Of a DNA stretch of 64,000 nucleotides, positions 1-64,000 are shown piece after piece (positions within the stretch are counted from its first letter, which is position 1; the number at the start of each line of letters is the position of its first letter). The notes under the pieces were generated by a model. It was given only the letters and a program-made list of their open reading frames with translations, was not told the origin of the DNA and ran no database searches. A program made the translations under genes and the position numbers. This stretch comes from Pezizomycotina sp. ARF18. Taxonomy: Eukaryota; Ascomycota. The stretch is taken from NCBI GenBank assembly GCA_002224055.1, contig AZLU01000012.1, positions 310,001 through 374,000 of the forward strand, in the 5' to 3' direction.

Positions 1-273
1 ATGATCAATGGAGGCGTGCGGAGCTTGAGGAGACGAGATCTAAAGAGCGAAATGTCATCTGATATGACTCTTCGACCTACAACTGGAGGGCAGCGTCTTT
101 CTTTTCCTGAATTTGAAGCCGTGGCTTACTTATGGGGCAAAGGGAAAGAGGCAGATCAACAGAACACAAAGTCACCAAAACTGAAGTATACTGTCATGAC
201 GATCTACCGTGCACTTTGTGTAAATTTTAACTGGGTGCACACGACCAAGCATCAAAGAAATGAGGTTATTTGA
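1..273 (+). CDS. Hypothetical ORF at left edge
   Basis: A 90-codon open frame begins with an ATG at the first base and could be the 3' part of a gene lying outside the window. The product is basic and has no signal peptide, membrane segment or motif that I recognise. No homology to other genes in the window was seen. It may be chance. Confidence 0.15.
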   Translation: MINGGVRSLRRRDLKSEMSSDMTLRPTTGGQRLSFPEFEAVAYLWGKGKEADQQNTKSPKLKYTVMTIYRALCVNFNWVHTTKHQRNEVI

Positions 274-541
274 AGGACAATTACACATATATATAACATG
301 CCTTATAATCCTACTAGTAGGAAATGAAATGGAAACAAAGAATCAAAGTAGGGAAAATGACATAGTAAGGCCAAAGAAGAAACAGCAAGGGAACCGAAAC
401 CAGATAAAAGCAAATTATAAAAAGTATCTCGGCTAAAGAGTGAGCTGTTCAGCTACATACATCGCTATGGTGGAGCGCTGGCTTGCGCACTACCACCGCC
501 CTTCGTAAAGGGCACATATTTGAATGGTGGAATCATGCCGG

Positions 542-1863
542 TTATCTCCAACCACAGGAGCAAAGCTCCGAGCACCGGAGATCAGCTTGACGTCGCACAG
601 CCCAATCTGGAATCTCGCCTACATCCTGTTTCCCTTCGATTCCATCCGCCGCAGCCCATGTCTTATACCAATCCGCGGACAAAATCGCATCGCGCTCCGC
701 CGCGATAAGGAGGAACAGCGGCGAACTCTTTGCATCCTCGCTTTTCGCACAATTTTCCATCGGCATATGGGGGCTGGGTTGAGTCACACACTTGCACTCC
801 TTGCTGCATGCCACCGCCAGGCTGTGGTCCTTCGCTGTTTTGTCTCTTGTCGCGGGGCAAATCCTTTTCGTCTTTTCGGCTCTCGGACACTGGCAGCCGC
901 CCCCTTTCGCCTTATCTTTTTCTACGCAGAGCTCTCTTTCCTTTCTGCGCTTTTTAGTACCCTTTTCGCCCTTTGAACCACATTTATTGGGCAAATCGCA
1001 TTAGGGTAGAACCGGCATTCGCAATTCTCTTGGCATTTCCCCCCTATATCATTGTTGTGGCAGATGGGTCTCCAACGGAGGTCGTCGTACCGGGTGTTAT
1101 CTGGGCCCACTAGCCAAGTAATCTCCATGTCCTCGTATTTAGGTTTCGAAGCTGGCGGTAGGGGCTCCGGGGAGCTCGGGGCTTTGCGTTTCTCGCCGTG
1201 GAGCGACGGCGGTGTTTGCAGGCTCGATGGAGATTGCGGATTCTGTTGATGCTGTCTCCCAGGGTTTGATGTTCCTGTTCCGGACTTGATGTGCGGGAGT
1301 TCCGTGCCAGGATCTTGGTGTTCGGGGTTTGGTGTGCACGAGCTTGATGCCCGGATTTTGTTGTGCGGATCTTTGGTGCGTGGGCTCTGGTGCCCCGGTG
1401 TCTGGTGTCCAGAACCTGGGCATTCCTGGCGATTGTGGAGAATCCCCTAGGGTAGTGAAGAATGCAAAGGGGTCTTCATGTTGTTGGGGTCTGGCTTGAA
1501 GAACCATGGGGTGATGATGGCCTTTGCGGTGAAGAAGCCGGCTACCGATATACGCCGCATTTAGTCTAGCTAGTGCTCTCAACGCGGCGGGGTCATGTTC
1601 GGCAGGCGCAGGGTAGTAAGCGGGCGCTGGTTGGGCGGGGCCGGGGGAAGGAGATCCGGCGATTGAGATCCGGGCGACTGAGATACAGGCGAATGAGGAC
1701 CGACGGGATTTGGATTCAGGGACCTGTGAGCGGAGGGATGGTACATTCGCCTGGCTAAACGATCGTTACCGTATCCTCTGGAACCCAGGTCGACGCTAGT
1801 AGAAGGTGCAGCTTGCGCTACGCTTAGGAGGAGACTGATAGATGTAAGGGGGAAATAGAGCAT
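542..1863 (-). CDS. Secreted Pro/His-rich Cys-rich family, copy 1
   Basis: The start at 1863 gives a clear signal peptide (MLYFPLTSISLLLSVAQAA) followed by the family sequence 'NDRLARR'. Next come Pro/Ser/His-rich spacers, a fragment reading 'LRALARLNAAYIGS' that is C-terminal in copies 2 and 3 but internal here, a linker with 'GEKRKAPSS', and a Cys cluster 'RPICHNNDIGGKCQENCEC' followed by further CxC and CxxxCxC groups. The product would be exported; its function is unknown, and a cell-wall, adhesion or effector-like role is only a guess. The frame is not continuous; about three frame changes separate the parts. The upstream segment at 2253-2400 is shared with copy 2. No database family is recognised. 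Confidence 0.55.
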
Positions 1864-1958
1864 ATTTTCCGTTCCGATAAACCGAGATCCGAACTTAACG
1901 TCACCTTGAAAGGTATTTATGACCGGGAATGGTAATAGGGGATATGGAGAGGCTTATG

Positions 1959-2013
1959 AGATGGGTACGAAGGAGATGGGTACGAAGGAGATGGGTACGA
2001 AGAAGATGGGCAG
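1959..2013. repeat. 15-bp minisatellite
   Basis: Three to four tandem copies of a 15-bp unit related to ATGGGTACGAAGGAG lie in the region upstream of secreted-protein copy 1. Read on the minus strand it would encode a Leu-Leu-Arg-Thr-His repeat, but no supporting gene was found there. Confidence 0.8.
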
Positions 2014-2252
2014 AAGGTAGTTGGGAGATTGCTGAGGAACCAAAAAAGAGAAGATTTCCAGTACTACTTGAGCAGGAAGAAACCCTTAGATGTTCTGTGC
2101 AGTGGATGTATCGGTAGGATTTTGAGGGCCCTTGAACTTTCATGGACTCGAGAAAGGGAATCTTAGAGTTATAGTCATTGATTTGGCGAGGAATCTGTCT
2201 CTAGACTATAGGCTTTAAACGAGGCGTCTGCCTAATAGTATATTAATAACAC

Positions 2253-2400
2253 TGCCCTTCCTGCTAGCCTTCCTAGCTTTGCATTGATATAAAGAAAGGC
2301 GAAGCTTGCCTAATATCAACACTAAAACATCTACAACGATGCTTTAGCTAAGCCCGCTCTTTTGTTCGTGAACAAATGCGACTCTGGTCGTATTGCCGAA
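2253..2400. repeat. Upstream segment shared by copies 1 and 2
   Basis: This stretch, including 'AAAGGCGAAGCTTGCCTAA' and a downstream 'CTAAGCCC', recurs at about 4755-4850. Each lies roughly 400-500 bp upstream of a secreted-protein copy. The tandem duplication unit therefore includes promoter-distal DNA as well as the gene. The rest of 1864-3246 holds no gene that I can support. Confidence 0.65.
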
Positions 2401-2899
2401 AAACCAACTTCATGCAGAGGATTAGAGGGGTTTTGTTTTCCTTAGCGTAGCAAGCCATTGTTATCAATACAAGCTAGCGGTTAAACCGTTCTCGCTGAGA
2501 TAAATATAATCCAAGAACTTAGGCATAGCGTGCGCCATTCACAAACCCGTTTTAATTTCTGAACAGCATACCGGTCCTGGATTCGTTCTGGTATAATAAC
2601 GAAGTAGTCGGTGTCACGAATTGAATCCAGACTCGGTCTGTGATGAGTATCCTCTCACTCCCTTTCTACTGTAGAATTACATAACATAGTGAAAATTTCT
2701 GAGGTATGATTATTTGCTCCATTCGTTCCATGTAGTTCGTGCTTGTTTACAGTATAATACGATACATAAGGTGACGAGGATCAGTCATCGAAGCTATCAC
2801 AGATGAGTACGCCTGAGGCAATCATTTTATTTAGGCCTCGAAAAAGAAAAAAAGCGGTAGATGTTGCTATAGCTCACATGTGTTCAACGGAGGCTTTGC

Positions 2900-3160
2900 C
2901 TTCAAGGCTAACCGTGATCGTTATATATAAACTTGAACTACTTACTTACATATAGTTACTTACATACAGAAACCATGATGTGTCTAAGCAAAAAAGGCCA
3001 GGGGAAAGAATAGCAATGAAACGAGAATAAACACATGAAAGAAAAGTGGGAAAATACAAAAAAGGAATTCGAGATAATACTATCGTATGCCGACAGGAAG
3101 GATAAAACAGACAAGAGGAAAGGAAACCATTCAGATATCCCATATAGCTCCAAATCAATC
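2900..3160 (-). repeat. Downstream flank duplicated inverted at 49.4-49.7 kb
   Basis: Read on the minus strand, this segment contains 'GGGATATCTGAATGG', 'CGGCATACGATA' and, further on, 'CGGTTAGCCTT'. The same landmarks appear in the same order on the plus strand between about 49415 and 49690, next to secreted-protein copy 4. It is not obviously coding. It marks one arm of an inverted segmental duplication about 46 kb apart. Confidence 0.7.
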
Positions 3161-3246
3161 TAATCAGTACATGTAACACCATGTGTATCGTATCGATATA
3201 AAGTAACAAAGCTCCGTCTGAGAAAACCGTGGCTTCTTTGGTTGAG

Positions 3247-4421
3247 TTATGGTGAAGAGCGCGGGCTGCCGATATACGCTGCTTCGAGTCTTGCTAGTGC
3301 CCTCAGCGCTCCGGGATCATCTTCGGCAGTAAGGTGAGCAGTGGGACGATAGACGGGTGAAGGAGGAAGAGACTCAGGGTAAGCTGGCGCGGGATTGGCA
3401 GACGCAGGGCTACCAGGCTTTCCAGTGGTTTTCTCTGATGACCACTTCCAGTCGCAGCGGCAAAGCCCATGCACTTTTCATCAGCCAGCTGCCTTATAAC
3501 CTGATCCTCGGCCTCTGTCAAAAAATCCATGGGATTGTTTCGATAAGGGGGTACAGCGGCGAAGCTGTCGCGCCGTTGGGCATACAATTTTCCACCTTTT
3601 TACTAGTAGACCTTTTACACCCGCAATTATCGCGACACGGCTTTGCAAAATTGTGCTCCTTCTTATCCTTGTTTTCTTCCGTTGCCAGCGGGCAATTTTT
3701 TTCGTCTTTTCGATCCGTGACACCAGCAACCACCCCGAGCGTCTCGTCTTCTTTCCTGCACGTCTTGTTGGCCTTTGCTTTCTCATGATTATGGCCGTGA
3801 GTAAGGCAGTTAGAAGGCTGTACTGTTTCACTGAGGCAATCGCAAGTGCGTGCGCAATGCTTTCCTATCTCATTATTGTAGCATATAGGCCTCAAATAGC
3901 GACGCTTATACTTTCCACCGTTTTGTTTCCAAATCTGAGGGGTGCTGTCGTCGTTGGTTTCGGCTTTGAAGTCGACGGTTGGCTTTCGGAGGGCTCGAAG
4001 CTTTACGTTTCTCGCCTTTCGGAGCTAAGGGTCGTAGAGGCCGCCGGCCTGAGGAGGTTGAGGGTTTTCTGGATGCTGTCCCTCGTGAGTTTGGTGTACG
4101 GAAATCTGGTGCCCAGGGTTTTGGTGCCCAGGTTTTACCTGGTTTTGATGTCCAACGCTTTGGTGTTGAGACCCCGTGTACCTCCCGATTGCCCTGCGAG
4201 GGTATTGAATAATCCCACGGAGTCCTCCGACACCCGGAAGATTGACCAGAAGGGTTACCTCCAGCATTCTGATGTGAGGGCTCCTGACCGGAGGATGATG
4301 GGTTCGTCTCGCTAAGCGATCGTTACGATATCCTCTGGAGCCTAGGTTGACGCCGGTAGGAGGTACAGCTTGCGCTACAATTAGGAAAGCCCGATAGAAA
4401 CAACGGGGTAAGATATAGCAT
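3247..4421 (-). CDS. Secreted Pro/His-rich Cys-rich family, copy 2
   Basis: A paralogue of copies 1 and 3. It has a hydrophobic N-terminus with remnants 'VAQAVPPTGVNLGSRGY' and 'NDRLARR', a Gly-His-Gln-rich spacer, a basic linker, then a Cys cluster 'RPICYNNEIGKHCARTCDC'. A second cluster carries 'NCPLATEEN' and 'CRDNCGC'. The C-terminus is 'EDDPGALRALARLEAAYIGS'. Domain order (signal, spacer, Cys clusters, ALRALARLEAAYIGS tail) is probably ancestral because copy 3 agrees. The frame is interrupted a few times, one of them within the signal peptide. Role and partners are unknown. Confidence 0.5.
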
Positions 4422-4949
4422 ATTTTCTTTCAAGTAAGTCGAGATTAATGGTTTCGTTCTGTTAGGGAATCGAGAGTAGAGGATAAATGGCGGCTTAGAA
4501 AAAGGGTAGAAGGTGGTAGGGATGAAGATGACCGAACAAGGTATTGAACCCTTGAGCGAGAAGAGCGCCTGAAGTTTCTGTTGAGTGGATGTATCTGACT
4601 GATGACCTAACACTTTGAGTGCTTAACGTTATGAACCTGGAGGAGGGAATCTCTGGCTTATCATCCTTTATTGATATAGAATAAACCTCCGGGGTCAATG
4701 CATAAACGTGGTATCAGTGGACTAATATCTCAAGTATACCAAGACCACTGCCCTTTTTGATGTCCTTGCCGGTTTTGGGTTGCAATATGGAAAGGCGAAG
4801 CTTGCCTAACATCAAAGACTCCAACGCCTCTTCAACTAAGCCCACTTTGGGGGGTTTTTTTTAACCGGCTTGGAATTGCACACATCACAATGGCGTCTCT
4901 GGTTATACTCTCCGCCACAAATCACCAACTCTCGTTAAAAGGCTCACTC

Positions 4950-4970
4950 AAAAAAAAAAAAAAAAAAAAA
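4950..4970. repeat. A21 homopolymer
   Basis: A run of 21 A in non-coding DNA between secreted-protein copies 2 and 3. The interval 4422-5340 otherwise shows only the duplicated upstream segment (about 4755-4850) and no gene. Confidence 0.9.
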
Positions 4971-5340
4971 GTTGAAGGGGGGTTTGTTTCCACGAGCTTA
5001 GCTAGTCGTAGCGCTGGCCAACACTGCTATGTAATATAGCGAAACAGTTATGCTGCTCTCGATGAAATAAAGCGAATGTAAGGGTTATATATACCTGTCT
5101 TCGGCGACTCCTACGCTTCTTATTTTAATACAGTATATATCCGTCCTAGTCATTTTTGGTCTGTTTATGGGGATCCTGTAGCTCTGTCCGTCGGATATAT
5201 ACTCCCTGAGATACTCCCCATTAGCTTCGATGACTCGGTTGGGACGGTGTTACGACTTTGGGATTAATACTGAATGGAATACAAATATGATAAGGCCATA
5301 GGCCTATTGGACAATTAGACAGTCTTAGAAGTAACTAATT

Positions 5341-5520
5341 GTGCTTGACAACAGATACGCTTGGCTGACATCGCTGAGTGCGAGCGGTTGCGTGATAAAA
5401 AACTGTCAAGGAGAGGCGCTGATCCAGACGCAAATGCTTATCGAATCGGTCCACTGCGGATCGGTGAAGGTTCTTCTAGATGGTGGAGCTGACCCTAACT
5501 ATCGGGGAAATACAAATGGT
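5341..5520 (+). pseudogene. Ankyrin-repeat scrap
   Basis: Two pieces typical of ankyrin repeats sit in adjacent frames: 'LSRRGADPDANA' and, about 25 codons later, 'VHCGSVKVLLDGGADPNYRG'. The GADPxxxxx pattern spaced by one repeat length is characteristic. Only about two repeats remain, with a frame change between them, so this is probably a relic of a larger ankyrin protein. There is no start codon or neighbouring domain. Confidence 0.5.
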
Positions 5521-5835
5521 ATCGTAGGGAGGGAAGGAACCAGGAGAAGAAAGGCTAAGCAGGCATAATCCCGAATATACCTGGGGAAGCCGACCCCTGG
5601 AAATCAATAATGTATGACGGCGAATTTCGAGTCGTCGAATTGGAAATTCAAAAGACGACGCCTGCAGAGATGAGCCCACGGTCTCATCTGAAGCAACCAT
5701 GATCATATGATAATGCAAATGCTCATACAACACGTCTACGTATAAAAGTACTGATGGATCCCAGATCCAATTATTTGATCCATTATTCTTTGAAGTTATA
5801 TAAAATGGCTAGAATTTAAGTAAATAAGTTATTTT

Positions 5836-5862
5836 AATAATAATAATAATAATAATAATAAA
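5836..5862. repeat. (AAT)n microsatellite in AT-rich DNA
   Basis: About nine AAT/TAA units lie within an AT-rich stretch (roughly 5790-5920). The interval 5570-6430 contains no gene that I can support; its right part, from about 6320, is similar to the downstream flank of copy 2. Confidence 0.85.
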
Positions 5863-6436
5863 TATTTTTTTATTGAATTTATAATTTTTTAACTTGGCTT
5901 AAATTTTTTTTCCCCCTTAAAGCTTAACAGCCATCATCCATCTACATATGTACCACCAACCAACCTTTTATTACCAAAAGATCTTGTAATTTGTTCAATA
6001 ATACCCAGAAATGTCAACAGAAGCCTTTCTTTGTTTTCTGTTATTTCTACTTAAGACAGAAGCGCAGCTTTTATTATATTATAATTAATACGTTAAAGTA
6101 TCATCTTTTAGCTTCTTTCCCTCCCTCCTTTTTTCTTCCCGTTAATGTATAAAAGTATGATATTTCAACCAGGAAAAAGGAGAGAAAAGGGAGAGAGATA
6201 GAGAGGAAGAGGCGGTGGACGGAAATATGAAAAAAGAGATGCATGAAATATGGAGGTAACCTCCCCAAGAAGCAGTTCCAGACCATGGTATATAATATGC
6301 TCCATCAAGAGTAAAACAAAGAACCCAACCCGATATCCATTATGCCCAAAATCCATCTAATCAGTACATGTAACCTCGAACTTTTCGGTACAAAAACCAA
6401 GACTCCGTCTGAGAAATCACGGGCTACTTTGGTAAG

Positions 6437-7139
6437 TTATGGTGAAAAGCTACCGATATACGGTGCATTTAGTCTTTCTAGTGCTTTCGATACTTCGGGA
6501 TCGTCTTCGCCAGGTGCAGGGTATGCAGGCACAGGCTGGGCGGGCGAATGAGGGGCGGGCGAATGCCATCCAGACGACTGGGTACCAGGCGATTGAGGTC
6601 CAGGCGATTGATGGCTACGGGAATGATGGCCAGGCGTAGAGTGAGAAGGTGAATGAGGGTCAGGAGAATGAGGGCCAGGAGAATGAGGGTCAGGTGCAGG
6701 ATGAGCCGGCGAATTAGGGTTCGGCGCAGAGTGAGCATGTGCAGGGTGTGCATGTTTACACCTGCAATTCTTTTGACATTCGCGTCCTATCTCAGTGTCG
6801 AAACATTTAGGCCTCCAATTATACTTTTTATTCCCATTGGTGCCCGTGTCCCAAATCTCGTCGTCGTCGTCGAGTTTAGCCTTCGAAGTTGGAGGTTGGG
6901 CCTCGGGGGGGGAAGCTCGGGGCTTTGCGTTTGTCGCCCTGAGCTAGTGGTGGTATTTGAGGGTTCGATCGCCCGGGAGGTTCAGCATCCGGATGTTGGG
7001 ATTCCGAAGCAGAGGAATCCTCTATTCGCCTCGCTAAACGATCGCTAAATTTTCTTTCGGAATACGGATCGAGGCCGATCGAAGGTGCAGCCCGCGCTAC
7101 ACTGAGGAGAAGATATAGAGTAAGGGTGGAATAGAGCAT
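6437..7139 (-). CDS. Secreted Pro/His-rich Cys-rich family, copy 3
   Basis: Signal peptide 'MLYSTLTLYLLLSVARAA', then 'DRLARR', a linker 'GDKRKAPS', an acidic DDDDE patch, one Cys cluster 'CFDTEIGRECQKNCRC', a long Pro-His-Ser-Pro repeat region (minisatellite 6536-6745) and the tail 'EVSKALERLNAPYIGS', ending at a TAA at 6437. It is shorter than copies 1 and 2 because the second Cys cluster is absent. There is one frame change between linker and acidic patch. It is likely exported, with the repeats resembling cell-wall spacers. Function unknown. Confidence 0.6.
6536..6745 (-). repeat. Coding minisatellite (Pro-His-Ser-Pro)
   Basis: Imperfect short tandem units around 'GGCGAATGAGGGCCAGG' (plus strand) encode 'SPGPHSPDPHSP'-like repeats in copy 3. 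Related units occur in copy 1 near 1640-1745. Such repeats change length easily, which would vary the spacer of the secreted protein. Confidence 0.75.
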
Positions 7140-7396
7140 ATTTCACGGGGCTTTAAAATAGGTAAGAGGAACCAGGGGAAAGGAAGGAGTAGCGGTAATC
7201 GGTTAAGGGAATTATTGTCGAAATTGATCAAGTGAACTGGGGACAAAAGTCAACTAGAGTTGCTAAGAATTATGAGAAATCAGTTGAGTAACCTAACCTA
7301 AGGCTGTCTGTCCTTTACTTTTCCATAAATCGACAGGTATCCGTGGGTTTATATAACACCTTCATCGACGCGACGGGAAAACTGCCCTCCAAAATT

Positions 7397-7899
7397 TCAG
7401 GATGTAGTAAAAGCTAGATAGACACTACCCACGCGTCCAGCCACCTTTTTACAATGCTTCCTACTATAGCCTTCACATTCGAAGTATTGAAAGGCGAGGT
7501 GGGAAATACTATGAACAGCATGACCGCGCCCTTCGACTAGGCTCAGCCCGCTGTATCCGGCGAAATAGGATTTCGATCCTCCATACCCGCCGATACCATG
7601 CGCCAACCATGTCAAGGGCTAGTTTGAAAGAATACCGATTTTTCACAGTCGTGCGTAACCAACAGATACGCTAGACTTCGCCGCTCCAAAATCAATTTTC
7701 TTAAAGTTAATATAAACTAAAAGTCCGGACTTTCGCCGGTGCAAAATATAATCTGCGCCGCCGACTTTAGGACCCCTGGTGGCTTAAGTTTCTGAGCGCT
7801 ACAATCAGGCAGAGAGGCAGGGACTGTTGCGTTAGCGCCGTTATGCGTAACGCGGTGGGCATCCGTAGCCTGTACTACCAGAAGCCAAGCGAGAACCAT
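7397..7899 (-). CDS. Small putative secreted protein
   Basis: The start at 7899 gives a short hydrophobic leader (MVLAWLLVVQATDA) and then an Asn/Cys-containing mature region. A second open segment, 7397-7615, encodes a Gly-rich sequence and 'YFECEGYSRKHCKKV' with paired Cys. I read these as two exons or one frame-broken gene; the junction between 7616 and 7716 is not resolved. No family is recognised. It lies divergently upstream of the flavodoxin-like gene. Confidence 0.35.
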
Positions 7900-8420
7900 A
7901 ATTCAACATAATATTTGAGATAACGCCCGTGATCATTTGAGTTCAAGTTTTAATGGTCATCGTCGGCTAGGTGTACGACCGTGATCTCATGCAGAGTTCA
8001 CTTTTTTCGTAGCTGAAATTCACTGTGTCACTGTGTGAAGTAGGCCTGAGCGATATAAGGCGGAAAATAACGCCATATATTATAAATTCACGAGCTTTGC
8101 CTGACTTTGCCGTGCCTATGTGGTTGTTATAAGCGTACGGTAGAGCGAGTGCTTTCTCGAAACACTATCACGCCACTCTCTACCAAACCTGTATTCCAGT
8201 CCTTTCGATAACTACCAATCGATATCATGAATTAACTATCATACGATAAAATATTATGATACTCGAACACTTGGATATAAAAGTCGTCTCCCTGTATAAC
8301 CTCATACACGCCACCTATCGAAACATTCCTATTCCCGGCAAAACATACATCATGAATACACTAAACCGTACAAGTACGAAGAAGCTATCACACTTGACGT
8401 TCACATCCACGTTGATCATC

Positions 8421-9060
8421 ATGGCATCACCACCTACAACCGTTACGGATCTTCCTCCTCCTACAACCACTGCCAATACCCCTCCTTCGACCACCACAAC
8501 CCTTCCTAACTCTCTCCCACGAGTAACATCCTAGTAACCTACGCCACCGAAACAAACACAACCCAATCCATCGCATCCTTCATCGTATCCCGCCTACAAC
8601 CCCTCCTGCCCTCCACAAGCATAACCTGCTCCCTGATTCCTCCAACCCCTCTATCTCCCAATACGACACCATAATAATCGGTTCCCCCCTGCACTCCGCA
8701 ACCTGGCTCCCCGCCGCATCCGACTTCCTCTCCACCAACACCCCCCCCTCCAATCCAAAAGCTCTACACCTTCAGCGTCGGCATCGGCGACGCCGCACGG
8801 CCTTTATGAGAAACTGGCTCCGCAACATGGAGGGTCAGAAGGTACAGGAGGAGATCGAAAAAGTGCTCGGTAGGAAAGTAGAGCATAAATTCTTCTCTGG
8901 CGTTATGAAGAAGGAGGGAGTGGACATGGTGGGTTTAGTGTTTGGTTGTGGGGTGTTTGGGGGGTAGGCTTGGCGATTTTAAGGACCTTGAGATGTGGGG
9001 CGGTGGACGGATCGAATTGCGGAGGAGATAAAGGGGGAGGTAGAGAGATGTAGGGAGTGA
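8421..9060 (+). CDS. Flavodoxin-like domain protein
   Basis: After a Pro/Thr-rich N-terminus the sequence reads 'NILVTYATETNTTQSIASF', the first strand and FMN phosphate loop of a flavodoxin fold. It continues with 'YDTIIIGSPLHSATWLP' and 'KLYTFSVGIG', the second and third strands, and ends with 'HKFFSGVMKKE' and 'GDFKDLEMW'. This order matches the Flavodoxin_5/HemG-like group found in fungi as stand-alone redox proteins; the partner and substrate are unknown. The parts lie in shifted frames (at least two one-base changes), so it is either decayed or mis-sequenced. The start at 8421 is the last ATG before the domain. Confidence 0.6.
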
Positions 9061-10155
9061 GGAGGGGGATGATGGGTTTGTGGTAGACGGATATACCGGC
9101 GGATGGAAACGATCATGATGGTAGGAACAACAACGAGAAGAAGATCTCCCTTTTATATTCAGAAATGGACGGGCGTCATTTGCTTGAGCAATTCCTCGTT
9201 ATTACGGATTGAGATATCCCATACGATATACTTCATGGAAAGAATAATGTCATATTTTTAGACTTCCTATTGTCATTGTAATGAAAAGTCTTGGGAAACC
9301 CTCGTATAAACCAGTAGAAAACAGAAACGATAATGAAAAGCCTGTGGACAAAAGCACCATTACAACAGTAATGAACATCGTGAGTAACAATATTGCGCGT
9401 GAATAGTAGTAGTGAAAAGCTATTTGATATTAGTAAAAAGTGAAACCTATAACCGATAACTATAAACATAACCCTAACCCATAACCATAAACATTAAAAA
9501 AAATAAAATAAAATAAAAATAAAAAATAAAAAAAAACAAGAGCATTATTACAGGAGCAGCCTCATAAGGTAGCTTATAATTTAACTTACTAAGTGATCGT
9601 TCCTCTGTTTTTTGCATCATGTTGATTTCCCTTTTTTCCTCCGGTTTGTTGCCTGTGATTTGATAATAATGTCCTCTTTTTCAGTACGCAGACCCTTCAT
9701 ACGAGTGTACACTCTTCATTAAAGAGATCCAGTCATACTATAATCCTCGTACTATACTTCTTCTATCTTTCCTTATTATCGTTCCGTTTTTACAATTTTC
9801 TCCGCCTATTCCCCAATGAACATCTCCCCTTCCTCCTCGCCCAAAACACAACGACTAACTTCTCATTCTCCTCCCCTTCTCCTTAATCTCCTGCTCCTCA
9901 ACCCTCCTAAAAACACTCCTCAACCCCTCATCATCCCCAACAACGACTACCTCCCCTTCGCCGCCAACGTAATCCCTACTCCACATATCTTTAACGTAGG
10001 CGATTACCTTACCGACTTGTAATCCCGCTTTACTTAGATTAAAAGTCTGCGCGATGTACGAGAGTAAAGTGTCGTAATTGACGATGTCGTTTAGACCCGG
10101 CGTGAGGACGAATTTAGTTTCGGATGGTTTGTGGATGAGAGGGTGGGAGGAGCAG
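9061..10155. other. Intergenic, AT-rich, no gene seen
   Basis: Contains an A-rich tract near 9495-9540 and a short 'AACCCTAACCC' string near 9467. No coding region, RNA gene or repeat family is recognised. Confidence 0.6.
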
Positions 10156-11874
10156 TTACTGTAGAAGAGCGTGAAGGAGATAGGGGGAGGGAGGGAGTGT
10201 GGGGGGGTTTGTAGTAGCCTTTTGGGTGTATTTTTTTCCGTTGGAGTCGTAGGCGGCGGCGTTATTAGAGTTTCTTTCGGCGTTGTTCAAGTTGTTGTTT
10301 CCGACGGGTTCGATTTTCTTGTCGCGATTGCTGGGGTGTTTAGCCTTGCCCTTGGAACCCTTCGAAGGAATGGTAAACTTAACACGCTCCGGCGGTGGCG
10401 GCGGCTGTTCCTCGGGCTCCGGCGTCGCGGGCGGCGGCGGGATGTGGACGGTCTCCGCGATGACGTTGTAGACCTTACTATTCTCCGGCATCTTCGGCTC
10501 GACGGGGACCGATTCCGCCGTGGTTTTAAACATGACGATTTCGTTGACTGCGGAGCGGGTTCGACGGGAGTACTCTCCGCGATGGTATTGAGGACTTTAG
10601 TACTAGCGGGATGATCGACGGGGACAATCGAAGCGGCAGTATCGTAGGCAAAATCCATCTTCTCGGGCTGCGGAGCGATGGGGCAGTGTCTGCGGCCGTA
10701 GTAAACGCAAATCCATTTTCTCGGCGACTGGAGCAGATTCCGCGACGATATTAACCGCGATATTTTCTCCGGTTCTGGAGCGACGGGAGTAACTTCTCCG
10801 ACGTTGATCATAACGACATCCTTCTTCTCCGGTCTAGGAGCGACGGGAATACACTCTGCAACCTTCGTGATAATAGTATCGCTCTTCGGTTCCGCGCGCG
10901 GGGTATACTCCATCGTAGTCTCCATAACGAAACCGAAAGTCTCCTTATTCCTATTCTCTTTCTCGACGAGACTCGGGGTAGACTTAACAGCGCGCCAGCG
11001 ACTATCCGAACACGGAGATTACATTACCGAGGACGAGGACCTTCCTAGGGCTCCCGTCAGAGGCAGAAGTGAGGATCTTACGCTTGTTGCCGTCCTTAAC
11101 GCTGTCCATCTTCCCGCCGGGAGTAGTAGTATCGATGTCCATTTTGTCGTCGTTCATCTCCATCATATCGAGCAATTTCTGCCTGTTGATTTCCTGCGCT
11201 TCCTGTTCGGCTTCGAGCTCGATGATGCTCTTCTTCCTGCCGTCGAGGACGCTCTGCGGGATGGTCTTGGGAACGCGGACGATCGAGAGGCCCGTTACCG
11301 TTTTCCTGTGGTTGACGGGTGGAGTGTCCTTCTGTTTATCTTTACTCATATCTTTGTCCTTATCCGGAGGAGGAGGTTCTCCGATCCTTCCTGTTCTCCT
11401 TCCCAGACGAACTCTTCTCTCCAGCCATCGAACCGCCAGTAACCAGCAGAACCTCCTTCCCACCGCTGTCCTTCTGCATCAACTACCCTCCCCATATTCG
11501 AACCCTTATCGCTCTTCTCCGACTCCAAATCAATATCTTGCACAGAATTCCTCCCGCTACTAACAGGAGTGATACTGTTTCCCCGTGCGAGGTGCTTCTT
11601 CGCAGCTCCCAGCAGACGATGGAAGAGGATGACGGAGTCGGAAGCGCCAAGGAAGGCTATCTGAGACCGCGGAGGTGGTCGTAGCGGAGGAAGTTTGATG
11701 GATCCAGGGGAGGAATTGCTTTGATGATGGGAGGTCTGTGTATTTTTGATGGCGATGTAGTAGTCCTAATGAACAATATTAATTTGATTGTGGATATTAT
11801 TAGTTAGATGTTTGTTGGTTTGTGAATTTTGGTGGGAGGGTTGAAGTGAAGGGTGGAATTTGTAGGTGCGAGAA

Positions 11875-11907
<33 letters not shown>

Positions 11908-13614
11908 AAGCAAGAGCAAGCATTCAGTCTACTCACCCTCAAAAAATCCCTAGTATTCTCGTCAACCTCGCCGGCCATGTACGACTTCAAAAGGTTCAAT
12001 CCTGGCCCGCTCTGTTTCCCATGCTTCTCAAGCACTTTGTTCAATTCATCGTCGAGCCGCTGGAACAGCTTGTTCTCCAGCACGAGCGACTTGCACTCAT
12101 CGTTGCTAATCTCGTAGTACTCCGCGATATCTGCGAGGGTGGCTCTGGTACCAAGCTTAGCTTCCGTAGCTGGTGTCTTGACGAACGCGGCGGGGTCGCG
12201 GACGGGCTCTTTGGTGGTGGTGGTTGAGATAGTGGCGGCGAGGGGTTGAGGCGACGGTCTAGGCGACGGTTTAGCGACGGTTAAGCGACGGCTTAAGCAA
12301 AGGTTCAAGGGACGGTTTAAGCGCGGGTTTGGGCGATGCTTCCTTCGGCGGTTGTTGTTTCTCTTTGACCTTGAGCAATGCCGGTGACGACGAAGATGGA
12401 GGTGGAGGCTTCGAATTGCTGCGTTGAGCAGTAGTTGGCGGACTGTTATCCGCTACTTTAATCGTATCGCTTTCGTTACGGTCCCCGACGCTCCCATCCG
12501 GAGTACGAGCTTTTCTTACCGTTCCTCCTTCCTCAATCTCGATGCGGACTCCGTCCATAGGAGGAACCGTAAGCCTCCCAGACACGGTAATCTTCATCGC
12601 TAACGGGGAACGCTCGTGTTCATATAATTTTTTCCCACCATCTTTTTCTCCTTCTTCATTTTCGTCTCCCACTCCCCCTTCTCTTTCTCCCTTTCCCTCC
12701 GAATTTCCTCTCCTTCTCCTCTCCTCGGCCTCCTTCCTCTTCCTTTCCGCCTTTTTCTTTCCATTTCCATTGTTCTTATAGCTCGCCCTTTCTTTCTCCC
12801 TCTGCTCCTTCTCCGACCTACTCTCCCGCGGCACCAACGGCTGATACAGTCCCAGCAGCTGGTGCATCAGCAGCACCGCCGCGCGTTCCTTCAGAAGCTC
12901 CCTGCCCGGCAACTTCGCGTTCATCCTCTTGACCCTTCCAAACCTGCTCGGATCTTTCACGAGGAACTTCTCCATCTCGCGCCTCTGCGTGAAGAGGCGC
13001 AGGAGTCTGTAGTATTCTGTCACATTCCGAAACGTCAATATCGTCTTCCACCACCGGAAAGTTTCGGCGCGAAAGAACGTTGCAATATAGCTTTCAAGTT
13101 ACTCACGTTAACGCACCCTCAGCGTCCAAAAAAGTCCCGTCCATGTACGCCAGCAGGCACTCCTCCTCGGCCGCCTATTTCTCCCAAACTGCCCCATCAG
13201 CTTATCGCTCTTACCCAGCAACACCCCAAAACTCGTCTCGTCCGTGAGCATGCGCCGCGCGGTCATGCAGTCGACGTCGTAGTACTTCGCCATCTCGGAG
13301 ACGGCGATGCCGTGCGTGCGTACTTCGTCGGGGAGGTAGTAGCGGAGCATCAGGTGCGGCGGCGGGGGGCGGTGGGGGGAGTTGATGTTGGTTTCGCGGG
13401 GAGAAGGTTGAGGGTTTCGGGAGGGAGTTTGAGGAAGTTTTGTGGGTTGTAGCAGAGCGGGAAGGTGTTTCGCTAGCGTAGGGGAGTTGGAGGGGTTTGG
13501 TGAGCGTTTTGAGGCGGTTGAGGGTTGCAGAGGCGTGGGAGCTCTGGAGGGCGTTTGGATGGCGGCGGCGAGGGAGGAACGGGTGAGAGGAGGAAGAGGA
13601 GGACGACCTCGCAT
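10156..13614 (-). CDS. Low-complexity protein with duplicated domain
   Basis: I do not recognise this gene. Order from the N-terminus: a Ser/Pro-rich leader; domain copy 1 ('VSEMAKYYDVDCMTARRML', then 'CLLAYMDGTFLD'); an intron at 13045-13106; 'NVTEYYRLLRLFTQRREME' and a Lys/Glu-rich charged region; domain copy 2 ('LADIAEYYEISNDECKSL', then 'LLKSYMAGEVDENTRDFLR'); an intron at 11766-11936 with a CTAAC branch and a T29 tract; a Lys/Asp-rich segment with 'KMDIDTTTPGGK'; and an eight-unit repeat near the C-terminus. Charged, repeat-rich composition suggests a nuclear or cytosolic protein. Frame changes occur around domain copy 1, the middle and the repeat, so exon ends are approximate. Confidence 0.5.
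10440..10900 (-). repeat. Eight-unit protein repeat, 54-62 bp
   Basis: On the minus strand eight units of about 18-20 residues follow the pattern x-A-E-S-x-P-V-x-P-x-P-E-K. Examples are 'IAESTPVEPAPQ', 'VGEVTPVAPEPEK' and 'VAECIPVAPRPEK'. Units start at roughly 10861, 10800, 10741, 10687, 10633, 10580, 10520 and 10458. Units have diverged and some sit in shifted frames. Confidence 0.75.
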
Positions 13615-14317
13615 ACGAGGAAGGGGACCTCCTGTGCGTTTCCGATACGCGTCCCATGGGAGCTGGTGGGGCGAGGTTCTCTCGTCTGGGAAGGAGACGT
13701 GTAATTTGCCCCGCGCTGGATCCCAAACGATGCGTAGCTGAAAGATAAGGAAAAAGAAGCAATTGAATGATTATAGCCTTTCTTGAAGCTAAGGGGAACG
13801 TGAAGCCAGTCGAAGAGGTCGTAGGCGTATGTTATATCTTGTCTTGTATAACGAAGAGTAGGGGATTGATGGCGATGCCAAGTCCCCGATGTTGAAAAAC
13901 CTTGAAGATAAGAAGTGTCAACTTAACTACCTCTTTCAGATTTTTATTCAATTTCCTTTGTTTGTTCGAGATAATTGTAACCCGTCCGTTGTTTCCCTCC
14001 CTTGAGTTTCCCTTTCGGCCTTGTTTTTTTGTTTTTTTGTTTGCATTGTTTGCATTGCTTGTTGCCCCCGCGTTGGAGTGGGGAGCCAGCCTGCATCATA
14101 TAGTTCAAGAGAGAAGCCCCTGCCCCGGGTCGAGGAGAAGGTCTGTGCAATTCCCATTGTGTTGGTACGTCCATCAGAAGGGATCCAACCAGGAAATAAA
14201 TACCCCTTGTTTTGTTTGAGCATCTTTTTCTTTGTCTTTCTAACTAGCCGTACCTAACAAGATCCATGTAGGTGGCTGTACCTAGTAGGGCCATTTTCAC
14301 AAGCAATCGTCCAATAT

Positions 14318-14354
<37 letters not shown>

Positions 14355-15685
14355 TTCAATTGGCATCAACATCGCCGGTGCTTCCAGTTATTACCGTCGA
14401 AGAAAACGACGCAATCATGCTTAGGGAGAGAGCTTCAAGTTGTGCTTAAAGAAAGGACCAGCTGGAACCTGTCTGGATTTGTTCAACCTCCAGAAGAAGT
14501 TGAAGTAATAGTTTCAGCATTCTCATTTTTTCTAGTACTTGATTTCTCCCCCGGTAAAAAAAAAAAAAAGAGTAAGGTCTGGATTCCTCGTCGGTGCCGG
14601 TACGGATAAATTGCCCTTTACTTTTCCAACCTTTTGCTTAAAGATGCAGAGGTAGAGGTAGGTGTTGGATAAATATCTAGTTATTGAGAATTGTCCAATG
14701 GTATCTATCTATAGCGATCAGTGCTTCGCAATTGCAAGTGAAAGAGCAAATAAAAAAAAAAAAAAAAAAAGAGAGAGAGGAAAAGGGGCTTAGCTTTTGC
14801 ACCCCATCCCTCAGGACTTTTTACGATGCTCATTCATCTTCTACATATTGTAACTGAGAGATCACGATCGGAAAAATTCCCTTGCGGATGTCACTGTTGT
14901 AGGCGATACGTGCAATAGTAACTACGGCAGTACTAATGGATACATATATAATATTTGAGGAACCCAATATAAAAACATCTTAAACACATGTACGCGCGAG
15001 CCCCTTAAGCAGTCCTGGCGCTTGGGCATGTTAAATGCATGCAGGGAAGTAACTTCCTGTTGAGAACTGATGGATGAGGACCGACAATTCCCTACGACCG
15101 AGACGTCCGCTGAGGCGATTGAGACTGGCTCGAGAGAGTAGTTGACGCCACCTCAGCTGCCACCGCGATGTGAGATATCAAATGACCGACCTCGTGTTTT
15201 GGATACGTGTTTGAAGTAATAATGTATTAACCGATTATGAATTATTCTAAAAACGGATTTAAAGACTAGTAGTACTGATGTAGTTATACTCGCGTCATGT
15301 AGGTAGGTAGGTAGTTTTTAAAGTAAAGTAGTAGTAGTAGAAGAATAGCAAAATCTAAGAAAAATGTAGTACGAGAGCGAAACCAACAGAGAGAGAAGTA
15401 GTAAAAAGCAGAAATAAACAAAAAAAAAAAAAAAAAAACGCCATTTTCGTTGCTGAAATAACAAAAAATAAAACTCCAAAATAAATAAATAAATAAATAA
15501 ATAAAACAAAAACCGAAAATTCCCCACTTTTTTGCCCCTAACAATTTTAAAAGAAAGCAACAATCATGTATCTCATGTAACATCGTGAATATTAAGTAAA
15601 ACCTTCAGTATACCCTCCTCTGCTTCTTATGCCCCTTCTCGACAACCGGTCCGAAGCAATCCACCTTCCTGCCTCCTAACGCTCC
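13615..15685. other. Intergenic with microsatellites
   Basis: Contains (TAG)n at 14318-14354 (about 12 units), short A runs near 14566, 14753 and 15420, and (AAAT)n at 15478-15505. The 14.0-14.2 kb part has weak open frames on both strands that lack any recognisable motif, and I do not call a gene there. Confidence 0.6.
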
Positions 15686-17267
15686 TCACAGACCGCTCTC
15701 CGACATCTCCGACCCCGCCGTCCCCGGCCTCTTCAACCCAACCTCCCCTCCACCGTTCCTCTCGAGCGCCCTACTAGCCTCCGCCAGATCCCTCAGCGTA
15801 GCAACGGTGACATTCCCCACATTAACGTTAACCTCACGCAGCGGCAGCGCCGGCTGCCACGAGAACCTATTATCGTTGAACTCCGGCGTCGGCATCGGTA
15901 CGTATTCTCCGCTGTCGTCGGGGTGTATCATCGAGCTCATACCTTGAACTCGTATTACTCGAAACGGTGGAGGAAGACGGAGTATTGCGATGGCTGCGGT
16001 TCCACGGCTTCGACGGCATCGGTAGCGGCGGGGAAATTAGCGCGGCGGAGACGAATTGCTCCGGCGGTTCCGCTTCCTCGGCTACTTCTTCCAGTTGGGA
16101 GAAGCAAGAGTAATACGGCGCCGGAACGGGGACATTATTCCTCCTTCGAGTCCCTGCCGGATGCGCACGTTCTCTTCGTGCCACGGTAGGCACACGTGCT
16201 CGTCGTATACTTCCTGTATACACGTTGACACACCGTCGGGAGACAAGCTGATCAAATCGCTATCGGTTGTCGATGACCGGTATTGTCTTCCGGAGTGTGG
16301 ATTCGCAGTCGGCGCAGAGGATGTTTATGGACGCCCAGGTTCGGCCCCACGTTCTGTCTTCGACGCGGGAGAGGATGACGGTGAGGCGGGAGGAAGGGTA
16401 GCGCTGGCTGAGTTGGTATTCTATGTTGCGCTCGTGGTCGAGTTCGGGGAGGAAGAGGAGGTCGGAGTCGGAGGGGTTTGCTTGCGGGATTGTGGGATGG
16501 GGAGGGGTAGTGCGAGAGCGGGTGCGGAGAACTTGAAGGGGAGGGGATGATGATTGTATCGTGGGGAGAGTGGACGGGAGGGACGGAGAGGACTTCTTCT
16601 TCGGGCATTGGGGAGAGCGGTGGTAGCGGCGGCATCTATCGAATACAATCGTCAGTACTGAGAGTTTCTTTCGCACGGGGATACATGATTTGCTCACCTC
16701 TACTAGTACCTCCGTCTCGACCGTCTCCTCCACGACAACCCCATTCTCCTCCCTCGATGCCGACGATGCTCGACTAGAGTACCTCACACCCCCCGGCACC
16801 CTCAGGCTAACCCTCCTCGACGCCGTAACAGGCGTGTACGCAATAACGCTATTCCGACTGCTCGTCGAATCGAACCTCTTCAGCATGCACTTCGGCACAA
16901 TCCCCTCTCCCTCCCGCATTACTCCCCGTGCTACTATTCCTGCTAACGCCCCCACCGTACCCCGCATGGCTACTACACGTACTAGCGTGCCTGACAACGC
17001 CGCTCTCCGAGTGTTTTTCCAACTGTATCTGGTTAAACCTCTCGATGAGGTCCGGGTCGACGTCTTTAGGCCGCGCTGGAGGACACGTTTTAGGTTCTTC
17101 GCTTCTTCGCGGAGAGGTCGTTGTCGTCGCGGCGGAAGGAGTGGCGGTTTGTCCTCGAGGACGCGCCGGAGGACTTTCCGGATCATGTAGAGCTTTTGGG
17201 AGTCGGTGTACTTGTGGTACTTTGAGATTCCCCAGGATGACAGGCGCTTTTTGTACATTTGTTCTCT

Positions 17268-17309
<42 letters not shown>

Positions 17310-17663
17310 CGGAACGTTAGTATTATCTACTGCTATTGTATTTACTACATCGTGAACAGGGCAGGGGTAAAGTGGTGGAGGAGATCGTAACCAAGCAAAA
17401 GGGAGAAAAAGTGTAGCGGCAAACAGGGTATAGTCAAAAGGGAAGACAAAGTGAAGACGTTGAAAAACATACGTAGCGTCGAACCCTTCCTGCCTCCTCA
17501 TGATTTCGGCTACTTCGGACAGCGTGTGCTCGTCGATGAGGTACAGCTCCAGTATCTTCGAGCGGTGGTGCTCCACAGCCATCCCGGTAACGACGGCCGC
17601 CGGCCCGTCGGGAGAACGACGCCCGCTTGCCCGACCATGCCCGCCTGCTGCTGCGCCATCTAG
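15686..17663 (-). CDS. Clr5-domain protein 1
   Basis: The N-terminal Clr5 domain reads 'KILELYLIDEHTLSEVAEI' and 'RQEGFDAT', then after an intron (17266-17472) 'QMYKKRLSSWGISKYHKY'. Clr5 is a DNA-binding-like module named after a fission yeast silencing factor and is common in Pezizomycotina. The intron has a T34 tract directly before its acceptor. A second intron, 16636-16697, joins 'ETEVLVE' to 'MPPLPPLSPMPEEE'. The long middle is Ser/Pro-rich; the C-terminus carries 'HPDDSGEYVPMPTPEF' and 'NVGNVTVATLRDLAE'. The SS-x-GLS motif of the other loci was not found, so this is the most distant member. Frame shifts make exon limits approximate. Nuclear role inferred. Confidence 0.7.
17272..17305. 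repeat. A34/T34 tract in intron of Clr5 gene 1
   Basis: On the coding (minus) strand this is a T34 run ending three bases before the CAG acceptor at 17266-17268. It acts as an extreme polypyrimidine tract. It is the longest homopolymer in the window. Confidence 0.9.
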
Positions 17664-20233
17664 ATAATTTAAGAATACGAGGGGGAGGTAGTTATAGCTT
17701 GTGATCATTCAAGGGACACAAAGAAGGAGAGTAAAGATATAGAGATGTGGAGTTTATTCGATGGATTTATTTTAAGGATCTCTCGTCTAATTGAGGGGTT
17801 CACACTTTTTTTTTTTGGTTTTGATTTTCAGGGGGGAAGGAAATGTTAGGTAACTAATTGGCTAAGCACTTTCTCTCACTATTCGCTCTTGTGCTACAGT
17901 GCGACAGTACAGTACAGGTAAGAAAGAGTAGGACAGGAATAGTAGTTATTCTAGAGTATAGTAGTATTGAGAGCTGAACAGAAACGAATCAAAGGAATAT
18001 AAAAAAAAAAAAAAGCTTGTGATAGGAAGAAAGATCAAGAGATTAAAAATGAAGGAAGAGAGGTGGGGAGAAGATCGAGGAATATAACCATATTATACAA
18101 GCACATAATGGACAAATTTTTGCCATTTGGAAAGCCTTGTTATAAAAAGAGGGTGTGACAGTGCTGTATATTCATTGCCACCTTCGCCTAACGGTGTCAT
18201 TAACGACGAGGGGAAAGCAGCCGCATGTATCTCACAGTATAAGGTAGGGTGAGGAGGTACTTTTTGCTCCCACAGCCTCAAACATCCGAGCAAATCTGAG
18301 GCCAAAGTTCCCTCCCCCCGTAACCGAATCGAGAAAATCCGAGGGAGTGGATAATACGTAGCGAAATAGACTGTAAGTGTACAGGCGTTTTTAAGCCCAC
18401 GGAGTCCCTTTCGTTCGATCACATCATGGCGCTATGGCCTATGGCTAAAATTGTAATTTCTACACTTCTCAAAGCGTTCATATATAAAACTGTCAGTCTC
18501 TGTCGTCAGTACCAGGCAACCAAACAGAGTTCGCCGATGCCGTCGATGCAGATTGGTAAAACAAGCAGGGGTTTTTTTTTTTTTTTTTTTTTTTTCTGAA
18601 TAACTCAGGCGTTTCTTTTTTCTGTTTTCTATTCATGACGATATTCATGAATACTAGGATTATAATCTTTGTCACACTATGGACAATTTGGAATGGATTC
18701 ATATTTCAGCTCGCGATGCAAGAAGCATGGTTTTTTTTTTTTTTTTTTTTTTTTTAAAGGCTGCAGTGTCTTCTTGGCTCTTGTGCGCATTGCGTACAGT
18801 GCTTTTAGGCTATAATAGCCTTATGCTCGCGGAGTTACTTTGCAGTTACATGCTCATAATCGTGGGTACGAAACTATTTCCTGAAGGACTTTCAGAGAAA
18901 CGAAACAGGTTTTCACGAAACAATGAGGGCGGAGTGAGGGGTCCCCGTAAACCTGTTTTTTTTTCTGGCAGGATGATGAAAGGAAAAATTCGCAATCTGC
19001 AGTAGCAGCAAGCGGAAGTGGAGTAATCTCTACCGAAGGAGGCCAAAGTTCTACTAGATCCTTTCTAGGAAAAGCGTCCGCGACTTCTATCTAATTTAGA
19101 CGAGCAATTACATATAATTATTGCTAAAAGTTCTGAAGCTTTTGCAAAATTATCATGAAACTGCAAAGCAAAAAGCCATATATCAAATATTGAGAAGTAA
19201 TTTTAAATTTTTACGCAGATGTAAAAAGGCTTTTTTTCAAGTCGTACAATTGGACATGGATTCGATCGTTCCGTGAGCGACAATAATTTTTTTCGGTGGC
19301 AGCGAGCACCAAAACACTGCACACAGCCTCCGCCAGGTGGCTTAGTTAAGCCATCGATATCTTTCGAAAAAATGTCATAGGGAGCGAGGATCCGGTCCAA
19401 TCATATTGCGAGAAGTTACTATATCGCCCGTTTTGTTCCGTTATATCCCCGTCCTTCTAGAAGTTCTAGCGAGATGTCGTGAGACTTGGCGACGGGTTTA
19501 CTGCATTGTTCAGAGGCGGGGAAATGATGTTGGTGAAGGATTATACAGACTATCTTGAAGCCTAGCTGGGCTGAAGATTTGTTATTGACACAGGGAATCT
19601 CAACCGAACTTCCAGGAGACCTGTTCAGCAACTCGAGCATATGCGTCGAAATCACAATAGCCTATCAGTTGCTGCCCGTTGCAGAAACTTATATGGAAAT
19701 ATATAACTTAGTTCTATACTACTAAATGGCTTCAGGCCGATAAGTGACCTGTAAGCGTTTTCATTTTGCAATCGACGTGATGAGACCCGAAGTACCGGAT
19801 CATATGGGATAGCTGAGGAATGAAACTCACTTGTATCCTAGGTTCGGCCTTACGACTTGTAGGTTCTATTTATTGATCTAAAATTTCGCCTGGTGCATTA
19901 TTTTTGATCTCTTTATAGTGATCATATAAGATTTTAGTGGGTAATGGGAACTAAATAAAGTGCGGCGGAAACGACTAATAATAAGGGTATTTGGAAATAA
20001 AATACATTAGAGTAAAGTGATATATATATAAGCAACAGCATGGTCCAGATATATGCAAAAACTTAGCAGTAAAATGTTTGTACGGGTTTCAACGGATAAT
20101 GTCAACTCTATTTATCTTCACATCGGTAAAAATGCGCCAGACTCGGACTCACCCTCAACTTCTCCCAATAATCTCAATAAGTACCATATTCAGGCGATAG
20201 TTTATATTCCTTCGAAGCTCTGAAGGCATTCTG
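17664..20233. other. Intergenic, no supported gene
   Basis: Holds T/A homopolymers at 18002-18014, 18572-18595 (T24) and 18731-18755 (T25). Several short open frames (for example minus strand 18093-18422) show no motif or homology within the window. Probably contains the promoter of Clr5 gene 1 on its left side. Confidence 0.55.
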
Positions 20234-21989
20234 CTAAAAATAAGTCGGGAAATACGTAATTGGGCCCTGCGGAGAGCTCAGGCTCATCCGAGGCCCCGAT
20301 AAAATCAGAAGCATCGCGTTTGCTAAATTCTCGACCGTTTCGCTCGTTTCCCCTTTGTACATGGGGTTCCAAGCCTCAAATGGGGAACCGTCATGATCGT
20401 GGACTGGGAACGCTCGGGCAACGGGCGGGTCAACCTCTTCGCTCTGGTTCGAATGGTCTCCATCCAATGCGTGACGTTGTTATGAATCTCCTCGTGCGTT
20501 TCGAATCCGTATCCCGTTGTTATCAGTCCGTAGTCCTCTCCGCCTGTCCAATGTTCCTGATCCACCTTGCCCGGATCAGGATCTAGGATTGCGTTCTCGT
20601 TGCCTGCGTTTTTCTGGTTATAAGTCGCGGCCTGCAAAGATTTAGCATGGGAAACCTCTGCAAATTTTTCATCCGCAGCTTTGAACTGGGACCAGCGACA
20701 ACCGCCAGGTTCCCAGCATTTTTTAACTTCGAAGTTGAAGTGCGGCAGTGGTGAAGCATGGCCACATGTGAGCCCAGTAGCAGCGACGAAATCTTCCCTT
20801 CCGCTCCACTGGCCTGGGTTTCCCAAAAGTCGGAGGCTCACCCTTCCACGATGATGTTGATTCAGGAGGTGCCTTTGCTCAAAATTTTTCAACACTGCCT
20901 GGAACGTGTAGTACGTCGGAGTCGGTATCTTTGAGCTATCTGAATACCATACGTAATTGCTGAGATATAATATTCTGATCTCAGATATAGCCCGGACAAT
21001 CCGAACAGGTTACTTCGATCGGAAACTTGACTTTGGTGACGTCGCATTCGTTAAATCCAAATTGGAAGACATCATCGCGATACTTGTTCGACAAAGCTGT
21101 CACAGCATTTGTATATCCCAACGTTCTTCGAGATCGATCGGCGTTATCGTTGCTATCTCTGGAATCCGAGTCTCCTCAAGCAAGACTTCATTTTCTGGGA
21201 TGGTTGGTGTTGGCGGTGCACGCCCCTCTTTATTCGCAGCGTGTACGGGTTTTAGCGACTCGGCTGCTACATGAATGTCATTTGTAAACCGTCCCTTCCG
21301 ATATTGAAGCCAGAGGTACTTGAGGTAAATGTCGATAGGCCGTTAGAGCTTATGGAACTGCAGGTGGAAATAGCTACACAGCGAAAATATATTAATCAAA
21401 GTTGGATATAGTCTAGGGCATTCCGCAGATAAATTAGCGGCGAAGACAGGAGCCGCCGTCCTGAAATGAAAGCGCTGAAATGTAACGTAAGCGAATAGAC
21501 TTACCATCGCGGAATCGATCAATGGCGAATTTTCTCCCCAGTCCTCTTTTTACTTTTGAAGGCGGATTACTTCTTTCGAATGCTTCCAACGAACGGCCGT
21601 TTTCTTTGGAGGATTTTGCGACGACCTCGCGGCTACTTTTGCTGCTAAATACATCCATTGCCTATTGGTAAGCTTGAGATACTTTTCATTGCCTCCCCAA
21701 CGGCCTCGCAGACGAGCTTGTAGTTGTTTTTCGCTGTGAAGAAGATCAATGAATCCACGTTAGCATTTCAGGGAACTACGATATTAGTGCGCCACTCCAT
21801 ACCTTGCCATGAAACCCTCGGCTACCAGCTGTGCTTTAACGTCTCTTATTTCATGGCTTTTCCAGAGTTCTTCGATGCGTGGCTTCCAATTCTCCCATTC
21901 CTTTCGTCTATGGGCTCTTTCAGGTTCCGTCCTGAGTCTTTGGACGACGGCGGTAAATCGGGGGTGGATGCTGGCATGAATGTCAACAT
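20234..21989 (-). CDS. Clr5-domain protein A (tandem trio)
   Basis: First member of a three-gene tandem array by position. Clr5 domain: 'WENWKPRIEELWKSHEIRD', 'LVAEGFMAR', intron 21734-21802, then 'GRWGGNEKYLKLTNRQWMY'. Core motif: 'SSNGLSTFTSSTSGF' near 21.33 kb. CxxC module: 'FPIEVTCSDCPGYI'. C-terminal Cys/Trp tail: 'LLGNPGQWSGREDF', 'TGLTCGH' and 'CWEPGGCRW' (20.69-20.87 kb). The CxxC and CxGH groups suggest a metal-binding fold, but this is inference. The start at 21989 is the first ATG before the Pro-Ser-Ser-Lys leader shared with B and C. At least three one-base frame changes, one in an A run before the Clr5 domain and one near 21.55 kb. Confidence 0.75.
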
Positions 21990-22114
21990 TATGATAATTG
22001 AATTAACAGGAATTGATCTTTTTTTTTTTATCGATATATCGCCTGGAGATTTGTTCGTTTAGTCAGGTGACGATGTAACTGCTTGCACATAGAATATTGT
22101 AGGCACGGATGGTC

Positions 22115-22166
22115 TGTTTTTTGATGATGTTTTTGGAAGGTGTTTTTTGATGATGTTTTTAGAAGA
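22115..22166. repeat. 26-bp tandem duplication
   Basis: Two adjacent 26-bp units containing 'TGTTTTTTGATGATGTTTTT', differing at only two or so positions, lie about 130 bp upstream of Clr5 gene A, between the gene and its conserved upstream element. Confidence 0.85.
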
Positions 22167-22229
22167 GTATGATAGCGGGCGGAAAATGCAACACGAAGTC
22201 CTAGCCTCGTCTCAAGTTCCAGCCGTTGA

Positions 22230-22260
22230 CCAAATCCCTTTTGAACAAATTAGGAAATTT
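22230..22260 (-). promoter_or_regulatory. Conserved upstream element, Clr5 A
   Basis: In gene orientation it contains 'TTTCCTAATTTGT' followed by an A/G stretch and 'GGGATTTGG'. The same element lies upstream of B and C at 150-270 bp from the start codons. The intervening DNA has diverged more, which suggests a constrained regulatory site or a recent duplication. Confidence 0.5.
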
Positions 22261-22343
22261 TGTTTGATGTCCGTCTTGTGGCGGATTTAGTACTGTAGTA
22301 CAGAGATTCTAATTCAGTTGTCCTAGTTTATTAAATAAATAGC

Positions 22344-24122
22344 TTACGCCCCCAACGGTTCGATTACATCTGGTCTAGGCGCACTACTGATCGCATAATC
22401 TGGGAGATTGTAATAACCTGGTTCAAAATCATAAGGTCCTCCGTAAATCCTTAATTGGAGTTCGGGGAAGAGGCTTTGAAGCAAGTCATCCGCAGCTTTG
22501 GATGTAGCCGGAGGTGCTCGTCAGCGACAAGTTCAGACTTCTCATCAGGGTATAGATCGCCGAGGTGAGCGGCACGGTGGTCGTCAACGCTTCCCGAACC
22601 ACCATGGATTGGTGCGCAAGAGCCCTTACGGCCCTGGGTCCACTCTGCCGTCGCCTCGTTGTTATTAGTTTCCCACGACCCTTTCCTTGTTTCAAGAAGA
22701 TACCCGATCGGTCCTTCAAGTTCGCTCTCCAGGCCAGCAGTATTGAAGCCGTTACGGTCGAAACCTTCGTAGTCTCCAGCGTATTCTTTTGTTCTTGATT
22801 CGTCTTGCCCTGGTAGCCCCGGATTTCTTTGTCTTCCATATCTTCAGAGAGATTACGAAAAGGTATTTCCCACGAGCAGCCACCAGGTATAAAGCACTCC
22901 CAGCCCTTTTCAGAAGGAGCTTGCGGTGATGCACCATGCATGTGCTTGCATTGAGGTGCAAAAGCGCCGCTAGCCTGCTGTGCTTCAAAGTACCGCTGAA
23001 GCCTTCGCTGCACCCTTCTGCGGTGACCTTCATTTAGCAGGTGTCGTCGCTCGAACGACTTGAGGTTTTCTCGCAGAGATTCGCATAAAGCAGATATTCT
23101 CGCCAGTGGATCACCACCCGCAAGAGGACGTTGCGCGATATCGGTGGGGGGTTCCACTCGTAGTCTGGACAATCCGAACATGTAAACGCGTCCCCATATC
23201 TTTGTTCGTTGCAGCTAAAACGATCGTATGGGTACTTCATTTGTAATTCCTGAACAATCGCTGCTGGTGATGGCGGCGACCTTCCAGTCCGGGCCCCAGC
23301 GGACGCGGTTTCACCTCCGAGTCAACGGATTTTGCGTCCGAGATCTCCGAGCCTAGTTCATTCAAGAAACCATGAAGCTCTTCTTTAACTTTGAAGCCGC
23401 TTGTGCTAGACGTGTACGTGGATAAGCCATGGGAGCTTACGGTCCCGCACTCAGATATGACTGGTGAGTGAGTAGGAAAGAAACGTTTGTTAGTAGATGG
23501 CGACTCGACGGAGGAGTGCTAATAGTGGTAACTGCTTACCATCCAGGAAGTCTTGCCTCGCTAACCTTCTTTCCAAACCTTTCTTCAGCTTTGAAGCCGG
23601 AATTATCTCTTTGGTATCTTTCCAACGCACTGCTGTTTTGCTTTCGGATCCAGCGAGGATCTAGCTGCTATCCTTTGTGCGATGTGCATCCATTGCCTGT
23701 CGGTAAGCTTAAGATACTTGGAATTGCCTCCCCATTCCTCAAGGCGAGTTACAATTTGCTTCGCGCTACGTCATAAAAATCGTTGTTTTAGCTCCAAGAA
23801 GTGTCATAAATCGCAGCTATATCGAATGAAGGGCTTGCAAAACACTTACCTCGCGTGAAAGCCTTCTGCCACCAATGTTTCTTTCACGATCTTCAATTCA
23901 TGGCCGCGGTATAGTGCTTCGATACGCGGTCTCCATTTTTTGCCAGTCCTCTGCCGTAAGTTGCTGACCGGGTCCCGTTTTCTTTCTTTTGGATTTCGGC
24001 GGCGAATCTACAGAGAAGGCCTCGGCAAATTTTACCTTCTTAGACGCCGTGACCGGCGGTGGAGCTATACTTGAGAAGGCTTTAGCGAATTTGAACTTTT
24101 TGAGATTCTGAGTATACATCAT
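22344..24122 (-). CDS. Clr5-domain protein B (tandem trio)
   Basis: The N-terminus carries two related pieces, 'FKFAKAFSSIAPPP' and 'VKFAEAFSVDSPPKSKRKK', the second ending in a likely nuclear localisation signal. Clr5: 'RIEALYRGHELKIVKETL', 'AEGFHAR', intron 23766-23849, then 'RLEEWGGNSKYLKLTDRQW'. Core motif: 'SSHGLSTYTSSTSGFKVK'. Module: 'YPYDRFSCNEQRYGDAFTC' and 'SDCPDY'. The Cys/Trp tail is present but frame-broken ('CFIPGGCSW'). The C-terminus 'ADDLLQSLFPELQ' ends at a TAA at 22344-22346 and resembles the end of C. One extra A in the A6 run at 23936-23941 shifts the frame inside the Clr5 domain. Confidence 0.75.
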
Positions 24123-24276
24123 CTTGTCTTATGATTCTGAGGACCGTTCCTGAATAATTTAGATGCTTTTGATGTATCGACGAATATACTTATTGACCGG
24201 AAGTATCCCAGGTTACATACAGGTTGGATGAGAGAAACCCTGAGGCGAAAGCCTCGTCTTTAATCCATCCTTCCGT

Positions 24277-24307
24277 CCAAATTCCCTTCGACAAATTAGG
24301 AAATTCA
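24277..24307 (-). promoter_or_regulatory. Conserved upstream element, Clr5 B
   Basis: In gene orientation: 'TTTCCTAATTTGTCGAAGGG' followed by AATTTGG, about 155-185 bp upstream of the start at 24122. Homologous to the elements of A (22230-22260) and C (27319-27348); the similarity to A extends further out through a shared 'GCCTCGTCT' block. Confidence 0.5.
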
Positions 24308-24467
24308 GCGGAGAAGGACTTGTATATTTGCGCCGTTGCGGAGTTGTGGGTCTGTTTAATTAATTGTTCTGTCACTAAAACTCGGAAATTCCCACCATTG
24401 ATCACTCCCACTGATTATCGACAGGAATTTTCGACTAATATTCAACTTTTGACGCCGACACAACTCG

Positions 24468-24500
24468 AATCGCGAATAACTCTACGAGCTATTCGCGATT
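24468..24500. other. Perfect 11-bp hairpin
   Basis: The arms AATCGCGAATA and TATTCGCGATT are perfect reverse complements around an 11-base loop. It sits in the intergenic space between Clr5 B and C, next to an AT-rich 'AATTTTATAAAATTTTATAA' stretch. No T-run follows in a pattern typical of a terminator. The rest of 24310-25055 has no gene that I can support. Confidence 0.7.
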
Positions 24501-25055
24501 TTATACTCGCCGACGTTAAAAATTTTATAAAATTTTATAAAATTTCCGTTTATAGGGGGTAGTTCGCTAGCGTAAGGGGGTGGGGTATTGCCCTGATTAG
24601 GCTAGCAGAGCGTTGCCCGGTAGTGTGGGTAGCGTTGTTTGTTTACGTTGTATATTATTGTGAGGCGATCGACACGGACCCACACTGATATAATGATTGT
24701 CCACTTTCGTCCGCAATATGATGGGATGCCAGATGCTGAAACGCAGCAAAGCAATGCGCCTCGATCTTGGAAGCGGTGACCAGAAGTTCGACTGCGCGAA
24801 CTGCCGCGTTGTTATAGAATTTGATACTAGATTCTGATGTTTGTATCGCTAAAGCTCTAAAAACTCTGCAGGGCAAATTAGGAGACTAAATGTTCTGGGA
24901 TGTACGTTAAGATACGCTTTTGGTATAAACAAAATTCCTTTCTCCTTTAAAAATTAGAATGTAACCAGATGCATTTCAGTATGACAAGTATTACCTGGCT
25001 TATCTCAAAAGTGAAACACCTAACGGGACATTTTCACCGCGATACTAACATCCCT

Positions 25056-27134
25056 CTACCAGGTTCCCGCATTAAGCCCAGGAAAAAGGCTATATATCAC
25101 ATCGTCAGGTACTTCTCCTAATACATCTCCTGGAAGCTCTCCAAATACCTCTCCTGATATCCCATCTAATATCTCAACAAGCGCCTCATTAGTATCTCAT
25201 CTGATGTCCCATCTGTTACCCTTCTAGAGATCTCAATGGGCAATTCTTCCCGGGCTTGGGCTTTCGTGATGTCGCGGGGCGGAACCCATTTCCCATAAGC
25301 TTTAGTATTACCCATATCAGAACAGCTTGGGATATCGCGTGGTAGACCATGTGGTGTTCCAGCTACTGCCTCTTCTGGGCCCCCACTGGCAATTTACAGT
25401 CTATGCCGATACTTGGGTGCTCGGGATGTCGCGTGGTGGAACCCATTGCTCATTTGTTTCAATGACATGGGTATCAGAACGGCTTGGGATAGCTGGCAAA
25501 TCCTGCAAATCCGGGAAATCCGGGAAATCCGGCAACCTAGATTCTAGTGAAGTCTCCTGTTCAGTGCCGGCCATTCCATGGTTCTGAACCCACATGGCTA
25601 CGTCTTCGTAGTTGGTTTCCCTGCCACCTCGAATTACCCCTGAACTATCTCCATGAGCCTTATAGGATTCGGCTTCAAGAACCACTATATTCTTTCTGAG
25701 GCTCTCGCCACTTCGAGGGCCTTCCTTCTCTTGTCCAATTATCTCTTTTCCATTTCCTTCCCGCGGTATTTCGGGCATTTCTTGGAAGTTGGCTTCTTCG
25801 GACAATTGAGACACAAGTTTCTCCCTCTCTTGATCCTCTACGGTCTTCAACTGGACCAGCGACAACCACCAGGCGTCCAGCATTTCTCTAATTCGAGGCT
25901 AACATCTGGCGGCGGTACGTCGTGTCCGCATGTGAGGCCTGTATCACGCACAAACTGGTCACGCTTGCTCCATTGACCGGGGTTTCCCAGGATTCTCAAT
26001 TCCACCCTCCTACAGTGGCGTTCCTCGTTTAAGTGCCTCTCGAAGATATTGAGGACTTCTTCCAAACTATTGAAATACCGGGAAGGACTTATGATAAGAT
26101 CGTCCGGTGGCAAACCCATGTTTGGCGTGCGATCCCCTCAAAAAGTCTCGTGGGATCTGACGAGCGTCTAAAATTGATAGAAAAATCCGGACAATCCAAG
26201 CACAGAAGCTCGTACCCGGACGTCGGACCCATTTTCAAATAAAAGCTATCATTTGGGTATCTGGCCTTTAGAGCTCTGACAGCGAAAGGTTGCCAGCGAT
26301 CTAAAATCCCGATTCTAGGATCTGATGTAGCGTCGGATGTCCCTTGAAAGTTCATCAGTCTGCTCAGTAGTCGGATCCCATTCTTGATCTTGAAGCCGTT
26401 CGTACTAGAGGTGAAAATGGACAAGCCGTGAGAGCTTATAGACCCGCAGACAGAAAAGGCTATAAAATTATGAATAATGATATATCGATATGCGACCATT
26501 AGCGCAAATGTCATGATCAGCGAGAAATACACCGACCGGGGAGTAAATACTCGTATCTTCAAAAGCGTCTGCCACGCTATATACTCGTAGGGGCTCCTTA
26601 CCATCATAAAGTCGCTTTTCGCTAGCCTTCTTTCTAACCCCTTCCTAATTCTCGAACCCGGGATTATTTCCTTTGAAGCGCTCCAGCGGACTGCCGTTTT
26701 CTTCTCTTTATCCTGTGACAGCCTTATCATTGTCTTTTGTGCTACGTGAATCCACTGGCGGTCCGATAGCTTTAAGTATTTCGCATTACCTCCCCATTCC
26801 TCGAGGTGTGTTGCAAGCTGTTTCTCACTATACCAATTTCTTATCAGTATATCTGAACACATCTTCTATCTCCTTCTTTTCGGAACTTCAGCGACGTCCT
26901 CTATTCCTTCTCAGTTCGTTGGGTCGGTAACAGAAAGATAAGCTCTTACCTCGCCGCAAAACCTTCCCTTGCTAGCATTTCCTTTACCTCCTTTAACTCG
27001 TGTTGACGGTAAAGTTCTTCGATCCGTGTTTTCCACCTTTTCCAAGTCTTCGGCGGTATAGGTTCCGTTTTGCGCCTCTTAGAGATTGGCGGCGAGTCCG
27101 TAGAGAAAGCATCAGCAAATTTCACCTTTCCCAT
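25056..27134 (-). CDS. Clr5-domain protein C (tandem trio)
   Basis: Best-preserved member. The N-terminus 'MGKVKFADAFSTDSPP' and 'SKRRKTE' (likely nuclear signal) lead into Clr5: 'WKTRIEELYRQHELKEVKE', 'AREGFAAR', intron 26828-26949, 'HLEEWGGNAKYLKLSDRQW'. A further 'KEIIPGSRIRKGLERRLAK' block precedes a second probable intron near 26.46-26.60 kb. Core motif 'SSHGLSIFTSSTNGFKIK'; module 'YPNDSFYLKMG' and 'ELLCLDCPDF'; Cys/Trp tail 'LGNPGQWSKRDQF', 'TGLTCGH', 'CWTPGGCRW'. Then comes an acidic Glu-rich region with internal repeats (WVPPRDI; DFPDFPDLQD) and the end 'DDVIYSLFPGLNAGTW'. The start at 27134 was chosen by alignment with B. Few frame changes. Confidence 0.8.
25266..25500 (-). repeat. 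Internal repeats in Clr5 C tail
   Basis: Two blocks about 160 bp apart (about 25270-25345 and 25430-25495) share 'GGAACCCATT', 'ATCAGAAC' and 'GCTTGGGATA' in order. Both encode a 'PS-S-D ... WVPPRDI' unit. A 9-bp AAATCCGGG repeat lies at 25498-25540, and a short minisatellite encoding 'GEVFGELPGDVLGEVPDD' lies at about 25105-25165. Confidence 0.65.
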
Positions 27135-27318
27135 GATCGCAGGTGCACAGAGTATCCGTCCGAAGCGTAAGTTGCTCCTCTGATCGATTTCTATGGAGTC
27201 GCCTGCCCAATGTTTACTCGGAAATAATGTGCTCTTGAGACATGATGAATCTTCGGGCGCTGCCAGGGCATGCAGCCTTCTTTTAATCCCCACAAATTAC
27301 AATAGCCAAAACAAAGGG

Positions 27319-27348
27319 TCCAAATCCTTTCAACAAATTAGGAAACTT
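27319..27348 (-). promoter_or_regulatory. Conserved upstream element, Clr5 C
   Basis: In gene orientation: 'TTTCCTAATTTGTTGAAAGG' followed by ATTTGG, about 185-215 bp upstream of the start at 27134. Third copy of the element found before A and B. Confidence 0.5.
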
Positions 27349-27349
27349 T

Positions 27350-30300
27350 TCTTACAATCATTTTAATTACCGAATCTGGGAATTCTCTTGTAGACTAAAA
27401 GCACCTGCAGATACTGAGTTAAAGAGCTGCAATGTAATGCTATTCTCCGACCCTGGTGAGTGCACAAGGAAGGCTCCGTATTCTTCATTGCAATGGAAGA
27501 CTTCATGAGCTGCTGTAACCTAACCAGGTACTGAGATATTTGAAGCCGGTTTTGAGAATTTATTTCCATGCGACTTAGAACCTTCCGCTTGTTGTGACAT
27601 AGTTCCATTCTTTCATGTGCTTGAAGATAAAAAGTGTATTATTTTCCATATCTCTACATCACTCTTGTCGGCACGGATGCTTAATTCACCTACTAGATTA
27701 GACCGGCGAGCCATGTAAGATTCCCCGCTGTAACGAACGTTGTCGAGGCGGGCGGAACATACATTGAAGTCATATCTTCCAGGCGAGAAGCACATGGCGA
27801 ATACATTTTGCTCTGCTGAACCAAAGCCACCACTGTACTATAATCTCTCCACCGTCATCATCGTCATCGTCATCATTCAGAGTGGTTTAAGACGCGTTGA
27901 ATTATTACAGTTGTTTTCTAAGGGTATTCCTCCTGCGAAATTGCAAGTTCGCTGGTCAAGGTGTTGGGGACCATAGCCCAAGCTTAGACTGTTCATGGCA
28001 GAATACCTCCTTGCTTCCAATCAGGAACCAAATTCTTTCCTACAAGTAGGGAAGTTAGCGGCTATATCTTTCCCCAATGAAGAGACCAGTATGCGTGTAG
28101 CCTTGTTAATAGAGCCGCAATCGGGGCGTGGATGCGCTGAACAATTTCCCCATGCTCCAGTCATGGCAAAGATATCAGATTATAGTTCCAGTATTCGCTA
28201 AGAATTAAGCTTATCGCTGTACGAGGACTGCTAGCCCGTTAAATACCAGTACCGTAAGAACTAGCGAATAAGTAGGTATTATTAGTAGTGTGTATTGTGA
28301 AGATTTAGACGATGCTTATTTGGCATGGGAAAATCTAGCAAGACCATCAAATAAACAAATTTACGAGTATAGACTTATTCATTAATACATCCTTATTCGC
28401 CGGGTTTACGGTCTGTATAATATCGGACACGACAAATAGCCGGGCACAGCTGTCTTTTGAACAAAAGTCACGAAGCCCTCTGCGAATACTAAAAAGCACT
28501 AAAACAGTGTGCGGAAACCAAATATAATCTCTAGAATTCGATGATCTGAAACCCATTTTGGTCACATCGTGCGCTCACTCTGGCAGATATATTTAATGGT
28601 CCAGTTGTAGCTGAAGATGGTTCCTATTTTTGAAATCTCAAGTCGTCTTTATTATTACCTGAATCCCGAAAAACTCGGGGAGCCCATAAATGTTAAGAAA
28701 GGATACGCGAGGCTGTACACCTTTACCTACCAGACTTATGGATCCAAACCTCGGTTCCAAGATCTCTCTTGTTACTCGTGTGCTCACACGCTCGCGCCTG
28801 TATTAACCCTTGTCAGATGCCGCGCCTCCATCGTGCGATTTGAGCCTTAACGTGGTATCAGTCGGTTACGTATGTCAGTACCATTACTAGCCACCTATTA
28901 TAATAAATCTGTTTCAACATCGCGGCCCCGACATGCTGGATATGCGAAAAGCACGTCTTTCCCTGTTTCCCAAGAGCCTGGTTACCTTCACAGCCTCACA
29001 GAGCGGGAAGATGACCCGCGCTATTCCGAGAACAGCAAGGCCTAGCGGTAAGAGGTACGGCGGAAATAAGTAGATCCGCCTATCTTTTTGCTGAGAAAAG
29101 ACATATAGCCGAGTCTCCACTGTTTCTTTAGTGTCATTTTTCAGCTGAGAAATGGTCCAAAGATCGTCCTTATTCTTAGAATAAGTGCGAATAGGGCTGC
29201 TATTTTCGTCGAAAGAGAGGATGATTATTCAACAATAATCACCTCTTCAAAATTTCGAGGGAATGCTTACTCGTAAAATTCCTTCAGGAAAGCCTCTTCG
29301 AGAATTTGCTGAATAGTTTGTATCGATGAGGAAATTTACGCGAAATCACGTTAGCTGCACGGTTTTCCTAAAATGTAATCTTACTTTTAAACCAATCAAC
29401 GCTATCAGCGCAAGCCAGAGTCTTGAAAGTCTTCATCGGTGTAGAGGAGCCGATACGTTAATCTGCGAACGATGGCGAAAGAGAGCGTTCTTTCATTTCA
29501 GCTCCGCCATGCCGAGCCACTATATATCTCTCTTTCCTTGAGCGATTTTATCCCTTTATTATGAATTTCAGACATCGTGCAAATAATATATGACGATCTG
29601 TCTCGATATGGAGTGGAGACGAGGAAACAGCCTGCGTGAAAGTCCAGAAACGTGGACCGAGGATGAATATCGATCTATATCTATATCCACTCTAAGCGCT
29701 TTTGTTTGTGGCAAGGTAAGTCGTTCCTCTATTTCGCCTCTTCGGGTTCAGCTGCCCCCGAGTCTGAAGGCTTTTGGAGCGGGAAAAAATACCCCCACGT
29801 TTTTATCGTGGCGATATAATCCAACCCCGCGGTAACAAAAGCGAACTTCTGTCACTTTTTGGGAACACCGAGACTCAGATCGGTCCACCGTTCAGGAAGG
29901 TATGGAAGAAACATTGTTTCACCGAGATGTTTATTAAGTCTCACTATCATTTAAAAAAAAAAAAAAAAAAACAGGCTTTGGATCTGGCGCATACTGTATC
30001 AGGAACACGTTGCCATATTTGAACGATGTGCGCGTTTTTCACATTGCATTGTATCTTGCATATCGACAGGAAATCAACAGTTCCGTTTTCTCAGAAAATT
30101 GAAATCCTCCCGCCTTTTCCTTGCTAAACAGGCTTTACCAATGACTCGTTCAAGGAGGCTGTTTCTATGAATCAGAAGATCAATTGATGCCTAAGGGTGA
30201 CGAGCGAGCATGACCTATTGTGTTTCCTTTACGCTATGAGCATCCAGAAATGATGCATAGGTGTCAAGTAAACGTTATTCAGGTACGTCGATACCACAAC

Positions 30301-31390
30301 TCGGCAACAGGTAAACGCAAGCAAAAGACGCAAAGAAGGCGAACCCACAGGCACATCCGCGCAGGCTGGAAGGATCTTCTGTTTGGGGGGGTGGTATAGG
30401 AATAATCCAAAGGAAACGGGGCGCCCACAACACACCCACTCTTTCTCAAATCCAAGGGCCCATGACTATGGCTTAATTACGCAATGGCTTGGCGAAAGGT
30501 TTTTTTTTTTTCTTCCAACCGTGGCGTCTCGTATGTACATAGAGGAGGGAGTTAAAAAAAAAAAAAAAAAAAAAAACACAACTTTTGAGAACCTATACTG
30601 CTGAAGATTGCATAGAAGGGTACTCGAGTACTTCGGGGAAACCCATCGCGAGTGTTCCAAGACGCATTATGACTTCTCGGTCTTGGACGCCTGATTGGCT
30701 AAAAACGTCCAGATTATGTCCTCGCCCGTACGTGCATTAGCCCTACAGGGAAATCAACTAATGTCAACTGACAGGCATCTGCTATCCTTTTATCTCTTGT
30801 ATCTCTTGCGAATAAGAAATTGGACGAGAAGGCTGAGGTCACTCATAGGACTAATAATAATCAGTAATAATGTCATTTTAGGTATAGCCCGCGAGTTCCT
30901 TTTTTTAAACTGAATTTGGCGGTCATCCCGGTTTAACATGATTACTGACTTTCGTTTTATCGATCATCGTGAGTAAGGAAGAGGAATTCTGAACTAATTA
31001 AAGGGGACGAAATGGCAACCCATCGTACACTGTTATTCGCCTGGAAGTATTAAAAGAACGGCCCGTTACGACATTGCTCTTCTCGTTTAGCATCGACGGT
31101 CGGAAAACCCCACCAGCTATTTTTATTATTATTGTTCTCGACTATCTCTACCAAGACTCTCGTATCTGGTCTTTTTTTAAGGAGATTTAAGACCTCTTTA
31201 ACCGAACTTCTAGAAGAGATCCAAAAACCCGCCGGTACCTACGTTACATTTAACAATAAACCTTTGCTGACCTCCTTGTTCTGTTTTGTTTTGTTATTAC
31301 TAAGTTCTGGTTGTTGCGCTGGATCATACTATTACCCGTGGCAGCTGGCCTCGACCATGGCCTCGACGTCGGGAATACGTCGGTGGAGAA
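27350..31390. other. Four-kb gap without supported gene
   Basis: Both strands hold only short open frames without motifs. Features seen: homopolymers at 29953-29971 (A19) and 30554-30576 (A23), and a weak match to the Clr5 upstream element at 28026-28060. No RNA gene or transposon domain recognised. Confidence 0.5.
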
Positions 31391-31391
31391 C

Positions 31392-33000
31392 ATGCAGATG
31401 TATCTACCAGGCCGGAGGACTATACCAGCGTCTAGACACGCTGAAGAAGACTGGGAGAGGAACAAGTCGCTTATAGTCACTTACTACTTAGGCCATAATC
31501 TGAACCTCTCAAAGGTCATCAGATTAATGAAAGATCAATATGACTTTCACGCAACGTACGCAATATTCTCACCCCCTTTTTATTGTCTCAGGAAGATGTA
31601 TAGTTAACAAAACATACTTTTTGTATAGGGAACAACAATACAAAAAGAAGTTCAGGGACTGGGGAATCCGTAAAAATAACCCCAGCTTCACGACAAAAGA
31701 CATGGACTACATGCTACAGACAATGGCAGAGAGGAATGCGAACGGGAAGCCAAGGACTGGTTGGCGGCTGAACGGTCGTATGCTTGAATATCTTAAAATG
31801 AGGAGACTTTTCAGAAGCGCTATCAGATCAAGAATAGACGCACGTAGGGGTAAATACCCCCTTGTCACAATGCCGGAGCTTGCTTTGTTGTTTGCTGCTT
31901 TCTTTTGTTTTACAAATTTTATATTCTTTCTACTTGTGTACCATCTAAGCGGTTTCTAGGAATCTTTATTATGAGCGCAGTTTCCGTTCGCTTTGCACTA
32001 TATGCTAACTTATAAATCAGTCATTGAAATGGAGCCTCTCAGTCCTTGTCCCGGCCTGTCTCCAATCACGCCTGAGCACCACGGCTGCGAACCTCACGGA
32101 GCTGCGGAGTTGTTCGCCCGTATTTTCAGGCGGCCTCGGTCAATGAGTTCCCTACCAGGACGCCTTTCGGACCTCCTCAACGCTCATCCACCGTTCCCGC
32201 CACTCCGCCAAACACAGATTATCCGTACGATACAATCTCTCCATCTCGTCGCATCGCTTTGGCAGACGACCTCCTCCACTACCTGAATCCCGTTATAGCC
32301 CTGCTGGTCTATTTGCTGTCGAAACTGCGGACGACCGGGAGCCAGGTTTTCTCAAAATCATCATAACATGCAATGATTGCAATTTAGTGTTTCAGTATTC
32401 GCTCTCCTTCCCACCAGGAACGACACCGACGAATCTAGACGCCTCGCTGCGAAACTTATTCCACCGCTGTCGTTGCGATTCGAAGCCGAGCATATATCGA
32501 CTTCCGGCACAGGAATAAAATTCTCGAGCGGTTCTGCGGACACTGCTTTTACGCCGCCGCCTCTTGTTCAGCGCCGCAGCTTCGGCAGGGATTACCAGTA
32601 CGCAAGAGATGAATTATTTCCCTGCAGACGAGCACGAGCTGGCAGCAGCGTGGATAACGGCAGCTATTCGCTGTCCAGCGCGGATTTGTGGTCCGGCACG
32701 CCAGTATCGTCGGCGGAGGGAGTGCAGTGGGGGCAGTTTGTCAATTTTGATATCTGGAGCGATCAGAATCAAGTTTCAGCAACAGCAACACCCGAGAGTG
32801 CCCGGACACGGATTGGGACTCGAAGGATTGCAAGTTTCAGTATTAATTCCCCGAGCTCAAACCACGGTTCTCTCCGGACCCGTGTTCTTACCTTCGGACT
32901 AGCTCAACCCCCGACCCGCAGAACTTATGATCTCATAAGACTTTCGGCGAGAAGCTCGAAATTACTTCCTTTCCTTTTTTTTTTTTTTTTTCGTTTATCG
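31392..33000 (+). CDS. Clr5-domain protein D
   Basis: The start at 31392 begins 'MQMYLPGRRTIPASRHAEED'. Clr5: 'WERNKSLIVTYYLGHNLNL' and 'KDQYDFHAT', intron 31556-31628, then 'QQYKKKFRDWGIRKNNPSF'. The following helical block ends 'MRRLFRSAIRSRIDARRG'. A second intron, 31850-32020 with a TGCTAAC branch, joins in frame to the core motif 'SPCPGLSPITPEHHGCE'. Downstream are 'DTISPSRRIALADDLLHYL', a Cys-containing 'LFHRCRCDSK', and a C-terminal 'NGSYSLSSADLW' that may be a diverged form of the SLSDI tail. One or two frame changes after 32.14 kb. The 3' end lies between 32.9 and 33.1 kb. Single gene, not in tandem. Confidence 0.7.
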
Positions 33001-33129
33001 ACCCTTTGGTGGCATGCGGTTAGTTTCCACCCATCACTACTACACTCTGCAGTTGCCATTTATCCCGTTCTTGCGCCAACCAACCTTTCACACCTATTTT
33101 CTACTCAAACTTTTCTTCCAAGCATTTAA

Positions 33130-34276
33130 GGAGTTCCAGTCCCAGTCTCATTATCTCTACTTCTCTACTTTGTTGTTTCGCGTCTAAATTCTCGATCTTG
33201 TTTTCTCTATAATGCTAGGTGTCTTTGTTAACGTTGTCATGCTATATTTCCCCACTTTTTTCTTCTGAGGTTTTTCATCCTTCACATTTTCGTTACGTAA
33301 CGTCAGGCACGGTTTCCTCCTTGTTCCCCCTTTTTCTGACTTCACGTTCATGTTATTTATTTTTTATTTTTATTTTTTTTCCATTTTTCAGGAGCACGGC
33401 GATATTGTGGAGTTGATGTTTGTTCACCGTAAATGTCTTAGGCATTGGCAGGAGACTGGAGTCCCCAAGGTTTCTTGAATATGTAAACAAGCTATTCAGA
33501 AAAGATTTATTTGACTCCGTTCCATCGGACAATTATCATAGTTAATGATGAGAATATGAGATAGATCAGGAGTTTCGTTCTTATATGATGTTACACATCG
33601 TTTTTCTTTGATATGCTTTGCTCATTCGCTGTATGTAAGGTTTCTTAGCTAGTTAGTGTATTTGAAAAGGTTTAGAACTTCGATTGCCGCAAAACATCCC
33701 CCTATTATATTATCGCTCAATCACTATCACAGACTTCAAGTCTGCCCATGTGAACAACTGATACCTGAGCTCGCAAGAATAGTTGCAAGTGTCAAATGCT
33801 ATTGAGGGGTTCCTTAAAGCCCTGTGAATAAAGCTAAAAGTGCGGGCACCAATGCTAAGCGAGCGGCGTGATGATCTGGCGTATAACGATTCGGCGCCGT
33901 TAAGCTTCTGGAGTAAACAGTAAATGGGGCTCTTCAAAAAATCTCTGCAGGTATTCGCTGTCCTGGGTTCCCCTAGTTCTTTTCATAAGACTCATTAATA
34001 GGCAACCCGTGGAAAGCATGTTTTAAAACTTTTTTTTAAAGCCCCCCTAATGTCCCCTCGTTCTTGCATCGAGAAAACGCGGCGTTCACTAATATAACCT
34101 TCCAGTGCTCCGAAGAAAACGATATCAACGCCTCTCTCCCCAGGTCACCGTCACTATCAAGTTCAAGGAACGTTCGATTCAGGGCAAGGCTTTCTTCAAT
34201 CCTTCGCAAAGCGCGCCCCAACTCGTTCTAGGATAGACCAACAAGCCTATCGCCGCATCCTACCAGCGTTGGAAAC
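33130..34276. other. Intergenic, no gene seen
   Basis: Pyrimidine-rich stretch at 33.2-33.4 kb, otherwise unremarkable. Short open frames lack motifs. Confidence 0.5.
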
Positions 34277-35273
34277 ATGGCACCTTCCACGAAAGATTTC
34301 GTTCCCTCGGACGTGTTTTCCGAGCCGACCGTTGTCCCGCCCCTAAAACAACCCCATTACTCCACTGTAATTTTCTACACGGCCGTGGTGACTCCTCGTC
34401 TTCGTTCTCTTACATTCTAAGGGATCCCGCCTGCCGCGCTAATCTCACCCTCACGCTCCGCAACCGGCTCCCACAACACATCGTTCATATTCCCTCAAAC
34501 GAAGCTTCGTCGAAGTACGGAGAACGGCATGGTGTGGACGAGTGGTTCGACCTAATGGAGCTCAAAGCGCCCTGCTACGAGGGAAGAACTGCAGATAGTA
34601 GGGTTGAGAGGAAGCAGGGGGATGGGTGGCGGGAATTAATAGAGAAGGAAAAGGATAAAGGAATACCGGAGGGAAAATTATTCTGTGCGGTATAAGTCAG
34701 GGCTGCGCGACGGGCTTGCACGCATTACTTGGGTACGAGGGAAGCTGGCGGATTTGTGGGCTTCAGTGGGTGTTCCCGTTCAGAAACAGGTAATGGATAT
34801 CTTGGAAGGACAGAGAGCTACCCCGAGAAGAGAAGTAAGGCAGTGAACATGTTGAGGAAGCTGGTGTTCGATTTGCCTGAGATTAAACTTCACGATGATC
34901 AGTTGATACTATTCCTAAGGACATCGGAGTAGAGAAAATTCTAGACGCGAGGCAAGGTTGAAGTATCAGATGAGAAAGACGAGAGCATGACCAATGCTAA
35001 GGTTAGCAAGATCTTACAGACACCTGTATTCCTGGGACACGGTACCCTCGATGACATCGTCGACATCAAACTTGGAGAAGGAATGAGGGATATGTGCGAG
35101 CGATTCGGAATGGACGTTACGTGGAAGAAGTATAACTATTTCACTGGTATCAAGCGCCGGAGCAGCTTGAAGATGTCGTTGACTGGATCGCCGAAAAGGG
35201 ATGGGAAAAGGCTGGGAGTTGGAGATCGACGACGGGGAATATGAGCCTCGAGAGGACGATAATTAAGACATAA
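34277..35273 (+). CDS. Acyl-protein thioesterase/carboxylesterase-like hydrolase
   Basis: A serine hydrolase of the alpha/beta fold, Abhydrolase_2 type. The start 'MAPSTKDFVPSDVFSEP' is followed by 'YSTVIF' and 'LHGRGDSSSSF' (oxyanion-loop region), a variable middle, the nucleophile elbow with G-x-S-x-G ('GISQGCA') near 34.69 kb, 'GGFVGFSG', the acid loop 'PVFLGHGTLDDIVD', and the His region 'HWYQAPEQLEDVVDW'. All three catalytic elements are therefore encoded. The family hydrolyses thioester or carboxylester bonds on lipids or acylated proteins, usually in the cytosol. The frame changes by one base several times, for example at a short C run near 34375 and just before the catalytic His near 35150. 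The stop is uncertain by a few codons. Confidence 0.75.
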
Positions 35274-35680
35274 CATTTGTTATAGCGTAAGAGAATTGCT
35301 AGTGGGAGGATATCGGCCAGATTCGTTTCTAATATCTCAGCGGATAGACTTCAAGATCACATCCTGGCTATAGTATGCTTCATTCTATTTGAATAACGTT
35401 TCGTCATGACGCTCGCTACATACATCTTATAAAGAGGTACGCAAGCACCGCTTGCTTCGGATCTTGCTAGAAAAGATCGTGATACTCATTACCACGCCCA
35501 AATTACCGTGTCATTGGAGACTATTAATTCCGTCGTCTGGTACTGCTCTACTCGAGATGTAGCAGCCTGTCCCTATTGTAAACGTAAATTATAAAACGAA
35601 TCAAAACGAATGTCTGGGTCCATCCGAGGAAAATGCAAGGTATATATGCTCCCGACGCGTGCCGCACGCCTTTCCCTGCC

Positions 35681-37404
35681 TCACTTGCATACGTCAACCA
35701 TTGCACCGTCACTTGCTGCAGCTCGTACCTCTGAACCCTCCTCGACCAAATCCACCAGGTCCACCGAACCCGCCCGGCCCACCCCAACCTCCGGGCCCTC
35801 CCCACCGGTCCACCCCGCCAGCCCCACCATCCGCCCTCCCGTGTCCCCATGGCCCCCACCATGGCTACCTCCTCCTCTTCCATGCCAGCCCGCGACCACC
35901 GCCGGCGGGGCCCGGCGCATCTTCCTTCCTTTTCCCTTGAACTTCCCGTGTAGCTCCTCCCTCTTAAGCCTTGCGAACTCTTCCGCGTTCCTACTCACGC
36001 GTTCACCGTATTCCTCGGCCTGCCTGCCAATCCTATCTCCGAAATCTTCCAGTTGCCGTCCCCAGTTCTCGAACATGCGCCTGTACTCATCGCCCGCATT
36101 GCGGACGGTGTTCGTGCCGGACCACCACTGGTTCCACCTCGAGCGGGAAGCGGCCGTAGATGTTGATCCATCGCCCCACGTATTAGATGCGTGGTCAAAC
36201 GGCATCATCGGGTGGATGTAGCCAGCGGAAGAGTTGCCGAAGGATTCAATTGCGGGTGTTCGACGTTGCTGGTTCCCCTGCGCTGCCGCCGCCCGACGCT
36301 ACGGCGACGAGTATGATGTCGTGGGAGCAGCGGGAGTTGAATTCGAATGGTTCAGCGGCGGCGGGTAGGGTACTTGTGGATATGACTCCGACATCGGCTG
36401 GGTCGGAAACGCGCCAGGCACGTTGTAATCGTAATTGTACTCCGCTGCGACAGACTCGCGCCGCTCGGAGCCGTATTCTGACGTATCTACGTCGGGCGCG
36501 AAAAGCACTATTCGAACCCCACGCGTTGGAAGAATCCCTCGTTCCATTCGCGGACTACGCCTTCTATCCGCGCGTTTCGGCGCGTCTAAACGCTTCGCGG
36601 TCTTCCGTTTCTTCCCGGTGCGCGACCGCTTCGTCGGGTTCTTCGTCTAATGCGGGCCTATTATCCCGTTTTCTTGATTCGATGGATGTGTGCTGCGACA
36701 GGGAATGCTCCCGGCAACGATAGCACGGGTTCTGATACAGTTCTTCTGTGTTCTTTCTCCTCCTTTGTTTTCTCCGACGATTTCCCCTTTTCTCTTTTTC
36801 CCCGCTGCTCCGCCGTTATTGTCATATTGTGAAACGGACTCGCTAGTATTGTTTCCACTTCGTCTGGCCGTAAAATAATTTACAAACGTCTTCCAATCTT
36901 GTTCGTCGATATTTTGCGCTTCCATGCTTCTTTGGGTGTCGGTAGTCCAACCGTCGATGTCGAGTTCGTAATCGACGACAATCGTGTGCGTGAGTACTGG
37001 CTCTGAGGGATGTGGGTGCAGTACGGGCGGCAGCCGCATCTCGAAAAACGCGGCCGCAGAGCCGGGCGGCGTTACTCCACTGTCGGCATAAGGTATTCCT
37101 GTGTTGGGTTGAGGTTGAGGTCTGTCCGAGCTGTTACCGGTGTCTGGTAGGGAAGTGGAGGAAGCGCCGGCGGCAGAACTTGATTCGTGTGTATGGGTTG
37201 CGATGTAGGAGGACGCCCGCATTGTCGGGAGGCACGTAAGTCTGTGGAGGGAGGTAAGCCTGGGAGTGCTGAATATTTGGATGAAGAGGGGACGATGGAG
37301 GAGGAGGATGGTGTTGACCTGGTGGAGGTGGTTAGGATGCGTTGGCGACGTCGGTGTCGGATTCGGGTCCGTTTCCGAGTACGGCGGCGGGGTATGTCGT
37401 CCAT
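35681..37404 (-). CDS. Conserved fungal protein, PPxY and WNQWW regions
   Basis: The start at 37404 gives 'MDDIP' then, one base out of frame at a C run, 'PPPYSETDPNPTPTSP', a PPxY motif of the kind bound by WW-domain ubiquitin ligases such as Rsp5. Then come a Pro-rich region and the conserved central part 'VVDYELDIDGWTTDTQRSM' and 'DEQDWKTFVNYF'. Further on are 'VVREWNEGFFQRVGFE', 'SRWNQWWSGTNTVRN' and a charged helical segment 'YRRMFENWGRQLEDF' and 'RIGRQAEEYGERVSRNAEE', with a Gly-rich end. From memory this order matches an uncharacterised protein widespread in Pezizomycotina; its function is unknown. Several frame changes; the C-terminal limit is uncertain. Confidence 0.65.
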
Positions 37405-39123
37405 GCGTCTTTTAGATGTGAACGATGAGGTTTATAGCAATATAATGGAACTCAGAGATGCCCGGAGAGCTCTCAGACAGATAAACGCGATTCTCTCTTC
37501 GCGGCTACAAGAGACTATCGCGATCCTTTCGTATTTGGGCCAATGTCTTGATGAATTGTAGATGAGGGGAATACCAAGACAAAGACCAAAGGATTTCGAT
37601 GGTGACTCTTTGCTGATAAATAACAACAGAAGGATGCTTCTTCCGGAAGCAAGCAATTACTAGGGCGACCGATGCCGAGACCAGAAAGCGAACGAAATAG
37701 CTCAAACCCCCCCGAAGAAGTGAAAGGAGAGGACACGTTATCGTTGTTAAACGTTATAGAATCTTCACGAAATGAATTAAATGGGTTAACGCTCTGGATA
37801 AAAGTTGAGAATGGCCTCGCTATGTCAGCAAGCGCCGCTGGTAAATCGCTTGGGTGGTTTCAAATAACGTGCTCTGTTATACTTTGAGGCTGAGCATACC
37901 CATTTCAGAGGCCGCGTACTTTCTGAGGCAGTGTTTAGATTCATCCACGATCGAAAGAACGGTGCATTATGTCCTTCGTCTCATCTTATTGATTAGACAA
38001 GACCTTAAGTACTCTCCACGGATAGAAAGATAGGAGATAACCAGCCGAGTCTCATGGTTAACGGATGTATTAAAACTGCGAACTGCGAGCCAGGCTAGTT
38101 TCGCGAGGATTGGTAGCCTAACCTTGCTCCTTGCTGCCAGCGACAACCATGTTATATGTCACTCGATATAAATAACTCGCCCATGTCAGTTGGGGTTGGA
38201 CAATCCTCCATCGCGCGAGCTTGGGGGTATGCATGAGCATTTGTACTGTATGACCAGATTTGTGAAGATTGTTTCGAGAGCATAATGTCAGGCCCCACTG
38301 GACCCCAGATCATGCAGAGGGTGATGCATCGATGCACAGGGCTTTGCCAAAGCGCATCTTATATTCAGGAACAGGTCATCCGCAGCTCGTTTTCTGTAGC
38401 GTACGATCGATCTCAGTAACCGCTGAGATTTAGTTTTCCGTGCGAAGAGAAAGCCCCTTGCCCAATTTCGATTCACCCTTCTTAGGCTGACTTACGCAAT
38501 CACAACTTCTCGACTGTGTAGATTTGAAAAAGTTGCAACAACTTGCAAGGCTATTTTGACGGGGGTCCGATTGGCCCTAAGCTGTTGCATGATCCATTAA
38601 CCATCAGTACTTCTCACGTAACTGTAACCAGCCCTTGATGGTTGGCCCCTGAAGCATTGGATCCTGAGAAAAGATTTTTGATGGATACCGATAAAGCCAA
38701 TGACTAAAACGAACTAACTACCTGCAACGAGAATATCTGTAAACCAAATTTCCGAATGGCTTACAAGGCAGTTTTTCATGATAATTTTGAGACCTTCCAG
38801 ATCAATCAGTTTTTGTAAGCCATGGCAAACCCATCCCGCTTATCGGGTATTACTTGTGTTAACACAGTTTAGACAGAAGGCATTTTCAATTCGACGACCT
38901 CTTCTCGAAGGTCGAGTGGTCTTGCTCTTTTTCAGACACTTGGAACCCCGAGACGCAACGTACGTCGCAAACAATTACGAGAATATTTACAACATCAGAA
39001 GCAACATGAGTCGATTGATTCCTAAGTAGATTCCAGGTAATAACAAGCGCAAAGAAAGCTTTTACTTCGGAAATCAAGAAACCTATGAAGAAAAGGATGG
39101 CAAATCCCAATATCGGTGCCTTT
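37405..39123. other. Intergenic, no gene seen
   Basis: Promoter side of the PPxY gene at left and 3' flank of the methyltransferase at right. No supported coding region, RNA or repeat. Confidence 0.5.
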
Positions 39124-40381
39124 TCAGGATTCCTCATCCATTGGCTTTTGTACGTAGACCACGTCGACGCACATGTACTTATGATGCTTCTTATTCTTCG
39201 CATCATCTTTCCAGCTCTTCAGCAGGGCTTGATACTCATCCGTACTCTTCCCTAGCAATTTACTCCAAATCATAACGCTCCACCCATCGATTCCTGCAGC
39301 ATATTAATCAGCATCATCCCTCCTAGAGTCTTATCCTCCTTTTCTTCGGCCACGTCCAATCGGGACAGGAAACGACTCCTTTTTGAACGTCTTCATATCG
39401 AAGCCTGCATCATCTAATTTCTTCTCGATTGTTAATATCGGCTTCGGGTCGCACTTGAAGATGTCGGCGAGGACCCGGTGGGTTTCCTTGAGCCATTTTT
39501 GCAGTGGCGTGTCGGGAGGCATGCTGCCATCATCGCAATGAATGACAGCGTCCTCTGAGACGACTTCGATCCAGCCGCCGGGTTTCAGAGCCTTGTAGGC
39601 TTGTGCGAGGAGTTTAGACCAGTCGGTCACACTACCATGGATCGCGCGAGCATGGATAAAGTCGAAGGAGGATTTGGTGTATGTCCAGTCCTTGTTGAAG
39701 TCATCGACTTCGAAAGTGCAGTTCACAGGGACCCTATAAGAGCCGTTAGCCTTTGATATCTATTGGGAACGTAGCTGGGTGGGATTACCAGTCTGGCTGT
39801 ATCGGCGAGAGATCTAAAAGGATGCCGTTATTTAGCTTCCAATAGATAGAGAGAAGCATGAAACCAAGAAAAGCAAGCGTGTTCTCAGCCTACCATTACC
39901 AATAACGGCCGCGCTCGGATGAGCGTCCGCAAAATCAACGGCCCAGATCCCAGTCCCCGTTCCAAGATCCAGGACCCTCTGTGACGTTTAACACATTGAA
40001 CAATAAGTCATTAGTGTTATCGTGATAGGGCGATTTATTATTGCGACAATGCGATTGTTTGCAAAATAAGGCTCCCTCACCTGAGGCTTCTCAGAGATCG
40101 GAGCAAGAAAGAGTTTATTGCCTAGGGCTCTGAAGTAGATATCATGGCTGATATAAATGAGTATGGTTAGCGTTGGATGCCAGGATCGGTGAGTTAACAG
40201 TGTTGATATCAGACGAGAAGAGGTACACACAACAAATCCATTTGATCTTGTTGTATCTATGAATATACATCAGCAGGGTCACCCTCGAGCTTTGATATAC
40301 TAGATCGACATTTACCTCATCGTTTGAAACGGAATATTTCTGGCCGGCGTCAAACCTTCTGCCTTCGAGGTATGTGTACCC
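39124..40381 (-). CDS. SAM-dependent methyltransferase (TAM/LaeA-like)
   Basis: A class I methyltransferase of the fungal TAM/LaeA-like type. Exon parts in order: '[19 protein letters not shown]' and 'NDE' (the usual PNDE entry), '[13 protein letters not shown]', motif I '[19 protein letters not shown]' (SAM-binding), '[12 protein letters not shown]', '[16 protein letters not shown]', motif '[10 protein letters not shown]', and the C-terminal '[13 protein letters not shown]' and 'DVVYVQKP'. Introns interrupt near 40.32 kb, 40.25-40.09 kb and 39.90-39.74 kb. A possible upstream exon with acidic 'THEVPEADASDD' lies at about 40.94-41.0 kb, so the true start is probably upstream. Substrate unknown; relatives include regulators of secondary metabolism and metabolite methylases. 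Two frame changes near the C-terminus. No biosynthetic cluster surrounds it. Confidence 0.75.
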
Positions 40382-41228
40382 TAGTTTTCATATTTTATTG
40401 TTAGAAAAAAACTATCACTGAAAGTACACCTCTAAATGCCTTCTCATGGTTTTCTGGCCTCCTTACGTGTGACATAGGACGCTAAGGTTTGTGTATAACT
40501 CCCACTATTTTGTCAAGAAGTACGTTTCAGCTCCACGAGTATCAAACGACGCTTTCGTAATGGCATAAGAATTATTGGAGGGAAGTATATGAGACAAACT
40601 CTTCAGTGGAGTATACGGATTCGAGGTCGGAAATTCCGGACTAGAGATATTGAGAGTATTAATAACTTATCTTGACGATTGAAGCTCAAGGTTCGAGTTG
40701 AAACCAATGAGAAAGATCAACAGACAACGTGATTTATAACGATAGACAAAGCAAAGAAATCTAAGATACGTTTTCTTCGCCATTTTCAAGCCATCTGATC
40801 TGACCAGGATCCTATCGCTTATATCGTCTACAGTACCCAGCATATACCTGTGTATAGAACAGCATCCCCTTTATAAAACTGGGTACTGGGTCGTGTTGAG
40901 CTGAGACGGGTAAAAGTGATTCAAAGGTCTCTTACATCGTCTGAAGCATCTGCCTCGGGCACCTCATGGGTCGTATAGGCACTGGATCCGTCGGACACAT
41001 GACTAGCTCGTAAGATCTTCGGTAAAGGCGCAAATTAAGGCAATGAATGAAGTTATTTCAATAATGAACTATTGGAAAAATATAGCGAAGTTGAACGAAG
41101 GGTATTTGGAAAGAATGGGAAATTTTTCCGCGCAGAGCTGCCTTTCCGTAAGAAATAATCACCAGAACATCGAGGAGGCTTTGGGGTAGAAAAGGGCATG
41201 ATTAACGCGGTTCACTCCAGTGGAGGGG

Positions 41229-41764
41229 TCAAGGAGGATTCAACGCAAATCGACAAAAGGAATACGTGCTAGTAAAAGCGGAGTCGCCTGTCGGCTGTCG
41301 GGGAATCGGGAGTAGGTCCAGGGAAGACGCCGAGATAGGAAACGCTCTGATATCAGGCCACTTTTCTCGAAGGGTGTTAGTGTCTTTAGCTTGCAGTTGC
41401 AAGAGTGTGCAATGAGCTTCAGCAGATTTTTCTCGCGCATGAAAATCTGCAGCTGCAGATGCACAAATGAGACACTCATTGCCGAGTCTCTTGTCCACGT
41501 GTATACGTCGGCGCTTAGCAAGTCTGTCCATCGGATAAAACCGGTTTTCATTTCCATCATTGTTGTGCATGAGATGGAATCAAGTTCAATCAAGTGCATG
41601 TCCTCCGTAGACAATGGTTCTTTATGAAATTCAATGTGGCCTGGAACTTGAACAAGTTCTCCTATAGCCACGCACCCCAGTCCTTTTAAAGTTTCACCAT
41701 CCTCGAACACTTGGTCCATAGAGGAGTGATTGCGATAGCTTCTCAGGAATACAATTGGATGCAA
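41229..41764 (-). CDS. Hypothetical protein, two overlapping frames
   Basis: A 174-codon frame from 41764 overlaps a 113-codon frame from 41570 with the segment 'MDRLAKRRRIHVDKRLGNE' and 'CLICASAAADFHAREK'. The second looks more protein-like: a basic nuclear-signal-like patch followed by a CxxC pair. No family recognised and no paralogue in the window. It is adjacent to the 5' side of the methyltransferase. Confidence 0.3.
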
Positions 41765-42078
41765 AACCGATAGTATTTATTTGAGCAAGTCTTCGACTTA
41801 TTTCTGGTTATAAGTCATTTCACACTCAAAAAGAACGGGCGCAAACACAATTACAATGCTTTCTCAAACGAAAAGCGCGCTAATAGGGTAGGCGCAAAGC
41901 AGGCAACTTATTACACCACAACAAAAATATATGAAAGGGACAGAAAAACAGGCAGAACTATACATAAATGGACAATGGAAGAGGAATGAAATAGAAATAT
42001 ATCGCTTACTGCTTGTCATGCGCTAAAGGCAGCTAGATATTATGCAAAAAAATATGAAAAACCGGAAGAACTTAAAAG

Positions 42079-42113
42079 AAAAAAAAAAAAAAAAGGGGGG
42101 GGGGGGGGGGGGG
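42079..42113. repeat. A16G19 composite homopolymer
   Basis: Sixteen A directly followed by nineteen G just beyond the 3' end of Clr5 gene E. The G run could form quadruplex or triplex DNA. The exact length is likely unreliable in any assembly. Confidence 0.9.
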
Positions 42114-42153
42114 AGAAAGGCATTTGTATAATCGAAGAAACTTAAGCATGAGG

Positions 42154-43463
42154 TCAGAACTTATCCTCCTCTTCCCATAAGCTATCCATGAGTATATCAT
42201 GAATACTCAGTGGTGCAACATCCCTCGGCGAATCCCTCCTAAGATAAGTACTGCTATTTGGAACGCAGCTACTGGCTAGCAACTCGCATCTTACCAACCG
42301 AACGTCCTGCCTACCTTCAGACCCTCTCAAGATTGTTGGACCCGACTTCTCCTCGCAGCTTGGGGGGAACATTCTGTTAAACACCTTATACTGGTGTGGC
42401 GCAGTGAAAATGTGCTCTTTCTCGAATTTATCAAGAAGGTAGGACCAAATTGCCAATAAATTGTGATCGGAAGACAAAGGAGTGTTGGGAGTGAGGGAGA
42501 TGGTGACTTCGTCGTGTTCGAGGCAGTCTTTGCATTTTAGAAGAAGTAGCTGCCGAGAGGATGGTAATGCTATTATGGAAACGGAGAAACGGTCGCCGTA
42601 AGGATGGGTTTCATGGACGTGTTTCTTTAACTCTTGCGTTATAGAGGAGTATGAACAGGGGTGATGAGGTTGAGAGTACTGAGCTCTACAAAGCGACGGA
42701 GAAGAAGATTTTTGGAGATGAGAGCTGGGGGTCTGAGGTTTACTGGGAGCGAATGCTCGTTGTATGATCGAATCGGCACTAGTTATTATTATGAGTTTGG
42801 TCCCATATACGCGTACAACGAGACTTGATGATCAAAATGACTCACTATCGTCTATCGTTGTCCTTCAATACAAGCTTTACGCCGGCAGCTTCCGGTGGTG
42901 TGAACGGGGATATGCCACAAGGGCTACCGTCAACGGCCTTTTCTGGTGACGAAACCCTTACTGTTTCAATTAAGTAATTTGGTCAGTTAACGTTTAACTT
43001 CAGAACAAGAAGGGTTCGGAAATAGAGCTAACCCTCAAACGCTTCATTATCTAGCGCTCTCTGAAGCGTTCTTTCGACTTTTGAAGAATTGACGACCTGC
43101 CCATTCAGTTTGAACGCGGTGTCCTGCTTCCCCTGACGGAAACGGTTAATAAGCTGCAGGTACATGAACCGCAGTTGTTTAATGCTGTATTTATCGTATT
43201 TTGTTATCCCCAATCTCTGAATTTGCGTTTATACTGCGGACACTATCGGAGTGAAGGTCAGTTACTATAGTTCATAACAAAGTAATAAAAAGGGGTGGTT
43301 CCTGACCGGAGAGAATTGATGAAAGAAAACGGGAACCATACCTAGCGACGAACCCTTCCCGCTCCTCCATTATAGAAACAACGCGGGGTAGCTCGTACTC
43401 GCTGTATAACGCCACGATCTGCTCGCGATGTTGCTCCCATTCCTCGCTGGAGTGACGGGGCAT
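42154..43463 (-). CDS. Clr5-domain protein E
   Basis: The start at 43463 'MPRHSSEEWEQHREQIVAL' opens directly into the Clr5 domain ('ELPRVVSIMEEREGFVAR'). An intron of about 120-130 bp follows (donor GTATGG near 43.34 kb), then 'QYKRKFRDWG', a one-base break, and 'KYDKYSIKQLRFMY'. A second intron (about 42.92-43.03 kb) follows 'LQRALDNEAFEG' and leads to the core motif 'SPCGISPFTPPEAAGVKL'. The last long exon has 'HPYGDRFSVSIIAL', the CxxC pair 'LLKCKDCLEHDEV', and ends with the tail 'PLSIHDILMDSLWEEEDKF'. That tail matches the ends of F and G. No Cys/Trp tail. Likely nuclear. Confidence 0.75.
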
Positions 43464-45500
43464 TGCCAATGGTTTGTTTGGCGAGTAGTGCCTTCTCCAT
43501 ATAACCGACATGTTTACAATCGTTCCATTCGAACAGCGGGCACTTCCTTGAGGGTTCAGTCCAAGATCATAAAAGTTCTGTAATAGATGATACCGATGTC
43601 GAAGGCGCAAAAAGAATCGAATTGGGAGTTGAAATCCGTCGCTGGCCATTAATTATCCCTATAAACCCGCGAGACTCTGGGGGCTGAGCAGCGCCGCGAA
43701 TTGGGATTACTGTCCCAAAAGTATTTTTGCCGTATTTGGGTCAATTAGGTTAGTTTAAGCGAGTGATTTTTAACCAAAAGGAGTAAAATTAAGGGAATTG
43801 AAAATCTAGAGATATCCTCTGCTCGTAGTTCACCTCCATAAACCTCTGGATAGAGAACCAAGAGTATGGAGAACGAAGAGTTGAGTGCAATTATATATAA
43901 TGATATTAAATGCTCATATTTTTTATAACTTATATAGGGTATGGATTGATCTTCCTTCTTTGTTGCTACGATCAAATATCATGGAGCAGCATTTACCGCC
44001 AGCTAAATGAAACCACGGCTACAGCCTGCACAATAGCCTCAATAGATATCACTTCTAGATATACCCGGATGTAAAATAACGAAATTCAACTATCACTTCT
44101 AGACGAGCCCTGTGAAGACTAACAGCATCGCAAAAAAAAAAAAAAAAAAAAAATTGCCGTATATCGATATATACAGATTATTTTATACTAGATACATCCA
44201 TATTTTCTACTTTCCGACGCTGCGTACGGCTAGCTATTTTGCATTGCTCCCATTAGATTCACCGCAGTCTTCGTCAGTTCGATAAACCCCGGCCCATCTT
44301 CAGTTAAAACACCTCGTATTTGGAATTTAACCACAATTTCTAATAGCTCAAAAAACCTCTATCCACGGTTTCTAATACTCGCAAATTTCTTTCACATGAT
44401 TCCAAATCTCTATCGTTCCAGATTCTTATCGGTTGGAGAGTTTCCTAAGAAATCTAGATTCAATCTTTGAGCGACTCTGATGGGTATATCAAATTCTCTC
44501 CCAAACCTACAAAGCCTTCTTCCTGGAGATTTGTCGATCAATTATATGCTATGAAGGCATGCTAGTCGAAAGTATATCTCCCTACTTGGTTTAGCTCTTC
44601 AAACTTACACTTGAAGGCTTTGCAGATTGCTTGCAGAAACACAGGAGGTGTTTGGTGCCTTGCATGATCTTTCGTCCAAACAAACGACGTTCTCGAGAGA
44701 GTTTCTCGATTATATTTTCACCGATACGAAGCAACCTACTAGATTCAGGGGTAGGTATCGTTAGAAGAATCGCAAATATGCAAACAAACGCTCACGAATT
44801 TGCGGCGGAGGTGGTCTATCACGGTGCTTTTTCCAACAATCATAATTCTCCATTGGGTTTAGCCGTTTCAGACTCAGCCCGGCGATTCGGGAGACCCTTT
44901 TCGGTGTTGGCCTCTGGCCCAACGATCAGGGAGACAAATTATTTCGAGAACAGCGCCTCAAACGCTATAGAACAATCCTGAACATTTCCAGATTTAGAAA
45001 TAAACTTCTGTTGAGATGCAGCAGAAATCTCTGCAAGTATCCAGTGTTTAAAGAATCGTCAGAACCCAAAATCTTTCCAATACCGCCAGATGTTGCCGCT
45101 CAAGGTTCGAGGATCGTTTCGTTCTGCAGGCCCAGAAGGCTAGTATGCTGAGCAGCAAACAGGAAGGAAAATTTTCGTCAAGTTTTATTTGTGGATCCCC
45201 TTTCCACGTCATCTATTGGCTGAAAAAACTCTTAGCGGTCGCCGGGCTTGGTTTTCCAAAAGAAGCGGGGAATATAATAAGCACGGTATTGCCTCCTTGT
45301 CTCCAGAATCTCCATCATCTACTCCACCTTATACTCCCAATCATTATAGCTATATAGTCCACATCATCAGAGGTCCTGGAGCTGGCGATAACAGAGATCC
45401 TTGTAGCCCCCGTAACCTGAACCGACCACCTCCCTTTTTTGCCCTTTTAAACCTCCGACGCTCTCCATCAAAGACCACCCCATCCCCGACACTGCCGGCC
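43464..45500. other. Intergenic, no supported gene
   Basis: Divergent spacer between Clr5 E (minus) and Clr5 F (plus); it should hold both promoters. It contains an A22 run at 44132-44153. The 44.2-45.4 kb part has scattered short open frames without motifs. Confidence 0.5.
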
Positions 45501-47206
45501 ATGGCATCTCTCTCAACAATATCATGGCAACCTACTTACGGCGAGCGATCTACGACACCGAGAGCCCGGAAAACCGACAAGAAACGCGAGCTCGAAGATA
45601 TACCCCCGAACAGCTAGACTGGAGAATTCTTTCTACCCCCGACGCACCTCCGGCCTCGAAACGCCGGAAAGCTACGTCCAACCATCACAGCAACGAGGAA
45701 TGGGAGAAGCACAGACAGACTATCGAGGACTTATACCAAGTCCACGAGCTACAGGATGTAGCGAACATCATGGCTAATGTTTACAACTTTGATGCTAGGT
45801 AATTAGGTCTCTTTGGCATGCAAGGGCTCAGACTCAAGCTTACAGAAGATGGTTTCCGCAGTATTCCGCAATACAAGCAAAAGCTGAACAAATGGGGTCT
45901 CCAAATACACAAAGTTCTCCGCCAAACAGCTTCTATACATAGCACAAGAGGTCGTACGGCGGTCTGGACAGGAGAAAGGTCCGGCATTCCGCCTCAACGG
46001 CAAGCGATTAAATTCCCGGAATATCGAGAGAGCACTCAACAGGAACCTGAACGGAAAGGACGGAAAAGACTTTGAGGGTATTTCCCTCTCTTGCCTTTAT
46101 ATTTTCATATAAATTACATGGACCAAGCTAAACCTCCTATCTTTAGTTGCATCTTTGGCCTCGGCTATGAGTTCGTGCGCATTATCCGGATACACTTCCA
46201 GCACCCGCGGTGTAAAAACATCCTTCCTCACCCTGATCGGCGAAGAATCGATCAGTTACCCCCAACCTCCGACAAACATCGCCAAATGCCTCGTAAAAAT
46301 CAACAACCTCAACCACCACCTCAACCGACCCCCCGGCTCTAAAAAATCCTCCTCCAGAGCACCGAAACTCGATCCTATATTTTCCGACAAAGAGAAAGTT
46401 CAAAACTACCTCAACCAAGCACTCGAACTCGTCCGCAGTGGAGGCGATGGCAGTGTGGACTTCCAGCTCCGCGGCTTATTCATCCCCGAAGAGATCCGCC
46501 TTTTGCTGTGTTTTTTTCACCTCATAAACTCCCACAGACACGGCGAACCGTTCTCCGCTTTCAGGGTGCAGAACTGTTTTAGGAAGCATATCCGGAGAAG
46601 ATTTTTATCCGAAGGACCCACGCCAGAATGCTTCGAAGTCCAGTGTGCGTGGTGCGGATATTCTCGCGAGTACAGCGCGGATCCAGAACTCAGCGCCGCA
46701 ATACAGCACAAGCTTACCCGAGGTACCTGGTCGGACAGATTTATAAAAGACGTCAAGAAATTTGCGTTCGCGCACGAGGAATTCTACTCCTGGAAGAGCG
46801 AGTTCGGGGCGTCTAAGGAGGATTTACCCAAATTGGCTAGCTACCTAAGAGAATGGGAGGCGGTAGACGTGGAGCGACGGGCCAGCATGGAGGAGACTGA
46901 ACTAGCTGCTAACATGGAACGCCTTCCGATACGACTGAGACTACTGAAAGCACAGAGACATCAGGCTCCACGGATTCAGACGATCTGGGAGATATCCGGA
47001 TTATACAGAACGGGAACGACCTTGAGATCGTTGACTCGACAGGCCAAAATAGGATCTCGCTGAGCGATATTCTCCTATCCGACCTCTGGGAGGAAGATAG
47101 TGAAGGACAAACCGAGGGCACTGGCAGTACTCCGAAGGACGATACCTCGAATGACTCAGGGTCTCCCCGTGAATTGTTGATTTCTTGGATGATGAATGAT
47201 TTATAG
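45501..47206 (+). CDS. Clr5-domain protein F
   Basis: The N-terminus has a charged leader with 'SKRRKATSNHHSNEE' (nuclear-signal-like). Clr5: 'WEKHRQTIEDLYQVHELQD' and 'NVYNFDAR', an intron of about 64 bp from 45800, 'QYKQKLNKWGL', a break, then 'KYTKFSAKQLLYIAQE' and 'FRLNGKRLNSRNIERAL'. A second intron starts at about 46081 and ends in TTTAG near 46145. Core motif 'SSCALSGYTSSTRGVK'. Middle: 'IPEEIRLLLCFFHL'; CxxC module 'FEVQCAWCGYSREY'. An acidic Ser/Thr/Asp region with 'TDSDDLGDIRI' precedes the tail 'RISLSDILLSDLWEEDSEG', which here is followed by about 30 more residues. The stop TAG is at 47204-47206. At least two frame changes. Confidence 0.75.
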
Positions 47207-48774
47207 TAGGATATTATTGATAAATTTAGCGGGTTTATGTGGTAATTACGATGAAATTCTTGTCGCTTAGATGCCTGACGTTTACGTAGCACAAGTGTAA
47301 TATTTAATAGTTTTTAATATGTATATTATCGTGATGTCACTAAATATTGTGCTCAATTTATACTCGATGGTGGCGCCGGAATATAATAGTTGGGTTGAGT
47401 GAGGAAAGAGCCGTTCTTTCATAGGATCCATGAATTTAAAAAAACCCCTCTGAGATCTCTTTCCTTTATGGAGTTTGTGCAGCGACACTCTTTCTATTCA
47501 ACACGCAAATCTTATCTCTGAGGTTTAATCCTTCCTTTCGCTCCATACTTTGTGAGTGTTTCAATTATCTGTTTCTTAAAGTCTCGTCGTGTAAGACGAG
47601 GGTTATAGCCGTCTCGATGTAGCTTTAGGTGAAAATCAGCCTCAAGCATTACTACGGCGGAATTCCATGAAGGGGGTTAAACCGCGACTTGTTTGAATGG
47701 TCTGGTGGGCTTGTGTTCCACACAATCCATTGACATAATCGCGATTATTTGCATTTTGTAGTGATGCTGAAAGCTAGGCTTGTATCTGCTTCGCTCTCAA
47801 ATGCATAACGTCCTAGGAGGCTTTAGTAAACCCCTGAATGTTGCCGAGAAAGGGATTGTGTTTATATATGACTCTACAAGACGGTATACTATGCCGATCT
47901 CGTGATGATCATTGAATTAGAGTGCGGCGGTTATTTCAACTATTTGCTGTGTTCCCATTCTCATTTGGCTTCTGGGAGCGCAGATTGTCGGATTTCTCCC
48001 CAACGCGTGGCGTCATGCATAAACGGTGGCAATGGGAACAGCCCTGCCTCGAAGACCTTACCGCAGGTAGCGGGGCTTTAGAGCATGAAGCGCATTCACC
48101 TACATCGGAAACTTGAAAGGGTAGACTTTTTTGTCCTATAACAAGATCGGGAAGATGCTCAGAATGGCGAAGGCGAGCGTACCTGTTGTCCATGCACGGC
48201 CGTTGTGATTTGTATCCTTCTAAATATAATAATGTCTCGCGTTAGTTAGTACCTTCGTTATATATAGGCAAAATTCGGGGCTGTTCGCCTTATATACTAG
48301 GGCTTAGATTGTTTCAATTAGCGGGTAATGCGATTGACAATGTGTGTGCTTCGCCTTTTGGTATTTAATGTATGTAAAAGTTGGGAATTTGTGTAACAAT
48401 GGCTTGTGTCCAGTGAATCGTTTCCACCGCCGAAGAAATGAGTATAAATCCAAGGACATCCCGTTGCCTATAATATATGGAGGAGTACTCACAGTCCCAG
48501 GTCACATAGTTTACTCCCTCGCTCTACAGAAACTCTAGCCTTCTTGCTCCAGTGCTCGCAAACTCCTTTACTTTCCACTTTAAATTTTATCCCGAATTAC
48601 TTCTACTCATTCACCTTAAAACTTCTATCCCTGAGGCCCAGCTACTATTGGCTCTTTATAACCCTTATCTACGATAAATACCCTTAAGATCACCCTGCCA
48701 TAGAGATTAAAATCTCGACTCGTTGCAAATTACTATGCTATATTAACCCCCTTTTGATCCGTTGATCTTCTCCT
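47207..48774. other. Intergenic, no gene seen
   Basis: No supported coding region. Short frames on both strands near 47.9-48.2 kb lack motifs. Confidence 0.5.
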
Positions 48775-49390
48775 TAGTGTAGCGCAAGCTGCACCTTCGA
48801 TCGGCCTCACCCGGAATCCGGAAGGGCGGGTAACAATCGTTTGACCAGGCGAATGGATCGACGTCCAGGTCCTGACCCTGACCCGTAGACATGTTCACTC
48901 ACCTCGCAGATTCCTCCTTAAAATCGGGTGGCACCCCAAGCTCTGGCCACCAAGGTCGGGGGGAATTGCAAGTGTCCGAAGATCGAAAGACGAAACGGGT
49001 TTGCCCGGCAGCGGATGAGAAAGATCATCCCGAACGCGCGCTCGCAGAGATGTGTCGCAGAAAGTGTAGGTGCAGAACGGGTGGAACTAATCGTACAACT
49101 CATTTGGTGGAGCAGCGCATCTCCAAGAAATAATATCCAATCGCGAACGCTTCTCCGCTATATCCGCTTCTCGGGGCAGACCCTAGCAAGCCTTTAACCG
49201 AGGAAGAAGATTGGCGTATAAGGCTCGAGGCTGATGATAGATGCTCGAAGCTCTGCACCGAGTGCGGTTGGCGAGTACCCCCAGAGAAAAAGAAGGCTGG
49301 AACTGGAACCGCTGCTAAAGCCGCGCCGACCGGCGAGAGAGCCGGCGGCGACGCGGGCCCCAGTAATCTCAGAGGTGGTGATGCTCATGC
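48775..49390 (+). pseudogene. Secreted Cys-rich family, copy 4 (decayed)
   Basis: Inverted relative to copies 1-3. It keeps part of the signal peptide and mature start ('LLLSVAQAAPSIGLT'), a middle piece 'RKTKRVCPAADEKDHPERA' that matches the second Cys cluster of copy 1, and 'CRRKCRCRTGG'. No continuous frame joins these parts. The downstream flank to about 49690 matches the downstream flank of copy 2. Most likely an old segmental duplicate undergoing decay. Confidence 0.6.
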
Positions 49391-49399
49391 TGGCGCCGT

Positions 49400-50290
49400 G
49401 GCATGGATAGCCACATGGGATATCTGAATGGGCTCTTTTCCTTTTGTCCGTTTTATCTTTCCTATCGGCATACGATACTGTTATCCTACATAGCCTTTTA
49501 TATATATATTTACTTTTTAATTTATATTATTTATTCTTTTATTTTACTACTATTCTTTCCCTGCTTCTCTTTTCTCTTTTTTTGCTCCGAAATATTATAG
49601 CTTTTACATATAGAGTAACTAACTATATATAAATAAGTAGCTTCAAGTTAAGTTATCTATAATAATAACGGTTAGCCTTAAACTTGGTACGGTTTCCCGT
49701 TAGATATATATTTGAAGCTATAATAATATTTATTTTTTTTTTTTTTTAAGTTTATATATGATAATTTTTTAGGCTCATCCATTCATAATACTTTTGATAA
49801 TTAAATTTTTATTACCTTATATAGTATATAATATTATAAATAACTATAGACTATATAAAATAATTGTTACAGAAATCCACCTCAGTAATATAGTAGCACG
49901 AACCGGTATATATTGTAGGGTTGACACCGACTAAGCGTACTATTCCTAGAGGTCTTATTATATATAGCCCTTTTTGTTTTTTAAAATGAAAATTATCCGA
50001 AGAGCAATGATATTAAAAATTGAAATTCTCCCGGGCCGAATTTCAGGTGAACAAGTAGAATAGCAGGAACGAGAGGTCTATGATTCAGCCAGCTGCATTG
50101 CCTTCTCGGCTCAGACTGTATGTATCACTGACCGTTATTGAAGGTCTGGCACGTTGTGTAGAATCAAAGTCGGTTTGTCCCTCAGACCCAATCGCATAAC
50201 TAGGACGAGGTTTTCCACATTGCTTGTCTTTTCAATTTCGATCATCGCCACTTTCTGACTTATACAGTATATCACTTTAAACATATTATC
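49400..50290. other. AT-rich island with mutated duplicate
   Basis: From about 49500 to 49990 the DNA is strongly AT- and TpA-rich. Its left part is the AT-shifted counterpart of 2900-3160. The pattern fits repeat-induced point mutation acting on the duplicated segment, but this was judged by eye. No gene is seen before the DUF2235 start. Confidence 0.55.
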
Positions 50291-50300
50291 AATTCGCAAA

Positions 50301-52296
50301 ATGGCCGAGAAAAATTCTCCAACCTTCAATTTTACAGGATCTAAACCCGTAGCCTCCCTGCAGCCGAAGAGGATAATCATTTGCCGCGATGGCACTTGGC
50401 AATCCTCAGTCACTAAAAAGGCCAATATACCTTCTAATGTTACGCGAATTGCACGTTACTACCGGAAAAGCTCGGAAAAGACAAGGACGGGCGAGATTGG
50501 CCTCAAATCGTCTACTATGTACGATGCGGGTATTGGGACTGGCGTTCACCCGGCGGAAGCGAAACGACAGGGAGGCACCGGATCTGGGCTTTTGGGGAAT
50601 GTCATCGGGTATATAATTTCCTCGGGTTGAACTACAACCCGGGGGACAAAGTATTCTGTTTTGGATTCTCCCGGGGCGCATACACTGCCAGAGCCGTTGC
50701 TGGACTCGTCACGGATATCGGTATTATCAAGCCGAGAGACATGCAGGATTTCCCCGAGCTGTACAGGGTTTATCAAGCCCACAAAGACTCCCACTCTTTC
50801 AGGGCATCTAAACAATGGCGTGAATGGGTGGAAGGGAAACGCTCGTTCGACCGGGCTCACAAGAATCTCCCTGTGGAGTTGAAGAAGATCATTTGCATGG
50901 GAGAAGGTACCCCACGCTGCCGCTCCAGAATCCAGCAGATAGATCGAAGCCATTGGTGTTTTTGATACAGTTGGCAGTCTGGGCATCCCCGAAATAAGTG
51001 GTATAAAAGGATGGTTTGCAGATCGCCTTGGGGACAAAATAACAATGGAAGACTTTGGGTTCCATAATGTAGCGCTCAGTCCATGTGAGTACCCCTAGCG
51101 GCACGCGGAGCTATTACGTATAGCTAAAACCGACTGAACAGATATCAAACACGCTTATCATGCAATTGCGTTGGATGAGCATCGCAAGCCATTAGATACC
51201 ACGCTATGGCATTTGCCAACGGACGCTGTAGCAGAAATCCCCACGCCCGAAGCTTCAAGCAGCCAACTTAGGAAAAATTAGAAAGCTCTTCAAAAATAAA
51301 GCTGATGGTACGGAGTCAGAGCTTTCGACAGCCTGGAAAAAACTCATTAACGCCTTAATGTATGAAGAACTAAAGGGTCCAAGTCCAACCTCCTCCAGGC
51401 TTGGTTTTCGGAGTCCACATCAATATCGGAGGAGGGCATGAGGGTATTTTCAAAGAGAGGAAAAGCGACTTCGAACGTGAGTGGCCGATGGCAGTCTCTA
51501 TTTTATGCAGTCCTAATGGAATAAGTTCCACTACATTTTTTTTTCTTGGTGATCCAAAGCTGATGATATACAGAGATCGCCATGGTGACTTTTAATTAGA
51601 TGGTAGAGCAGCTGAGATCGCATCTTTCTTTTGAGCAGGATGTAACTGAGATATCGGAAAAATGGGATTTGTTTGCAGTTATCTCTCCGTACTCGACGAG
51701 CTCAAAAGAAGGGGTTCGAAGATCACTGGCTTCGCCAGAAGATTAATCGAATTATGGCTCTATGCTCAGCAGGACCGAATATCTGGAGGGTAATAAACCC
51801 ATGTGGGCAAGGGCCATTATCACAGATATTTGCAGGTGCTGGGCTACTGGTCCATTGATTGAAAGCCATGAAGGTTGGATGAAGTTAGGAGACGAGCCAT
51901 ACCGTCGACCTGGAGAATACAAGGAGACGAAACTCAAGAGCGGCGCCATTGTTAAACTGGGGCTGACAAACGAACAAATTCATCCTACGGTCAAGTTTAA
52001 AATGGATCAAGTTGGCGATTACCGGCCTACGCCCCTCAAAGACTTTAAACGTCAACGAGTGGTCGACAGTAAGACCAAAAAGGTTACCTATGTATAGATC
52101 AAGGATGATGTTCGGATCCCGGGATATAAGATCAGGGGATGGAAAGTTATGAGCGTTCCTATATGTTTCATGATAACTCAGCCAGGGAGTTCGTCGGTCG
52201 CCTGGATAAGGAGTATGGCATTGATTCACGTGAAGCTCAGGCTTTAGACCTTGGCTTCTTTCAAAAAGAATGGGTTCTAGGAAACAAAAGAACTTG
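50301..52296 (+). CDS. DUF2235-family alpha/beta hydrolase
   Basis: Matches the large fungal DUF2235 family, a lipase-like alpha/beta hydrolase fold. Landmarks in order: 'KRIIICRDGTWQSS' (family start, usually CDGTW), 'PSNVTRIARYY', 'YDAGIGTGV', 'LNYNPGDKVFCFGFSRGAYT' with the nucleophile elbow GFSRGA, 'AVAGLVTDIGIIKP', 'IGVFDTVGSLGIPE', an intron near 51084-51141, 'YIKHAYHAIALDEHRKP', 'VHINIGGGHEG' and 'YRPTPLKDFKR'. Essentially the full family length is present. The reading frame is interrupted several times, so it is either decayed or affected by assembly error. It sits between Clr5 F and G; no functional link is evident. Confidence 0.75.
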
Positions 52297-52801
52297 AGGA
52301 GAGGGTGCGTTTTTCAAGCCTTTACCACCACTTGTGTATTTATTACTATCCGAGGCCACTGAGTGGTGCAGATCTTTCTTTCTTTTCCTCTTACTAAGGT
52401 CTCCAATCGAAGTTCTATTCTTTCTTGACATGGATACTTAAGTAATTTAACACTAAATATGACTATCTATTCTACCGTTAAGCTAGGAAACCTACAGGCC
52501 CAACGGCCCTACTCGCTAAAGCACTAGTTTTACTTCTGTCACTTGTCCTCTAAAGAAAATTCATCCTACTCATGACATCAGAAACTCCCATGCACCTCAT
52601 TAAATTCGCTAAATACTTCTAGATTGGGGATTCAACTTTTGGTTTTCAGTCTTGGTGGATTGTAGCGGCACGAGGCTGAATGACTTTATCCCCATCTCGG
52701 ATTATTGAAAAAGAAGGCAATGTACGTGCTCAGATTACTTCTCTTATCCTTGTTCTATCAATAAGGAAGTTATAGAGTCTCACTCTTTGGGTCCATACAG
52801 C

Positions 52802-54435
52802 ATGCGAGCGAAACGCAAGGCCCGTTCAGACACCAGTCTAGCGTCCAGGAAATCGCGAGCAGGTGCAGGTGGAACCAAGAAAGGAAAGCAGTTGCGGCAG
52901 TCTTCGTCTGCGCAATGTGTCGATAATGTTATCAGCTGGCAGGAAGTGTCTACGCCCGGCCATCCTCCCATCAGCAGACGGCGGAGGGGAGCAGAGAGTG
53001 CTACGTATCACACCGAACAGGAATGGAAGAACTTGAGATCTGAAATAGAATCATTATATCTGGAGCACGACTTGGAGGGACTTGCTTCCATCATGGCCGC
53101 GAAGTACGGGTTCGAAGCTAGGTAAGCTGTGTGGCTTTTCCTCCTGTGGACGACGACAACGTAAATACTAACTGAGAATCGATATTTATCAGACCCTCAC
53201 AATATAAAGCCAAACTGAGTAAATGGGGTGTGGGAAGTATCTGAAGCTGTCTGTGAAACAGGTTCTTTACATCATCCGAGAAACAATAAGGCGATCGAAT
53301 TCGAGTCCGGGATCTTGCGCGGCTACAGCTTTCAGGTTGCACGGGAAAAGATTGAATTCATACAATTTACAACGAATACTAAGGCGCAGAATGGAAGATG
53401 AGAACTTCAAAGGTATGCAATTTTACCCGGCTCGCAAACGTAGATGTCTGTTTTGTTGTGTTTCTCTTTTGATGTCGGGCTCTGAATGATTCGTCTTAGC
53501 CTCCTCCCTCGTTTCAGCATTGAGCTCTTGTGGTCTGTCCGCATACACACCTAGCACGGTCGGTATAAAAATACACGTTACAAGGCGCCAAAAGAGAGCG
53601 AACAGAAAGAACGTGACTTTGTTTTACGCATGGAAGGAAACGATTGCCTCATCAGCGGTAACCCTGGCCGGGGTGATCTTATGTTCGTTAAATATCCGCT
53701 TAGAGATGACCACCTGTACATGCTGCCGGGTATACTGCTTCCAAGGTTGTTCGATCTATCTTTCAACCTACTATCTACCACCGAATCTTCGGACGCGCCA
53801 CTGGCTATTCCTCTGTATTCCAGCTGGGGTAGCGAAAATGAGAGCCTCGTGCGAAAGGTTACGTTTCCCAGTTTAAGGAAAGACATGCTGCCTGACGAGA
53901 TCAGGTTCATCCTTTACTTTCTGCACTTATCCTATCCCGATGGAAATGGTCCGAGACGGTTCACTGCAACGTTCGATAGCGCAACGGAATCAGAAGACGA
54001 AGGAGCACAGTTTCGCTACACGATCGAATGCTGCGGGTGCTCTTACACCCACATATACGACTTCTCATCTACGACTTCAGCTACAAACTACTTCAAAGTC
54101 TTCAACGAATTCCTAAAAAGTTAAACGATTTCGCGGATGATTTCTTCTCCGGTCACCAGAACTTCATCGACAATGAGACTATTGTCGATGAGCTCTCAGA
54201 ACACTATGGTATCGACTTTGGTATCGCTTGGCAGCGTATCCCATCCGAATTATTGCTACGCACGCGTGTCGGTTCAGACAGCGACTTGTCAGTCAGTGCC
54301 GATATTATCGACGATTGGACGGCCGAATTATCGGTCGTTGATTGCGACCCTAATATTGAACATGGCGAAAGTGATCGGATGTCCCTGAGCGATATCTTCA
54401 CGTCGGATTTATGGGATGAGGATGACAGACAATAG
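52802..54435 (+). CDS. Clr5-domain protein G
   Basis: The N-terminus 'MRAKRKARSDTSLASRKSR' is strongly basic (nuclear signal likely). Clr5: 'WKNLRSEIESLYLEHDLEG' and 'AAKYGFEAR', intron 53122-53192 with a perfect TACTAAC branch, 'PSQYKAKLSKWGV', a break, 'KYLKLSVKQVLYIIRE' and 'FRLHGKRLNSYNLQRIL'. The second intron runs from 53413 to a TTAG acceptor near 53500. Core motif 'SSCGLSAYTPSTVGIKI'. Then 'LPDEIRFILYFLHLSYP' and the CxC/CC module 'YTIECCGCSYTHIYD'. The acidic end has 'DPNIEHGESDRMSLSDI' continuing 'FTSDLWDEDDRQ', stop 54433-54435. Closest to F in layout. Three frame changes in about 540 codons. Confidence 0.8.
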
Positions 54436-55295
54436 TGTCGGGGCGGAGTAGGCTTTTAGATCTGGAATCTGCTGGCAGATTGCTCAATAGAAAAAAAAAA
54501 AAAAAAAAAAAAACTAAGAGTGAAGAACTTGAATTAATGGAGAGGGGTTAGGAGTAATCGAAGAGAAAAGGCTCTTCGGGCGGTTGGCCTTAGGAGACAT
54601 GTACCCAGCATGCCGGCCATAACGACGGAGGGATAGCGGGAGGTGGCTCGGTGAGATTGGTATCGACAGAACGATCATTTCGATTATTGAGTAGCACCGT
54701 CGAGGGTAATGATTTGCTATAATTTGGGTTTAATATTGTCGAGCTTATATATCGAAAGAATACCTTGTATTATATACCATGCATAGTTAATAGCAACACC
54801 AGCACCGCGCGAGTATTGTAATGGAGACTGAAACACGAGGAAGAAGAACGGCGATTGCCCAGATGCTCTTGATCAACCAAGATAGGCGAAATGGGCTCTG
54901 AAGTGGAGATATTATTGGCTGATTCCTAGGCTAATATTTCCAGATAGGGATGTCGGCACTTTAGTTGGTTGATATTTTGACAGATGGAGGACGAGGCTGG
55001 GAAAATGGAATCACGAAAATTGTCTATAAACATCCTGGATCCAGTTCGTCAAACGGAGACTGTTGTGAAGAGACTATCGCGATCGAGATTGTGCTCATTT
55101 TCTAACCTATAGTCATTTCATCATTAAATCTAAAGTAGTTAACCATGGCTATTGCTTCGAAATCTAATTAAGCGAGATTCACTACTTTTATTATTATTAT
55201 AAGTACTCAGAATTTACTAAATTTTATTATATTTTCAATAAAATTCAGAGAGTCCAAGTATACACGTCGATATCACGTAAATTTTTATTATTATT

Positions 55296-55329
<34 letters not shown>

Positions 55330-55895
55330 ATAAACTATATATATAGATTATAATATATTATAATAATAATACCTACCTCAGGCTGCCTTTGCCTCTACCC
55401 GCTTCGAGACAACCCTTGCTCGCAGCCCTCTACTCGAGCTCGGATTCGCCGGCGGAGCGTCGGCATTACCGCACTTTAGGTCCTTTAAACTAGCAGAACC
55501 AATAGCCCGCCAGGGAACCTTCCCATTCGCTTAATTCTCGAAAGCGTTGAAACATGTTTATACGCTCTTAATTCCTAGGCTCTAATCTTTGTGGCTTTTG
55601 AAGATCGTGCCTAAGTATCGCTAAAAATCGAGATTCTCAGCAGGTTATATAATATAGACTGACATTTGTGTTGCTTAAATCCAGTCATCTCTGCTAAACC
55701 ACTTTATAAACTCTGTAGAAAAGTGCGACATGGATTTGCTTTGCCAGAGGTCTCTTTATCGCCAGAAGAGAAAATGGGCAACACCGGCACAATATCACCT
55801 CAGCATGCTCTGGTAACAGAATTCCGATCCAAACTTGAAGATTCTGCTAGCTGTCATAGCCAAGGTTAACCTGTTAGTAGATTTCCGAATGGAGT
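54436..55895. other. Intergenic with AT-rich island
   Basis: A23 at 54491-54513; AT-rich low-complexity DNA at 55130-55370 with (AACT)n at 55297-55324. A GC-richer patch at 55375-55530 looks weakly coding but has no motif that I can name. Confidence 0.55.
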
Positions 55896-56837
55896 TTGCA
55901 AACCTTCGCTCTGGTCCTTGTCGCACCAAGGTTCTTTGTCCGCCAGAGGACAAAACGCGCTTTTAGCCCGAGTGATGCGACTATTCTGTTGGCTTCTTTC
56001 AGCTTCACCGTTATCGTCGTTTCCGACACAGTTCTCGTGGGAAGGGATACGGATATCTTACAACCGCGTCATTGTTCGCGGTTAAGCCTGGACCAGATGG
56101 CGCCCCGCAGAGCGCTTTAATGTTTTGACGACCCATCAGCTTCGTACTCTTCTGAAATGGAACTACGGAACATTACTGATGTATTACATCTCCCTTTCGA
56201 TGATTAAGATAACGCTAGTGCTTCTTTACTATACTCTGGTACCGAAGGCTCTGGGACGGCGATATTTATACAGCTTACAAGTAATTGCTTTCGTGGTTGT
56301 GGGGAGCTTGGTAACGGCGCTGTGCTTGACTCTGTCCTCGTACACGCCCGTGTCCTCAAACTGGGACCTGTCCTGCGGCGCGAGCAGTTTGTGCTACTAT
56401 TACCACATGTTAATCCTTATTTGGTTTTTCTTCCCGTCCATGTGGGCACGGAACTCATGGGCAAGTCTACGATTATCCACCATCGCTCTCGCCCGTTGTG
56501 AAAGCTCTTGATATTTGTGACACGGCCTCTAATCTAAATGCGACTGGTCTCATTGAATTTAGGTTTCATTTACCCATTAACGCTCATCCGCGTCCTCCGC
56601 TTCAACAAGAGGCAGTACCGTGAAGCGACGATGATGTTTGCGGTCGGCTTCCTCCGCATGGCCATCTCTCTAGGACGACGTGTTTACTTTTACGTCGCGC
56701 CTGGTCTAGAGCTGCTGATAGGAACCGCTCAAATACTAGCTGCTGCTGAAATGTCCGTCGGTATCGTCGTCTGCTGCATGCCCGCTTTACGGTATATCAT
56801 TGTTTCGTCCAGCGACAGACACCGAGCGGTAGTCTAG
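55896..56837 (+). CDS. Fungal rhodopsin-domain (PTH11/SAT4-like) membrane protein
   Basis: A multi-pass membrane protein of the fungal rhodopsin-domain family. Pieces in order: 'APRFFVRQRTKRAFSPSDA' (end of TM1 and the following loop), a hydrophobic TM2, 'TLLKWNYGTLLMYYISL' and 'SMIKITLVLLYY' (TM3), a TM4 with 'VVGSLVTALCLTL', the short extracellular loop 'SSYTPVSSNWDLSC', a further TM with 'LILIWFFFPSMW', then 'REATMMFAVGFLRMAISLG' and a final TM region 'ILAAAEMSVGIVVCCMP' typical of the family. Relatives act at the plasma membrane, some in host sensing. The parts lie in three frames, so introns and/or indels are present; the start is uncertain. Confidence 0.65.
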
Positions 56838-58174
56838 AGCTACGAGATGGTGGGAAGTTTCCGGAAGAGTCGATATAGTCGAGAGAAGGCGTAGAGGAAC
56901 AATATCGGTAGCATTGGATGGGATACCGGGCCATCTGGGAACGGCGGCAGTTGATTTGGAGTCCCATGGCAAGGATGTTGACGATGATGTGAACTCGTCA
57001 ATGGAGAGCGATTCTGAACGTGTATATCCTAACACAGATCATGCTTCGTATTGTTCCTATTTCCTGTCTGTGTTTCCTTGTCCGAAATCAAAGCGGGCTG
57101 GAGTTTTGTTTTTGAATGTTTCTTGGTCGTCTACCTATCTCCTTATTTTGTGCTCTGACTGTATCTATGAGGTAATCCGTCACCTTATTATCATCAATAG
57201 CGACATAAGTATATACGCGTGTCCGTTTTAAAAAGGCAGCAGTTGAGAAATGTCTTATATCTTTATGATTTCTAGCTGCTTCTCTTCGCAGAATGTAATA
57301 GGTTGAAGTTTTTTTTAGTGCGTAGACATCAGTGGGCTGTGAACCATGGTATCTGACCGTAATGGGAACAGTCTCGCTCTTGATCGGTATCGAACGAAGA
57401 GGAAAGCTATGGTGGAATGTTACAAGCGTGAGGCAAGCACCATTTCACGATGGAGACCGAAAAGGAGGCAAAGCTGTATCAATAGCATAGCCAACAGTGT
57501 GGAAGAGTGGGTGTCCTCCGGTCCGCGGGCATTGGACGCTATACATTTAAACAACAAATGCCAAATAGCCGCCGAAACTTGAATTCTAAAAACGGGGGAA
57601 CTGTTATGGCTTAGCACCGACTACCGCTTTCTTGAATCTCACCTTACGGACTTCGAGTTGAGGCCAAAATCATCTTTTTGCAAAATTTCACCCAAAGCTA
57701 CCGGGCGGACTTGACTGCCAAATGGGAGAAGGAATGTCCCTTTTGAGGATTTGTTAGAGATATCCAACGACGAGCACGAAATCTTTCGAGTGGGTATGCC
57801 TCAAACAGGACTAGCTGATTCGCTGTTGATGTTTGTTCTCCACTCTCGCAACTTGCAAGCCATCAAGATCTGGATGATTTTGAAATGACGAATGAGAACG
57901 AGGGACGTCGAAGTTGGTGAAAGTTGGTTCGATCGATCCCAAGTTTCGCTTAAGACGGTTCTTGCCGTCATTAGGAATGGTGCAGGACACAATAGCATTG
58001 ATAGGGACAATAATCCAATTGAAAACCTTTCCTCACTATACCGTTTTGCACTAAATCTTTTAACCTGAGTGGAGAAAAATCCATAGCAATACATGTCCAC
58101 TATTCACTGAAGGAATAGGACGATCTTAACTACACGTATAATATATATAGAATGTTCGGTAAGTTTTAGGAGTC
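56838..58174. other. Intergenic, one weak ORF
   Basis: A 78-codon basic open frame at 57346-57582 (plus) has 'YRTKRKAMVECYKRE' but no motif or paralogue, and is not called. Nothing else supported. Confidence 0.5.
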
Positions 58175-59397
58175 ATGAATATTCTGCGTACTGTAAACTT
58201 CCCGGAAAGCATTATTTATGGCAAGCTCTACGAGCCATGGGAGACGGGGTTTCGCAAAGTTTATCCGGCGAAGACGGCGATAGACTTTCCACCGCTTGAA
58301 CCTAAAAAGATTTGTAAGTCCCTTGATAATTTAGTAACTTTGACTTGTAATAAAAACAGATAGCAACTTCGATATCGTTCTGTGCTAGGACCAAGTCTCT
58401 AAAAGAAAAAAAGGCGAAGCTATCAGACTTACCACCGAACTGCAAACTAAGATCCTCTCTACATCCAGCCATGGCAGTATACCATGCGCCTCCAAGGGGT
58501 ATGCCGCCTCTGGAACAGTATCCTATTCGATAAAGTCTTCGAAAGGAAAAGCCCATGTTACGAGATGGCCAGCACGGACCTGCGATACTGGCTCTCCGTC
58601 GGGACGTATTCTACGGCCACCTGGAGATCAAAATGTACCCCTACGGCAGGCGAAACCACCAAAAACTGCGCAACGGTTTAGCGAACCTCTTGCATCTGCA
58701 CAAATTCCTACTCTGTCACTCGCACAGGATCGGTCTATCCGGCAAGCTGCGAATAAGACATGCCCGAGCTGCGGAGCTCGTGTAAGACCGCGCATCTACA
58801 CGAAGGACGGATGCTATCGAAAAATAACAGGATACTGCCGTGTCCCCTGTTCCCCTACCGCGGCTTCACCCAGGATCATGTCTGGAGACCTTTAAATCCC
58901 GAATTGGACGACATTGAAGCGGGATTCTCAAGGCTACTTCAAATCAAGCATCCCTATGGGGGTTCCGACAAGGTGAAGAATCTCGGGTCGGTGTTAAATA
59001 TCAGTCTTAAAGGGGTACTACCTTTCTATCCTCGCCGTGAGGAGGCACAGCCTGTTTAGAGCACCAGGTGGTGGACTACGTGAAGATGGGAACAGAGGAT
59101 CTGTCGATGGCGGAGCTGTTCACGTGCGTTGATTCCTGGGTTAGGTCCGCGCCGGTTCCGTGTCCTGAATGCGCTTTCACGATTGAGTATTTGGAAAAGG
59201 TACGCAGGGAGAAGATCGCGGCTCGAAAGAAGAAAAATGATAGATTCGGTTCAAGACAGGCTAGGATCGGTCCAGTACTCGTTGACCCGGAATGTTTGAA
59301 CGATACCGGCGATCTTAGACGGCGGCGACATCCGCGTTGTCGCATCATGGGCGGGGAGAGGACCTTGAATCGGAGGGTTGACCCATTGAAATCATGA
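58175..59397 (+). CDS. F-box-like protein 1
   Basis: Exon 1 from 58175 begins 'MNILRTVNFPESIIYG' and ends near 'EPKKI' before a GTAAGT donor at 58315. Downstream the F-box reads 'TTELQTKILS' and, one base later, 'YIQPWQYTMRLQGVCRLWN' and 'SILFDKVFE'. F-boxes recruit Skp1 in SCF ubiquitin ligases. Later segments include 'TCPSCGARVRPRIYTKDGC' (a possible zinc-binding CxxC), 'VPCPECAFTIEYLEKVRRE' and a basic C-terminus with stop at 59395-59397. There are several frame changes. F-box identity rests on spacing and the VCRLWN motif. Confidence 0.55.
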
Positions 59398-59700
59398 GTG
59401 CAGATGTACTTACACTTTGACGGTTTGAAATTTCAATAAGAAAGCAGAAACTATTCATGTCGAGCACTGATTGTAATATCAAATCACGAACAATTGGTCA
59501 GCTCCTGGTATACAAAAATGCTTAGAAAGTATTTAAGTATTTATTTAATAACTTCCAGTAAGACTTTTACTAGATTTGCTCAATTTCCTGTTGTACGAAG
59601 GGATCAGTCTCTAACCTCGGCCCAAATAAACTATATATATGTCTAGTCTATAAGCTGTATTTAATTCTAATGATTTATACGTGATCAAATCTTTCCCTCC

Positions 59701-60320
59701 TCACTGCTTAACCATGACCACATTATCAATGTAGATATCATTACTCTCATCCCGATCGCAAAACCACACGACCTTTATCGTGCCACTTGTCGCTGCGGGA
59801 TCCGCCGTAACAGTACCCCTAACAGTAGTCCACGTATCGATCGGGGATGGTTCGGCAGAGCCGTATTCCCATCGAACGGCGCACTGATGATCTGCTGATC
59901 GTTCCACATCACTTGGATACTCGTATTCGGCGCCATGAACCCGATCACGTCGACGCTGACTTTATACGTTGCGCCGGGCTCGACGGTTACGGCTTGAGAA
60001 ATGGACATGGAATCTTGGAAGACGGCCGCGCCGGTCGTGGGATTCCCGGGCGGGAAGGAGCCGTTGCACTTGCCGTGGACTATGCGCGAGGTAGTGGAGA
60101 CGTGTTGGACGTTATCTGAGGGCGAGGCGATGACGAAGAAGGATTGTGAACCGCCGGGTGTTAGAGTCCACGGGAGGGCGTTACGGGTCGGATTCGAAAT
60201 CGCCGTCCGCGATAAGTGATTTGGCGGTTGTGTTATCCGCGCGGCGGACGATGGCGTAAGCGGTTGTTAGGGGAGGGCGGAGAGAAGGAGGGAGGCGGCG
60301 GCTGCGGTGTTGAAATGCAT
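59701..60320 (-). CDS. Secreted CBM4_9-like beta-sandwich protein
   Basis: The start at 60320 'MHFNTAAAASLLLSALP' is a signal peptide; a one-base gap in a C run (60270-60273) leads to 'LTTAYAIVRRADN'. The mature part begins 'SLIADGDFESDP', a hallmark of CBM4_9 and related galactose-binding-like domains. It continues with 'NALPWTLTPGGSQSFF', 'AAVFQDSMSISQAVTVEPG', 'ATYKVSVDVIGF' and ends 'DIYIDNVVMVKQ' at a TGA at 59701. One domain fills the protein. It would be extracellular and probably binds a polysaccharide or glycoprotein; the ligand is unknown. Three one-base frame changes. Confidence 0.65.
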
Positions 60321-61284
60321 TTTTTAGTAGGAGGTATATGTCTAAAAGCTTCTGGACTGTCTTGGGGAGAATAAGCAAGTAGAATGGTAATTCGTGATAG
60401 TCTTCCTGAGACTTTTGAGGGGGAGGGAAATGATGGATCGAAAGGAATGGGGGTAAAACTTTGAATCCTTTCGAGAAGGAAAACCGACGAACGATGAAAG
60501 AATTTACAAAAATGAAGGGAAATAGAGGAAATGGCTTTGGTTAAAGAATGTGAATGCTGTTAGAACTTGCTGTGAAACTGGGGGAAAGGACTGAGAAAGG
60601 CGCCTCTGGCTGCTTTTATAATTTGCATTGCTGGTTTATAAAACGTTTATAAACACAAAGCCCCAGAGTTGAAACTCAGGCTCTATGCGCAAGTTCAATG
60701 AGTCGTTACACCTCGTGAGCATGCAGAGTCTGTCTTCGTCGGGTTCGATGGTTCTCTGGCCCTGCATATTCTAGAAAGTTTCCTTCTAAGGATAATAATC
60801 GGAGAATAGAGAACAGTCGACAAGGCGCAGACGTGTTCCATTGTCATCGTCAAAGAAACTCTACTCGATTAGACGAAAGCGTGGAGAATATCACGTACTG
60901 AAAAATGAGAGCGACCCCATGACCGTTTCGCTTGATATTCATGCACGCATGAGCAATCTATATCAGATAATATAGAAACGAGGCAAAGTACGGGGCTAGA
61001 ATTTCAACATAGCCATATCCCTACCATGGAGTAGACTATATAAGTCTCCGCCACCTAGATATAGGGAGGGGCCTTTTTAATGCATAATCATGATTAGATG
61101 ACATCTCGATATAAAGGTTTCAAGTGAATGCTCGGATGTGGCGCTCCCTCGTTGGTGAAACGAATGAAACGTGGGCACAATTGGAAGGAAAACGGGCAGT
61201 CTAGGGAGAAAAACAAAAATCTTTAGTAGGTTTCATGCAAAGCTATGTGCTTGAGATATATTGCAGCTTTAACGGGGTGGGGCG
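60321..61284. other. Intergenic, no gene seen
   Basis: Contains the promoter of the secreted CBM-like gene. No other supported feature. Confidence 0.5.
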
Positions 61285-61716
61285 ATGATAAATTTGACTC
61301 TCAAGGGTAAAGTCTATCTAGCTCGTCATGGTGCCAGCTATAGAGTTGGCCACTGTGTTAGTGTCCGAGTCAGCCTGGAAGCGGCAAGCCTCGCCTCAGA
61401 AGAAGCAGTCATGCAATTAATTGGTCCGCCAACTCTCAAGCTCCATCACTGGACTTTAAGACTTCGAGATCGTTGTAGACACACAGCGCAGGATTCTCAT
61501 TCTATGCCCCACTGCGGGGTGGATTCCGGCGCTGGGTGCGACTCAAGCGCATGTTTTATAATCATCGATTCTGTAACTATAAAACCAAGACGAAGCTCGA
61601 TGTCCCTCACTAAGAGCTGCTCCTTGAACCTCCTCACTGCAAGCAGCGGAAGACCCTTGGAGGCATGGTCAGAGAACGCGACGGGGCGGGTAACGCGCCA
61701 ACGTTTACGAAACTAG
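61285..61716 (+). pseudogene. Fragment related to F-box protein 2
   Basis: The 143-codon frame ends with 'NLLTASSGRPLEAWSENATG' and then 'RVTR', which aligns with 'FVTASSKGFTEVWSDNAT' and 'TR' of F-box protein 2 about 1.1 kb downstream. The F-box itself is not seen in this copy. It is probably a truncated tandem duplicate of the C-terminal half; a small independent gene is possible. Confidence 0.45.
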
Positions 61717-62209
61717 CTATGAGGACCTTCCACAATTTTCGCTTCCTCGCTAGCGGTCCATAAGCAAGTCTATATTGGTAGTGATCGATCGCTAGGAGGC
61801 TACAAAGCACCATCCTATAAGGTTGTTATATTGATCTAGAGGATACATCTGTGTTCGCAAAAACTTGAATGCGCCATCCACGGGACGGGCGTAATAATTA
61901 CAGCAAATATTAGAACCACTTAGCATAGAATTAATATAGTTATTTACAGTAGTTTATATTATTCTACTGTAATTTGAATACAAGGAGGCTAAAACGGCTT
62001 GAAAGATAGTAGTATTAAGTTTAAATTTTTTTTTTTTAAAAAAAAAATTTCAACACTTATAATTTTTTTTTTCGGAACCTCACAGTCAACTAACCTTTCC
62101 ATCAACTACTACGCAAAACTGTAATCACATTCTGGATAAACTCAAACTCGTACGCTGATTCGAGACTCACACCATTCACCGACTACGAAACGGGCCGTAC
62201 ACGAGATTA
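61717..62209. other. AT-rich spacer
   Basis: A T-run followed by an A-run at about 62028-62048 forms a simple palindrome. No gene seen. Confidence 0.6.
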
Positions 62210-63245
62210 ATGGCTTCTTCCAGTCTGGGAAGAACTTCAAACGTCGACAACGGCAGACAACAATGAGAGACCTTGCGAGGGCATGACATCAAATCGCGAT
62301 CCATGGTAAGTCGATTCGATGATGGCTTTGATCCATGTCGCCTGAATCTCTAGAGCTAATAGTTATCTTGTTATTTCAAAAATATTGCAGGTGAAGTTAT
62401 CTGGTACTCGCCGTTCGCGCGTCTTCCGGTGAAGAGGCAAAAAGCTACCGGCTGAGCTCTGGATACAAATCTTCGAATACCTCGGCTATCAAGAGCTCCA
62501 CAACCTCCGTCGCGTTTGCCTCTACTTCAGGCATCTCCTCGCAAAGACGTCGAAGACGAGCTGCTCCGTGCTCGACCGTAATCTATTCCGCGAGTCGCCC
62601 GCCTATCCTACGGAGCCGCCCAACGACGTTCAAGTTAATACGAGGCTCACCCGCTGTTGCGGCGGAAGGCGGGATTCAAATCTCCCGTATTTTTTTCAGG
62701 CTGTAAAACCTGCTGCTACGGCAGCACTATTTATAATCGCAAGATCCAGGTAGCTTGAGCAGCAAGCCGAAATTCAACGGTCTCCAATCACTGCTCCGCA
62801 CGTTCGTCACGGCTAGCAGCAAGGGCTTCACTGAAGTATGGTCGGATAACGCGACGAGGCCGACGACGCGCCACGTGGAAATAAAATTTACGAAAGACAT
62901 CTACGCCTTCCATGGCTTTCGCATTTTCCCTGTAATTTTTGTTATCACGGTAGAATCGCCCGATGGCGCCGGGGCGGTTACGGTGTTCGACGTGATGATA
63001 GCTTCTATCGCGGCTATCGAAAAGCTATATAGACTGGGGCGTCGGCTATATTGGGGGAGGTGTAGGCGAGTAATGAAGGTATTGAGATGGGGAACAAGGA
63101 CTTTAAGGATACCGTTTGGAGATTGATGTCGTGGGGTATTGAGGACGCTTCGGACGGGCATTCACTGGCTTCCGCGTGGAGGTTGGTGGAGGAGAGGATC
63201 AAAGAGAGCGAAGTATCGGTGCAGCTGGCAATACGAGCTCGTTGA
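62210..63245 (+). CDS. F-box protein 2
   Basis: Exon 1 begins 'MASSSLGRTSNVDNGRQQ'; an intron with GTAAG donor and CAG acceptor spans 62306-62390. Exon 2 carries the F-box 'LPAELWIQIFEYLGYQELH' and 'NLRRVCLYFRHLL', matching the LPxEL...I..YL...L...R.V pattern. Then come 'FRESPAYPTEPPND', a Cys-rich 'GCKTCCYG', 'FVTASSKGFTEVWSDNAT' and the C-terminal 'WRLMSWGIEDASDGHSLAS' and 'WRLVEERIKESEV'. Probable substrate adaptor of an SCF ubiquitin ligase. One frame change sits in the A5 run just before the F-box (about 62442) and others follow. Start chosen at the ATG giving a typical Ser-rich leader. Confidence 0.65.
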
Positions 63246-63775
63246 GAGCGAAGATCACAGATACTTGATTGCAAAGACTCAGTACATTGGATATGTGCAC
63301 CCATTCATGATTAACTATCTCAAACTCTCCCTTCTGAGAAGACAGCTCTAAACCTGCATGATACTATCCTAGACATATATTTAAATATGCATCTTTCAAC
63401 CAAGCTCCTATGTGAAGTAGTCTAGATCAACGGGGCCTAACGCTTCACACATGTTTACTACTATTTTGGCTCTCGTATAACAACAGTACGTGCACTTATT
63501 TTCCATGGCATTCGTACCACAAGAGCCGCGCATCTTGGTAAGCATGTGGCATGGGAAGTAAAAACCCCGCAATACGAAAGAGCCCCGCCGTTGCTCAACT
63601 TCAGCTGCTATTTTTCCGATTCTCTCATAAATCAAACAACAGCGCCAAAACAGCTTACGACAGACACTTTCAGGCACCATCACCATCTTCTTGAATATCA
63701 GCTACAGCTCAGCTTACTCTCTAACCAGCATATAGTTCCATAGAGGAGGAAGTCTCTTCGCGAAAAGCTTTCACC

Positions 63776-64000
63776 ATGGATCCGGAGTCGATAGACCGGG
63801 GTGTTTTCTCCCAAGCTACGCTGGCAGAGGCAGATGTCTACCCGAGCCTTACCCAGCTCGTCAACCAGCTCTCCACAACCCATGGAGAGCGCAAAGATAT
63901 CCCGATCGTCTTCAGTTGCGTGTCCTCATGGTCTTATCCGTACCATAATTCATATCCTAAAGTCCTCGTTCATATACTAACAAGACTCCCTCGGGAGTGG
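63776..64000 (+). CDS. 5' part of a gene cut by the window edge
   Basis: An ATG in a strong context (CACCATGG) opens a frame that runs 75 codons to the window end without a stop: 'MDPESIDRGVFSQATLAEA', 'YPSLTQLVNQLSTTHGE', 'VFSCVSSWSYPYHNS'. Codon use looks coding. No family recognised from this fragment. Confidence 0.45.
   Translation, partial: MDPESIDRGVFSQATLAEADVYPSLTQLVNQLSTTHGERKDIPIVFSCVSSWSYPYHNSYPKVLVHILTRLPREW

Follow-up and report, generated by a model that had tools for sequence, protein, structure and literature searches.

The window analyzed here is a 64,000-nucleotide stretch of the Pezizomycotina sp. ARF18 genome (46.4 Mb in 408 contigs), namely positions 310001-374000 of contig C12 (AZLU01000012.1). 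It holds eight genes with a Clr5 domain, here called loci 1, A, B, C, D, F, E, and G and given in window numbering. An initial annotation had placed Clr5 loci at these eight positions, and all eight pass the Pfam cut-off for the domain (PF14420, 22.3 bits; a model 54 positions long) once their intron is removed, scoring 32.5 to 69 bits (F was scored from exon 1 alone, at 39.0 bits). The loci and their blocks are as follows.

Locus 1, 16142..17582, minus strand: exon 1 ends at 17473; intron 17266-17472; exon 2 extension from 17265; Clr5 62.7 bits (spliced, Pfam); CxxC block 16278-16436; probable H-x5-H helix 16142-16273, in a different frame, by pattern.
Locus A, 20326..22002, minus strand: exon 1 ends at 21803; intron 21734-21802, then exon 2; core 21300-21368; CxxC 20984-21109; H-x5-H helix 20806-20907; CGH...CWxPGGC block 20683-20775.
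Locus B, 22400..24128, minus strand: exon 1 ends at 23850; intron 23766-23849, then exon 2; core 23378-23452; CxxC 23148-23261; H-x5-H helix 22984-23091.
Locus C, 25400..27180, minus strand: exon 1 ends at 26950; intron 26828-26949, then exon 2; core 26377-26451; CxxC 26170-26298; H-x5-H helix 25970-26071; CGH...CWxPGGC block 25850-25939.
Locus D, 31440..32410 (3' end provisional), plus strand: exon 1 ends at 31555; intron 31556-31628; exon 2 from 31629; Clr5 69 bits (spliced); weak core-like SPCPGLSPITP 32032-32085; candidate CxxC 32348-32410.
Locus F, 42157..43480, minus strand: exon 1 ends at 43342; intron 43243-43341, then exon 2; core 42872-42931; full CxDC/H-x5-H module 42340-42657; C-terminal LSIHDILMDSLWEEED 42157-42216.
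Locus E, 45416..47107, plus strand: exon 1 ends at 45798; intron 45799-45861, then exon 2; core 46161-46226; CxxC 46623-46673 without H-x5-H; C-terminal LSDILLSDLWEED 47048-47107.
Locus G, 52709..54435, plus strand: exon 1 ends at 53121; intron 53122-53192, then exon 2; core 53514-53573; CxxC 54008-54064 without H-x5-H; C-terminal LSDIFTSDLWDEDD 54373-54432.
Tle1-like phospholipase catalytic domain, 50438-50965, plus strand, between E and G: PF09994, E 1.1e-25.

Run exon by exon against the whole genome, the Clr5 model finds 30 places at E ≤ 1e-3; the window accounts for six (1, C, D, E, F, and G), all over the Pfam cut-off as well; exon 1 of A alone reaches 16.1 bits, under the 22.3-bit cut-off, and exon 1 of B alone gives no match to the model. 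A ninth family member lies just outside the window, at about C12:307.1-307.7 kb. Clr5 is the first recognized block at all eight loci, whose start codons are putative, and a basic stretch precedes it in C, E, and G. For exon 1, each locus was left out in turn and sought with a profile of the remaining seven in a set of 13105 six-frame pieces that came from 41 stretches; seven loci came out at rank 1 to 7 and D at rank 23 (E 0.005). The leave-one-out searches with exon 1 and exon 2 give the rank of each locus against a background rich in relatives: 35 of the 40 nonwindow stretches had been fetched for a Clr5-type match, so that better-ranked pieces are often relatives. A sequence search of the PDB with Clr5 gave no convincing relative.

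All eight loci also share one GT-AG intron of 63 to 207 nt, in phase 2 and at the same codon. The initial annotation had reported this common intron and left its acceptor in E open; the E intron is 45799-45861, with the acceptor ccgcag followed by T. The earlier placement of the intron right after the Clr5 block holds for the block as then drawn but not for the Pfam domain, inside which the intron cuts, because that domain continues into exon 2, where its last part is encoded. The exon-2 extension beyond it was recovered by leave-one-out at all eight loci (ranks 3 to 20 of 13105 pieces, E 1e-6 to 1e-16); a structure model of exon 2 was poor (pLDDT 56).

Downstream of exon 2 lies a core motif, SSCGLSxYTxSTxG, which is clear in six of the eight loci. 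Leave-one-out placed 9 of 10 tested sequences at rank 1 to 5 of 13105, the one missed being D, and the full core profile matched family loci on which it had not been trained, with E 3e-8 to 2e-4 at L039, L047, and L042 and weaker values of 0.004 to 0.02 at L036, L029, L034, and L016. Seven loci had originally been credited with this motif: six stand, the core-like SPCPGLSPITP of D is weak and was not recovered, and a profile search of locus 1 found no core motif.

The CxxC module of the initial annotation proved to be half of a larger block, CxDC...FExxHx5HxxxVxxR. Its second half, the helix FExxH-x5-HxxxVxxR after CxDC, was revealed by L036, a gene on contig C34 that carries core and module in one 509-amino-acid open frame. 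A, B, C, and F have the larger block in full, E and G have an altered form, and in D it is putative; it is probably complete in locus 1 as well, where H-x5-H is known from the pattern alone (profile rank 519, not recovered). Leave-one-out with window-only training picked up the CxxC stretch by itself in A, B, and C. It missed D, E, F, G, and 1, even when four relatives were added, D ranking 26 with window-only training and 18 and 11 with relatives. The claim of a CxxC module in six loci therefore fails in the form in which it was made, since the stretch alone does not pass leave-one-out for these five. Locus F is supported through the H-x5-H helix, some 30 to 60 residues downstream of CxDC.

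In leave-one-out searches this second block took rank 1 in A, B, C, and F and in the relatives L036, L047, and L038, and rank 2 in L027. Two loci outside all training sets matched in part, L040 through its CxDC block (E 1.5e-6, against 0.3 for the helix) and L031 through its helix (E 0.009, against 5.7 for CxDC). Whole-module profiles built separately from contigs C23 and C29 (two sequences) and from F and C34 (three sequences) align with each other (probability 88%, E 2.8e-6), and the invariant columns of the F/C34 set include CxDC, both histidines of H-x5-H, one valine, and one arginine. As a pattern, H-x5-H is found in five of the eight loci on the sense strand (1, A, B, C, and F) and in none on the antisense strand, with one occurrence per 52 kb of flanking strand; this pattern, the strict C-terminal pattern described below, and the training sequences of the core, C-terminal, and module profiles were all chosen after the data had been seen. 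The pattern is absent from D, E, and G, and of 38 other loci scanned, just the four that had gone into the profile carry it. Locus E and the ninth gene have the altered block in common (pairwise E 5e-6), and pairwise runs align short stretches of G with E (E 8.7e-5) and with the ninth gene (E 0.002). A further block, CGH...CWxPGGC, is present in A, C, C23, and C29 and in altered form in B; the C-terminal part of A matches C12 (B and C), C23, C93, and C29.

An AlphaFold2 model of the F module, made from a nine-row alignment of unchanged window translations, comprises a helix, three strands, and two helices at moderate confidence (mean pLDDT 77, pTM 0.59; a single model without a decoy). Loci 1, A, B, C, and F show the CCHH ligand pattern, which D, E, and G lack, and from this spacing alone we infer that the module is of zinc type. 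A Pfam scan of eight proteins at E ≤ 10 gave no match over cut-off, whether for the module or to a zinc-finger family; one phage zinc-binding model matched below its cut-off (E 0.045, 14.1 bits against 27). Fold searches of the PDB and of viral folds with the module gave no convincing relative.

Three of the eight window loci (E, F, and G) end in LSxxDIxxxLW with acidic residues, and the same LSxxDIxxxLW motif occurs at loci on C34, C72, C127, C9, and C3. Leave-one-out recovered it for all eight sequences tried, three of them window loci, at rank 2 to 6 of 13105. A strict pattern, written after the first cases were known, has 8 matches in 234 kb, all at family loci, compared with a mean of 1.25 and a maximum of 4 in shuffles. 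Genome-wide, a DNA pattern for the motif hits 23 places and its reverse 7; seven of the 23 are already known family loci (three on C12, three on C34, and one on C72), and one led to L049 (C3:327500-333000). This locus, found through the C-terminal pattern and absent from the Pfam search list, has Clr5-like, extension, and DILxxxLW pieces.

The narrowest account of these loci would be that only Clr5 is homologous and that the downstream motifs are chance look-alikes. The leave-one-out failure of the CxxC stretch at five loci points that way, as does the finding that single module sequences used as queries retrieve little beyond themselves. However, the extension, the core, the H-x5-H block, and the C-terminal motif all pass leave-one-out, and the module profiles match each other, so we regard this account as extremely improbable. 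The loci belong, as had been proposed, to one superfamily whose homology runs past Clr5 through the exon-2 extension and into downstream blocks that align above background; more than Clr5 is held in common. Taken whole, the initial observation is partly confirmed.

One-base frame breaks occur at many loci (1, A, B, E, F, G, and probably C), which could mark the cluster as a relic in which most copies are decayed pseudogenes. As a control we examined chaperonin genes (Cpn60/TCP1), where breaks too short for an intron occur at seven of eight loci. Counted mechanically, these come to 13; in two of them the flanking fragments overlap strongly, by 370 and by 148 nt, and one locus, C139, rests on a 71-nt overlap. 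Because chaperonin genes break alike, we do not read the breaks as decay; they look like assembly noise, which suggests systematic indel errors in the assembly, and whole-protein frames cannot be derived from it. Splice sites are kept at all eight loci, moreover, and short motifs near the C terminus are still conserved, so that a cluster of relics seems quite unlikely. Mobile-element open reading frames, or a domesticated transposase, would suit copies that are both dispersed and clustered. Yet the pieces scanned have no transposase family among their Pfam matches, the copies are only about 30 to 60% identical, and the intron is common to all. Inverted repeats of at least 20 nt are lacking at A, B, C, D, and G; E has one weak pair inside it, F has one weak palindrome upstream, and locus 1 has 58 pairs, of which the five shown are poly-A/T. 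A mobile origin is, on this evidence, very unlikely.

A tree of Clr5 plus the extension groups A, B, and C with a C23 gene (support 0.95), E and G with the ninth gene (0.87), and D with other loci (0.90). Three C34 genes join one C219 gene (0.97), the fourth C34 gene falls elsewhere (0.996), and F and 1 stand beside C57 and C119 loci with support under 0.7. The deep nodes are uncertain because the alignment has only 105 columns, with gaps. The eight window loci are several lineages and not one clade, and a single tandem burst does not seem to have produced the cluster. The cluster on C34 has four extension-bearing genes in about 31 kb. A second Clr5 exon 1 lies on C34 some 0.7 kb upstream of the first, at 4647-4757 on the minus strand of L029 (C34:152000-157500), and C34 may have a further or partial copy. 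The clustering in mixed orientation noted initially stands: when about 48 genes, our own tally of the family from genome searches, were placed at random in 5000 trials, no 58-kb stretch ever held more than four.

The suggestion that this is an accessory region found no support. With contig ends as a proxy, family loci are no nearer to them than chance (34 positions; p 0.19 for a 10-kb and 0.43 for a 50-kb margin), and the window resembles other loci in GC and RIP indices, without a RIP signal. Some 20 kb beyond locus G, however, contig C12 ends in AT-rich, RIP-like sequence, and its last 6 kb (L048, C12:384001-390032) have a GC of 0.234 and RIP-like indices of 1.29 and 0.40, unlike the window. 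Some ordinary genes lie between the Clr5 loci: 5 of 20 nonfamily open reading frames scanned have Pfam matches over cut-off, namely a Tle1-like hydrolase (50.4 kb) and a methyltransferase (39.3 kb), both between Clr5 loci, an F-box protein, and two pieces of a rhodopsin-like gene that match the fungal rhodopsin domain. Together with the Clr5 family, this domain suggests the gene content of a filamentous ascomycete. The window also holds a small family of Cys-rich proteins (WRPxCxNxxIGxxCxxxCxC-like) in three divergent copies, at 925-1446, 3521-4024, and 6440-6943 (minus strand), with a possible fourth at 49134-49424; a genome search with one copy at E ≤ 1e-3 listed that copy alone.

We consider the best explanation to be a large family of nuclear, zinc-containing regulators of DNA or chromatin, and we give this reading about an even chance. 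Clr5 with the exon-2 extension would dock the protein on DNA or chromatin, and the conserved short core motif follows. The compact zinc-type module, with CxDC on a beta hairpin and H-x5-H at a helix junction, could serve as a second binding surface, to which A, B, and C would add the CGH/CWxPGGC-like block. The acidic C-terminal peptide LSLSDILxxxLWEED, present in E, F, and G as well as in several relatives, may recruit a transcription or deacetylase cofactor, judging by its acidic-aromatic make-up; it is reminiscent of acidic activation peptides, for example the one in p53. Duplication and divergence would have produced the many members, some of them in two dense clusters. Given a zinc-type module and an acidic C-terminal peptide, the simplest reading is a nuclear regulator that would contact DNA or chromatin at its front and a cofactor at its back. 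The initial interpretation is partly supported, in its one superfamily with homology past Clr5 and in its clustering. What the data show is anatomy, homology, clustering, and a module model of moderate confidence; nuclear site, zinc, DNA contact, and cofactor are inferred, like the initially suggested role in chromatin or DNA recognition.

The same cluster might instead be an array of silencing factors, in which each Clr5 paralogue recognizes its own repeat or locus and recruits deacetylases, the repertoire of recognizers being under turnover. Deep divergence between neighbors, a shared architecture with variable middle parts, the clustering itself, and the published link of Clr5 to silencing would all fit; the acidic C terminus, however, fits activation equally well, and we think such an array unlikely. 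More speculative still, by analogy with vertebrate KRAB zinc-finger arrays, clustered and diverged Clr5 proteins with a new zinc module might each be aimed at their own repeat or locus and recruit chromatin cofactors, which we regard as a long shot. The blocks described here give one Clr5 subfamily an anatomy open to test: its unnamed zinc-type module, its core motif, and its C-terminal peptide are all short enough to be expressed, mutated, or tethered. The dense natural cluster, in turn, is a place to ask whether neighboring paralogues differ in their targets.

Among known systems, the module invites comparison with the general class of C2H2-type zinc fingers, which carry C-x2-C and H-x5-H on a hairpin and a helix. 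It differs in the loop of about 30 to 60 residues between the two pairs, in its extra helix and strand, and in lacking a Pfam zinc-finger match over cut-off. A literature search of a limited open-access library found no paper on the combination of module and Clr5 and turned up little functional work on Clr5 families, large as these are in some filamentous fungi. One report links Clr5 to silencing in fission yeast, in one pathway with the deacetylase Clr6, and names a Fusarium Clr5 gene among several mutated in an H2A.Z suppressor strain (PMC7608984). The F. graminearum protein FGRAMPH1_01G26683 (PMC7608984) has an N-terminal Clr5 in a longer protein (537 amino acids), an arrangement that the window loci probably have as well. 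PF14420 is listed under "transcriptional regulation" in a table of PMC6525431. In another study, the Clr5 orthogroup OG0000643, with 85 members, is expanded in psychrophilic Dothideomycetes (PMC11412873), a likeness to the window loci in gene family expansion. The Clr5 domain and its expansion are thus already known, and the module is without a Pfam name. With the PF14420 family, founded on Schizosaccharomyces pombe Clr5, the eight loci share a Clr5 domain over cut-off; their core motif, CxDC/H-x5-H module, and acidic C terminus, in contrast, lie outside its 54-position model.
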